Part shown: positions 1 through 46,509 of the stretch, one piece after another | How positions within the stretch are numbered: position 1 is the first letter of the stretch | Layout: each line of letters begins with the position of its first letter | DNA from: an uncultured Pirellula sp. | GTDB lineage: Bacteria; Planctomycetota; Planctomycetia; Pirellulales; Pirellulaceae | Direction of reading: 5' to 3' | DNA: 46,509 nucleotides | NCBI GenBank assembly: GCA_903892355.1 | Contig: CAITIE010000140.1 | Span: 1 to 46,509, forward strand | Notes under the pieces: generated by a model | The model's database searches: none | Seen by the model: only the letters and a program-made list of their open reading frames with translations | Told to the model about the DNA's origin: nothing | Translations under genes and position numbers: made by a program

Positions 1-174
1 CGGTGGAAGCAACAACTGACAGCTACTTTAGCCCCTCACCTATTAGGTTCCCTCGATCCGTTGGGGCTTCGCCCCAACGAACAAGCGTGGGGAGTGGGAC
101 ACGGTTGGGTAGCCTTCAGTCGGGGCTCCACCGGCACGAGGCCGGTTGGCGGCCGGACATTGCGAGGAGGGAAG

Positions 175-360
175 AAGGGAGAGGAGCGAGAGAGCCGAAA
201 ACAGCCGAGAGCAGCCGTCGAGCACGAGCACCGCTCCGCTGAGCACGAGCAGGAGTACGATGTTAAAAGATCAGCCGAGATGCTTGGGTTTTATTTCGTA
301 CTCAGTCCGCTTCGGCGGACGGTACTCGTACTCGTACTCGTACTCGCTTCTCTTTCGATT
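175..360 (-). repeat. Dispersed GAGTAC/GTACTC palindromic element, copy 1 (reverse orientation)
   Basis: On the minus strand this reads as GAGTAC repeats, a hairpin with stem GTCCGC/GCGGAC, the sequence TGAGTACGA, a spacer, and then GTACTC-like hexamers (partly drifted to GTGCTC) around AGCGGAGCG. It ends in an imperfect GGCTGTT repeat. On the plus strand the inner hairpin loop is TTCG (about 307-322). The same architecture recurs at three other places in the window. This copy lies just downstream of the stop of the minus-strand heme protein, so it could act in the 3' end of that transcript. A separate perfect hairpin with a 9-bp stem and TTC loop lies at 59-79. I see no gene in 1-411; the short open frames there run through the repeat. 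Confidence 0.8.
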
Positions 361-411
361 CCTCGATGACGATCAGCGCCGTAGTCACGATGGGCGATTT
401 TTGGCAATTCG

Positions 412-3400
412 CTATTGCAGGGTGCTAAGATACGCGAAAAGATCGGCGACTTCCTGAGGGGATTTGTCGTCGAGCAATCCCATAGGCATTAGGGATTCGG
501 TCGAGTACGCTTTTTCGGTGATGGTGTCTTGGTTGATTCGCAAGATCGATCCATCGGCAGCTTGAAGGGTTACTCCATCGGCCGCGTTGTAGATCACCAT
601 TCCGGTCAGGATTTCATCATCGACCGTTAATACTCGCACCGCACGGTACCGATCGGAAACATCGCGGCTGGGTTCATAGATCGCTTTGGCCAGATCCTCG
701 CGAGAGAATCGCTTGGCGACACCGACCAAACTCGGGCCGAGCGAGCTTTGTCCACCGTGGCATAATCCGCATTTGGTTTGATAGAGGGATTTTCCGTTGG
801 CCGCATTTCCAACCAAATTTTGGATCGACTGAAGGGCGGTGTTGGTATCGACACGGTTGGCGGGTGGAATAAGTTCGTTGCACTGCTGCTCGGTGAGATT
901 CGAGCGATAGTACTGGTCCCAATCGGCCCATTTTTCACTAGAGGGTGGAGTTGGTTTCTGGGCTTGGGCAGCGAGCGATCGAGCTCGTTTTAACACTGCG
1001 GGTCGCGGCAACGCAACATTGGTGTTGAGGCTCGCCGAGACAAGTTTGGCCATGGCCCCTAGTTCTCTCTGAGGGTCCAGCAAATCCATGCTGGCGATCC
1101 CTTTCCAGGCGGCGGGCCAGAGCGTTCGATCGGACGATTCCACGGCGCTGAGGTAGATGTCGTAATCCGACTCCTTCGGTTCGGAGGAGAGGATGTCCAA
1201 GCAGGTACCTCGCAGCGATTCTTCGGATGTTGCTTGTTGCAGCAAGGTGCGGAATCCGTCATCGATGGAACCGGTCAATGCGTACTTCACGATTGGGACC
1301 GACCACTGCTGGACCGGTGTGTTCCTTAATTGCTCACGGATCTTCTGCTTGATGGATGCTTGGAAGTTGTTCGAAAAGGAGCTAACTAGCACGAGGTCTT
1401 CGCTGGAAGATGGAGGAGGGAGAGCGGCGTAAGCCTCGCCGAACTTCGCATCGCGGCTTGAGAGGGACTGAACCAGCTGCTTCAATCGGGTCGGCCATTG
1501 GTTGTCGGTGTAGAGCCCGCGCGATTTGACCTTGCCGATGATGTTGGCGAGTCCCGATGCGGTCATCGCCGACTCCTCGGGTGTTCGAGGTGCGGTGCAT
1601 TGAGCAATGCAGCAAAGCGCATGGAGGTCGGAGCTTGGATGGGATTCCGGCTGGATCTGTTTGAGGAGGTAAGCGACACACTCCTTTTCCGATGGCTCCA
1701 GAATCGCCATGGTGCGCATCGCCTCCGCATGCAGGATGACTTGACCGTTGCTCTCGGCGGTTTCCGCGAAGTGGAGCGCCCATCGCGCCCAGCTGTTTCG
1801 AGTGGAGTCTTGCATCTTTGCGGTATGGATCCCGCGGTACCCATCGAGCACATCGGCAGGAACATCAGACTGCAACGGCAATGTCCATCGGCGATCACCG
1901 AGGGCAGCTTGCATGACCGTCAACAGTTCCAGTGGGTCGCGGGACGAGGTGCTGTTTCGATAGTTGGTCAAGATTGAGCTGAGCGTTTCAAAAATACCGG
2001 TATCGACGTTGTTCTTTGCGGGACCGAAGAGGAGTTTTCCGATTTGGGCATCGAGTTTGTTGGCGTTATTGTTTTTGGGAGAGGGGGGAATGGGTGTCCG
2101 GCTGAGGGCCCAAAGCCACGATCGGCGAAGCGCATTCCCGGCGAGTGAATCCTCGACTGGAAAACTGTTCGTGTCGGAGCATGGCAAGCGTTTCAGGCCA
2201 ACGGTTTCCCATTGGAGCCGTTCATCGGAGGGTCCGAGATGCGACTCCCAGCGAGTTCGCTCCGAGGAAGTTGTTGCAGCGGGAGAGCTCGTTCCAGCAG
2301 GCGAGGTTGGAGACGTAGACAACCGAATCGCCCGTTGGAGTTTTTGCTCCTCGGGTGCGGGGAGTGGCGAACGTTGAGCCAACCACCATGCTGCCGCGCG
2401 GGTTGCGGGAGAATCGGAGGTTGTCGCGCGAGCGATCGCGTCGGCGGTTACTTTGGCATTGACCCGCGTGAGGATTTGCGCTGCGCGCAATTTGGCTTTG
2501 GCGATTCGATGGTCGGGTGCAGAGATCGGAAGCTGGCCTGAGAGAACCCGATTGAGTTGTTCGAGTAAGGCCGGGGTGATCATCGGGCGCCATTTGGATT
2601 CGGACCAGGAATCCCAAGGGCAGTCGGCGCTCAGCACGCGCTGCAATTGCTCTGCCGCGTTTTGCGTCAATGCGTTGGAAGCGACAGCAGCATCAAACCA
2701 AGAGCCAATTGTAGCTTCAGTGGTTTCCTGCTGCGTGCTGGTCACACGATAGATCGCGCCGGTTGTCCCGCGACCGCCCACCGAGATGAGCACGCTGCCA
2801 TCGGGAGCGACACAGATGTCAGTCGGTGCGAAACCCGCGTTACCACTCGGTTGCATAAAGATCTCCGAGGGGACTTTGCCGGCGATCCGTTGCGATTCAT
2901 CGAGGTTCTCCGAAGGGTGGATGGCGATGACCCGTCCAAAGGTCCAGTCGAGCACGAAGACCGCTTCGTGGTATTTCTCAGGGAACCGATGATGATCGTA
3001 GACAGCGACACCGGTGGGAGAGCCGCGTCCCAGTCGGGCGAGGACCAATGGCATGGTGACGCGGTAGTCGTCGTCTTTCCAAGCGGGCCCACACCATCCA
3101 GCATCGGAGCCTGGGCCGAGCACCATCGTGCGGGTGGGGCGATACCATGGCAGGGTCGCTTCGCGTTCGTCATCGCTATCGTAGGTGACGATTTGACCAT
3201 CTGGTAGGAAGTCAAAGTCGTAGCAGTTGCGAAGACCGTGAGCCCAAACACCGCGGCGGGAAAAGTCGGGGCTGATGCGCCAGAGGGTGCCGGCCCGTGC
3301 GCGGGTGATTGGTGCAGATGCGTCGTTGGCTAGTTTTCCAACGGTCGATGCAAAGTTACCAGCGACGAGGTACCAATACCCATCCGGTCCGCGACGGATA

Positions 3401-3852
3401 GCGTGAGCATCGTGCTCGCCACCGGTCGGTAATTCCAAAACGCGTGTTGCTCCGCGGTCGGCTACCAAGTCACCGTTGCTGTCTTCGGACTTCCAAAGCC
3501 CACCGTCTGCGACCCAGTAGAGCGTGCGGCCTTCGGACCACAAACCTTGGGCACCTTGTTTGATTTCTTTGGTCCACGAAACCGCACGATCGTAGATCCC
3601 ATCGTTGTTGTCGTCGATCAATGTTCTCAGGTACCCTGGTCCAGAGATCACCGGACGGCCAAGGCTGTCGAGCGTCATGCAAAAACAATCGTGCGACAGA
3701 GCGTCGTCCGCCACCCGTTGAACCAAAAAACCATCAGGAACCAAAAACGGAGGTTCTTGAGCGATGCATTTTCCACTTATGAACAGACAACCGACAACAA
3801 CTGACAAGGAATAGCACGCGATCGAACAGGTTTTCCACAGAGTTGTGAACAC
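412..3852 (-). CDS. Exported dehydrogenase-like beta-propeller protein with C-terminal cytochrome c (PVC-type heme protein)
   Basis: A 1146-residue protein with an N-terminal signal peptide (hydrophobic about 8-30, cleavage probably after CIAQ). The first ~370 residues resemble the membrane-bound dehydrogenase / PQQ-NHL beta-propeller domain common in planctomycetes (repeated DG and DxDxDG-like segments, HGLRN near 205). The middle ~550 residues are helical and Ala/Leu rich, like the HEAT-type repeats of this family. A cytochrome c domain closes the protein: heme site CGLCH at 1028-1032 and a possible axial Met near 1123 (SLMPMGL). It is expected to be periplasmic and redox active, possibly oxidising sugars or alcohols; the substrate is unknown. 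The start is GTG, and the signal peptide directly after it supports this choice. The gene is divergent from the PmoA-like gene. Family call secure, function inferred. Confidence 0.88.
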   Translation of the reverse strand: MFTTLWKTCSIACYSLSVVVGCLFISGKCIAQEPPFLVPDGFLVQRVADDALSHDCFCMTLDSLGRPVISGPGYLRTLIDDNNDGIYDRAVSWTKEIKQGAQGLWSEGRTLYWVADGGLWKSEDSNGDLVADRGATRVLELPTGGEHDAHAIRRGPDGYWYLVAGNFASTVGKLANDASAPITRARAGTLWRISPDFSRRGVWAHGLRNCYDFDFLPDGQIVTYDSDDEREATLPWYRPTRTMVLGPGSDAGWCGPAWKDDDYRVTMPLVLARLGRGSPTGVAVYDHHRFPEKYHEAVFVLDWTFGRVIAIHPSENLDESQRIAGKVPSEIFMQPSGNAGFAPTDICVAPDGSVLISVGGRGTTGAIYRVTSTQQETTEATIGSWFDAAVASNALTQNAAEQLQRVLSADCPWDSWSESKWRPMITPALLEQLNRVLSGQLPISAPDHRIAKAKLRAAQILTRVNAKVTADAIARATTSDSPATRAAAWWLAQRSPLPAPEEQKLQRAIRLSTSPTSPAGTSSPAATTSSERTRWESHLGPSDERLQWETVGLKRLPCSDTNSFPVEDSLAGNALRRSWLWALSRTPIPPSPKNNNANKLDAQIGKLLFGPAKNNVDTGIFETLSSILTNYRNSTSSRDPLELLTVMQAALGDRRWTLPLQSDVPADVLDGYRGIHTAKMQDSTRNSWARWALHFAETAESNGQVILHAEAMRTMAILEPSEKECVAYLLKQIQPESHPSSDLHALCCIAQCTAPRTPEESAMTASGLANIIGKVKSRGLYTDNQWPTRLKQLVQSLSSRDAKFGEAYAALPPPSSSEDLVLVSSFSNNFQASIKQKIREQLRNTPVQQWSVPIVKYALTGSIDDGFRTLLQQATSEESLRGTCLDILSSEPKESDYDIYLSAVESSDRTLWPAAWKGIASMDLLDPQRELGAMAKLVSASLNTNVALPRPAVLKRARSLAAQAQKPTPPSSEKWADWDQYYRSNLTEQQCNELIPPANRVDTNTALQSIQNLVGNAANGKSLYQTKCGLCHGGQSSLGPSLVGVAKRFSREDLAKAIYEPSRDVSDRYRAVRVLTVDDEILTGMVIYNAADGVTLQAADGSILRINQDTITEKAYSTESLMPMGLLDDKSPQEVADLFAYLSTLQ

Positions 3853-4099
3853 GGATAGAGCTTCCGAGGGAGGGCATCGATGGGTTGTTAGTTTGGATCA
3901 GCGAGATCCAAGAAGCGGACGACTAACTATATTATCCGATTTGCATTCCGAAAAACCCCAGTCGTTAAAGTTCACCATGAAAATCAACATGTTAGGATGA
4001 AAAGACGCACCGGGGCCGTTTGGTTCGAACGCGACGACCATAACGAAACCGATCACCAAAACGAAACCAGCCACCGAAGACTTCCCGTTTTTCCTAGAA

Positions 4100-5287
4100 A
4101 TGAGATTTCCGATGTCGATCCTAGCCTTGCCCGATTTCCTATTGAGTCCTGGATTCCAGCTGGAAAGGCGATGGGTCCAGCTTGGAAGAACAGGGGCTGG
4201 TTCCTCGCGATGTGGGTGTAGATACCGTTGCACGTATCCATGGAGTCCGTTCATTGCCCTCATTTTCGGTGCAGTGTTGGTTGGCCAGTTCGCCGTGGGT
4301 CAGGACAAGTCCTCGCCGGGGCGAAGCGGTGCGACGTCGGCGAATTACAAGGCCGTGCAGCAGCCTGACCGCGTTGATTTTCTGCGTGATGGCAAGCTGA
4401 TTACTAGCTATCAGTTCCGATCCGGTTCGAAGCCCGTGCTTTGGCCGATCCATGCAGGGGATGGGCACCGGATGACACGAAGCTATCCATTGGATGCGAC
4501 CATTCCAGGAGAAGCGCACGATCACCCGCACCACCGCGGTTTGTGGATGACCTTTGGGGACGTCAACGGTTTGGATTGGTGGGCCGAGGGGGAAGGCAAG
4601 GGGTTGGTCGCACACACCAAGGTGTTGGAAGTCAGCGAATCCGGAAAATCGGCCAGCATGATTGCCGAGCACGACTGGATGACGCCGGCCAAGGACGGTC
4701 AAACCTCGGTCGGCGTGTTGCGAGAGACATGCCGTTACGTCATCCACGGAAACGCTCAGGAAACCGTGATTGATTGCGAGTATCTCCTGCGAGGTGTCGA
4801 CACGACCAAGCCGGTCGTTTTCGGCGACACGAAGGAGGGAATGTTTGCGGTCCGGGTTCCGGAATCGATGCGAGGGGATAAGCCGGGTGGGCAGATTGTG
4901 AATAGCGTCGGGGACCTAGCTGGCGATACGTGGGGCAAGTCCGCTCGATGGGTCGATTATTCCGGACCGGTCGCCCACAACAATTCCGATGTGCATGGAA
5001 TCGCGATTTTGATCCATCCAGCGAGTTTTCGGGCCAATGGCCTTTGGCACGTTCGAACCTATGGGCTGTTTGCCCACAATCCTTTCGGGATCAAGGATTT
5101 TTTGGGGAATCGGACCAAGACGGCATCAGGGAACGCAGAGCCGCCACATGCGGGTGGCTACGAATTGAAGCCCGGAGAAACGCTTCATTTCTTTTACCGG
5201 GTGATCTTTCATCCCGACCGTTGGTCGATCGAGCAAGGAGATGCGAGAATGAAGGAGTTCGAAACCGAGACTATGGGATTGAAATAG
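4100..5287 (+). CDS. PmoA-like protein (DUF6807 family)
   Basis: A protein of up to 395 residues with the conserved core of the DUF6807 family, often labelled 'methane oxygenase PmoA' although it is unrelated to particulate methane monooxygenase. The His-rich segment HPHHRGLW and the following DWWAEG are the family hallmark, and HAGGYELKPGE near the C-terminus also fits. A hydrophobic stretch about 52-69 followed by VGQ looks like a secretion signal, but the 50 residues before it are unusual. No good ribosome binding site precedes 4100 or the in-frame ATG at 4112, so the true start is uncertain. In planctomycetes such genes often sit near sugar-degradation or exported dehydrogenase genes, which suggests a carbohydrate-related role. 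The stop codon lies in the first unit of a 17-bp tandem repeat. Confidence 0.82.
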   Translation: MRFPMSILALPDFLLSPGFQLERRWVQLGRTGAGSSRCGCRYRCTYPWSPFIALIFGAVLVGQFAVGQDKSSPGRSGATSANYKAVQQPDRVDFLRDGKLITSYQFRSGSKPVLWPIHAGDGHRMTRSYPLDATIPGEAHDHPHHRGLWMTFGDVNGLDWWAEGEGKGLVAHTKVLEVSESGKSASMIAEHDWMTPAKDGQTSVGVLRETCRYVIHGNAQETVIDCEYLLRGVDTTKPVVFGDTKEGMFAVRVPESMRGDKPGGQIVNSVGDLAGDTWGKSARWVDYSGPVAHNNSDVHGIAILIHPASFRANGLWHVRTYGLFAHNPFGIKDFLGNRTKTASGNAEPPHAGGYELKPGETLHFFYRVIFHPDRWSIEQGDARMKEFETETMGLK

Positions 5288-5326
5288 CCGCAGGATTGAA
5301 ATAACCGCAGGATTGAAATAACCGCG
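5276..5326 (+). repeat. 17-bp tandem repeat (3 copies) spanning a stop codon
   Basis: Three consecutive units of GGATTGAAATARCCGCR occupy 5276-5292, 5293-5309 and 5310-5326. The first unit contains the TAG stop of the PmoA-like gene (5285-5287) and the others carry TAA at the same place. Because 17 is not a multiple of three, the three stops fall in three different reading frames. A similar but degenerate A-rich sequence follows to about 5345. Confidence 0.95.
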
Positions 5327-5369
5327 CGGATAAAATGAACGGCGAGGCTAAAACGAAAGAGGGGCTACA

Positions 5370-7160
5370 ATGCCACTTGCGGGACACCCGATCACGGTCG
5401 ATTTGTCCTGCAACGCTCGTCTCCCAATACCATGCTCTTCCCCCAATACCTATTCCAAGAAAGGCGCCGTGCCTTTGACCGCGGACCCATCGAAGAACCT
5501 GACGTTCCAGTGCCCCCAATGCCAAACGCGATTGAAAGCGCAAGAGTCCTACATTGGTAAGCGGGTAGCATGCCCCAAATGCCAAGCCAAGGTATTGGTG
5601 CCGGGGATTAAAGCGTCAAGCAATGATGATGACGATTGGTTCGCGCTCGACGCCCCTTCGGCGGCTATTCCGGAGAGTGTTGTACCGTTGCCCGAGGACC
5701 TATGGACGGATCGCGACAGCGCAGACGACAACCGCGCATACGATCAGCGCGCAGACGATCAGCGAGCAGTCGATGATGCCGCCGAGAACGATGCTGCCGA
5801 GAACGATGCTTCCGAGAACGAGGCTGCCGCAGCAGGGCCGGTAGTGGGTGCAGGTTTGAGCCCGGCGGTGGGTTCAGCCGAAAGCCCGGTTGCGGCGCGT
5901 CGAAGCGTGTTCGATGACGATCTTCCCGACCTGATGCCGCTTGAGGTGCCGACCGCTCCTCAATCGCCAAACCTATCGCTCGATGGTTTGCCTCCACCGG
6001 CGACACCCACGAGCAAGCCTTCGGCGGGTGGTGCGGGCAAGCTACAGGGGTCGCTGGAGCAGTTGTCTCGCGAAGAAGCTTCGTTGAGTGAGTATTTCCA
6101 GCCCCCTTCGGAGGATATATTTTCGTTCCCATGCAAAGTCTGCGGCACGTTGCTTGAAGCCAAAGTATCGCGAGTCGGAAAGAAAACGCGGTGTCCCGAT
6201 TGCCATTCGGAGTTACCGGTTCCCGCTCCCAAACCAAAGAAGAAGCCGCAAGAGATCCGTTTGGATGAAAGTGTCGCCGATGTTCGATTCGCTCCGGTGG
6301 ACGCTAAAGGCAAAGTGGACGAGGGGGCGGAAAAGGCAAAGACCAAGCAAATATTGGACAAAGCTCGGCTCGACATGGAGCGCGAGCGCAAGGAAATCGA
6401 GCCGGTAAGTGTTTCGTTCGATACCAAACGGTGGTTTGGTTTGGTGTTCGGTTTTCTGCGTGATCGCGGGATTGCGATCCTCACCGGCATTCTCTGTATG
6501 GTGACGGCAATTTGGTTTTATGCGATGGATTTGGTCGAGCACCAGGAGGAGATGGGAAAGATCCAAATCCAGTTGCTCCAGTTGCTGTTGTTCGCTGTTC
6601 TCGGGCTTCCCATCTTGACGCTGATCGGGATGACTTCGCTGGCGATCATTCCGATGGCGGCAAATCGCGCGAGCAAGGTGGATGAGTGGCCGTTTTCGCG
6701 CTGGTCCGAGTACGCTGGCGAGATCATGATGTTATTGATAGCGGTTGTGATTGCGTCGGTACCGGGGCTTTTGATAATGGGATTCTTAACTGCCATAAGC
6801 GCCCCTGCGTTTGTTGGCTTGGCCGTTATTTTTCTTTCGATCTGGGGGCTCTTGCCGTTGATTCTGCTGGGCATGATGAGCAATGGCTTTGTAACTCAGC
6901 CGTTCTCAAAAGAGGTTTTCAAATCCATGGGCTCCAAGCAAGAATCGTGGGGGGCCATGTATTTTCAGACAGGGTTCGTTTTTGTGATGCTGCTGGTTCT
7001 TTTTGGAATCGCGCGCATGACTCCATCGTGGACCTCCGCATTCCTCGGGATCTGTTTTCCTGTCATGTGTTTTATGATCGTGAACCAGTACGGTGTATTG
7101 GCAGGTAGAATTAGCGACGTGACAGGATTGGGATACGAAGGGGATTTCTCCGACGACTGA
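5370..7160 (+). CDS. Double zinc-ribbon integral membrane protein, function unknown
   Basis: A 596-residue protein if started at ATG 5370, which has AGAGGGG six bases upstream. An in-frame GTG at 5469 would remove 33 poorly conserved-looking residues and is an alternative. Two four-Cys zinc ribbons are visible: FQCPQC...VACPKC around residues 48-75 and FPCKVC...TRCPDC around 252-280. They resemble the MJ0042-type ribbons common in planctomycete regulatory and membrane proteins. Between them is an acidic low-complexity linker containing a short repeat of AEND (about 137-150). From about 355 onward there are about five hydrophobic membrane segments. Ribbons and acidic linker are probably cytoplasmic. 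I cannot assign a function. The small membrane protein at 7263 follows 102 bp downstream and may be co-transcribed. Confidence 0.85.
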   Translation: MPLAGHPITVDLSCNARLPIPCSSPNTYSKKGAVPLTADPSKNLTFQCPQCQTRLKAQESYIGKRVACPKCQAKVLVPGIKASSNDDDDWFALDAPSAAIPESVVPLPEDLWTDRDSADDNRAYDQRADDQRAVDDAAENDAAENDASENEAAAAGPVVGAGLSPAVGSAESPVAARRSVFDDDLPDLMPLEVPTAPQSPNLSLDGLPPPATPTSKPSAGGAGKLQGSLEQLSREEASLSEYFQPPSEDIFSFPCKVCGTLLEAKVSRVGKKTRCPDCHSELPVPAPKPKKKPQEIRLDESVADVRFAPVDAKGKVDEGAEKAKTKQILDKARLDMERERKEIEPVSVSFDTKRWFGLVFGFLRDRGIAILTGILCMVTAIWFYAMDLVEHQEEMGKIQIQLLQLLLFAVLGLPILTLIGMTSLAIIPMAANRASKVDEWPFSRWSEYAGEIMMLLIAVVIASVPGLLIMGFLTAISAPAFVGLAVIFLSIWGLLPLILLGMMSNGFVTQPFSKEVFKSMGSKQESWGAMYFQTGFVFVMLLVLFGIARMTPSWTSAFLGICFPVMCFMIVNQYGVLAGRISDVTGLGYEGDFSDD

Positions 7161-7262
7161 TGATCGTTGGTAACCATGAATCCCAAGAACGATCGTCGAT
7201 TCTCGTCCGATCAATGAAGCGGTAAACCGTATTTCGAGCGGCAGATTGATTTTCGAGCAAAC

Positions 7263-7538
7263 ATGAGCAAAGAGATGGAAACCGAAAAGCAACTCGAAGC
7301 GCGAGCTGTTCGGAAGCTGTCCGCCTATATCTTCTGGGTGGTCCTCGTGAGTATGGGATTGCTGGTGCTCAATGCCGGTTTGGTCTTCGGGCTCGCCAAA
7401 GCGGTCGAGGAGGCTTTGCCCAACGTCCCATTGATCGGCCCTCTATCTCAGTTTTCGATCTTTATTCTTCCGATCTTGCTTCTTTACTTGGAGTGGTACG
7501 TCTGGGATATCCTCAGTTCCGGTCGGAATCGATCGTGA
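7263..7538 (+). CDS. Small two-helix membrane protein, hypothetical
   Basis: A 91-residue protein with a charged N-terminus (MSKEMETEKQLEARAVRK), one hydrophobic helix at about 19-45 and a second at about 60-84. A short amphipathic loop containing several Pro separates them, and the tail is basic (SSGRNRS). No enzyme motif is present and I do not recognise a family. It lies just after the zinc-ribbon membrane protein on the same strand and converges with the asparagine synthase gene, whose stop is only 60 bp away. It may be a partner of the upstream membrane protein. The coding call rests on membrane-protein-like composition, ATG start and lack of overlap with better candidates. Confidence 0.7.
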   Translation: MSKEMETEKQLEARAVRKLSAYIFWVVLVSMGLLVLNAGLVFGLAKAVEEALPNVPLIGPLSQFSIFILPILLLYLEWYVWDILSSGRNRS

Positions 7539-7597
7539 GACGGATCTGGTTTGCGCGCGATTAGACGTCAGCATCGGATATGGCTGGCCGTTCGCAA

Positions 7598-9595
7598 TTA
7601 AAAACGGGTTGGCCACCGGCGAAGCCACAGCTCGAGGATCAATAGATTCCAAAGTCGATAGCCTTGATTGGCCCGGCCGCTCATGTGTTCATCGACCAAG
7701 TTTCGGATTGCGGACTCTCGGAAGAAGGCATGGCATTTGGTATCGCGACTCAGCAGAGCGTCGTAGGTGCGATCTCGAAGCGATGTTCGAAACCACTTCG
7801 CGATGGGGACGCCAAAGCCCATTTTGGGTCGGTTCCAAATCGCGTCGGGCAACATGTTTCTATACGTGTCATAGAGTAGCTTTTTGCCCCGTCCTCGCTG
7901 CATCTTGAGGTGGACAGGGAGACTGGCAGCCCATTCGACGAGGCGATAATCGAGCATCGGCTGTCGGGCTTCGAGCGAGTGGGCCATGGAGGCGATGTCG
8001 ACTTTAGTCATCAGATCGCAAGGAATATAAGTCTGCAGGTCGGATGCCATGGCACAGCTCATCGGGTCACGCGCTGCCCGTTTCGTGTTGGCGGCGGCGT
8101 TTGACGATTCATTCCGTAGGCTGGCAGCAGACCATGCATTGCGCAGGAACGAAGCGGGATCTTTGTCCGGAAGTTGCGAGATGAAGGATTCGTCGTACAG
8201 CTCCAACCGGCTGGCTTCGCCGAAAATCTGGATCCAGTTCATGTAGCGATTGGCGGAGCTTTGCCCGAGAGCTTCGCAGAACCTGCGCACACGCCGCAAG
8301 AAGGAACGTCGTGCCGAGGAATCCGGAAGTCTTTGGATCAAGGGATTATTTTTAAGCCAGCTGACAGGTAGCCATGACTGAACACGTTCGCTCAATTCGA
8401 GCGCCCTGTATCGCTCATAACCACCGAAGAGTTCATCCCCACCGTCGCCGCTGAGGGCGACGGTTACCGAACGGCGAGTCATCTCGCACAGGTACCAGGT
8501 CGGTACCGCGCTTGAGTCGCTGAACGGCTCATCGTAGTACTGAACCAATTGATCGATAATCGCCAGCGCGTCGGGTTGGACCTCGAAGCGTTCATGACGG
8601 GTTCCGACATGGTCGGCCACCATCTGAGCGAATCCGGTCTCATCGTGATCGGCTTCGGAAAAGCCGATGGAAAAGGTACGTATCGGTTCGCTCAATTGCT
8701 TCTGTGCGAGCGCGACCAGCAACGAAGAGTCGATGCCTCCGGAGAGGAACGCACCGAGCGGCACATCGCTCCTCAGTCGCAATCGAATCGCGTCGTTGAG
8801 TAGTTCCTGGAGCCGCTCCCTGGCTTCAGGGAGCGTTGTAGGGACTTCGCGAGACCAGTCGATGTTCCAATACTTTTCGATCCGAACTCGGCCTTTTTCA
8901 AAAACCAAAAAGTGACCAGGTTCCAGCTTCGATACGCCTTGATAGATCGTCTTTGGGTGAGGGATGTATTGGTAGGTGAGGTACGAGTCGATAGCTCCTG
9001 GATCGATCTGTCTGGGAAAGCCGGGAACATGGACGAGCGCCTTGAGTTCGCTCGCGAAGTAGAGTTGGTCCCCATGGTGCCAATAAAACAGCGGCTTCTT
9101 TCCGAGACGGTCACGAGCCAATACCAGCCGCTCATTGACAGAGTCCCAGATCGCGATCGAAAACATCCCGTTGAAATGTTCGAAGCACTCTGTCCCGAGA
9201 TCCTCATACAAATGGACGATGGTCTCGGTATCGCTGTGCGTGGCAAAACGGTGATGGGAACCTTCAAGTCGATGGCGCAGTTCGCGATAGTTGTAGATCT
9301 CACCATTGAAGACGACGTGGACCGTGCCGTCTTCGTTGGCCATCGGTTGGCGTCCGGTATCTAGATCGATGATCGATAGCCGACGGAACCCTAATGCGAC
9401 ATTCAAGGTGGATTGGGTTTCCACCCAGTGGGGTTTCCGCTGCGCGAGCGAGAGCCAATGCCCTTGATCATCCGGGCCGCGATGAGCGATCGCATCGGTC
9501 ATCGTCCGCAGGATTTCTAAGGAGATCCCCGAAGGTATTCCCGAAGGCATATCAGGTGCGTCGGCTGACCATACCCCACCTGCGATCCCGCACAT
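7598..9595 (-). CDS. asnB: Asparagine synthase (glutamine-hydrolysing) family amidotransferase
   Basis: A 665-residue enzyme of the class II glutamine amidotransferase / asparagine synthetase B family. I place the start at the ATG giving MCGIAGG because Cys2 must become the N-terminal nucleophile; the longer frame adds six residues that would block it. The N-terminal glutaminase domain shows HRGPDDQG (38-45), FNGEIYNY (96-103) and the SD-TET segment near 121. The synthetase domain has the PP-loop SGGIDSS (285-291) and the GDGGDELFGGY motif. The family transfers glutamine ammonia to an acyl-adenylate. Members of this length include housekeeping asparagine synthetases and amidotransferases from exopolysaccharide/exosortase loci. 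No polysaccharide genes adjoin it here, so asparagine synthesis is the simplest reading but not proven. Confidence 0.93.
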   Translation of the reverse strand: MCGIAGGVWSADAPDMPSGIPSGISLEILRTMTDAIAHRGPDDQGHWLSLAQRKPHWVETQSTLNVALGFRRLSIIDLDTGRQPMANEDGTVHVVFNGEIYNYRELRHRLEGSHHRFATHSDTETIVHLYEDLGTECFEHFNGMFSIAIWDSVNERLVLARDRLGKKPLFYWHHGDQLYFASELKALVHVPGFPRQIDPGAIDSYLTYQYIPHPKTIYQGVSKLEPGHFLVFEKGRVRIEKYWNIDWSREVPTTLPEARERLQELLNDAIRLRLRSDVPLGAFLSGGIDSSLLVALAQKQLSEPIRTFSIGFSEADHDETGFAQMVADHVGTRHERFEVQPDALAIIDQLVQYYDEPFSDSSAVPTWYLCEMTRRSVTVALSGDGGDELFGGYERYRALELSERVQSWLPVSWLKNNPLIQRLPDSSARRSFLRRVRRFCEALGQSSANRYMNWIQIFGEASRLELYDESFISQLPDKDPASFLRNAWSAASLRNESSNAAANTKRAARDPMSCAMASDLQTYIPCDLMTKVDIASMAHSLEARQPMLDYRLVEWAASLPVHLKMQRGRGKKLLYDTYRNMLPDAIWNRPKMGFGVPIAKWFRTSLRDRTYDALLSRDTKCHAFFRESAIRNLVDEHMSGRANQGYRLWNLLILELWLRRWPTRF

Positions 9596-9969
9596 CCGCC
9601 CCTCGATTTCCAAACAGTTTTAAAACAGTGTCGCTGCATTCAGCCTACGCAATAGTATAGCTCCCGAAACTATAGCACCTAGTTCATGGGGCGCAGATAT
9701 CAATTTGATGCCCAATGTATTCAAGACTGCGGTATTCAAGACTGCAGTATTCAAGACTGCAGAGTCTCAAGACGCAGGGGCACGGCAACCGTCGCTTGGA
9801 AATGACCGCCTTAAAATGACCGCCGGAAATTAGCGTCAGCCCAAAATATCGCATGGCTGTGGATGCTTTCGGGGGCCTAAGGGTCCTGGGAAACGACTAT
9901 ACTCTGGAGATCGCCTTGCGATATCCCCCATTCCCAATGGAACACATTTTCTTGATACGGCGAATCACC
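9596..9969. other. Intergenic region between divergent asnB and lactonase genes, with 15-bp tandem repeats
   Basis: This 374-bp divergent intergenic region should hold both promoters, but I cannot place -35/-10 boxes with confidence. At 9717-9761 three consecutive copies of GTATTCAAGACTGCR (period 15) are followed by a degenerate fourth at 9762-9776. A shorter duplication of AAATGACCGCC lies near 9800-9825. Open frames extend upstream of the lactonase start but do not resemble protein. Confidence 0.8.
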
Positions 9970-11142
9970 ATGAAATCTTTGCTTCGTACCTTTGCGATCG
10001 CTGCTCTGTTTTGCGCAACCGTTTGGTCTCAAGCCGAACCATTGCAGGCTCAAGTCTTTTGGATCGCTGGATATGGGCCGGGAGTTTACGCCAGCCGGTT
10101 GCAGCGCGATGGATCGATGGCCGAACCCAAATTGGTGGCAGAGCAAAAGAACCCATCGTTTTTGGCGCTCCATCCCAAGCTGGACGTGATGTATGTCGTC
10201 ACGGAAACGATGCGCGATGATCGCGATGCCCCTGCGGCGATCGTCGCGTATCGGTTTGACCGCGAAGCGTACCTCGATGGCAAAACGCCTGAGTTGGTCA
10301 AGATGCAATCAGAGAAGGTGAATGGGGATGTGCCGTGCCACGTTGCCATCGATCCGACGGGCAAGTTCGCCGTGGTTGCGAATTACGTGAGTGGATCCGT
10401 TTCAGTATTTCCACTTGGGGATGATGGATCCTTGCAGAGGGAATCGGGGACGATCCAGCATCGCGGATCGGGACCCAATGCTGAGCGACAGAAAGGGCCT
10501 AACGCGCACTGCAGCCTCTTCGATGCGACAGGGCGATGGGTATTGGTTGCGGATCTCGGAGCCGATCGTGTTTTCGTGTATGAGCTGGACAAGGATAAGA
10601 AAACGCTCAAACCGGGACCCAATCCTGCGTTTGAGCTTCCTCCCGGAAGCGGACCACGGCACCTTGCATTCCATCCATCGGGGAAAACGGTTTACATCAT
10701 CAACGAACTCGGGATGACGTTGACCGCCGCTGCGTGGGATGGAGCCACCGGAAAGCTGGAGACGATTTCCCATGAGAGCACGGTTCCGGAAGGGAAGCCG
10801 ACGCCGGGAGGCTCGACAGCCGAAGTGATCGTTCATCCATCGGGTCGTTTCGTTTACGGAAGCAACCGAGGTCACAACACCATCGCGATCTTTGCGATCA
10901 ACCAGAGTACAGGCGGTATCAAACGGATCGATAACTTTGACACGCTCGGCAAGACACCTCGCAATTTTCGTATCGATCCGTTTGGGCAATTGCTGCTAGC
11001 CGAGAATCAAGACAGCGACACGGTGTATTCCTTCCGGATCGACAGTGCGACCGGCATGGTCAAGCCGACAGGCTATTCCATCCGACCGCTCAAACCGGCA
11101 TGCATCAAGTTCTTGATGGAGCCTCAGACGTCGCTCCGTTAA
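9970..11142 (+). CDS. Exported lactonase-family seven-bladed beta-propeller protein
   Basis: A 390-residue protein of the lactonase / YkgB-type 6-phosphogluconolactonase family. The start chosen is the ATG at 9970 (MKSLLRT), because it gives a classical signal peptide ending near LQAQ; a longer frame would bury the signal. Propeller repeats are visible as recurring HPSGK/HPSGR, DPTGKFAVVANY, DATGRWVLVADLG and GSNRGHN segments, and GSGPRHLAFHPSGK is a family signature. Cytosolic relatives hydrolyse 6-phosphogluconolactone. The signal peptide here suggests action outside the cytoplasm on an unphosphorylated lactone or another ligand, which is inference. The stop codon lies in the first unit of a 16-bp direct repeat. 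The gene converges with the metallophosphoesterase. Confidence 0.9.
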   Translation: MKSLLRTFAIAALFCATVWSQAEPLQAQVFWIAGYGPGVYASRLQRDGSMAEPKLVAEQKNPSFLALHPKLDVMYVVTETMRDDRDAPAAIVAYRFDREAYLDGKTPELVKMQSEKVNGDVPCHVAIDPTGKFAVVANYVSGSVSVFPLGDDGSLQRESGTIQHRGSGPNAERQKGPNAHCSLFDATGRWVLVADLGADRVFVYELDKDKKTLKPGPNPAFELPPGSGPRHLAFHPSGKTVYIINELGMTLTAAAWDGATGKLETISHESTVPEGKPTPGGSTAEVIVHPSGRFVYGSNRGHNTIAIFAINQSTGGIKRIDNFDTLGKTPRNFRIDPFGQLLLAENQDSDTVYSFRIDSATGMVKPTGYSIRPLKPACIKFLMEPQTSLR

Positions 11143-11169
11143 TGCATGATGCCGTTGATGCATGATGCC
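11138..11169 (+). repeat. 16-bp direct repeat (2 copies) spanning a stop codon
   Basis: Two adjacent copies of GTTRATGCATGATGCC at 11138-11153 and 11154-11169. The first contains the TAA stop of the lactonase gene; the second has TGA at the same position in a different frame. Each copy also contains a further TGA. Confidence 0.93.
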
Positions 11170-11194
11170 GCGTGAGTCGTAGGCGATTCTGGGT

Positions 11195-12280
11195 CTATGA
11201 AGCGATAGGGATTTTCCAGAGCGTTGGGGTCCAGAAGTGGGATTTCCACGCATCTTTGGTGGAGCACTCGCGCACGCGCAGTTCTGTCGCGTCGACCTCG
11301 ACATAAAAGAAGGCTTGGTTGCCACCGCTAAAGTGACTGGAATTGTCGACGTTGAGGAGTTGTATGCCCGACTCGGTTTTTTCAGGTGTTCCATTCCACC
11401 GCTGGATATTTCGGACGTGGGTATGCCCGTAGAGGATCGCAACGATGTTAACTTTTTCGATAGCCTGGTAATAAGCTCCTACATCGCATGGATTCCATTC
11501 CATTCCAAGGTTTTTCTCATCGGCAGCATCACAGCCTTTGCTGTAGCGAGCCACATCGACGTGATGGGTTAACCAGACAGGGCGACGGCTGTCGCCGACG
11601 TGTTGCTGGAGATCTCCGATGAGGAAATCAAAGCTTTCCATCGGATTGTAGCGGCGTTTTTGCGATACCGAGGGATCTTGACCCACAACGATACCGAGAT
11701 GGATGCAGTGAAGTGGCCCCCAGTCCCAGGAATAGTGAAGCCCATTGGCGGAAATCGAGGTGACGTTACGGCGGCGGTTGCGTTCGATCAACCCGTCGAT
11801 TGCGAGTCCATCCCCGCTAGGGCTGTCGTGGTTGCCGTGGACTTCGAAGACTGGGAATTTCAATCGGCCTTCGGTTCCAGTCAAACCGTAGTCAGCGACG
11901 TAGCCATCCCATTCCGTCCGTTGCATGGCCGACTGCGTGGCGCCTCGTTTGTCACCGGTGTCGATGATATCCCCAGCGTGCATCACGCCGCGAATCGCTC
12001 CAACGGTTCCACCTCCCGCTTCGTCGGGAATCGCAGTGCCAGGAAGCCCGTTCATCGTGTCGATCAACCCACGGCAGACGGCTAAGGAGGTCTCATCGAG
12101 CGAGTTGGGCGATTTCTCGTTGGCGAAATAGTGCGTATCTCCGATCGCAAAGAAGGCGATGGTCGAATCCGAGGGAGCTCTTTGAAGAGCACCCAAGCCA
12201 TTTCGGCAAACGGCGTTGCAGCTGGCTGCAGTGACAAGAGATTGCTGAAGGAAGTGCCGACGGTTGAGCGAGGGATTCAT
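11195..12280 (-). CDS. Exported calcineurin-like metallophosphoesterase
   Basis: A 361-residue protein with a twin-arginine-like N-terminus (NRRHFLQQS) followed by a short hydrophobic segment, suggesting Tat export. All metallophosphoesterase blocks are present: GDTHY (D48, H50), HAGDIID (D104), GNHDS (N150, H151), THHVD and GHTH near the C-terminus. The dimetal hydrolytic centre therefore looks complete. Substrate specificity cannot be read from the sequence; cyclic nucleotide, phosphodiester or phosphomonoester hydrolysis are all possible. It is convergent with the lactonase gene with about 50 bp between stops, and no terminator is obvious there. Start ATG 12280 places the signal at the very N-terminus. 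Confidence 0.88.
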   Translation of the reverse strand: MNPSLNRRHFLQQSLVTAASCNAVCRNGLGALQRAPSDSTIAFFAIGDTHYFANEKSPNSLDETSLAVCRGLIDTMNGLPGTAIPDEAGGGTVGAIRGVMHAGDIIDTGDKRGATQSAMQRTEWDGYVADYGLTGTEGRLKFPVFEVHGNHDSPSGDGLAIDGLIERNRRRNVTSISANGLHYSWDWGPLHCIHLGIVVGQDPSVSQKRRYNPMESFDFLIGDLQQHVGDSRRPVWLTHHVDVARYSKGCDAADEKNLGMEWNPCDVGAYYQAIEKVNIVAILYGHTHVRNIQRWNGTPEKTESGIQLLNVDNSSHFSGGNQAFFYVEVDATELRVRECSTKDAWKSHFWTPTLWKIPIAS

Positions 12281-12517
12281 AAAGCGTTTCGCATTGCTAG
12301 AAAAGAGAGGTCCGAGAGTTCCGTCAAGCGAGTCTATTGCAGCTGTTGCCGCTGCGGAATCAAGTCAATGGATTTCGTGATGGTACTTGCAGATCTTCGA
12401 TTGTACTCGCAAGTCATGAGTATTCTCAATGATGTCGAGACGATTGTTCAGCTTCTGGCTTCAGTGGCTCTCATCTATAGGCGGCTGGCTTCCATGGGCT
12501 TGCTTAGATGGCCGCCT

Positions 12518-13234
12518 TCAACGCCCGCGGTGACTTTCGATGTGCTGTTTGAGTTCTGCGACCGCTTTGGTAGTGCGTCTGCTACGGAGCGCGTCCACGA
12601 TCCGCTGATGGCTAGCCACAGCCGTTTCCCACTCCGCTTTTTTGACGCTATCCCGGAACTTCTGGAAGAAGACTTGAAGCATTTCCCCAAACGCGATCAT
12701 GGGGGCCAACCCGCTCGCTTCGAGGAGTGCGCGATGGAACTGGATATCCAGATCGATCTTGGTTTGGAGGTCTTTGGCTGTTTTCAATCGATCGACCAAC
12801 ATTTGCAGCGTATCGATCCAGTCCGGATAGTCCGTGCAGTGCTTGATCACGTGAGGGATGATCCCGGTTTCGACGATGACGCGAGAGTCGATCAATTCCT
12901 CCGGATCGACTTGGTGGAGCGACGCGTGGAATCCTAGGTTTTGCGTCATCCTCTGCCAGTCGAGTTCGCCAACGATCAGCCCGACCCCGGTCTTCGAATG
13001 AACGATGCCGAGGAACTCCAGGGCTTTGGTGGCTTCTCGCAAACTGAGTCGGCTGACACCGAACTTTTTGGCCAGTTCGGATTCGGTGGGAAGGCGATCG
13101 CCGGGTTGCAACCGCTCGGATACGATAAGTTCCCGGATCTGTTCTGCGACCTGGTCCCGGATGAGGGGGCGTGTGACCGTCGCGAGCGATTCGCCGCGGG
13201 TCGTTTTGGAAACTCTCTTTTTTGTACTGGTCAC
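12518..13234 (-). CDS. GntR-family transcriptional regulator (FadR/FCD subfamily)
   Basis: A 238-residue regulator if started at GTG 13234, which has AGAAGGGG seven bases upstream. A TTG at 13273 would add 13 residues and is less likely. The N-terminal winged helix-turn-helix is clear (GDRLPTESELAKKFGVSR, then LREATKALE). The C-terminal FCD domain shows likely metal/ligand positions in DIQFHRALLEAS and ASHQRI. Members of this subfamily normally repress adjacent catabolic operons and are released by a small organic acid or sugar acid. It is divergent from the 2-hydroxyacid dehydrogenase gene across 107 bp, so it is the likely local repressor of the island at 13342-27250, and its inducer is probably a pathway intermediate. 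Confidence 0.92.
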   Translation of the reverse strand: MTSTKKRVSKTTRGESLATVTRPLIRDQVAEQIRELIVSERLQPGDRLPTESELAKKFGVSRLSLREATKALEFLGIVHSKTGVGLIVGELDWQRMTQNLGFHASLHQVDPEELIDSRVIVETGIIPHVIKHCTDYPDWIDTLQMLVDRLKTAKDLQTKIDLDIQFHRALLEASGLAPMIAFGEMLQVFFQKFRDSVKKAEWETAVASHQRIVDALRSRRTTKAVAELKQHIESHRGR

Positions 13235-13261
13235 TTGCGGCCCCTTCTCTCGATTCGTTAG

Positions 13262-13274
13262 ATTATCTGACAAT
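13262..13274. promoter_or_regulatory. Candidate GntR operator palindrome
   Basis: ATTATCTGACAAT is a 13-bp imperfect palindrome (five of six pairs match about a central T) in the middle of the divergent intergenic region 13235-13341. Its size and AT-rich half-sites suit an FCD-type GntR operator, and its position would let one site control both directions. This is inference from symmetry and location only. Confidence 0.3.
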
Positions 13275-13341
13275 CGGACCTCAGGGTCAATGGTTTGGTC
13301 TCCTCTCTCTTGTTCGCGAAATCCATCAGGAGTACGCCGGC

Positions 13342-14313
13342 ATGCCGACAGTCGCTATCACAGACTACACCTTTCCTAATCTAGATATCGAGCGATCGAT
13401 TTTGGAGCCGCTCGGAATCGAGATCGTTCACGGGCAATGCAAGACACCGGAACTATTGATTCCCTTGGTAGAGAACGCCGACGCGGTGATCACGCAGTTT
13501 GCGCCGGTGAACGCTGTTGTCATCGAAGCGATGAAACGATCTAAGGTAATCGTGCGCTATGGAATCGGGGTGGATAATGTCGATTTGCAAGCTGCCCAAT
13601 CGCGAGGGATTCCGGTGTGCAATATACCCGACTACTGCATCGATGAAGTCGCTGATCATACGTTGGCGTTTATTTTGGCGACGACCCGTCAGGTGGTACC
13701 CAACTGCTTACACATCCGAGAAGGGAAATGGGGACTGGCCTCCGATTTGACCCAGATGCGCACGATGAAGGACCAGACCGTGGGGGTTGTTGGATTCGGT
13801 AGGATCGGTCGCGAGGTTGTTGCGCGCCTCAAGGCCTTCAAAACGCGTGTCTTGGTTTTCGATCCGGTGGTGGATGCAGCGACGATCCAGGAGTACGGGT
13901 GCGAAGGGGTGAATCTCGCGCGATTGCTCGCTGAAAGCGACATCGTGACGTTGCATTGCCCATCGACGGCCCAAACGAAAAAATTGCTTCGTGCGGAAAC
14001 GATCTCTGGGATGAAGCCGGGGGCGATTGTCATCAATCTTGCTCGAGGGGATTTGATTGACACCGCATCCATGGTCGACGCGTTGAGCAGCGGAAAATGG
14101 AGCGCGGCGGCGATTGATGTCTGCGATCCGGAGCCTATCCCTGCCGACAGTTTGCTGCGATCCCTTCCCAACGTAATATCGGCATCGCATATCGCGTCCG
14201 CCAGTGTTCGAGCGGTGCGTAAACTTCGCGAGACGGCTGCCATGCATGCTGCCGCTGCGCTGACGAATCAACCGCTGCAGCACATTGTCAACGGTGTTCC
14301 TTCGCCGGTCTGA
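13342..14313 (+). CDS. D-isomer-specific 2-hydroxyacid dehydrogenase (NAD-dependent, SerA/CtBP-like)
   Basis: A 323-residue protein with the two-domain fold of D-2-hydroxyacid dehydrogenases. It has the dinucleotide motif VGFGRIG (150-156) and the catalytic set Arg235 (NLARG), Glu264 (DPEP) and His283 (SASHIASAS). Ile-Gly-Val-Asp (GIGVDNV, 75-80) is the substrate-loop signature. The start at ATG 13342 has CAGGAG upstream; the open frame extends 40 codons further but overlaps the regulatory region. It should interconvert a D-2-hydroxyacid and a 2-oxoacid. It is the first gene of the island and is divergent from the GntR regulator. A second 2-hydroxyacid dehydrogenase of an unrelated fold lies two genes downstream. 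Confidence 0.92.
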   Translation: MPTVAITDYTFPNLDIERSILEPLGIEIVHGQCKTPELLIPLVENADAVITQFAPVNAVVIEAMKRSKVIVRYGIGVDNVDLQAAQSRGIPVCNIPDYCIDEVADHTLAFILATTRQVVPNCLHIREGKWGLASDLTQMRTMKDQTVGVVGFGRIGREVVARLKAFKTRVLVFDPVVDAATIQEYGCEGVNLARLLAESDIVTLHCPSTAQTKKLLRAETISGMKPGAIVINLARGDLIDTASMVDALSSGKWSAAAIDVCDPEPIPADSLLRSLPNVISASHIASASVRAVRKLRETAAMHAAAALTNQPLQHIVNGVPSPV

Positions 14314-14343
14314 TTCTGATTCTGTTTCTGGTTCTATTTCTGA
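14311..14343 (+). repeat. TTCTGN hexanucleotide repeat starting at a stop codon
   Basis: From the TGA stop of the hydroxyacid dehydrogenase (14311-14313) the sequence continues as alternating TTC and TGN/TAT triplets (TGATTCTGATTCTGTTTCTG and onward), with in-frame TGA again at 14317 and 14341. It lies in the 80-bp gap before the DapA-type gene. Confidence 0.8.
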
Positions 14344-14393
14344 GAGTGGTTCCAGCCACTGAACAAGGGGTTGTATTCCCAGGAGAATTGTAA

Positions 14394-15326
14394 GTGCCAA
14401 AGCCATTGTTTCATGGGGTATGTGCGTCATCGATCACGCCATTTCACGAAGACGGCTCGCTCTTTTTGGAGCGGTTGGGACCGCATTTGGATTGGTTGAT
14501 CTCCGAGCGTGTCGATGCGATATCTCCGCTGGGTAGTTCCGGGGAATTCGTGGCCATGGAGTGTGAGGATCGGAAGCGTGTGCTCGCGGCTGCGTTGGAA
14601 AAGATCGCTGGCCGCGTGCATGTTGTTGCCGGGACACATGATTACTCGACGCGCCGTACGATCGATCTTTCGAAGTTTGCCGAGTCGCATGGCGCTGATT
14701 CCTTGCTGATCGTTCCGCCCTATTACATGGCTCCGACCCCGGGTCAGGTCATGGACCATTTTCGTCGTATCGCCGAAGCGGTTTCAATCCCGATCGTTCT
14801 CTATCACAACATTCCACTTACCTCCGTGGATTTGAGGACGGAGCATCTGTTGAAGCTGTATGAAGAGAAGGCGATCGGCGGGGTGAAGATGTCGAACCCG
14901 GAGCCCGATCGGATCTGTGAGTTGTTGCAAGCAACTGATGGCAAGTTCTTCACCTATGCCGGAATCGATACGGTGGCTTTCGAAGGGCTCTGTCACGGGG
15001 CGCATGGTTGGATCTCTGGGATCCCGAGCACGGTTCCTGGGGCGGCAAAAGATCTCTATCTTGCGATCGCGGTTGAAAAGGATCTGGATCGTGCTCGATT
15101 GCTTTGGAGGAAATTGGCGCCACTGATGAGGCTGCAGTTCCAAGCGTATCACTCGCGAGGGGAAGGGGCTCATTGGTTTTCGACCATGAAAGCGGCCCTC
15201 AACATGATCGGTCCTCCTGTCGGGAATCCGGAACCACCGATCCGGCCGCTACCTGATTCGATTCGCCCAGTGCTGGCGAAGATGTTGCGAGATCTCGGTT
15301 ATCAGGTGAACGACTCCGCTGTGTGA
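14394..15326 (+). CDS. Dihydrodipicolinate synthase (DapA) family aldolase/lyase
   Basis: A 310-residue TIM-barrel protein of the DapA/N-acetylneuraminate lyase superfamily. The start is GTG, preceded by AGGAGA about eight bases upstream. The Schiff-base lysine is Lys165 (GGVKMSN), the catalytic Tyr is Tyr137 (IVLYHNIP), and the phosphate/carboxylate loop reads GSSGEF (47-52) in place of the canonical GTTGE. The family forms or breaks C-C bonds, or dehydrates sugar acids, with pyruvate or another 2-oxoacid bound as a Schiff base. The setting in a catabolic island, not a lysine operon, argues for a 2-keto-3-deoxy-acid aldolase or dehydratase. The exact substrate is unknown. The gene ends just before an imperfect 21-bp duplication. 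Confidence 0.9.
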   Translation: MPKPLFHGVCASSITPFHEDGSLFLERLGPHLDWLISERVDAISPLGSSGEFVAMECEDRKRVLAAALEKIAGRVHVVAGTHDYSTRRTIDLSKFAESHGADSLLIVPPYYMAPTPGQVMDHFRRIAEAVSIPIVLYHNIPLTSVDLRTEHLLKLYEEKAIGGVKMSNPEPDRICELLQATDGKFFTYAGIDTVAFEGLCHGAHGWISGIPSTVPGAAKDLYLAIAVEKDLDRARLLWRKLAPLMRLQFQAYHSRGEGAHWFSTMKAALNMIGPPVGNPEPPIRPLPDSIRPVLAKMLRDLGYQVNDSAV

Positions 15327-15362
15327 TGGTATGAGAAAGCCGCGTGAGGGAATGAGAAAGAG
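15321..15362 (+). repeat. Imperfect 21-bp direct repeat at a stop codon
   Basis: GTGTGATGGTATGAGAAAGC (15321 onward) is followed by the related GCGTGAGGGAATGAGAAAGA (15342 onward), period 21. Each unit contains TGA at the same place; the first is the stop of the DapA-type gene. The second copy leads into the ribosome binding site (AGGATCG) of the next gene. Confidence 0.7.
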
Positions 15363-15370
15363 GATCGACG

Positions 15371-16438
15371 ATGGTCAGTGGATTGCGAATCCGATTTGAG
15401 GAGCTTCATCAATTCGTCGTCGACGCTCTGGTTTCGACCGGGATGTCGGCAGAGCACGCGCAGTGGAGCGCGGACACATTGGCGACCACCGATGCGATGG
15501 GGGTCTTTACCCACGGTACAAAGCTTTTGATCGGTTATTTGAAGAAGTTGAAGGCTGGGGGATACCGGCCGACCGCCGTTCCAACCGTCGAGCGTCAAGG
15601 ACCTGCTTGGGGGATTGTCGATGGCCAATCGGCTCTTGGGATGGTCGGCTGCATCACTTCGATGCAGCTCGCGATCGACAAGGCTAAGCAGTGCGGGATC
15701 GCTTATGTGGGGCTTAAGAACACCGGTCACGTTGGGGCGATTGGATACTATGCCTCGCTCGCCGCACGACAAGGCTTGATCGCTATGGTCTCGGGGAATG
15801 ACATCCCATCGGTCGCGGCACCTGGATCCAGGAACGCTGTCTTAGGAAGCAACCCGATCGCCTATGGAATTCCCGTGGCAGGGGGAGACCCGATCATGCT
15901 CGACATGGCGACCGCTGCGACAGCTGGCGGGAAAGTCTACGCTGCAGTGCAGCGCGGGGAACCGATCCCATCGACGTGGTTGATCGGCCCGGATGGCAAG
16001 CCTACCAGCGATGGTGGGCTGTATCCTGCGAGCGCTTCGCTCGCTCCAATGGCAGGTCATAAGGGGTATGGGATTGGGCTCTGGTGCGAAATTCTTTCTG
16101 CGGTTTTGCCAGGGGGGAATATGACTTGGCAAGTTGGCAGTTGGCTCTTTGACGACCCCTCGTTACCCTCTCGTCATTCAGCATATTTCATGGCGATCGA
16201 TGTTTCTGTCATCACCGATCGGGCTCGATTCGATGCACAGCTTCGCGCGCTGATCGATGAAATCCACGCGACTCCCACTGCCGACGATGTCGATCGCGTT
16301 TTGGTTCCCGGCGAGCGGGAATGGGAGCGCTACCACGCCTCGAAAAAGGACGGGATCCAATTGCCGAGCGACGTGGTTGAAAAGTTGCATTTGGCATCCG
16401 AAATCACCGGCATTGTTCCAAACTGGTTGAGGAAATAG
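15371..16438 (+). CDS. Ldh2/malate-lactate dehydrogenase-family NAD(P)-dependent oxidoreductase
   Basis: A 355-residue member of the malate/L-lactate/L-sulfolactate dehydrogenase family (Ldh2, YiaK-ComC type), unrelated to classical MDH/LDH. Visible family signatures are FTHGTKLL (catalytic His), NTGHVGAIGYYA, GSNPIAYGIP and GHKGYG. ATG 15371 has AGGATCG upstream, and the gene starts 45 bp after the DapA-type stop. Members reduce 2-oxoacids, diketo acids or cyclic imino acids, usually to the L-hydroxyacid or amino acid. Together with the D-specific enzyme at 13342 it could invert the configuration of a 2-hydroxyacid through the shared 2-oxoacid. An imine reductase role is the main alternative, but no amino-acid genes are near. 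Confidence 0.91.
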   Translation: MVSGLRIRFEELHQFVVDALVSTGMSAEHAQWSADTLATTDAMGVFTHGTKLLIGYLKKLKAGGYRPTAVPTVERQGPAWGIVDGQSALGMVGCITSMQLAIDKAKQCGIAYVGLKNTGHVGAIGYYASLAARQGLIAMVSGNDIPSVAAPGSRNAVLGSNPIAYGIPVAGGDPIMLDMATAATAGGKVYAAVQRGEPIPSTWLIGPDGKPTSDGGLYPASASLAPMAGHKGYGIGLWCEILSAVLPGGNMTWQVGSWLFDDPSLPSRHSAYFMAIDVSVITDRARFDAQLRALIDEIHATPTADDVDRVLVPGEREWERYHASKKDGIQLPSDVVEKLHLASEITGIVPNWLRK

Positions 16439-16523
16439 ATCTGCGCGTTATCGCTCGTTGCGATCCATCATTAAAACACTTGTTATCAACTTAAAACGAA
16501 ATCAACACAGGAAGTTTTATTTC

Positions 16524-17333
16524 ATGAAAATCATTCGTTATCAAGATTCTCGCGGGGCGGTTCATTTTGGATCGTTGCAACCCGACGGCAAAGCACTTCG
16601 TATCGATGGGAACATTTTTGGGGATTCAACAGTCACCAACGAAGTTGCGGACGTCGCAAAAACGTTGGCCCCGATCGAGCCTCGAGACATCATGTGCATC
16701 GGGCTGAATTATCGAAAGCATGCGGCGGAGGGTGGCCAAGCCATTCCGGAGTTTCCTGTTCTGTTCATGAAGAATAGCGGGACTCTCCAGAATCCAGGGG
16801 ACCCGATCGTGCTCCCGAAAAAGCTGGCGAGCAATTCGGTCGATTACGAATGCGAGTTGGCGGTGGTGATCGGAAAGCCGTGTTACAACGTTCCCAAAGA
16901 GCGAGCGTTGGAATACGTATTGGGTTACACCTGTGCCAACGATGTCAGCGCTCGCGATTGGCAAATGAAGTACGGTGGTAGCCAATGGTGTCGCGGCAAA
17001 ACGTTTGCAACGTTTTGCCCGCTCGGACCGGTGCTTGTTACCGCCGATGAGATCCCCAATCCCAATGAGTTGTCGATTCGAACGGTGCTCAACGGGCAAG
17101 TCATGCAGGATTGGAACACCAATGACATGATCTTTGATGTGCCTACTTTGATCGAGTTTCTCAGTGGTAGCACGCGATTGGCACCGGGAACGGTCATCTT
17201 GACCGGAACGCCGCACGGAGTTGGGGGAGCGAGAAAGCCTCCCGTATTTTTGCAGCATGGTGATACGGTCACCATCGAGATCGAAAAAATTGGTTCACTC
17301 ACCAATCCAGTGATCGGTGAGCCCATCGCGTGA
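16524..17333 (+). CDS. Fumarylacetoacetate hydrolase (FAH) family protein
   Basis: A 269-residue enzyme of the FAH superfamily. ATG 16524 with AGGAAG nine bases upstream is preferred over the earlier in-frame ATG 16458, whose extra 22 residues are not family-like. Metal ligands are Glu109, Glu111 and Asp140 (DYECELAVVIGK, CANDVSARD); GLNYRKHA (60-67) and the C-terminal LTGTPHGVG are family signatures. Relatives hydrolyse C-C bonds of acylpyruvates and 2,4-diketo-3-deoxy sugar acids, decarboxylate oxaloacetate, or hydrate dienoates. In a sugar-acid pathway the expected products would be pyruvate plus a hydroxyacid, which would suit the dehydrogenases and the 2-oxoacid dehydrogenase complex downstream. 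Confidence 0.92.
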   Translation: MKIIRYQDSRGAVHFGSLQPDGKALRIDGNIFGDSTVTNEVADVAKTLAPIEPRDIMCIGLNYRKHAAEGGQAIPEFPVLFMKNSGTLQNPGDPIVLPKKLASNSVDYECELAVVIGKPCYNVPKERALEYVLGYTCANDVSARDWQMKYGGSQWCRGKTFATFCPLGPVLVTADEIPNPNELSIRTVLNGQVMQDWNTNDMIFDVPTLIEFLSGSTRLAPGTVILTGTPHGVGGARKPPVFLQHGDTVTIEIEKIGSLTNPVIGEPIA

Positions 17334-17405
17334 TAGGTGATCGCAACGACTTAGTAGGTGGTTTGGTTGCGCGAGGCACGGTCCGTTTCGCGATGGAGAT
17401 GACGA

Positions 17406-18743
17406 GTGATTCATTTAGGTTCGAACCATTTCGCGATCGATATTGGGAGCAACTCCATCAAAGGAGGGGTGCTCGATGTCGCATCGGGCGAGGTCACGCA
17501 TGTTTGCGCGCGGCCATTCCCTGCTCCGATAAGTGATTTGCGAGCTGGCATGGTGGAAATCGATCCTACGGGGATCGTTGAAGCTGTCGATTCGATCGTC
17601 GAAGAGTTGACGGTCGAGATGGGTTCGCTGTGCCATGGATGGATCTGCGGTCAGATGGGCGGGGTGATCCTTGCCGACGATCGCGGTCGCGCTAAATCCA
17701 ATTACATATCTTGGCGCGACCAACGTTCACTCGCGCGTGGGCGCACTGGTCGCAGTACATTTGAACAAATGCAAGACGATTGGCCGGAACCGACCATGGC
17801 GAGCCTCGGTCGGGAGTTGCAACCGGGATCGATGTCGACGTTGCTTCACTGGCTCTCGGAGAATCGCAAACTCAATGACGGCGTCATGCCTCTTTCGATT
17901 TCGGATTTTGTGATCTCAAGTATTGCCCGACAACCTGGCCGGATGCACGAAACCCATGCGATTGGTTTGCTGGATCTTGAGAAAAACGACTGGCACTACG
18001 AAGCGTTTGAACGGGTCGGCTTGGGGGATTTGTGGTGGCCGGAGTTGATCCACGACACGTCGGAGATCGCGACATGGAAACGGGGGCACCGAACAATCTT
18101 GATCCACGGTTCGTACGGTGACCAGCAGAGCGCGTTACTCGGCGCTCGCTTAGCTCGCGAGGAATTGTCGATCAATATTTCGACAGGTTCGCAAGTCAGT
18201 ATGCTGGCCGATTCGTTTTGCAGTGGGCCGTATCAAACCCGAAAGTATTTCGGGAATCAGTGGCTGAATACAGTGACACATCTTCCTGCTGGACGATCGC
18301 TCAATGCATTGATGCACTTGCTGACGGAGTTGTCGGATGCTGAATCCGTAAAACTAGATCGGCCGTGGAAGACGGTTCAGGAAAAAATGGATTCTATCGT
18401 TGAAACCGATTTGAAAGCCAACATAGCGTACTTCGCAAGTCCGGTTGGAAAGTCGGGGACGCTGGAGAATATGACCACTGAAAATATATCGGTCGGCCAT
18501 CTGTTCCTTGCAGCGTGTGTTTCGATGGCCAACAACTACGAAGCAGCAGCAAAGCGACTTAGTTCACGTCAGGAGTGGAGTTCCATCGCGTTGTCTGGTG
18601 GATTGGCCCAATCGTTACCTCGCTTGGTCTCGTTGATTCAATCTCGTTTAAAAAAGCCGATTCGGGAGTCGATCGGTGAAGAGACGTTGCTGGGGATGCT
18701 GCAGCTCGCGCGGCAGCATTCGATCCAATCCTCTCCGCTTTAG
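17406..18743 (+). CDS. FGGY-family carbohydrate kinase
   Basis: A 445-residue ASKHA-fold kinase of the FGGY type. The start is GTG 17406 with GGAG seven bases upstream. The N-terminal phosphate-1 motif is FAIDIGSNSIKGGVLD, the substrate-contact region has SWRDQRS, and the second-domain adenosine motif is LSGGLAQSLP near the C-terminus. Overall it most resembles sedoheptulokinase-like members, but specificity in FGGY kinases cannot be fixed by eye; ketoses, polyols and sugar acids are all possible. It begins 72 bp after the FAH gene. Its presence implies a phosphorylated intermediate in the pathway, or a branch that feeds a sugar into central metabolism. Confidence 0.88.
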   Translation: MIHLGSNHFAIDIGSNSIKGGVLDVASGEVTHVCARPFPAPISDLRAGMVEIDPTGIVEAVDSIVEELTVEMGSLCHGWICGQMGGVILADDRGRAKSNYISWRDQRSLARGRTGRSTFEQMQDDWPEPTMASLGRELQPGSMSTLLHWLSENRKLNDGVMPLSISDFVISSIARQPGRMHETHAIGLLDLEKNDWHYEAFERVGLGDLWWPELIHDTSEIATWKRGHRTILIHGSYGDQQSALLGARLAREELSINISTGSQVSMLADSFCSGPYQTRKYFGNQWLNTVTHLPAGRSLNALMHLLTELSDAESVKLDRPWKTVQEKMDSIVETDLKANIAYFASPVGKSGTLENMTTENISVGHLFLAACVSMANNYEAAAKRLSSRQEWSSIALSGGLAQSLPRLVSLIQSRLKKPIRESIGEETLLGMLQLARQHSIQSSPL

Positions 18744-18810
18744 GGCGTGGTTACCAACTTGTGAATGAGACCCTTCTTGTTTCTCTCCAACTCGACCAAG
18801 GAATCATCCA

Positions 18811-20574
18811 ATGAATGCATCACACAGGTGTCGTCTGGCCGCCGGACTCGTGTCAGGGATCTGCTGGTTTCAAAGTGGCGGCAACTTAGATTGCCACGCT
18901 GAGGAGGCTTTGAATGCTCCTGAGTCAGCGAGAACAGTTGAGTCGGCTCGATTTATTGATCATTCCCTTTTGATATCGAGCGAGTACCCATGCAACTGGC
19001 CGACTTATCCATTTCCAAAGTTCCAGATCGTTCATCAGAACGGGATCGGGGCTGTTAGTCCTTATCATATCGACTCACTCTATGTCGATGGCAACACCGG
19101 TACACAGCTTGATACTCCGCCGCACAGTGTTGCCAGGCCAGAGCTCAAGCGGGAAAAGTCGGGGCCTTTGGGGTTGGCGTACACCGACAAGATCGAGCCG
19201 TGGCAGTTTGGTGGAGAAGCATGCGTTGTGGATGTGCGCGATTTGCTCGATCAAGCACCCAAGGGGGTAAGTCCTTTGGTGACACCGGCGTACTTGGAGA
19301 AGTTTGAGGCGGCCCATCGCAAGCTAAAGTTTGGGGATGTCGTATTGTTCCGAAGCGATTACTCCGACCGTTACTATCGACCATTGCCGGAAGGAAATCG
19401 TTTCATCAATGATGTGGTGGACAAAAAAGCGCCCGGTTATCCGGACCCGAATCCTGACACGATGGAATGGCTGGGGAAACGGGGTGTGCTGTCGCTGGGA
19501 ACCGACAGCGCCAGCATGGGACCGATGCCGGACCTTGCCGAGCCAACCCATTTTGCGGGTCTCAAGTATGGAATGATTTGGACCGAGGGAGCGACAGGAT
19601 TGGGGGCGTTACCCGATACCGGCGCGTTTTATTGCTTTTTAGGACCCAAGCATGAAGGTGGACCGTACGGCGAAGGCCGAGCTTTTTCGATCGTAGGTGG
19701 TTCATTGCCCGGGCGACTGATCGACGCATGCACCAACAAGCGAGCCATCGATCTATCACCCACCCTGACTCCGCGGTTTCCGATGACGAACCCTGGTCAA
19801 AGTACCGGCGAGCATCGTCAGGTCTATTTGAAGATCGATTTTCTCTACAGCGACTATCTCGATATGTGGCATCATGGCCACATGATGGACTCGATGGCCG
19901 GAACCCATTTGGTACCACCATCGTATGCGTTGCCACCCGAAGGAGTAACGCCAGCGTATTCTCCAGAAGTGCGCGTGTGGTTGGATGAATACGAGAAGAA
20001 GTATGGCAAGCGAGGGACGAGCAGTCGGACGACGGAAAGCGTACCGCTCGAGTGGACATGCGGCGATGTTCGCGTGATTGATGTGCGACCGTTGATGGGT
20101 TCGACCGATCGAGGTTCATGGCCTGCTTCTCCTGAAATCACCGTGGAGTGGATCAAAAAGTATGAAGCGAGCTCAGGAGGATTGAATGCCGGTGAAGTGG
20201 TACTGTTTCAATCGGGATACATCGATCGCTATTTGAAGATGGCTCCGGACACGCAAGGCAACTTTGGAGCTGGATTGTGGAGCGATGCTTACACTCGCAA
20301 AGGGGAGGGGTGGCCTGCGCTGGGCCCTCATACGGTGAAGTACCTCAGCCAGAAAGGAATCCGCTGCGTCGCGACCGATGCTCCGGATCTAGGTGGAGTG
20401 GATCCCAAGCGAGCGCTGATGACGTATTGGGCGTTAGGGAGCCATGATATGGTCGGTGTCGAATACTTGAGCAACTTGGATCGAATCCCAAAGAGTGGTG
20501 GTTACTTTTTGTTTGCTCCGCTAAAGATCCAGGACTGCCACGGTGGCCCGGGGCGAGCGATCGTGTTGTACTGA
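18811..20574 (+). CDS. Tandem cyclase-domain protein (KynB/cyclase family, two degenerate halves), possibly exported
   Basis: A 587-residue protein made of two homologous cyclase-family halves (about 45-300 and 310-587). Each half repeats FxDVxxLFRSGYxDRY-like, GVxSxxTDxxxxG and GAFYCFL/GGYFLFA elements. The family metal site HxGTHxDxPxH is degenerate in both: NTGTQLDTPPH at 95-105 in the first half and GTHLVPPSY at 364-372 in the second. Family members hydrolyse cyclic amides, formamides or lactones (kynurenine formamidase, isatin hydrolase). A weak hydrophobic N-terminus (8-22) may be a signal peptide. ATG 18811 has AAGGAA upstream. Within the island it could open a ring or lactone. If both sites are impaired, it may instead be a binding protein or use a composite site. 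Confidence 0.85.
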   Translation: MNASHRCRLAAGLVSGICWFQSGGNLDCHAEEALNAPESARTVESARFIDHSLLISSEYPCNWPTYPFPKFQIVHQNGIGAVSPYHIDSLYVDGNTGTQLDTPPHSVARPELKREKSGPLGLAYTDKIEPWQFGGEACVVDVRDLLDQAPKGVSPLVTPAYLEKFEAAHRKLKFGDVVLFRSDYSDRYYRPLPEGNRFINDVVDKKAPGYPDPNPDTMEWLGKRGVLSLGTDSASMGPMPDLAEPTHFAGLKYGMIWTEGATGLGALPDTGAFYCFLGPKHEGGPYGEGRAFSIVGGSLPGRLIDACTNKRAIDLSPTLTPRFPMTNPGQSTGEHRQVYLKIDFLYSDYLDMWHHGHMMDSMAGTHLVPPSYALPPEGVTPAYSPEVRVWLDEYEKKYGKRGTSSRTTESVPLEWTCGDVRVIDVRPLMGSTDRGSWPASPEITVEWIKKYEASSGGLNAGEVVLFQSGYIDRYLKMAPDTQGNFGAGLWSDAYTRKGEGWPALGPHTVKYLSQKGIRCVATDAPDLGGVDPKRALMTYWALGSHDMVGVEYLSNLDRIPKSGGYFLFAPLKIQDCHGGPGRAIVLY

Positions 20575-20660
20575 TCATGCGTAGTGTCGATCGAGAATGA
20601 GAGTTTGAGAGCGATGGATAATTGGGCAAGCAAGATGATCGAGGCATTGGAGGATCGCTT

Positions 20661-20765
20661 ATGGTGATCCGAAAGGTGAACATGATCGAACCGTCGGAGG
20701 AGCAGCGAGTACGATTACGAGTACGAGTACCGTCCGCGAGGCGGACTGAGTACGAGGAAGAGTGT
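20661..20765 (+). repeat. Dispersed GAGTAC/GTACTC palindromic element, copy 2 (left half only)
   Basis: GAGTACGATTACGAGTACGA-type repeats lead into the hairpin GTCCGC-GAG-GCGGAC and then TGAGTACGAGGAAGAG, after which similarity to the other copies stops. The flank AACATGATCGAA...CGGAGGAGCAGC is shared with the copy at 22674. It lies between the cyclase gene and the transporter gene, ending about 30 bp before the transporter's ribosome binding site, so it falls in that gene's 5' leader if they are co-transcribed. Confidence 0.85.
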
Positions 20766-20811
20766 TTTGGGTCCGGATCGAGAAATTATTTTCGAGAGGA
20801 ATTTAGCGGCG

Positions 20812-22413
20812 ATGAATCATGATCCTCACGGCGAATCGTCGTCGAATCCCGAGTCGGTAGGAAATTCGATTCCGCCTTGGACGGCAGGAGAATTGCCGGT
20901 ACCGAAACCGTTGCGTTGGCGGAACTGGGCCAGTTTCATCGGGCCTGGGATCGTGATGATGGGGATCCAGATCGGGGGTGGTGAATGGCTATTGGGCCCC
21001 GCGGTTACTGCAAAGTATGGCGGCGGCTTAATGTGGATCGCGACGGTCGCGATCATCTTGCAAGTCTTCTACAACATGGAATGTGGACGGTACGCACTCT
21101 ATTGCGGGGAACCGGTCTTTACCGGCTTTATGCGTTGCAAACCGGGACCTGGATTTTGGGTTTCGGTGATGATGCTTTTGAATATTTCGGCATTGGTCCC
21201 AGGGTTATCTACGCACGGAGCTGCGATGATCGCATCGCTCTATTTAGACCGCCCTCCAACGCCTGATGACAAATGGTTGGTGGTTCCCCTCGCCTATGCA
21301 TGCCTTTTCGGCGTCGCATTTCCTGTCATCGCAGGTGGCAAGATCTACAACGTGCTGCAATTTGTGATGACAGCAAAAATCATCGTTGTGTTAGGTTTCT
21401 GTTTAGGATTGGGAGTGACATGCGTTAGTGCTGCGAACTGGTGGAATGTCGGAATTGGCTTTTTGCAATTTGGAAATGTGCCTGTTGCCGACGGCAATGG
21501 TGGCGAGGTGTTGCAAAATATTTTCACTCACCGATGGCAGACTGGTGAATGGCCGGTAATCTCAACGGCTAGCTTGATCGTGATCGGTGCGTTTGCAGGC
21601 TATGCCGGTGGTGGTGGGTTAGCCAATTCGACATACTCGAATTTCGTACGCGATAAAGGTTGGGGGATGGGGTCACAGGTTGGTGCGATCCCCAGCGCGG
21701 TTGGAGGAAGAAGCGTGACGCTCAGTCATGTTGGAAAAGTCTTTCCAGTCAACGAGTTAAACCTGGATCGATGGCGTGGGTGGTGGCGCTACATTACCAC
21801 CGATCAGATCCTTGTCTGGGCGCCGGGATGTTTTGTGGGAATGGCGCTACCGGCGTTGCTTTCGATGCAGTTTGCTGCATCGACCACAGTGACCAGCGAG
21901 CAAATGAGTGTCGCCCAATCGTTGGTAACCGCGGACGGAATTCGACACTACGGTTTTGGTCCAACGTTGTCAAAACTTCTATGGATAGTTGCTGTTTTGA
22001 CGGGATTGATGGTCATGCTTCCGAGCCAGATGTCGATCCTGGACGATTTCGCACGCCGTTGGACCGATGCGATCTGGAGCGCTAACCGACGCGTTCGCGA
22101 AGGGATGAAATCGGATCAGGTCAAGATGATTTACTACGCGATCTTAGCAACCTATTTGCTGTGGTCGTTCCTGTGCACATTCTTGTTCAGCAATGCTCCT
22201 AAATTGATGACGGATTTCATCGCAAACTTCAATAACCTCGCGATCGGCGTGACCGCTTTTCAGATCCTTTGGATCAACACTCGTTTGCTGCCGCGCGAGA
22301 TTCAGCCTCGGTGGTATCAACGGCTCGGATTGGCCTGCTGCGGGATCTTTTACATCGGACTAGCGGTCCTGGTATTCCAATTCAAGATTGTTCCGTATTT
22401 GTGGGGGAGTTGA
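20812..22413 (+). CDS. NRAMP-fold (SLC11-like) membrane transporter lacking the metal-binding motifs
   Basis: A 533-residue integral membrane protein with about 11 hydrophobic segments and the overall pattern of the NRAMP family (FIGPGIVMMG at the start of helix 1, a conserved helix 6, and LSKLLWIVAVLTGLMVMLPSQ). ATG 20812 follows GAGAGGA; the frame extends further upstream as TTG but without support. In true metal transporters helix 1 carries DPGN and helix 6 carries MPH. Here helix 1 reads GIQIGGGEW (51-59) and helix 6 reads AGYAGGGGLAN, so both metal-coordinating motifs are absent. Within the catabolic island it is more likely an importer of an organic substrate or a non-transition-metal cation. 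Family call good, cargo unknown. Confidence 0.85.
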   Translation: MNHDPHGESSSNPESVGNSIPPWTAGELPVPKPLRWRNWASFIGPGIVMMGIQIGGGEWLLGPAVTAKYGGGLMWIATVAIILQVFYNMECGRYALYCGEPVFTGFMRCKPGPGFWVSVMMLLNISALVPGLSTHGAAMIASLYLDRPPTPDDKWLVVPLAYACLFGVAFPVIAGGKIYNVLQFVMTAKIIVVLGFCLGLGVTCVSAANWWNVGIGFLQFGNVPVADGNGGEVLQNIFTHRWQTGEWPVISTASLIVIGAFAGYAGGGGLANSTYSNFVRDKGWGMGSQVGAIPSAVGGRSVTLSHVGKVFPVNELNLDRWRGWWRYITTDQILVWAPGCFVGMALPALLSMQFAASTTVTSEQMSVAQSLVTADGIRHYGFGPTLSKLLWIVAVLTGLMVMLPSQMSILDDFARRWTDAIWSANRRVREGMKSDQVKMIYYAILATYLLWSFLCTFLFSNAPKLMTDFIANFNNLAIGVTAFQILWINTRLLPREIQPRWYQRLGLACCGIFYIGLAVLVFQFKIVPYLWGS

Positions 22414-22471
22414 AATTGCGCGTGGAATCAAGCTTTGCCAAAGAAACGGCGAGCATGACATTGGTTCCGAA

Positions 22472-22650
22472 CATCATCGAGGATGGTTCGGAACAGCGAG
22501 TACGATTACGAGTACCGTCCGTGGGGCGGACTGAGTACGAAGAAGAGCGGAGCTTCGCGGCTGTTGGCTGCTTATCGTACTCGTACTCAGCGCAGCGGTA
22601 CTCGTACTCGACGGCTGTTACCGGCTGCTTTGGCTTTCTCGGAGTTTCGA
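22472..22650 (+). repeat. Dispersed GAGTAC/GTACTC palindromic element, copy 3
   Basis: A full-length copy: GAGTACGATTACGAGTAC, hairpin GTCCG-TGGG-CGGAC, TGAGTACGAAGAAGAGCGGA, GGCTGTTGGCTGCTTATC, then GTACTCGTACTC, AGCGCAGCG and GTACTCGTACTCGA, ending in GGCTGTTACCGGCTG. Left GAGTAC and right GTACTC arms are complementary and could form a long stem. It sits directly after the transporter stop, in the same orientation as copy 4. Confidence 0.88.
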
Positions 22651-22673
22651 GTCTCTCGGGCGAACCATCGATG

Positions 22674-22866
22674 GTGATCGAGGGTTCGAACATGGTCGAA
22701 GGATCGGAGGAGCAGCGAGTACGAGTACGAGTACCGTCCGCGAGGCGGACTGAGTACGAGGAAGAGCGGAGCTCATTGGCTGTTGGCTGCTTATCGTACT
22801 CGTACTCGTACTCAGCGGAGCGGTACTCGTACTCGATGGCTGTTCCCGGCTGTTTGGGCTTTTGGT
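22674..22866 (+). repeat. Dispersed GAGTAC/GTACTC palindromic element, copy 4
   Basis: The most regular copy: three GAGTAC units, hairpin GTCCGC-GAG-GCGGAC, TGAGTACGAGGAAGAGCGGA, GGCTGTTGGCTGCTTATC, three GTACTC units, AGCGGAGCG, two more GTACTC units and GGCTGTTCCCGGCTGTTT. Together with copy 3 it fills the 498-bp gap between the transporter and the SDR gene, which holds no protein gene I can support; the long open frame across it is an artefact of the repeats. Confidence 0.9.
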
Positions 22867-22911
22867 TTGTATTGACGTCGAACTTTTGTTCTCAAGAATA
22901 TCGATAACCCT

Positions 22912-23751
22912 ATGATCCATGAGATGTTTCAATTAAAAGGTCGTGTTGCCGTTGTCTCAGGTGCTGCCCAAGGGATGGGGCAAGCGTCCGCGTTGGCGCT
23001 GGCTAATGCCGGGGCATCGTTAGTCTTGGTCGATCGCAATTTAGAAGGGGCGGAAGCGACCGCGGAGCAGGCTCGTACAACCGGAGTGCGTACGATTTGT
23101 TCCAACACCGATGTTTCGGATCCCGATTCTATTAGAGAACTTTTCGCATTGGTCGATCGAGAGTTTGGCCGCGTCGACTTCCTAGGCAATATCGCAGGAG
23201 ATGGGGTTCTCTCTTCTCCGGAGAAGCTTGCGATCGAGGATCTTCAGCGGGTACTTCAGAATTTAGTCATCGGACGCTTTTGCATGTGCCAGGAAGCGGG
23301 TCGTCGGATGATTGCTCAAGGCCGTGGATCGATCATGAATATCGGGTCGTTGGCGAGTACGACCGCATTAGGAAGAGGGCATATTGCGTACAGCATGGCG
23401 ATGGGTTCCGTGGTTCAGATGACGCGGGAATTGAGTACCGAGTGGGCGTGTCGCGGGGTGCGGGTCAACGCAGTTCTCCCCGCCCAAGTCCTCAACCCGA
23501 GCCTTGAGGCTCGCATCGCTGCGGATCCTACTCTCGAGTCGCGATTCCTCAAAGGAATTCCCGCTGGGAGATTGGGGCAACCGAGAGACATTATGGGACT
23601 AGCGGTGCTTTTGGCTAGTGACGCGTCGGAGTGGATCACCGGAGCACTCATTCCGATGGATGGAGGGAATCTCGCCATGAACGCCGGTGGCACCCCAGGC
23701 CATGAGTCGCAACTTGTTCAATCATTCCGCGCTGAAACAGGAAAGAATTAA
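22912..23751 (+). CDS. Short-chain dehydrogenase/reductase family protein with catalytic Lys replaced by Met
   Basis: A 279-residue Rossmann protein of the classical SDR family. Visible are the cofactor motif SGAAQGMGQ (16-24), an Asp at the end of beta-2 (VLVDR, Asp41; suggesting NAD), GNIAG (92-96), Ser146 in NIGSLAS, Tyr160, and the C-terminal SEWITGALIPMDGG. The active-site YxxxK reads YSMAM: position 164 is Met (ATG 23401-23403) where Lys is expected. ATG 22912 is used; an internal ATG at 22924 is possible. It is followed 7 bp later by the E1 gene, so the two are surely co-transcribed. It may be a binding or structural paralogue or use altered chemistry; a sequencing error is possible. 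Confidence 0.9.
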   Translation: MIHEMFQLKGRVAVVSGAAQGMGQASALALANAGASLVLVDRNLEGAEATAEQARTTGVRTICSNTDVSDPDSIRELFALVDREFGRVDFLGNIAGDGVLSSPEKLAIEDLQRVLQNLVIGRFCMCQEAGRRMIAQGRGSIMNIGSLASTTALGRGHIAYSMAMGSVVQMTRELSTEWACRGVRVNAVLPAQVLNPSLEARIAADPTLESRFLKGIPAGRLGQPRDIMGLAVLLASDASEWITGALIPMDGGNLAMNAGGTPGHESQLVQSFRAETGKN

Positions 23752-23758
23752 CCCAAGA

Positions 23759-25765
23759 ATGACCGCTCAAAAAGAGATGATCGCACCGAAAGTGTCGTTG
23801 TCCACCGAACAAGTGCTCAGTTTGTATCGCACCATGCAAATCATCCGGCAAACGGAGGAAGAGCTTGCGCGTTGCCATCAAAAGGGATTGATCCACGGAG
23901 CGTGCCATACGTACGTTGGCCAAGAGGCGATCGCGACCGCGGTTTGTGCGCAGTTGACCCATCGTGACGCAATCTTCAGTACCCACCGAGGTCATGGCCA
24001 TGCCCTCGCGAAAGGACTTGAGCCAATCCAGCTCATCGCAGAACTTTTCGGACGCGAAGCGGGCTGTTCCCGAGGTCGTGGAGGGAGCATGCATTTGTTC
24101 TCGCCAGAGATCGGAATGATGGGGACCAGCGGTATTGTTGCTCCGTGCATTCTTCAAGCGTGCGGTGGAGGCTACAGCTCGAAGATTCTCAAGAATCAGA
24201 CGGTGGCGGTCGCGTTCTTTGGAGACGGTGCGGTCAACAACGGCGCGTTTCACGAAGGGCTCAATATGGCGAGCATCTGGAAACTGCCGGTCCTTTTTGT
24301 GTGCGAGAACAATCAGTACGCGACTGAGGTTCCGTTTGCGTACGCGAGCGGTAACCCGAGCGTTGGATCGCGTGGGTCGGCATATGGGATCCCAGGGTTC
24401 GAGCTCGATGGGAACGATGTGATCGGAATTTACGAAGTCGCCCATCAGGCGGTCGAACGGGCTCGGCGCGGCGAGGGACCGACGTTGATCGAGTGCAAAA
24501 CGTATCGGACTCGACCGCACGCCGAGGGGATGGGGGATTTCACGTACCGCACCCGAGAGGAGGTCGAAGAGTGGAAGCAGCGTTGTCCTATTGCGCGGTT
24601 GCGAAATCGCTATCCATCGATTGGACCGGAGCGATTCGATACGATCGATCAGGAAGTGAAGGAATTGGTTCGTCAAGCTCGAAGCGATGCAGAACAAAGC
24701 CCGGAGCCGAAGAGCGAAACGGCGACAACCCACATCTATTCCGTTCCTCGTACGATCCCGGATGATCGAAAGCCTCGGGGTGCTGCAAGCCGGGTGATCA
24801 CGTATGCGCAAGCTACCTTGGAAGCGCTTACGGAAGAGATGGCCGCAAACCCCAACATCTTCGTGATGGGTGAAGGGATTGGCGTGCGAGGTGGTAACTT
24901 TGTGACGACCAAGGGGTTGTATGCGATCCATGGACCGGAACGGTTGTGCGATACACCGATCTGCGAGCGGGGTTTTGTGGGATTGTCCTGCGGCGCAGCG
25001 ATGACAGGGACGCGACCGGTGATCGATTTTATGTTTGCCGATTTCGTGCTCGATGGGCTGGGCGAAATCATCAATCAGATTGCCAAGATGCAGTACATGT
25101 CGAGCGGGCGTTTGAAGATGCCGGTTTTGTTGAGAGGTTGCATCGGGATAGGGCACTCGGCCGCAACGCATCACTCGGGGAGTTACTACGGGATGCTCGC
25201 CCAAGTGCCCGGATTACGTGTGGTGGTGCCATCGATGGCTTCGGATGCCAAGGGGCTGCTGAAGCATGCGTTGCGAAGTGATGATCCGGTTCTGTTCCTG
25301 GAGCATCGTGAGATTCTTCAAACCAAGGAGGCGGTTCCCGATGGAGAGTATGAAATTGAGTTTGGACGAGCTCGCATTGTTCGAGTTGGAGGTTCGGTGA
25401 CCGTGGTCGCGTTGGCCAGGATGGTCCATTTGACCCTTTCGGTTTGCGATGCGTTGCAGAAGGATGGTATCTCCGTCGAATTGATCGATCCTCGAACCAT
25501 CACTCCACTGGACACTGAAACGATCTTGGAATCGCTCAAGAAGACGGGACGGTTGTTGGTGGTGGATGAAGCTCCTGCGCATTGCGGTTTTAGCGCGGAG
25601 ATAGCGGCCACGATGGCGGATGTGGGCTTTGACGAGCTCGATGCTCCGATCCGACGTGTGACGGGTGCATTTTGCCCGACCCCGTATAGCCCATCGCTTG
25701 AGAAAGTCGTCGTGCCGACGGCTTCGTGCATTGAGCGATCTGTTCGTGAACTGGTGGAGGAATAA
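23759..25765 (+). CDS. 2-oxoacid/acetoin-type dehydrogenase E1 component, alpha and beta fused
   Basis: A 668-residue thiamine-diphosphate enzyme in which E1 alpha (about 15-320) and E1 beta (about 343-668) are one polypeptide joined by a Pro/Glu-rich linker. The ThDP site is GDGAVNNG (155-162) followed by ENNQYA (183-188). Other E1-alpha signatures are STHRGHGH (74-81) and RGGSMHLF; E1 beta shows GEGIGVRGGNF and the C-terminal DEAPAHCGF. The N-terminal half most resembles acetoin dehydrogenase or branched/pyruvate E1. ATG 23759 is used because the upstream extension overlaps the SDR gene. It should decarboxylate a 2-oxoacid (or cleave acetoin) and pass the acyl group to the E2 encoded three bases downstream. 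Confidence 0.93.
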   Translation: MTAQKEMIAPKVSLSTEQVLSLYRTMQIIRQTEEELARCHQKGLIHGACHTYVGQEAIATAVCAQLTHRDAIFSTHRGHGHALAKGLEPIQLIAELFGREAGCSRGRGGSMHLFSPEIGMMGTSGIVAPCILQACGGGYSSKILKNQTVAVAFFGDGAVNNGAFHEGLNMASIWKLPVLFVCENNQYATEVPFAYASGNPSVGSRGSAYGIPGFELDGNDVIGIYEVAHQAVERARRGEGPTLIECKTYRTRPHAEGMGDFTYRTREEVEEWKQRCPIARLRNRYPSIGPERFDTIDQEVKELVRQARSDAEQSPEPKSETATTHIYSVPRTIPDDRKPRGAASRVITYAQATLEALTEEMAANPNIFVMGEGIGVRGGNFVTTKGLYAIHGPERLCDTPICERGFVGLSCGAAMTGTRPVIDFMFADFVLDGLGEIINQIAKMQYMSSGRLKMPVLLRGCIGIGHSAATHHSGSYYGMLAQVPGLRVVVPSMASDAKGLLKHALRSDDPVLFLEHREILQTKEAVPDGEYEIEFGRARIVRVGGSVTVVALARMVHLTLSVCDALQKDGISVELIDPRTITPLDTETILESLKKTGRLLVVDEAPAHCGFSAEIAATMADVGFDELDAPIRRVTGAFCPTPYSPSLEKVVVPTASCIERSVRELVEE

Positions 25766-25768
25766 GCG

Positions 25769-27250
25769 ATGGCAGAAGAAATACGGTTCCCGCGTTTGGG
25801 ATGGTCGATGGAAGAAGGCCGGTTTGTAGGCTGGTTGCGGAAGAGTGGCGACACGATTCGCGAAGGAGAGCCGCTGTTCGAGATGGAGGGAGAGAAAGCT
25901 GTTCAGGAGATTGAGTCGGTGGGTTCGGGGATTCTGTTCATTCCACCTACGGCCCCGGAGCCAGATAGCGTCTTGGGAGTAGGAGCGGTGTTGGGGTATT
26001 TGTTAGCGCCAGGCGAAGTCCCTCCGGGTGAAGCGGGTGGTCCTATCGCAAGTGTGGGTGGGGCTAAAACAGATGGCAGCAATCATGATCGATCGCCGCA
26101 AGAGCAACTGCTTGCAGGTGGTTTGGGATTACCCGAGGAAGAATTGCCTCAGGATGACTCGGACACCAGTGAACAAGGAGTCGAAGGAACTTCGTCGCCG
26201 GGTGGGCCTGCTTCGCCATCGGTTCGTCGGCAGGCAAGGCAGTTGGGGGTGGATATTGCACGGGTGGTCGGCAGCGGTCGATCGGGTCGTGTGACGGCAG
26301 CGGATGTGGCGCGTCATTCTCGAAGTGAGGTGGATACAGCGATCCTCGAGATCGAGTCGGAGGAAATGGCTTCGCAGAGGGATGCTTCCACGGATACGAT
26401 GGATTCGGTACAGGGCAAGACTGCATCGCCGCGTGCCCGACGAGCCGCCAAGGCGTTGGGGATTGATTGGCGGGATGTACCCGGGAGCGGTCACAGCGGT
26501 CGCGTGCGGGAAGCGGACGTGGTGGGGGCTGTGCGAGGCCAATCGCCGAAACCGACCAGTTCGTCGTCATCGAGCAAGCGTTTTGGGCCGCGGCGCAAGG
26601 CGATTGCGGATCGATTGCGAGCGAGTCAGAGTGCGACGGTACCGGTGACGTTGCATACGGTTGCCGACGTGACAGGTTTGGTGGCTTATCGGGAGCAGCA
26701 GAAGGTCTTGCAGTCGAGTTATGTACCGGCGTACACCGATTTGATCGCGAAGTTGTTGGCGGTGGTATTGGATCGTCATCCGGCGATGGCCGTCCGTTGG
26801 AATGGGGATCATACCGATTTGGACGAGGTACCTCAGGATGCGTTCCACATTGGGATCGCGGTGGATACCCCGGATGGTTTATTGGTTCCGGTGGTTCGTT
26901 CGGTGGGATCGCGATCGATCGAAAAGGTAGTTGAGGAGTCGCGTCGCTTGATCGCGCGGGCGAGGGAGGGTCGATTGACGCGTGAGGAGATGAGTGGCGG
27001 GGTAATGACGATCACGAATTTGGGCGCTTATGGGATCGATGGTTTCACCCCGATCATCAATTTGCCCGAGATTGCGATCTTAGGATTGGGCGCGATCCGC
27101 CGCGAGCCGGTCTTTCGAGAGGGGGATCGGGTCGAGGCACGCGATCGCATGGTATTGAGTTTGACGTTCGATCACGCCGCCATCGACGGCGCCCCCGCCG
27201 CCGCGTTCTTAAAGGACATCGTCAACACCATCGAAGGCATGACGTTGTAG
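25769..27250 (+). CDS. Dihydrolipoamide acyltransferase (E2) with two peripheral subunit-binding domains
   Basis: A 493-residue E2. The lipoyl domain (1-80) has its lipoylation site at Lys43 in EGEKAVQE. Two peripheral subunit-binding domains follow: 148-181 (SPSVRRQARQLGVD...GSGRSGRVTAADV) and 219-252 (SPRARRAAKALGID...GSGHSGRVREADV). The catalytic acyltransferase domain spans about 268-493, with the active-site motif DHAAIDG (His469, Asp473, Gly474). Low-complexity Ser/Pro/Glu linkers separate the domains. Start and RBS (GGAGG) overlap the end of the E1 gene, showing tight coupling. The complex would yield acyl-CoA. No E3 (dihydrolipoamide dehydrogenase) gene is present in the window, so it must be shared from elsewhere. 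This is the last gene of the island. Confidence 0.94.
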   Translation: MAEEIRFPRLGWSMEEGRFVGWLRKSGDTIREGEPLFEMEGEKAVQEIESVGSGILFIPPTAPEPDSVLGVGAVLGYLLAPGEVPPGEAGGPIASVGGAKTDGSNHDRSPQEQLLAGGLGLPEEELPQDDSDTSEQGVEGTSSPGGPASPSVRRQARQLGVDIARVVGSGRSGRVTAADVARHSRSEVDTAILEIESEEMASQRDASTDTMDSVQGKTASPRARRAAKALGIDWRDVPGSGHSGRVREADVVGAVRGQSPKPTSSSSSSKRFGPRRKAIADRLRASQSATVPVTLHTVADVTGLVAYREQQKVLQSSYVPAYTDLIAKLLAVVLDRHPAMAVRWNGDHTDLDEVPQDAFHIGIAVDTPDGLLVPVVRSVGSRSIEKVVEESRRLIARAREGRLTREEMSGGVMTITNLGAYGIDGFTPIINLPEIAILGLGAIRREPVFREGDRVEARDRMVLSLTFDHAAIDGAPAAAFLKDIVNTIEGMTL

Positions 27251-28525
27251 GAGGTATCGATTCAGCAAGTTTCAGCCTACCTGCATTTCCTGCCACCGAT
27301 TAGTGTGGATTAGTGCCAATTAGTGTTCCTAAACCTACGAAACACTAATCTTCACTAATCCACACTAATCAATTGGAACGATCAAACGCTGGGGGCCAAA
27401 ATCCTTTGTCCCTCGATTTAGAAACAAACACAGAGTCGCAGAGGGCACCGAGAATTTGGATCTGGTGCCTTGTGCGATTTTTGGAAAAGGCCAAACCGCA
27501 AATAACCTGCCCTTCCTTTCACCGATTAGCGAAGATTAGTGCCGATTAGTGTTCCCAAAACTACGAACCACTAATCTTCACTAATCCACACTAATAAATC
27601 GGAACGATCAAACGCTGGGAGTCAGAACCCTTCGTACCCCGATTCGCGTTATCTCGGTGGTCTCCGTGCGTCTACTGTTCCAAACTCTGACTTGATGCAG
27701 CAGGATAGAAATAAACACAGAGAGACAGAGGATATGGAGAATACGGATCTGGTGGTTTGATCTTGACTAGTGGTGGGGGATAGCGGGTTTCGGCGTCCAG
27801 TTGCCACTTGCTCACACGCGTGGCTCGGATGGGGCGCGGAGTCGCTCGCACTAATAATGCATCACTTTGGCTATTCGAGGGGGAAAGATTCGCACCCCGA
27901 TTCTTGATCACGGTGTCTCAGTGTTTCAATATTGCTGTTGGATTTCCGATCCGGAAGAAACAAAGAAACACGGAGACACGGAGAATACGGATCCGGTGTT
28001 TTGCCCTTTTTTAAAAAGGCTAAGCTGCTCGCCACTTTGACTTCCTTTCACCGATTAGCGAAGATTAGTGCCGATTAGTGTTCCCAAAACTACGAACCAC
28101 TAATCTTCACTAATCCACGCTAATCAATTGAGACGATCAAACGCTGGGGGTCAAATTGTTCGCACCCCGATTCGTGTTATCTCGGTGGTCTCCGTGCCTC
28201 TACTGTTCCAAAGTCTGACTTGATGCAGCAGGATAGAAATAAACACAGAGAGACAGAGGATACGGAGAATACGGATCTGGTGGTTTGATCTTGACTAGTG
28301 GCGGGGGATGGCGGGTTTCGGCGTCCAGTTGCCACTTGCTCACACGCGTGGCTCGGATGGGGGCAACCGCGGGGGAATTAGGTGAGAAATACTTGTGGAC
28401 AGCCGGGATATTTAGCAAGATCCACTGCATGTCCTTCGCGTTCTTCGCGCCTTCGCGTGAGATGAAATATTAGGCGGCGTCCAGTTGCCACTTGCTGACA
28501 CGCGTGGCTCGGATGGTTGACTGTG
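27251..28525. repeat. Intergenic island of interspersed repeats (ATTAGTG, CACAGAG, TTCGCG and GGCGTCCAG families)
   Basis: No gene is supported in these 1275 bp. Family 1 is a long inverted repeat of GATTAGTG units facing CACTAATC units around a short loop, at about 27293-27400, 27514-27625 and 28043-28155. Family 2 contains AAACACAGAGAGACAGAGGA-like A/G-rich sequence at 27421-27468, 27705-27770, 27955-28005 and 28235-28300. Family 3 is CTTCGCGTTCTTCGCG near 28434-28462. Family 4 is GGCGTCCAGTTGCCACTTGC, ending in ACGCGTGGCTCGGATGG, at about 27797, 28320 and 28474. A block of about 325 bp (27510-27832) is duplicated at 28038-28360 with an offset of about 528. The region separates the convergent E2 and DUF1501 genes. 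Confidence 0.9.
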
Positions 28526-29962
28526 TCAGGCTAAGATATCATGGACGATGCGGCCGTGGACGTCGGTCAGTCGGAAGTCACGGCCGGAATAGCGGTACGT
28601 TAATTTCTCGTGGTCGATCCCCATCAAATGCAATAACGTCGCATGAAGGTCATGAACATGGACCTTGTTCTCGATCGCCGCAAAACCAAACTCGTCCGTC
28701 GCTCCATACGCCATCCCTCCACGGACTCCACCACCCGCCAACCAAACTGAAAAACCATGGTTGTTGTGGTCCCGGCCCTTGGCTCCCTCCGATACCGGCG
28801 TCCGTCCAAACTCACCGCCCCACAAGATCAACGTGTCCTCGAACAACCCGCGCGCCTTCAAGTCCTTGATCAACGCCGCGATCGGTTGATCGACCGCTTG
28901 TGCTTTCTTTGCATGGTCCGCGATGTTGTCGTGATCGTCCCACGGTTGGCCATTCCCATAGAAGACTTGGACCATCCGAACCCCACGCTCCACCAAACGC
29001 CGCGCCGCTAGACAACCATCCGCAAACTCACCCTTGCCATACGCATCACGGGTGGCTTGCGTCTCTTGATTCAAATCAAACACGTCTTGCGCTTCGGTTT
29101 GCATCCGAAACGCCATCTCCAGCGATTGGATCCTGGCCTCCAACGGATTGTCACTCCCACCACGGTCCTCTAAATGCAGCTCATTGAGCTGCTTGAGCAG
29201 ATCCAGTTGCTCCCGCTGCGCTGTCCTAGTGATCGCTGCATTGTTGATGTCCCGAATCACGTTCTGCGGGTCCATCTTGGAGTTGTTGATCTGGGCGCCT
29301 TGATAGATCCCCGGCAAGAAGCGATTGCCCCACAGCGCTGGACCCACCACCGGCTTGCCAGGACACAGGACCACAAACCCAGGGAGATTTTCGTTCTCGG
29401 TGCCTAATCCATACAGCAACCACGAACCCATCGATGGTCGCGTCGGTTGTGTTTCGCCACTGGTCATCATCAACAACGAGGGTTCATGATTGGGGATGTT
29501 GGTGTGCATCGAACGAATCACGCACAAATCATCCGCGCAGGAGCTCAGGTGCGGGAAGATTTCGCTGATCTCCAATCCTGACTCCCCATGCCGATCGAAT
29601 CGGAATGGGGATTTCATCAAGCCACCTGTCTTCCGCTCGGTCTTAAGATCGGCTCCAGGGGGGCGTTGGCCATCGTACTTGGTCAACGATGGCTTAGGGT
29701 CAAACGTGTCGACTTGGGATGGCCCACCGTTCATGAACAAGTGGATGATCCGTTTCGCTCGTGGACGAAACATCGGGGGCTTAGGAGCCAGCGGATTCTG
29801 CGATCCGCTGGACGAGGAATGCTCCTCGGCAAGCAATCCCTGCTGACCCAAAATCCCTGCCAAACCGAGGGCACCGATCCCTGTGCCAAATCGCTGGAGC
29901 AACGCACGGCGCGAAACACCACCGAACGATTGGGAAGCAAGTTGCGATTGCAGGATTATCAT
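28526..29962 (-). CDS. DUF1501 (sulfatase-like) exported protein, paired with cytochrome protein at 30070
   Basis: A 478-residue DUF1501 protein. The N-terminus SRRALLQRFG followed by a Gly/Ala/Leu segment is a twin-arginine signal, so Tat export of a folded protein is likely. Family landmarks are HLFMNGGPSQVDTFDPKP, SEIFPHL, RSMHTNIPNHEPS, VQVFYGNGQPWDDH and WGGEFGRTP...KGRDHNNHGFS. The metal-site-like Asp/His residues resemble alkaline phosphatase/sulfatase folds. DUF1501 genes are regularly adjacent to planctomycete cytochrome DUF1549/DUF1553 genes; here it lies 107 bp downstream of one on the same strand. The biochemical role of the family is not established. The downstream side is the repeat island. 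Confidence 0.92.
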   Translation of the reverse strand: MIILQSQLASQSFGGVSRRALLQRFGTGIGALGLAGILGQQGLLAEEHSSSSGSQNPLAPKPPMFRPRAKRIIHLFMNGGPSQVDTFDPKPSLTKYDGQRPPGADLKTERKTGGLMKSPFRFDRHGESGLEISEIFPHLSSCADDLCVIRSMHTNIPNHEPSLLMMTSGETQPTRPSMGSWLLYGLGTENENLPGFVVLCPGKPVVGPALWGNRFLPGIYQGAQINNSKMDPQNVIRDINNAAITRTAQREQLDLLKQLNELHLEDRGGSDNPLEARIQSLEMAFRMQTEAQDVFDLNQETQATRDAYGKGEFADGCLAARRLVERGVRMVQVFYGNGQPWDDHDNIADHAKKAQAVDQPIAALIKDLKARGLFEDTLILWGGEFGRTPVSEGAKGRDHNNHGFSVWLAGGGVRGGMAYGATDEFGFAAIENKVHVHDLHATLLHLMGIDHEKLTYRYSGRDFRLTDVHGRIVHDILA

Positions 29963-30069
29963 GGCACAAGGTTATCTTCAGTTCGTAGTTGCTAAAAAGC
30001 CATCTTCGTTTTGCGACGAGTGTCGCTGTCGAGGGGATGGTTGCTGCCAGTGGCTAGGCTCTCGATCGT

Positions 30070-33000
30070 TTAATCCAAATACATAAACTCATTGCTACCG
30101 AGCAACGCTTGCGCGTAACGCTCCCACCGCGACAACTGGTTTTGTTTTTTCTCTTCCTCGGATTCATCAAATTGCAAGTAACGCAAACCGAGTTGCAATT
30201 CGCGATCGCTCACGGGCCGTCCAAAGGCGAGGGCGTAACCCATGCGGATCTGATCTTCAAGGTTTGGCCCAGCATCTTTTTGGATGCGAGCTGCGAACGC
30301 TTTGGACTGTTCGATCATGAATGGGCTGTTGAGAACAAACAGTTGCTGTTGTGGTACGGTTGTTTCGGCTCGGGTCGAAGCGGTGATATTCGCATCCGGG
30401 AAATCGAAGAGGCGAAGCATGTTGTCCAGTTCGTGCCGACTAATAAAGGCATAGACCGTACGTCGATTGTTGCTGGCATCCGCCAAATTGGTCGAGGGAC
30501 CTTGGAGTTTCCCATCGAGCCGTCCCGAAGTTGCTAGTAGTGCATCGCGCCATGCTTCGACGTCCAAACGGCGTCGATTCATTCTCCAAAGATAGCGATT
30601 GTCCGCATCGCGTTGCATGTTGGCTTCGTCGCGATCGGAGCTGAGTTGGTAGGTAGCTGCAAGCATGATTTCGCGGTGCAACGATTTGATGGACCAGCCA
30701 CTTTCCATAAATCGCAACGTCAAGTAATCGAGGAGTTCCGGATGGGTCGGTGGCTCCCCGAGCTTTCCAAAATTGTCCGGGGTTCCGACCAGACCGCGAC
30801 CGAAATGATGTTGCCATACGCGGTTGACGATCACGCGAGCGGTCAGCGGGTTGTCTCGCGATGCGATCGCGTTCGCTAGTTCCAGTCGACCGCTCCCTTT
30901 CGAGAATGATGGCGGTTCGTCGCTGCTGAGCACTTTGAGGAATCGCCGCGGTGCCAGTTCTCCTTGATTGGCTGGATTTCCGCGAACCATGACCTTCAAG
31001 TCGGAGGGGTTGGATTCCGCGATGACGTGGGCAACCGGGTACATCGTAGGAGCCTCGCGGCGCAACTGCTCCAGTTCGGAGCGTTGGTTAACTAATGCGC
31101 CTCGGATATCTTCGGGAAGTCGCATTTCAAGATCCTGAAGCGTCATTACAAAGAGACCTTTTTCACCGAAGACTTCGGCCAGAAGATCGGTTTGACCGAC
31201 TTGGATGTCGGTGGGTGTTTCGGTGTAAACGAGGAATTGGATCGTCGCATTCGCCCCGCAATCGCCACCTTGATCGCTACCGCTGTTATCTAGACCACCG
31301 ATCGCTCGGAAGCGTTGGGTTCCTTCGGGTAGGTCGTACGTGATGACCGAGGTGGAGTGCGTGCCGATTCCGTTAGAGTACGATTTTCCAGCCACGCGAA
31401 GAGGTTGGCCACTGACATTGGTGTTGATGTTGACATTGCCAAACGTGGTCGTCACCGACCGCCATTTCAAGTTAGTGAGCGGGATTTCTCCGGATGCGGT
31501 GGTCAGGGTGGGCTCCAGCCAATCCGCGTGATCGCAACTGGGTCCATTGCCACCATCGTTGACGACCAAGATCAATTCTTTAGCACCGTTGAGATCGACA
31601 TCGATGTTGGTAGTTGGTTGCGTCCGCGTTACGTTCGGGCTGGTGAAACGCGCGTTGCCTGTTTCTGTTTTTTGGGAGAGGAGCGATTGCTCCTCGGGGG
31701 TTAGCACCCCATCCCTTTGTCGGAGCAGTAGGGCAAGGTGTTGCTGGAACGCGTTCGCGGCCGATGTGAGCGATACATCCCGAGCAGGATCATCGGCATT
31801 TCCGCTGTTTATGGCATCGAACCAAGGTTTGAGTGCCTTGGGGGGTGAGGCAGATTTGGATTTGAGGAAATCGAGCCATTTCTTCAACGTCCCTTCATTC
31901 AGTTCTTCGCCCTTCGCGAATTGAGGGAGTTTCAATGAATTGTCCTTCGATTTCGATTGTTGGAACCGATGGGCGGCGAGCATGTGTCGAGCAACATCTT
32001 CGATCCTGGCTTCGCGCAATTTGGGTCCTTGGGCGGCGATCGTTTGGTTGATCGATTCCTCGAGCTTTTTGATCCTTTGCTGGGCTGAATTGAAGCGGTC
32101 GACTTCAGTGGAAGGGACCAACGGAGCGGTGTGCAATCGGGAACTGTGAAAGACACCCGCGAGCGAATAATAGTCCTGTTGAGGGATCGGATCGAATTTA
32201 TGATCGTGGCAGCGGGCGCAGGAGACAGTGAGGCCGAGGAAGCCACGGGTCAGCGTATCGATGCGATCGTCTAGTTCATCAGCAGCAGCTTTCGCAGCGT
32301 CAGTATTTTTATAGTACTGAGCACCGAGTCCGAAGTATCCCAAAGCGGCGAGGTTGTTCAGGCGATCAGTTTCATCGATCTCCATCACGTCGGCAGCGAT
32401 TTGGTATCGAATGAATCGATCGAGGGGCATGTCGGCATTAAAGGAGGCGATGACCCAATCGCGGAAGCGGTATCCATTGGTATTGGGTTGCACGCTGAAC
32501 GTGTGCGCTTGATCCTCGGAGTAGCGAGCCACATCGAGCCAATAACGACCCCAGCGTTCTCCGTAGGCCTGGGATTGGAGAAGGCGATCGACCACTTTGG
32601 CAAAGGCGTCCGAGGAGGAGTCGGCAAGGAAGGATTCGATTTCGTCGGGGTTTGGAGGGAGCCCTGTCAGATCGAAGGTTGCGCGCCGAATGAGTTCACG
32701 CTTGCCAGCCTTCTGGACCGGGGATAGTTCGTGGGATTCCATTGCCGCTAGGATGAAGTGGTCGATGTTCGACTCTGCCCAATCAGGTCGATGGGTGATT
32801 GGGATCGGAGGCATGCGGGGGGGAACAAAGGACCAGAAGCGGCGAGCTTCATCGAAGTCGATCTCTTTCTTGGTCGGGGTCGGTGTTCCGACGCGAGGAT
32901 CGATTGCTCCTGCATTCACCCAATCGACAAAGTCAGCGATCACACTCTCCGGGAGTTTGCCACGCGGAGGCATCTGGTTCGATTCATAGCGGATGGCTTG

Positions 33001-33291
33001 GATGATCAAGCTCGAGTCGCCTTGATGCGGAACCAGGGCTGGACCGGAATCACCCCCTTGGAGAAGCCCTTGAGCGGTATCGAGAGACAAGCCGCCTTGG
33101 ATGGATTTCGCATCGGTTGCATGGCATTCGTAGCAATGCTCAACGAGGACAGGGCGGATTTTCTTTTCGAAGAAATCCAATTGCTCCGCGTTTGGATTGG
33201 GGCTAGCACTTTGTTGAGCCATCGCAGCGACGGGAACGAGCGCGACGGCAAGTGCGACGAAGGGTAGAAAAAAGCGCAAGGGATGGAGCAT
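30070..33291 (-). CDS. Planctomycete cytochrome (PSCyt1-DUF1549-NPCBM-DUF1553) protein
   Basis: A 1073-residue exported protein with a clear signal peptide (4-25, cleavage after AMAQ). Domains in order: planctomycete cytochrome C (PSCyt1) with heme motif C53-YE-CH (53-57) and a possible axial Met in NQMPPRG; DUF1549 (PSCyt2, about 155-370) with a second CARCH motif; a helical region; an inserted NPCBM-like carbohydrate-binding module about 560-680 (SYSNGIGTHS, RFRAIGGLDN); and DUF1553 (PSD1) to the C-terminus (PLTARVIVNRVWQHHFGRGLV, FRxxxRRRLDxE). Such proteins are proposed to act in periplasmic electron transfer linked to polysaccharide breakdown. The carbohydrate module supports surface glycan contact. 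It is upstream of a DUF1501 gene. Confidence 0.93.
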   Translation of the reverse strand: MLHPLRFFLPFVALAVALVPVAAMAQQSASPNPNAEQLDFFEKKIRPVLVEHCYECHATDAKSIQGGLSLDTAQGLLQGGDSGPALVPHQGDSSLIIQAIRYESNQMPPRGKLPESVIADFVDWVNAGAIDPRVGTPTPTKKEIDFDEARRFWSFVPPRMPPIPITHRPDWAESNIDHFILAAMESHELSPVQKAGKRELIRRATFDLTGLPPNPDEIESFLADSSSDAFAKVVDRLLQSQAYGERWGRYWLDVARYSEDQAHTFSVQPNTNGYRFRDWVIASFNADMPLDRFIRYQIAADVMEIDETDRLNNLAALGYFGLGAQYYKNTDAAKAAADELDDRIDTLTRGFLGLTVSCARCHDHKFDPIPQQDYYSLAGVFHSSRLHTAPLVPSTEVDRFNSAQQRIKKLEESINQTIAAQGPKLREARIEDVARHMLAAHRFQQSKSKDNSLKLPQFAKGEELNEGTLKKWLDFLKSKSASPPKALKPWFDAINSGNADDPARDVSLTSAANAFQQHLALLLRQRDGVLTPEEQSLLSQKTETGNARFTSPNVTRTQPTTNIDVDLNGAKELILVVNDGGNGPSCDHADWLEPTLTTASGEIPLTNLKWRSVTTTFGNVNINTNVSGQPLRVAGKSYSNGIGTHSTSVITYDLPEGTQRFRAIGGLDNSGSDQGGDCGANATIQFLVYTETPTDIQVGQTDLLAEVFGEKGLFVMTLQDLEMRLPEDIRGALVNQRSELEQLRREAPTMYPVAHVIAESNPSDLKVMVRGNPANQGELAPRRFLKVLSSDEPPSFSKGSGRLELANAIASRDNPLTARVIVNRVWQHHFGRGLVGTPDNFGKLGEPPTHPELLDYLTLRFMESGWSIKSLHREIMLAATYQLSSDRDEANMQRDADNRYLWRMNRRRLDVEAWRDALLATSGRLDGKLQGPSTNLADASNNRRTVYAFISRHELDNMLRLFDFPDANITASTRAETTVPQQQLFVLNSPFMIEQSKAFAARIQKDAGPNLEDQIRMGYALAFGRPVSDRELQLGLRYLQFDESEEEKKQNQLSRWERYAQALLGSNEFMYLD

Positions 33292-33444
33292 GCAAATTCT
33301 GCTGCGAAGCGGGGGGCGGGGGTCGTCTGGACGGGAACGCAGTTGGGAGGGACGTTTATTCTAACTCAGTGGGGTGATCCAAGCCATGGTTTTTGGATGG
33401 GCTCGAGCTGAGAGGATTTAAGTTATGTGGTCGGAAAAGCGCGG

Positions 33445-34992
33445 CTATTTGGGCGGGGTTACTTGAAGCCACAGCATGGGCGTCGTGCTGTTAGTCGCGG
33501 TGATCGATTGTTTTTCAGTTTGCCCGGCATGTTGGATTTCGATCGAGAAGGGGACGGAACAAGGGGAGTTTGGCACGATCGATAGTTTGACCTTCTTCTC
33601 CGAATCTTCTTTCATTTTGGAGACGACCGGTTCGCACGTGAATCCAGCGGGCAAGCCTACAACGGAGATGGTGGCATCGTCAGCGAAGCTGAAGGTGCGT
33701 TCGAGCGCGACCTCGACTTCGATCGGTTTGTCGGCGGTGCCAGTGACGATATCGTTTGTGATGGAGCCTTTGACGTGAGGAAGTTCGTTTTCAAGATCGA
33801 TTCGGTACCGGAACGTTGGGCCGAATCGACCGTGAAGATCTCGGACGGCGATCATGTACTTTCCAGCGGCTTGCATCTGATTGCTCAGCACAGGATCGCG
33901 AATCTCCCCTGAGTCTCCTTGTTTGGCGATCGATTTCCCGGCAGGGTCGAGTACTTCGAGGACGGCATCCATGGCTGAGCCGAGTTCCAATGCTCGGGCC
34001 TTGATTTTCCAATGCCCGGCCGCTGTGGTTTCGATCGATAGTACATCTTCGTCGCGAGCGTTATCCATCACGCCAAAAAACGACGATGGGCCAGCGACCG
34101 CGGTAGGGTTGGTCCGGTCGCTGGGTTCAGCAATCGAGGTTGCGTTTTCCGAAAAGCTTTCGGCGGCTTCGTCATAGTCGCCGATCGTGGCGTGCAATCG
34201 ATAGAGGAATTTGTCGCCACCTGCGTACCCGATGGTGCTGTCGGGCGTTTCGGGAAAGGCGAAGACGCGAACCACATAAACATCATCCCTCGGGCACTTG
34301 AATTGCAAGCGAGGGTCCAATCCCAAGGCATCTAGGTTTTGCCCGTACAGGTTACCTTTGGTATCGAGCAATTGAAGCGATGCGTCCATCGGTGATTTCA
34401 GATTGCGATTGCCGTCGATGGATACGGTGAGGAGTTGGTCTTTAGCAAGTCGGATTCCGTAGTGGTCCACATCCCCCGATTTTTGAAGGGCACCGTTAAT
34501 GGTGATTGCAGGGAGGGTGGATGATGCGGCGATATCGATGGTTTGTGGTTGGCGGACATCGTCGTTGGGTTCTACTTCGAGACCTTCGGGGAATCCACCG
34601 ACGATGAATCGCAAGAGAGGTGATGCGACCGACTCGTTGTAAAACCGAACGAAGTGAGCACCGGGCTTGGCATCGGGTGCGATGGTCGCGGAGACTTTAC
34701 CTGCGGTCTCGGTGGCCAGCCACTGCACTTGTGGGGGGGACGACTGCACATGTGAAGAGGACGACCAGATTGAGACCGGCCATTTTTCCCATTTGCCGGG
34801 AAGTTCGATCGTGACCGTCGTACCTCGCATGCCACCGGCGGGCATTAAGCGGGCTGTGTCGGGAGACTGCGCGAGTGCGGGAGCTGTGGGATCGAGGATC
34901 CTTAGGGTTGCTAGAATTAGGAACGCGAGCCAATACAGAGCGCCAGAGCGACGATGCGTCAGCGAGGTGAGACCATTTGTTGCAAGGATCAT
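33445..34992 (-). CDS. Exported pre-peptidase C-terminal (PPC) domain protein, no catalytic domain
   Basis: A 515-residue protein with an N-terminal signal segment (about 16-40, ending near ALAQS). After an Ig-like N-terminal part (RGTTVTIELPGKW, about 50-135) there is a PPC-type beta-sandwich around 145-270, recognisable by EVEPNDDVRQPQ and GDVDHYGIRLAKDQLLTVSI. A second PPC-like part starts at 300, with ARDEDVLSIET. The C-terminal 100 residues are further beta-rich sequence. There is no peptidase domain. Its start is five bases after the upstream DUF1501 stop, so it is the third gene of the operon beginning at 38570. A role in binding or assembly of the exported cytochrome/DUF1501 proteins is inferred from context only. 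Confidence 0.85.
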   Translation of the reverse strand: MILATNGLTSLTHRRSGALYWLAFLILATLRILDPTAPALAQSPDTARLMPAGGMRGTTVTIELPGKWEKWPVSIWSSSSHVQSSPPQVQWLATETAGKVSATIAPDAKPGAHFVRFYNESVASPLLRFIVGGFPEGLEVEPNDDVRQPQTIDIAASSTLPAITINGALQKSGDVDHYGIRLAKDQLLTVSIDGNRNLKSPMDASLQLLDTKGNLYGQNLDALGLDPRLQFKCPRDDVYVVRVFAFPETPDSTIGYAGGDKFLYRLHATIGDYDEAAESFSENATSIAEPSDRTNPTAVAGPSSFFGVMDNARDEDVLSIETTAAGHWKIKARALELGSAMDAVLEVLDPAGKSIAKQGDSGEIRDPVLSNQMQAAGKYMIAVRDLHGRFGPTFRYRIDLENELPHVKGSITNDIVTGTADKPIEVEVALERTFSFADDATISVVGLPAGFTCEPVVSKMKEDSEKKVKLSIVPNSPCSVPFSIEIQHAGQTEKQSITATNSTTPMLWLQVTPPK

Positions 34993-34997
34993 CGCGC

Positions 34998-36308
34998 CTA
35001 CATCAATTCACGGATCGGCGTTGGGTCGCTGACCAAGTGGGTTGGGCGTCCTGCGGGAGTGTAATAGACTTTGTCCGGATCGATACCCATTTTCAGGTAG
35101 ACCGACGATACGAAGTTTTCAGGAGCGAGGATCCGTTCCATCGCTGAGTGTCCTTGACGGTCGGTTGCACCGATGACTTGTCCGCCAGGGGTACCACCAC
35201 CGGCGAAGAGGATCGACATGGCGTTGGCCCAATGGTCACGTCCAGGTTTGGATTGGCCGGGCAAGGTGCTGATGGTGGGTGTGCGACCGAACTCACCGAG
35301 AGCGATGACCATGGTGTTTTCGAGCAATCCCCGAGCGTCCAAGTCGTTGATCAGGGCAGCAACGGTTTGGTCCCAGGAGGGGAGTCGTGTTTTGAGGGCC
35401 CCGAACAGATCGGAGTGGTGATCCCAACCGCCATCGTAGATCGTCACAAATGGGACGCCGGCTTCGACGAGTCGTCGTGCCAGGAGAGCGCGTTGGCCGA
35501 AACTGTTACGGCCGTACATATCTCGAGTCGCATCCGATTCTGTATCGATGTCAAACGCTTTTTGAGCTTCTGGGGTCGTGATCAATTCGAGGCCTTGGTG
35601 GAAGAACTCATCGACGGCGACGACCGGGTCTGCGGTGGCAGGGTCGCTGTAGCGAGGGAGTCGATCGATGATGTGCCTGAGATCGCGTCGCGATTGGAAA
35701 CGTTCTTCGTTGATTCCGTTGGGTAGTTCCACATCGCGCACACGGAAGTGTTTATTGTTGGGATCGCCGCCTACGACGAATGGAGCGTACTTGGCACCGA
35801 GGAAATTTGGGCCGCCCGAGCGCGACATGCTGGGTATCGAAAAATAGGGTGGCAGGCCGTGGGGTGCGGGGCGTTCTTTGGCAGCGACCGAGCCCATGCT
35901 CGGATGGAAGCTGACGAAGGCGCCGCAGCCGACAGGGATGCGAGGTGGTGCGCCGGTCATCATGTAGTGGTTGCCGGCACCATGGTTGCCTTGGTTATGG
36001 CATACCGATCGGATGATCGCGTACTTGTTCGCGATGCTAGCGAGTTGTGGCAGGTGTTCGCAGATTTGGATCCCGGGAACGTTGGTGTTGATCGCTTGGA
36101 ACTCACCACGGATTTCGACAGGAGCTTCGGGCTTGGGGTCAAAGGTTTCGAAGTGGGTAGGTCCACCATCCATCCAGATCAGGATGCAGCTTGCCGGTTT
36201 CTTTCCAGGACGATCCAGGGCGCAGGCGCGCTGCAGGTGGAGCAGTTGAGACAAGCTGCCACCGGCGAGTCCAGCGATGCCCAGTTGAAGCCAGTTTCGT
36301 CTCAGCAT
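34998..36308 (-). CDS. DUF1501 (sulfatase-like) exported protein, second copy
   Basis: A 436-residue DUF1501 protein, shorter and divergent from the one at 28526. The N-terminus (MLRRNWLQLGIAGLAGGSL) carries an RR pair and hydrophobic stretch compatible with Tat export. Family blocks are CILIWMDGGPTHFETFDPKP, EHLPQLASIANKYAIIRSV, NQGNHGAGNHYMMTG, FVTIYDGGWDHH and ALGEFGRTPTI...GRDHW. It starts four bases after the stop of the cytochrome protein at 36312 and ends five bases before the PPC-domain gene, so translation of the three is probably coupled. The conserved pairing indicates that the DUF1501 and cytochrome proteins work together, though the reaction is unknown. Confidence 0.93.
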   Translation of the reverse strand: MLRRNWLQLGIAGLAGGSLSQLLHLQRACALDRPGKKPASCILIWMDGGPTHFETFDPKPEAPVEIRGEFQAINTNVPGIQICEHLPQLASIANKYAIIRSVCHNQGNHGAGNHYMMTGAPPRIPVGCGAFVSFHPSMGSVAAKERPAPHGLPPYFSIPSMSRSGGPNFLGAKYAPFVVGGDPNNKHFRVRDVELPNGINEERFQSRRDLRHIIDRLPRYSDPATADPVVAVDEFFHQGLELITTPEAQKAFDIDTESDATRDMYGRNSFGQRALLARRLVEAGVPFVTIYDGGWDHHSDLFGALKTRLPSWDQTVAALINDLDARGLLENTMVIALGEFGRTPTISTLPGQSKPGRDHWANAMSILFAGGGTPGGQVIGATDRQGHSAMERILAPENFVSSVYLKMGIDPDKVYYTPAGRPTHLVSDPTPIRELM

Positions 36309-36311
36309 GGT

Positions 36312-38570
36312 TTAATCCTTGTGAGTGAATTCCGGAGAGTTGACCATAGACCAGAGGATATCTTCGACCAATTTCTTGCGGTCCGTATTGGGTTTTCTAA
36401 ATTCAGCCACCAAATCGGCGAGTTCCGTTGGATTGGGAAACCTCGCGAACGCCGCGAGATAAAGTTCTTCGATGATTTTGTCGGGCGTCGAGTCGCTCTT
36501 TGCGAGTCGTTCGCAGAGACCTTGTTCTGCAGTGATTTTGCCAGCGATCGCGGGTGCGTTCATCAAGTGCAGGGATTGGACAACGGTGGAGTCAGGGAGT
36601 CGTTCGCAGGGTGGATCTTGATTGGCATCGGGTCGACCGAAGGCGTCGAGTAGTTCTGATTCCGTGCGGTGGGTCCAGAGTTGCATCGCGCGGGTGCCGA
36701 CCGGCATTCCGCTGTAGGTGTGATTGGTTTGGGTGATGTCGGTGATGGCGTCAGCCAAGACCTCCGCGCGAAGTCGTTGGCGGTAATGGCGCGAGTAGTT
36801 TCGATTGTCACCCCGATTGGTTTCGTTCGGTTCTGAGGAAAGTGAGTAAGCATGGGAACGCATGATGGTCCGGAGCAATTCCTTTTGATCGAATTGGACC
36901 GTTCGGAAGTGGGCGGCGAGTCGGTCGAGGAGTTCAGGGTTGCTCGGCGGATTGGTCGCTCGCAGGTCATCGACCGGGTCGACGATACCGACCCCGAACA
37001 GTTCGGCCCAAATACGATTGACGGCTACTTTGGCAAAGGTCGGGTTGTTCTCGCTGACCATCCAATCGACGAGCGCATCGCGGGGATCGTCACCTTCTTT
37101 GATTTCAACCGCAGAACCGCGAAGCGTGGTGGGTGGGAGAGGTTTGCCCGTCAGCGGGTGCTTCACGATACCCCCTTGTCGGACCAAGATAACCTCTTCG
37201 CCGCCGGAGATAGGAGGTGACAGTCCGGTCCCTTTGTAGCCGACGTTCGCAAAGAAAGCCGCGAAAGAGTAGAAGTCCTTTTGTCCGTAAACCTCGAAGG
37301 GATGCTGGTGGCATTTAGCGCATTCCAAACGAACCCCGAGGAACAGTTGGCTGGCGAGGGTTACGATTTCATCCGGTTCACGGCGATCGCGAAAGATCGT
37401 GACGGCCCCGTTCTTCCAGGTGCTTCCGCGAGCGGTGAGCAAGCCGCGCACGAATTGATCGTAGGGAAGGTTTTTTCGAAAGGCGTCACGGATCCAGCCA
37501 TCGAGACTGAGGACTGCTTTGATGCCGACGCGATATGGATTGGGTCGAAGTAGATCGGCCCATTTGTTGGCCCAATTGTCCGCGTACTCGGGTCGTTCCA
37601 ATAATTGATCGACAAGCCGATCTCGTTTGTCGGGTGATGTATCGAGAAGGAATGCGCGGGCCTCTTCGGGGGTGGGAAGTCGGCCGATGACGTCGATGCT
37701 CGCGCGGCGCAAGAACTGCGAATCCGAGATGGTCCCACTGGGTAGGATGTTTAATTGGCTCAGTCGTTCGTAGATCGCATCATCGATGAAGTTTTTGCGA
37801 GGCAGAGCGCTGTAGGTTTCCGGAGAGACTGGAACCGGGCGCGGGATGGCGGAACTCCAGGTCGCAATATTCCCCATGAATCGGGCCATGATCGTCGCTT
37901 CGCCAGGGAGGTTGCCAGCGTGCACAACACCATCGCTGGAAACCCGAATGATGGCTGGTTCGTTGGACTGGTAAGCGCTGGTAGTGGTGACATCGCGCGT
38001 CGAACCGTCCGAGTAGTGAGCGATGACTGAGAGAGGCCGGGACTCTTGGGGCGCGAGTGGTTTGGGTTCTGGCGAGATGGTCACTTTGGTGAGGGCCGGG
38101 TCATTTTCGCTGGTGCGAAGGAAGCCGTTGCTGATCCATCGTGAGAGAACCGCGTAGTCGTCACTATCGGGTTCCAGGCGTTTGCCTCCACCATGGGGTA
38201 GTTGCCCGGTCGCTTTTTGAAGGAACAAGCTATCTGCGGGCGATGCGGGAGAGACCCGACGTCCCCGGCCGTCAGTGACGATGGAACGAAAATCCATGTC
38301 GGCATCGAATCCGAGCAGGGAGAGAGCGAATCCGTTTTGACCGCGCGATTTGCCGTGGCATGGTCCCGAGTTGCAACCACGGGCGGTCAAGATCGGTTGA
38401 ACGTCCAATTCAAACTTGATCGGAACAGGTTCGGTACCCCACACCTTCGACGGTGAGAAGAACAAAACCCAACCTAGGCAGAGCCCTACCCCGATTCCGA
38501 ACGCGCGGCGCTGGGGCTTCGCAGGGGGCGAGCATTTCGCTTTTGGCGTTGGTACGAGTGGATGGAACAT
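36312..38570 (-). CDS. Planctomycete cytochrome DUF1549/DUF1553 protein with Ig-like domain and CX4CH heme motif
   Basis: A 752-residue exported protein; a long basic N-region precedes the hydrophobic segment about 24-45. The first cysteine motif is C66-NSGP-CH (66-72), i.e. CX4CH where CX2CH is usual. A bacterial Ig-like (BIG2-type) domain lies at about 165-250 (SVIAHYSDGSTRDVT, TSAYQSNEPAIIRVSSDG). DUF1549 follows with LECAKCHQHPFE, a canonical CX2CH motif, near 410, then DUF1553 (FAKVAVNRIWAELFGVGIVDP; HYRQRLRAEVLADA). It is the first gene of a tight three-gene minus-strand operon with DUF1501 and PPC-domain genes. The CNxGxCHG form is typical for this DUF1549 branch, and heme attachment at it is plausible but unproven. 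Confidence 0.92.
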   Translation of the reverse strand: MFHPLVPTPKAKCSPPAKPQRRAFGIGVGLCLGWVLFFSPSKVWGTEPVPIKFELDVQPILTARGCNSGPCHGKSRGQNGFALSLLGFDADMDFRSIVTDGRGRRVSPASPADSLFLQKATGQLPHGGGKRLEPDSDDYAVLSRWISNGFLRTSENDPALTKVTISPEPKPLAPQESRPLSVIAHYSDGSTRDVTTTSAYQSNEPAIIRVSSDGVVHAGNLPGEATIMARFMGNIATWSSAIPRPVPVSPETYSALPRKNFIDDAIYERLSQLNILPSGTISDSQFLRRASIDVIGRLPTPEEARAFLLDTSPDKRDRLVDQLLERPEYADNWANKWADLLRPNPYRVGIKAVLSLDGWIRDAFRKNLPYDQFVRGLLTARGSTWKNGAVTIFRDRREPDEIVTLASQLFLGVRLECAKCHQHPFEVYGQKDFYSFAAFFANVGYKGTGLSPPISGGEEVILVRQGGIVKHPLTGKPLPPTTLRGSAVEIKEGDDPRDALVDWMVSENNPTFAKVAVNRIWAELFGVGIVDPVDDLRATNPPSNPELLDRLAAHFRTVQFDQKELLRTIMRSHAYSLSSEPNETNRGDNRNYSRHYRQRLRAEVLADAITDITQTNHTYSGMPVGTRAMQLWTHRTESELLDAFGRPDANQDPPCERLPDSTVVQSLHLMNAPAIAGKITAEQGLCERLAKSDSTPDKIIEELYLAAFARFPNPTELADLVAEFRKPNTDRKKLVEDILWSMVNSPEFTHKD

Positions 38571-39103
38571 GGAATCGGGATAGGCAGGATAGGGCTCCGT
38601 GGGTGGGAGCCGAGGTGCAGGATGGGGAGGGTTGGTTCGGCGAGAGGAGCAGTTGGGGGGAGGGGGCTGTTGGGTGATTTGTACCGGCGATGGAGCCAGG
38701 ATGAGTAACCCCCCACTATGGTATAAGATAATCGACTGATGGTACGGGCGGGAACCAAAGAAGTCCGGCGGTAGGGGAGATTTTCTCGAAAACGCGGGGG
38801 AGTTGGGTCGTGTGCAGCGACCAATTGGCTGGGTTGTGCCGGGTTATCCAGGCTGAGATATCCGGTCTGTCCTGAAAGATTTGGTTGGAATGGATTGGTA
38901 AATCGATTCCAAGGAATGTGAGGTTCAGAGCGAACTTACGGTACAGGGGTTGATGGGGAAGTGGTTTGCCAATGCATTCGGCACGCCATATGCTTCATTG
39001 AGTGCCGTGGTTCCGGGCAGTGCCAAGTTGGCGCTGTAGCAATGACCCTGCGGAATCGCTGGTTGGTTTTGATGGTTGGAAACCCTTTAGGAGACGATCC
39101 CAC
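38571..39103. other. Intergenic region between divergent cytochrome operon and zinc peptidase
   Basis: This 533-bp stretch should contain the promoters of both divergent units. It has G-rich runs near 38655-38675 and an AT-rich stretch near 38717-38737 (TATGGTATAAGATAATC) that could hold a -10 box, but no consensus promoter, operator or RNA gene is clear. The short open frames across it do not look like genes. Confidence 0.7.
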
Positions 39104-39838
39104 GTGATAGGTTTCGCATATATCGGTTTTGGCTACTTTGATTTCAAGTACCTGTTATTCGCACTGCCGGGATTGCTGTTGGCGATGTATGCGCAGTGGA
39201 AGGTCAGTTCGGCGTATAGCCAGATGGCACAGGTTCCCGCGCGGATGAGTGGTGCGCAAGCGGCGCGTCGGATTCTCGATGCAGCCGGTCTTGAGGATGT
39301 TGAGATTGAGCAGGTTGGTGGCCATTTGTCGGACCATTATGATCCGTCCTCCAAGGTGGTTCGTTTGAGCCCGGAGGTTTACAGTGGCTATTCGATGTCC
39401 TCGGTCGGTATTGCTGCGCACGAAGTTGGTCACGCGATCCAAGATGCTCGGCACTATTCGCCGCTGGTGATCCGAAATTTGGCCGTGCCTGCCGCGAGCT
39501 TTGGTGGGAACATGGCGTCGATCCTGATGATGATTGCGTTCGGGTTCATCATGGCTGGGATGGCAAAGTTCGGAAGCATCTTCCTGCTTCTGGGCATCGT
39601 TGGCTTCGCTCTGACCGTGTTCTTCCAATTGGTGAATTTGCCGGTGGAGTTCGATGCCAGTTCGCGGGCAAAGACCGAGTTGGTGTCGCACGGGATCATC
39701 TCGGGGAGCGAGTTGCCGTACGTGAGCAAGGTGCTCAACGCTGCCGCCCTCACCTACGTGGCGGGAACGCTTTCGTCGGTCATGACGTTGGTGTACTACT
39801 TGATGCAGTACGCGGCCATGTCGGATCGCGATGGCTGA
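39104..39838 (+). CDS. Membrane zinc metallopeptidase, YugP family (Zn_peptidase_2)
   Basis: A 244-residue membrane protein. I choose GTG 39104, which has TAGGAG ten bases upstream; the frame runs 34 codons further but that extension is not family-like. The active-site HEVGH is at 106-110, with a likely third zinc ligand in LPVEFDASSRA (about 179-189). There is one N-terminal membrane helix (11-30), two to three central helices (130-178) and a C-terminal one (about 215-240). This matches the neutral zinc metallopeptidase family represented by Bacillus YugP, whose substrates are unknown. It is followed by a strong intrinsic terminator and appears monocistronic. Confidence 0.92.
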   Translation: MIGFAYIGFGYFDFKYLLFALPGLLLAMYAQWKVSSAYSQMAQVPARMSGAQAARRILDAAGLEDVEIEQVGGHLSDHYDPSSKVVRLSPEVYSGYSMSSVGIAAHEVGHAIQDARHYSPLVIRNLAVPAASFGGNMASILMMIAFGFIMAGMAKFGSIFLLLGIVGFALTVFFQLVNLPVEFDASSRAKTELVSHGIISGSELPYVSKVLNAAALTYVAGTLSSVMTLVYYLMQYAAMSDRDG

Positions 39839-39873
39839 TCCACGATTCCGCGGATCGCGACTATATCTATGCG

Positions 39874-39904
39874 AAACGCCTCGAGTTTTCTCGGGGCGTT
39901 TTTT
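39874..39904 (+). terminator. Intrinsic terminator after zinc peptidase
   Basis: AACGCCTCGAG pairs with CTCGGGGCGTT (one mismatch-type bulge) around a TTTT loop, followed by a run of T (39899-39904). It lies 36 bp after the zinc peptidase stop and faces the end of the minus-strand gene at 39944. Confidence 0.85.
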
Positions 39905-39943
39905 GTTAGCTTGTGGGTGAGTGGTTGTTGTTGCAGTGGCGGG

Positions 39944-40408
39944 CTATTCATCCTCGATTCGCGAGGGTACGCGAGCCAGTGAATCAGGCCACGCGGCAAC
40001 GTGGGTGCCTTTCCAATCGAGCGTTGCCGCGATTCTGCGAGCGGCATGCAGGATCGATGGGGATGCGACGAAGTACGTATACGCCGTGCAGGAATTGGCC
40101 GATTGGTTATCGGGTGTATGGTGTACTTCGATCGTTCGGCGGAGGTAGGGACCTGAGTTCGTTCGTGGGTCGTAGCCTTCGATGGAATCGAGGGTTTGCA
40201 GGGTGGCGGGCATATGGAGCGGGTGAAGGGTCCAAAGTTCACCCAGCACCCAATCGGAACCTGCTGCGATACCGGGATAGCTTCCTAAGTCATAGAGTTC
40301 GCCGCGTGTGACGACGGTCTCGATCGCGAGGGGTGGATGCGGCCACGAGCGTCCTCGAAGTTGATGTTGCTTGAGTGTTCCATAGACGAAGAGGGAGTTG
40401 ACCATCAT
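39944..40408 (-). CDS. Gamma-glutamylcyclotransferase-like (AIG2/GGCT) family protein
   Basis: A 154-residue protein with the family start VNSLFVYGTLK (YGTLK is the substrate-binding loop). It also has ELYDLGSYPGIAAG, and the segment LDSIEGYD, which carries the expected acidic residue after the central helix. The fold is the small beta-barrel of gamma-glutamylcyclotransferases and gamma-glutamylamine cyclotransferases. These release 5-oxoproline from gamma-glutamyl compounds; the exact substrate of bacterial members is usually unknown. Two consecutive ATG codons (40408, 40405) can serve as start. It is convergent with the zinc peptidase and has no evident operon partner. Confidence 0.88.
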   Translation of the reverse strand: MMVNSLFVYGTLKQHQLRGRSWPHPPLAIETVVTRGELYDLGSYPGIAAGSDWVLGELWTLHPLHMPATLQTLDSIEGYDPRTNSGPYLRRTIEVHHTPDNQSANSCTAYTYFVASPSILHAARRIAATLDWKGTHVAAWPDSLARVPSRIEDE

Positions 40409-40700
40409 GGACTTGATGAGGGGCTAGAGGCGATCTGTGTTGGGATGTTTAGGATTGTCGAGGAATGGAACGCGCGCTGCAAGACAGAGGGCTCAGCCAT
40501 CGCATGCTCGGATCGAGCGAAGGAGCGGGCGATTGAAAACGGCATGGCGGAATGGCGTGAGAGCAGCGGGTGGGGTAGCTGCGGGAATGGAGGGGCACCG
40601 GATGGCTTGCGCCATACCGCTAGGATTGTCTTGCGATTATTCCAACTGATGAACGCGAGCGATCTGTTTTCAAGGGATAGTTGGAGAATCTGGGGTGGCC
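40409..40700. other. Intergenic region without recognisable content
   Basis: Between the cyclotransferase-like gene and the ribosomal S1 terminator I see no gene, repeat or RNA structure. A plus-strand open frame crossing it (40337-40786) runs antisense into one gene and through the S1 terminator hairpin and is not protein-like. Confidence 0.7.
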
Positions 40701-40732
40701 AAAAAAAGGGGTGGTGCTCGTCGCACCACCCC
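40701..40732 (-). terminator. Intrinsic terminator of rpsA
   Basis: Read on the minus strand, GGGGTGGTGC (40732-40723) and GCACCACCCC (40717-40708) form a perfect 10-bp GC-rich stem with a five-base loop, followed immediately by seven T. It lies about 60 bp after the S1 stop codon. Confidence 0.95.
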
Positions 40733-40794
40733 TTCGAGGTTTTTACCGACGCACGGTTGCCGTTGATTGCAACGATGCGATCGTGAGATCTGGA

Positions 40795-42576
<1,782 letters not shown>

Positions 42577-42866
42577 GCAAAAAAATCCTACGACTTGGGC
42601 TCGTCAGAAAGCTCGGAGAGTTGGGCGGTTCGGGAACCGACTCATGCATGGAAAGAGGACAACCAACCAAAAGATCGATTTACGCAACTCCTAACAGGCG
42701 ATAAAACAGTTCCGGCGTTCGACGTAGCAAGAAGTTAGAGGCAATCGGTTCGGCCGGTTGGACAGAAACGTCTTCTGCCCATGAAAACCCAGCAAACCAG
42801 GGGCTGGGAGTTTAACAGCGTTTCGACCCTACAGCAACGTGCATTTTTTCAATTCTTGAGATCCTC

Positions 42867-43370
42867 ATGACCCAACCACTTCGTTACGCAATCGCAGGCG
42901 ACCATGCTGGCTTTTTCATGAAGAATGAGGTGGCCAAATTCCTGAAAGAGCTTGGAGTGCAAGCATTGGATTGTGGAACGCACACCGCGGATGCTTGCGA
43001 TTTCCCTGATTTCGCGGAGGCGGTGGCTCGGAAGATCCTCGCTGGGGAGATCGATCGCGGGATTTTGGTGTGTGGTTCGGGGGTGGGGGTTAGCGTCGCT
43101 GCCAACAAATTCCCAGGCATTCGGGCCAGCTTGTGCCATGACACTTACTCGGCTCGGCAAGGTGTCGAGCACGACGATATGAATGTTTTGTGCATCGGGG
43201 CTCGGGTCATCGGGCCGGAGCTCGCCTTCGAGATCATCCGAGCGTTTCTAGGCGCTCGCTACAGCCCAGCACCTCGCCATGCCAGAAGGCTGGAGAAAAT
43301 CTTGGATATCGAACGCCGCGTGCTTGCGGGCGAGTTCGGCAAACAAGGCACGCAGAGATCCTGCGACTAG
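42867..43370 (+). CDS. rpiB: Ribose-5-phosphate isomerase B (RpiB/LacAB family)
   Basis: A 167-residue sugar-phosphate isomerase. GDHAGF at 11-16, DCGTHT (35-40), the active-site Cys in VCGSGVGV (Cys69) and HDTYSARQGVEHDDMNVLCIGARVIG (shown here only by its key parts: His91, Asp92, EHDD) identify RpiB. CGSGVG replaces the usual CGTGIG, a conservative change. It interconverts ribose-5-phosphate and ribulose-5-phosphate in the pentose phosphate pathway; allose-6-phosphate activity is known in relatives. ATG 42867 lies 290 bp from the divergent rpsA start. The stop codon falls in a 12-bp sequence repeated 19 bp downstream. Confidence 0.94.
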   Translation: MTQPLRYAIAGDHAGFFMKNEVAKFLKELGVQALDCGTHTADACDFPDFAEAVARKILAGEIDRGILVCGSGVGVSVAANKFPGIRASLCHDTYSARQGVEHDDMNVLCIGARVIGPELAFEIIRAFLGARYSPAPRHARRLEKILDIERRVLAGEFGKQGTQRSCD

Positions 43371-43398
43371 TGCATGCAGCGGCCAATAGTGCATGCAG
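43368..43398 (+). repeat. 12-bp direct repeat (period 19) spanning the rpiB stop
   Basis: TAGTGCATGCAG occurs at 43368-43379, where it includes the rpiB stop codon, and again at 43387-43398. The two TAG triplets are in different frames. Confidence 0.9.
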
Positions 43399-43625
43399 CT
43401 AAGGCGTGCCGACGGCATCCCGTCTCGAATCTGTTTGGAGCGGCAGTGACGGTAGCACCGCCCCCCTCAACAAAAGCAAATTTTCGAATGCTTGCTAACC
43501 GAAAACCATGTGGGGGAGGTCTGCAAGGATGCTGGATTGTCCCCGAGGGTTCTTCTGAATCCGCTTATTCGTTGTTCCAAGGAAGGAGGTGTGTCTAGGT
43601 TTATTCCGCCGAAGGAAAGGGCTCT

Positions 43626-43952
43626 ATGGCCAAGAAAGAAGTTTTTCGCGTGGTGACACGAGCGACCGATGGGTCGTTGAAAATTCGCGACTTTCACTCA
43701 GCGGAATTGATTTTCCGGACACACTCTCAAGTCGGAACCGACGACAGCAGTACCGATTTGGACTTGCGGGGTATGCCGATTTTCCGAGGGTTGATCGGCC
43801 CGATTCCCGAGGGGAAAAACATCGCTCGTTACGAATCGCCCGATGTTTTTGAGTTGATGACCAAGGAGTGGGCGTCGAACAAACCGCGTCGACGTCGTCG
43901 ACGAACGAGTGCTGTTCAGCCTGAGGAAACGGCGCCAGCAAGCTCCAACTAG
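43626..43952 (+). CDS. Small basic protein, hypothetical
   Basis: A 108-residue protein with a mixed alpha/beta-looking body (KKEVFRVVTRATDGSLKIRD, GLIGPIPEGKNIARYESPD) and an Arg-rich segment near the C-terminus (PRRRRRRTSA, about 87-96), suggesting nucleic-acid or ribosome contact. I do not recognise a family. ATG 43626 has GAAGGAAAGGG just upstream. A still better Shine-Dalgarno match, GGAAGGAGGT (43581-43590), lies too far upstream to serve this start and has only a short out-of-frame GTG reading frame after it. The gene is followed by a 16-bp tandem array and converges with the ThuA-like gene. Confidence 0.75.
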   Translation: MAKKEVFRVVTRATDGSLKIRDFHSAELIFRTHSQVGTDDSSTDLDLRGMPIFRGLIGPIPEGKNIARYESPDVFELMTKEWASNKPRRRRRRTSAVQPEETAPASSN

Positions 43953-43962
43953 GATAGGTTTC

Positions 43963-44050
43963 GACTCGGGTCGCTTAGAACTCGGGTCACTTAGAACTCG
44001 GGTCACTTAGAACTCGGGTCACTTAGAACTCGGGTCACTTAGAACTCGGG
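43963..44050 (+). repeat. 16-bp tandem repeat array (about 5.5 copies) after a stop codon
   Basis: The unit AACTCGGGTCACTTAG repeats with period 16; the first copy differs by one base (TCGCTTAG) and the last is cut after AACTCGGG. TAG triplets at 43976, 43992, 44008, 44024 and 44040 fall in all three frames. The array starts 11 bp after the stop of the small basic protein and fills most of the gap before the convergent ThuA-like gene. Confidence 0.95.
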
Positions 44051-44115
44051 CGAAGCCTTAACCTCGCACGGACTTGCGTATCTTTGCGAGTATGGATGGG
44101 TCGGGCCTGCGAACC

Positions 44116-45195
44116 TTACTTCAGCCGATCCAGGATATCCTGCGGCTTGATTTTCTGGTCCACGAAGAAGTTCTTATCCTTGAAGCCGAAATAGGTCGGC
44201 TTGAAGGTTTCCGAGATCGCGACGCTAGCCTTGTTTGGAATTTCGAGGCCAACGCCCCAGTAGATCGAATTGACAAACAGGCGTCGCAAGTCTTCGCTGA
44301 GCAAATCGACCGAAGCACCGATGGTTGAACCGATGACCTTGCCTTCTTTGGCTTCGGTTGCTGATCCGTTGGCGGGCATCTTGTAGGACTTAGTCCAAAC
44401 CAAAGGCATCATCGGCTCGTTTTTTTCACCGGGGAGGGGTGGGTCGGTAGGCTTCATCCCACTGAGGACTTGGCCGTACAGCAGCACATCTGCAGTTGGC
44501 GGAAGGTGGACGACACCGTACACGTCGGTAGGGCCAAAGACATCTGTGACGCTTCGAAGGAGAGGCGAGTTTGCCAGCTTCGGATTGATGACGCCCCGGG
44601 TGGCTTGGCCATTGTGAACTCCGTGGTGCGAAACCCATGTCTCTCCGATGATCTGTTGGCCGAAACCTCCTGGCCACTTTCCGTTGTTCCAAGACCATTC
44701 CTTGTAGGAGCTTGTTGCGGAATCGGCGATATTGAAGGGGTGGGTAGAAGTTCGAATCGCCAGGAACGGCTTTCCTTGACGGACAAACTGGTCGATATGC
44801 TTCATCTGATCATCGGGGAGTGCGCGAAAACGGAGGAAAATGACCATGAAGTCCGCATTGTCGAGATTCTCCAATCCCGGAATGTTGCTCGAGTAATTGG
44901 GATCGATAGTTTTCGATTCCGGGTTGATGGCGAAGTGAACCGTGCAATCGAATCCGTGTTGTTCGGAAAGGATTTTTGCGAGCATCGGCATCGCTTCTTC
45001 GCTGCGATATTCTTCGTCACCCGAGATGAGCACCACTTTCTTTCCGGTACCAGGAAGTGACTTTCCTTTTGTACCAGGAAGGGTTAGCCACAAGGAATCA
45101 TCAGCGAGCAAAGGTGGCTCGTTCATGCCACCGATGAGATAAATCAGGCAGAGCAGCAAGAGGGTAGGTCGATGGGTGGTGAGTCGTTTCAGCAT
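44116..45195 (-). CDS. Exported ThuA-like domain protein
   Basis: A 359-residue protein if started at ATG 45195, which puts the signal peptide (LLLLCLIYLIGG, about 11-25) at the N-terminus; a TTG ten codons upstream is the alternative. The ThuA-like / glutamine-amidotransferase-like fold is indicated by KKVVLISGDEEYRSEEAMPMLAKIL, ADFMVIFLRFRALPDDQMKHID, FVRQGKPFLAIRTSTHPF and the late VWTKSY segment. The nucleophilic Cys of true amidotransferases is absent, as usual in ThuA-like proteins. These are common in planctomycete exported carbohydrate-related gene sets; the molecular role is unclear. It converges with the small basic protein across the 16-bp array. The Gly/Pro-rich protein lies upstream on the same strand, with a terminator between. 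Confidence 0.88.
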   Translation of the reverse strand: MLKRLTTHRPTLLLLCLIYLIGGMNEPPLLADDSLWLTLPGTKGKSLPGTGKKVVLISGDEEYRSEEAMPMLAKILSEQHGFDCTVHFAINPESKTIDPNYSSNIPGLENLDNADFMVIFLRFRALPDDQMKHIDQFVRQGKPFLAIRTSTHPFNIADSATSSYKEWSWNNGKWPGGFGQQIIGETWVSHHGVHNGQATRGVINPKLANSPLLRSVTDVFGPTDVYGVVHLPPTADVLLYGQVLSGMKPTDPPLPGEKNEPMMPLVWTKSYKMPANGSATEAKEGKVIGSTIGASVDLLSEDLRRLFVNSIYWGVGLEIPNKASVAISETFKPTYFGFKDKNFFVDQKIKPQDILDRLK

Positions 45196-45363
45196 GGTGG
45201 GAGGTTCGCCTTGAATGTGTATCAAAAAGTGAGTTGCGATCCGATCATCGGGGTTCGTTGCAAATCAAGATAACCGATGAAATGATTGGGAACGATTAGG
45301 AGGGAAGAGGAAAGCAGTTCCGAATTGGGTCCTGCTCTGGGGGGCAAAGGCATAGAAACGGAA

Positions 45364-45393
45364 GGGGCCATTCTTCGAGGGAAGAATGGCCCC
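45364..45393 (-). terminator. Hairpin terminator after the Gly/Pro-repeat protein
   Basis: GGGGCCATTCTTC (45364-45376) and GAAGAATGGCCCC (45381-45393) form a perfect 13-bp stem with a four-base loop. On the minus strand it is followed by the T-rich TTCCGTTTCT and lies 20 bp after the stop of the upstream gene. The T-tract is interrupted, so efficiency may be moderate. Confidence 0.85.
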
Positions 45394-45412
45394 GTTTCGT
45401 TAACCGGAAGTT

Positions 45413-46509
45413 CTACTCGTAATCTCGCTTCAAAATCCTTTCGAGGATGGGAAGTTTTTCCTCAGGGGATCCGGCTGCCAGTTTTTGTCCGTCGGAGCCG
45501 GCGATTTGTTGGAACGCATCGACCTTGAGCGTCTCATCGATGAGGCCTTTCGAGAAGTAGAGTTGCACTTCGCTGAGCAAATCCAGTTTGGTGCGAGATT
45601 TGTCATTCGCCAGAGTTGCAAGGCGTTTGTTCTTGATCGCATCGGCTGGGATATTCGGCAAATCGTTGAGCGGGTAGGCCTCGATCATTTTAGTAATCAA
45701 AGCGCTGACCGCTGTATCGATCTTGCCGTCGGGATCTTTGTCGTAAGCGACATCGCGATTGTTGAGCATCGTCGATACGAGTGCCTTCTCTTTCGAGTCC
45801 TTGTCTGCCTTCAAATTGACCAATCGGATACGGCAGTCGTTCTTGATGGTTTGGTTGGCGAGAACGAGCGATGCGTCGACCTCGAAGATCACGAGGCCAT
45901 CGAAGTGCCGATCGTTGGCTTTCTTGGTCAATTCGCCAATATTTTCACCGGTACCGATGTACATCAATCCTGGTCCGAGCGCGATGGCTCCGTCGGCGAG
46001 TTGCACATCATTCATGTTGAAGTTGGCAACGCCTGGAGGTGCAGCCGAAGGAGCGGCACCGGGAGCGGCGCCGAAGCCAGCACCCAGTCCACCGAAACCA
46101 GGGCGTCCGCCCGGTCCTCCTGGAGCAGCTCCGGGGGGTGGGCCTGGAGGGGCACCGGTCTGCGTTGGGGAACCCGATGCGAGTCCCAATGCGTCGTCTT
46201 GGTAGGGGCGTACAAAGTTCACCGTATCATTGGTGGAGCCACCGGAGCCGTTACCGCTCTTGCCATCGGTTTTGCCACCAGCAGGAGGTCCACCACCACC
46301 ATAACCGGCTGGAGGGCCACCGGCGCCGCCACCACCTCGATAACCAGCAGGAGGACCACCGGCACCACCGCCGTAACCAGCAGGAGGACCGCCGGCACCA
46401 CCGCCATAACCAGCAGGAGGTCCACCGGCACCACCGCCATAACCAGCAGGAGGTCCACCGGCACCACCGCCATAACCAGCAGGAGGTCCACCGGCACCAC
46501 CGCCATAAC
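45413..46509 (-). CDS. Gly/Pro-repeat protein, N-terminus outside the window (partial)
   Basis: The reading frame stays open from the stop at 45413 to the window end, so the N-terminus is missing; an internal GTG near 46222 should not be mistaken for the start. The visible N-terminal part consists of about seven near-identical 11-residue units of the form GYGGGAGGPPA, followed by a linker (GGKTDGKSGNGSGGSTND) and another Gly/Pro/Ala-rich stretch. The last ~200 residues are ordinary globular sequence (LMYIGTGENIGELTKKAND, FDGLVIFEVDASLVL, an Asp/Lys-rich segment, LPILERILKRDYE). I recognise no family. It could be a surface or scaffold protein with a flexible repeat arm. The terminator at 45364 closes the unit. 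Confidence 0.8.
   Translation of the reverse strand, partial: YGGGAGGPPAGYGGGAGGPPAGYGGGAGGPPAGYGGGAGGPPAGYGGGAGGPPAGYRGGGGAGGPPAGYGGGGPPAGGKTDGKSGNGSGGSTNDTVNFVRPYQDDALGLASGSPTQTGAPPGPPPGAAPGGPGGRPGFGGLGAGFGAAPGAAPSAAPPGVANFNMNDVQLADGAIALGPGLMYIGTGENIGELTKKANDRHFDGLVIFEVDASLVLANQTIKNDCRIRLVNLKADKDSKEKALVSTMLNNRDVAYDKDPDGKIDTAVSALITKMIEAYPLNDLPNIPADAIKNKRLATLANDKSRTKLDLLSEVQLYFSKGLIDETLKVDAFQQIAGSDGQKLAAGSPEEKLPILERILKRDYE
46290..46509 (-). repeat. 33-bp coding tandem repeat (GYGGGAGGPPA units)
   Basis: A 33-bp unit (plus-strand core CCACCGGCACCACCGCCATA, then ACCAGCAGGAGGT) repeats about seven times and runs off the window end. The units nearest the edge are identical, while those farther in show single-base changes, for example CCGTAACCAG and CGATAACCAG. 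The period is a multiple of three, so copy number can change without a frameshift. Confidence 0.92.

Follow-up and report, generated by a model that had tools for sequence, protein, structure and literature searches.

The locus examined here raises the question of whether a divergent FCD-type GntR regulator and the row of catabolic genes that it faces form one pathway and, if so, what that pathway consumes. The window analyzed is a 46,509-nucleotide stretch from an uncultured Pirellula sp. (contig CAITIE010000140.1). The favored answer, with a probability of about 0.55, is that the genes form one catabolic operon, which is controlled by the GntR/FCD regulator and would consume a small organic anion by the steps proposed below. 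The features of the island are:

12518..13273, minus strand: R, FCD-type GntR regulator, divergent from the operon (GntR 68.6 bits, FCD 60.2 bits)
13258..13278, no strand: operator-like odd palindrome (AGATTATCTGACAATCGGA at 13260-13278)
13342..14313, plus strand: HADH, D-2-hydroxyacid dehydrogenase family (PF02826/PF00389)
14394..15326, plus strand: DapA-type class I lyase/aldolase (PF00701, DHDPS, 166 bits)
15371..16438, plus strand: Ldh2-type L-2-hydroxyacid dehydrogenase (PF02615, Ldh_2, 349 bits)
16524..17333, plus strand: FAH, fumarylacetoacetate-hydrolase family, similar to hydrolases of diketo-3-deoxy acids (PF01557, 259 bits)
17406..18743, plus strand: divergent FGGY kinase (FGGY_N, 39 bits)
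18811..20574, plus strand: CYC, double cyclase/isatin-hydrolase-fold protein (two PF04199, Cyclase, stretches)
20767..22413, plus strand: NRAMP-fold transporter without canonical metal motifs (Nramp_1, 140 bits, cut-off 50)
22414..22911, no strand: transporter-SDR interval containing direct repeats, two of 99 nt and two of 63 nt
22912..23751, plus strand: SDR with YxxxM replacing YxxxK (YSMAM in the window)
23759..25765, plus strand: E1 alpha-beta fusion, 2-oxoacid/acetoin dehydrogenase (PF00676, PF02779, PF02780)
25769..27250, plus strand: E2 with one lipoyl domain, two E3-binding stretches and an acyltransferase domain (PF00364, PF02817 twice, PF00198)

Gene order and regulation of the island

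All eleven gene families are verified in the island by HMM searches, and the families and strands named in the initial annotation are each present as described. The starts of HADH (13342), FAH (16524) and E1 (23759) are corrected; these positions agree with conserved N-termini when 46, 23 and 56 sequences, respectively, are aligned. The ORF at 22269-22907 lies mostly within the direct-repeat insert and has no family match by HMM search.

The gene order regulator / HADH-(EPI)-DapA-Ldh2-FAH-FGGY-cyclase-transporter-SDR-E1-E2 recurs, with members missing, across planctomycete families, with median ortholog identities of 48-77% (e.g., 67% for HADH, and 54% for the 13 other R orthologs among the comparison loci); DapA is 72-78% identical among the window's island, L035 and L071. 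The 79 cyclase loci include 36 that are island-like, and 30 of these show the conservation of order in relatives on which the initial annotation had staked its case. The other 43 of the 79 are not island-like; a contig end lies <2 kb downstream of the cyclase in only 10 of the 41 checked, and thus most are cyclases standing apart. As distant planctomycete families share this arrangement of orthologs, the occurrence of the island is judged to be above chance. The island is real, a conserved planctomycete gene set.

Several members are optional. Among 35 CYC-anchored islands, scored with a 200-bit floor for SDR, Ldh2, HADH, EPI, FAH, DapA and FGGY, Ldh2 is present in 17, FAH in 14, FGGY in 9 and DapA in 3, all of these counts being lower bounds owing to contig ends. 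The minimal unit is NRAMP-SDR(-E1-E2), which has neither C-C cleavage enzymes nor hydroxyacid dehydrogenases; the isolate Aquisphaera insulae JC669 (contig L087) carries HADH-FAH-NRAMP-SDR-E1-E2, and L262 is a non-canonical MFS-E1-E2-CYC locus. A PSCyt/DUF1501 gene pair, considered as a further member, is set aside, as models built from island members place it in 32 of 64 long island loci vs 13 of 43 long non-island loci in a setting where the genome has 72 DUF1501 matches.

The core of the operator-like palindrome is present in 21 of 24 distinct gaps between R and the operon, and the single 0-mismatch site of the window's own genome is the site of the island. A perfect match occurs in 16 of 30 island genomes (at the island in 13) and is absent from the other 14; the reversed-pattern control occurs in 0 of the 30. 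In G039 the palindrome lies between R and Ldh2, apart from the remaining island genes. Further off-island sites are found at G201, where an R paralog stands ahead of a PSCyt-type gene, and at G024, G267 and G096, where no clear regulon genes are seen. The listed TTG start of R (13273) is inside the operator-like site; thus, the true start is probably further in, at a GTG near 13234 (by eye). Comparison shows a conserved unit with a common predicted operator and a divergent regulator, as in GntR/FCD regulons, and the site common to these loci suggests one regulon. Thus, with the order conserved and the palindrome recurrent in the gaps and unique in the genome, the island is apparently one regulated unit, switched by one regulator. 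R would bind the palindrome and release it when it detects the substrate or one of the intermediates.

The NRAMP-fold transporter and its slot

The Nramp_1 match of the transporter comes from NCBIfam alone, which labels this family a divalent metal transporter; no Pfam match is found at E 0.001, and phmmer and profile searches of PDB sequences find no match. A model of moderate confidence (pLDDT 69.8, with residues 281-313 below 50) has the LeuT/Nramp fold, and its top Foldseek matches are the YcsG model, MntH and NRMT. Canonical Nramp/SLC11 metal transporters carry DPGN in TM1 and MPH in TM6. These motifs are missing from 16 of 16 transporter sequences, in which GPGIVMxGIQIGGGEWL and AGGGGLxNxTYSxFVRDKGWGMG are instead invariant.

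The transporter slot of the 36 island-like loci is occupied by NRAMP in 25, by MFS in 8, by both in 0 and by neither in 3, and well-supported branches of the E1 tree force two NRAMP/MFS changes within the slot. The sole MFS protein typed (L035) is nearest to the 4-hydroxyphenylacetate permease (HpaX) and D-galactonate transporter models, at scores under both cut-offs. An NRAMP-like gene is found elsewhere in 3 of 3 genomes whose island has no transporter, and is absent from 4 of the 7 MFS-island genomes tested. Alternative transporters for L045 and L169 are rejected, as the upstream genes of L045 and the one L169 gene scanned are of the Nuo/Mrp type. Since the metal motifs are missing and the slot is filled elsewhere by an MFS permease, we read the NRAMP-fold protein as an organic-anion importer.

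In other phyla, genes of hydroxyacid metabolism accompany the NRAMP-like genes, which speaks for the organic-anion reading: (i) in a Verrucomicrobia-labelled MAG, NRAMP-SDR has a Ni-pincer isomerase of the LarA type (group 22) on its upstream side, (ii) in Rubrobacter, Nramp-like genes are accompanied by lactate-utilization genes, LarA-type genes, UxaA and cyclases, and (iii) in two haloarchaea, Nramp-like genes lie near an L-lactate permease and an FAD/FeS dehydrogenase. In Aureimonas, by contrast, no neighbors of this kind adjoin the Nramp-like gene.

Import of a metal (Mn2+/Mg2+) to supply a metal-dependent enzyme of the operon (e.g., CYC or FAH) is an unlikely alternative: the fold matches to MntH and NRMT, the family name and the manganese-dependent isatin hydrolase among the fold relatives of CYC speak for it, but the metal motifs are replaced by other invariant motifs in all 16 sequences, MFS holds the slot in 8 loci and never beside NRAMP, and minimal operons have the transporter without the cyclase. 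Pairing of NRAMP and cyclase for metal supply is rejected on this last ground. The NRAMP-family protein YcsG of B. subtilis, reported as a Mn importer (PMC10448178), also favors a metal substrate.

Enzymes and candidate route

An organic-anion importer would stand between an external hydrolase and a set of cytoplasmic oxidation and cleavage enzymes. CYC has a signal-peptide-like N-terminus (by eye) and a model (pLDDT 81.7) whose best folds are isatin hydrolase and cyclase-phosphotriesterase. In its domain 1, NTGTQxDxPxH stands where 5nmp has HTGTHxDxPxH, a degenerate metal motif that leaves the hydrolase role uncertain. CYC, probably exported, may open or hydrolyze a precursor found outside the cell (a lactone, a lactam or an ester), and the NRAMP-fold protein without a metal site would import the resulting hydroxy- or keto-carboxylate, elsewhere putatively the task of the MFS permease. 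HADH and Ldh2, which represent the two stereochemical families of 2-hydroxyacid dehydrogenases, would form 2-oxo acids; in HADH, the 46-sequence alignment shows conservation of the R, E and H residues. Elsewhere, this role may fall to an enzyme of the Mqo/Lqo type or to a dehydrogenase of the epimerase family. The two Mqo-carrying islands (L035 and L047) are both without Ldh2, and their Mqo-family enzymes are kin of L-lactate:quinone enzymes. A 2-keto-3-deoxy acid could be cleaved either by a DapA-type retro-aldol reaction or by 4-oxidation and FAH hydrolysis to pyruvate and a hydroxyacid, and a dedicated E1/E2 complex with a borrowed E3 would generate acetyl- (or acyl-) CoA.

These sequences are best read as a putative route that imports a 2-hydroxy acid or a 2-keto-3-deoxy acid, oxidizes it, cleaves a C-C bond to give pyruvate and ends in acetyl-CoA; the chemistry first suggested for the island (ring opening, oxidation, C-C cleavage and acyl-CoA formation) is plausible. 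No sugar-acid dehydratase is found in the island; MR_MLE (6 matches, 5 above the cut-off) and UxaA-type (1) proteins are encoded elsewhere in the genome, and their neighborhoods are rejected as an upper pathway, as only weak DapA (49.8 bits) and MFS (24/39 bits) matches adjoin. HMM search finds no FGGY_C match in the FGGY kinase. The earlier view that several members are atypical at key residues stands for the SDR, the transporter and the cyclase (3 of 11 proteins) and fails for FAH, HADH, Ldh2, DapA and E2, in which the residues that we take to be catalytic are conserved in alignments.

The SDR has Met at the catalytic Lys position, aligned with the K of 1vl8, in 69 of 69 sequences, a count that omits 14 weaker matches (L060, L198, L191 and L108, which are FxxxK, L124, which is a split YSMAM copy, and unrelated SDRs or fragments). 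The YxxxK dyad is thus absent, and the G-rich NAD-binding motif and the Asp that follows it are conserved. FxxxK is the motif of a further SDR lineage found close to this E1/E2. Loss of the Lys undermines a plain dehydrogenase role.

The nearest nameable pathway is the diketo-hydrolase degradation of L-rhamnonate/L-fuconate to pyruvate and L-lactate, with Ldh2 or Mqo/Lqo oxidizing the L-lactate and E1/E2 the pyruvate. Two haloarchaeal proteins with the annotation 2,4-diketo-3-deoxy-L-rhamnonate hydrolase (rhcF) share 50-52% identity with FAH across 83-84% of the length of FAH, the gene for one of them (Haloarcula pelagica) has rhamnose genes and an Nramp-like gene nearby, and the Mqo-family enzymes in the islands without Ldh2 fit lactate oxidation. 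FAH (208 bits) and the annotated rhcF proteins (224 and 229 bits) score alike against NF053535 and all far under its equivalog cut-off of 500; as both rhcF proteins fail too, the cut-off does not discriminate. This route is nevertheless improbable for the island: FAH is detected in no more than 14 of the 35 islands scored, HADH, CYC and FGGY are left unexplained, the SDR has no Lys, and none of the island genes is recognizable as a rhamnose/fucose dehydrogenase, a sugar lactonase or a rhamnonate dehydratase. The claim that the island has no nameable pathway is thus partly right, being weakened by the likeness of FAH to rhcF and strengthened by the optional status of FAH.

E1 and E2 offer a different starting point. 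AceE and an E2 are encoded on another contig of the same genome; thus, the island E1/E2 looks dedicated, and a housekeeping pyruvate dehydrogenase role is rejected. E3 is missing from the window's island, and a probable E3 lies within one island (L128). SDR-E1-E2 is the tightest core, which would suit an acetoin/2,3-butanediol-type route in which the SDR forms an alpha-hydroxyketone, E1/E2 cleaves it to acyl-CoA and an aldehyde, and the other genes are add-ons; in Acinetobacter, an acetoin reductase and a butanediol dehydrogenase are encoded close to E1 relatives (42%), and in Pseudoroseomonas the E2 next to a relative at 45% carries an acetoin dehydrogenase annotation. No acetoin genes are recognized within the island. 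Such a route is more doubtful still, as E1 matches pyruvate dehydrogenase E1 models and the GntR regulator, hydroxyacid dehydrogenases, anion permease and Lys-less SDR would not be expected. A loose neighborhood of unrelated catabolic genes with no common pathway, to which the optional members and separate cyclases could point, is very improbable given the retained order, common operator-like site and divergent regulator.

The organic-anion operon remains the favored reading, although the optional status of FAH, DapA and FGGY, the minimal units devoid of cleavage enzymes and hydroxyacid dehydrogenases, the Lys-less SDR, the absence of a dehydratase, the degenerate cyclase motif, the many separate cyclases, the report on YcsG, the Aureimonas neighborhood and the 14 genomes with no perfect operator match count against it. 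A broader proposal, put forward tentatively, concerns the branch of NRAMP-fold proteins in which GGGEW/RDKGWGMG motifs replace the metal site: these proteins would carry hydroxycarboxylates into the cell and, in planctomycetes, supply a previously undescribed route to acyl-CoA. In that route, an SDR whose active site has been remodeled (YxxxM, with an FxxxK lineage) might prepare the substrate of a dedicated fused-E1 complex.

Comparison with known systems

The LraF/RhcF route of the L-rhamnonate type is a 2,4-diketo-3-deoxy-acid hydrolase route, and the lower half of the putative island route resembles it. Both have a clustered FAH-family hydrolase (related at the 50-52% identity noted above), an SDR and lactate-type dehydrogenases. 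By contrast, the island has no recognized dehydratase, sugar lactonase or sugar dehydrogenase, adds HADH, a double cyclase, an FGGY kinase and a dedicated E1/E2, and treats FAH as optional. Acetoin and pyruvate dehydrogenase complexes share with the island the E1 alpha and beta domains and a lipoyl E2 with catalytic H and DG, whereas the island E1 is an alpha-beta fusion, the E2 has two E3-binding stretches and the window's island carries no E3. The strictly conserved SDR without a catalytic Lys poses a separate mechanistic puzzle.

The transporter shares a LeuT-type fold with SLC11/MntH and NRMT by its model (pLDDT 69.8) and differs from them in having other invariant motifs in place of those of the metal site; its fold search ranks the integrative YcsG model first. 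Similarly to the island, the pxpTABC system (PxpT/YcsG with 5-oxoprolinase) combines an NRAMP-family secondary transporter, a catabolic operon and a divergent GntR-type regulator, and PxpT is required for growth on 5-oxoproline (PMC13274462); pxpABC is not present in the island. The role of NRAMP-fold proteins as organic-acid carriers is disputed, with YcsG described as a Mn importer (PMC10448178) and PxpT as a 5-oxoproline carrier (PMC13274462). This carrier question becomes directly testable with a lineage that has no metal motifs and whose operon slot is filled in some loci by an MFS permease instead. The island also offers a planctomycete regulon whose operator is predicted, a short list of candidate substrates and, in Aquisphaera insulae JC669, an isolate to study.

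Conservation and regulation of the island

The catabolic gene cluster of the Pirellula contig (the island) is outlined as follows:

12518-27250, divergent GntR/FCD regulator and ten co-directional genes (HMM scans)

The initial annotation described an unassigned catabolic island from sequence alone, and the HMM scans bear out the families it named for the regulator and ten co-directional genes. Starts matching conserved N-termini lie at 13342 (D-2-hydroxyacid dehydrogenase family, HADH), 16524 (fumarylacetoacetate-hydrolase family, FAH) and 23759 (2-oxoacid dehydrogenase E1, a fused alpha-beta protein). The stretch between the transporter and short-chain dehydrogenase (SDR) genes includes direct repeats and no gene supported by the scans; two copies each of a 99-nt and a 63-nt repeat, with frequent GAGTAC/GTACTC, lie in 22490-22862. 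After the E2 gene, repeat families of 140 nt (three copies), 204 nt (two copies, 97%) and 42 nt (three copies) lie in 27279-28516. DUF1501 and PSCyt1/DUF1549/DUF1553 genes follow on the opposite strand (28526-33291); such genes frequently adjoin islands, at some loci directly after the regulator gene, yet DUF1501 has 72 matches across this genome (6.18 Mb, 158 contigs), so any link to the island is tentative at most.

Within the class, 297 genomes were searched, including that of the window, and 75 have the double cyclase (CYC, two PF04199 stretches). Loci compared number 79 (the window, 40, 35 and three late additions, the last excluded from the first 76) and are termed island-like if SDR and E1, or an NRAMP-fold transporter, or an MFS permease are on the same strand as the cyclase, as in 35 of the first 76 and 36 of all 79. 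The suggested search of other planctomycete genomes for conserved gene order finds HADH-EPI-DapA-Ldh2-FAH-FGGY-CYC-transporter-SDR-E1-E2 (EPI, epimerase-family dehydrogenase), absent members tolerated, in 30 of the 35 island-like loci (30/36 with the late loci). Five exceptions have a displaced FAH (L064), FGGY (L048, L173, L186) or CYC (L068); the late loci are an MFS-E1-E2-CYC fragment (L262) and two cyclases alone. Members of the 35 islands are SDR (30), E1 (27), E2 (25), NRAMP (25), HADH (24) and Ldh2 (17), with FAH (14), FGGY (9), EPI (8), MFS (7), DapA (3) and Mqo (2) rarer. Compared with the orthologues collected, the window's proteins have median identities of 77% for FAH, 75% DapA, 74% SDR, 73% E1, 71% NRAMP, 69% CYC, 67% HADH, 64% Ldh2, 54% the regulator and 48% FGGY. 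Only 10 of the 41 non-island-like loci among the first 76 have less than 2 kb of contig 3' of the cyclase; thus, many cyclases genuinely stand apart from island genes. Five off-island cyclase orthologues (L036, L039, L041, L042, L070; 68-72% identical) reside amid other conserved genes.

An operator-like site is common to the regulator-operon gaps. The core TATCWGAYA is found in 21 of 24 distinct gaps, within the wider odd palindrome TAGATTATCWGACAATCNGA, and is not found in the gaps of L072, L099 and L179 (the last with an N run). The window's genome has a single perfect match to the 19-base pattern, at 13260-13278, and two further places at two mismatches versus one for the reversed pattern. 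The search of other island genomes covered 30 of the 33 known at the time: a perfect 16-base site occurs in 16, and in 13 of those it is at the island, while none of the 30 has a perfect match to the reversed pattern. Five off-island sites were read: one lies between the regulator and Ldh2 (G039), one is 5' of a regulator paralogue (G201), and three have no clear regulon gene alongside. Off-island regulator-family genes with an operator-like site upstream precede PSCyt-like genes (L257 8589-13174, L256 8897-12498). The regulator is predicted to bind the palindrome, and the island is considered one conserved regulon with a probability of about 0.9.

The NRAMP-fold transporter

The transporter scores 140 bits on Nramp_1 and has no PDB sequence match by phmmer or by a 16-sequence profile. 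Its model is of moderate confidence (pLDDT 69.8; residues 281-313 below 50) and its best fold match is an integrative YcsG model, followed by MntH and NRMT. The Nramp metal motifs DPGN and MPH are absent from the alignment of 16 transporter sequences, all of which share GPGIVMxGIQIGGGEWL and AGGGGLxNxTYSxFVRDKGWGMG. By eye, four Nramp-like proteins share related (G/S)SGE and R(D/E)KGxGMG motifs: those of Aureimonas, Halobellus and Haloarcula hispanica and the second of two Rubrobacter copies, the first of which has GSGE without the R(D/E)KGxGMG motif.

The transporter position is exchanged between transporter types: the 36 island-like loci have NRAMP (25), MFS (8) or neither (3), and never both. 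The one MFS permease typed, of L035, scores 332 bits as HpaX and 296 bits as D-galactonate transporter, both under cut-off. On the E1 tree the distribution needs three changes, or two if L060, with its MFS gene on the other strand, is left out; these counts are also the ones that supported branches force, and a single change appears in 0 of 200 bootstrap trees. Each genome of the three islands without a transporter has an NRAMP-like gene elsewhere. Seven of the eight MFS-island genomes were checked (G058 was left out): four have no NRAMP-like gene, in two there is a distant one (146-152 bits), and the remaining genome has an island NRAMP at a different locus.

Scanning species genomes with the transporter alignment yields 288 relatives. 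The best 80 are, by title, three Verrucomicrobia/Verrucomicrobiales MAGs, one 'bacterium' and otherwise planctomycetes (Pirellula, Schlesneria, Isosphaeraceae, Fuerstiella, Kuenenia-labelled MAGs and the isolate Aquisphaera insulae JC669); the nearest named relative among them is of a Planctomycetota MAG contig (L074, 94% identical). Where the sequence continues for 1.5 kb or more downstream (70 loci), the family SDR begins at most 1.2 kb from the transporter in 48. NRAMP-SDR-E1-E2 and NRAMP-SDR are the smallest recurring units, and some NRAMP-like genes have neither SDR nor E1/E2 beside them. Gfo/Idh/MocA oxidoreductases are 3' of E2 in some minimal operons (L110 11293-12387, L142 8461-9615).

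Neighborhoods of Nramp-like genes, each a single example, may point to hydroxyacids. A Verrucomicrobia-labelled MAG has a Ni-pincer isomerase immediately 5' of NRAMP-SDR (LarA kin, group 22, 497 bits vs a 400 cut-off). On a Rubrobacter plasmid, two Nramp-like genes reside amid two cyclases, UxaA, FadR/GntR, lactate-utilization genes and two LarA-type genes. The Nramp-like gene is close to an L-lactate permease and FAD/FeS dehydrogenase in Halobellus and Haloarcula hispanica, and to rhcF (annotated 2,4-diketo-3-deoxy-L-rhamnonate hydrolase), an SDR, rhamnose mutarotase, a mannonate-dehydratase-family gene and SMP-30 lactonase in Haloarcula pelagica. Hydroxyacid-type neighbors were not found for the Aureimonas gene. 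Of NRAMP-family and related proteins, Corynebacterium glutamicum PxpT is described as needed for growth on 5-oxoproline (PMC13274462), Bacillus subtilis YcsG has been put forward as an Mn2+ importer (PMC10448178), and a PF01566 outgroup without Slc11 features is described (PMC9606685). The NRAMP-like protein of the island probably transports organic anions, presumably inward.

Enzymes and the proposed pathway

FAH is 50-52% identical to two haloarchaeal rhcF proteins over 83-84% of its length, and the residues we take to be catalytic are conserved in an alignment of 23. In Sulfitobacter, SDR, FAH and 2-hydroxyacid dehydrogenase genes are likewise clustered. Mqo-family enzymes, kin of L-lactate:quinone enzymes, occur in L035 and L047, neither of which has Ldh2. 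Modelled at pLDDT 81.7, the cyclase has a fold resembling those of isatin hydrolase and of a cyclase-phosphotriesterase from Ruegeria; domain 1 has NTGTQxDxPxH, compared to HTGTHxDxPxH in 5nmp, and the G, T, Q, D, P and H of this motif are the same in all sequences aligned (23/23).

The island SDR has Met in place of the catalytic Lys (69/69 sequences), at a position that aligns with the Lys of 1vl8, a gluconate 5-dehydrogenase. A different SDR, with Phe for the catalytic Tyr and Lys retained (FxxxK), is found in four rearranged relatives (L060, L191, L198, L108); in three of them it shares the locus with E1 and E2, the contig of L191 being short, and the E1s of these loci form one group (89/81). 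Thus, YxxxK is broken in both SDR lineages near E1/E2. The window's genome also encodes AceE with its own E2 and one further E1/E2 pair (320/126 bits on the island models); the island E1/E2, therefore, looks dedicated. In L128, a pyridine nucleotide-disulphide oxidoreductase, probably E3, is between DapA and CYC (6735-8162).

The most likely reading is that a 2-hydroxy or 2-keto-3-deoxy acid would be imported and oxidized to pyruvate and acetyl-CoA, a scheme of predicted substrate and catalytic steps to which we give even odds. Literature searches covering open-licence PMC papers found no study that deals with the island or with a catabolic NRAMP-like carrier of planctomycetes. The island resembles a sugar-acid-type catabolic operon, in which the transporter, the SDR and the apparently dedicated E1/E2 are the unusual parts.
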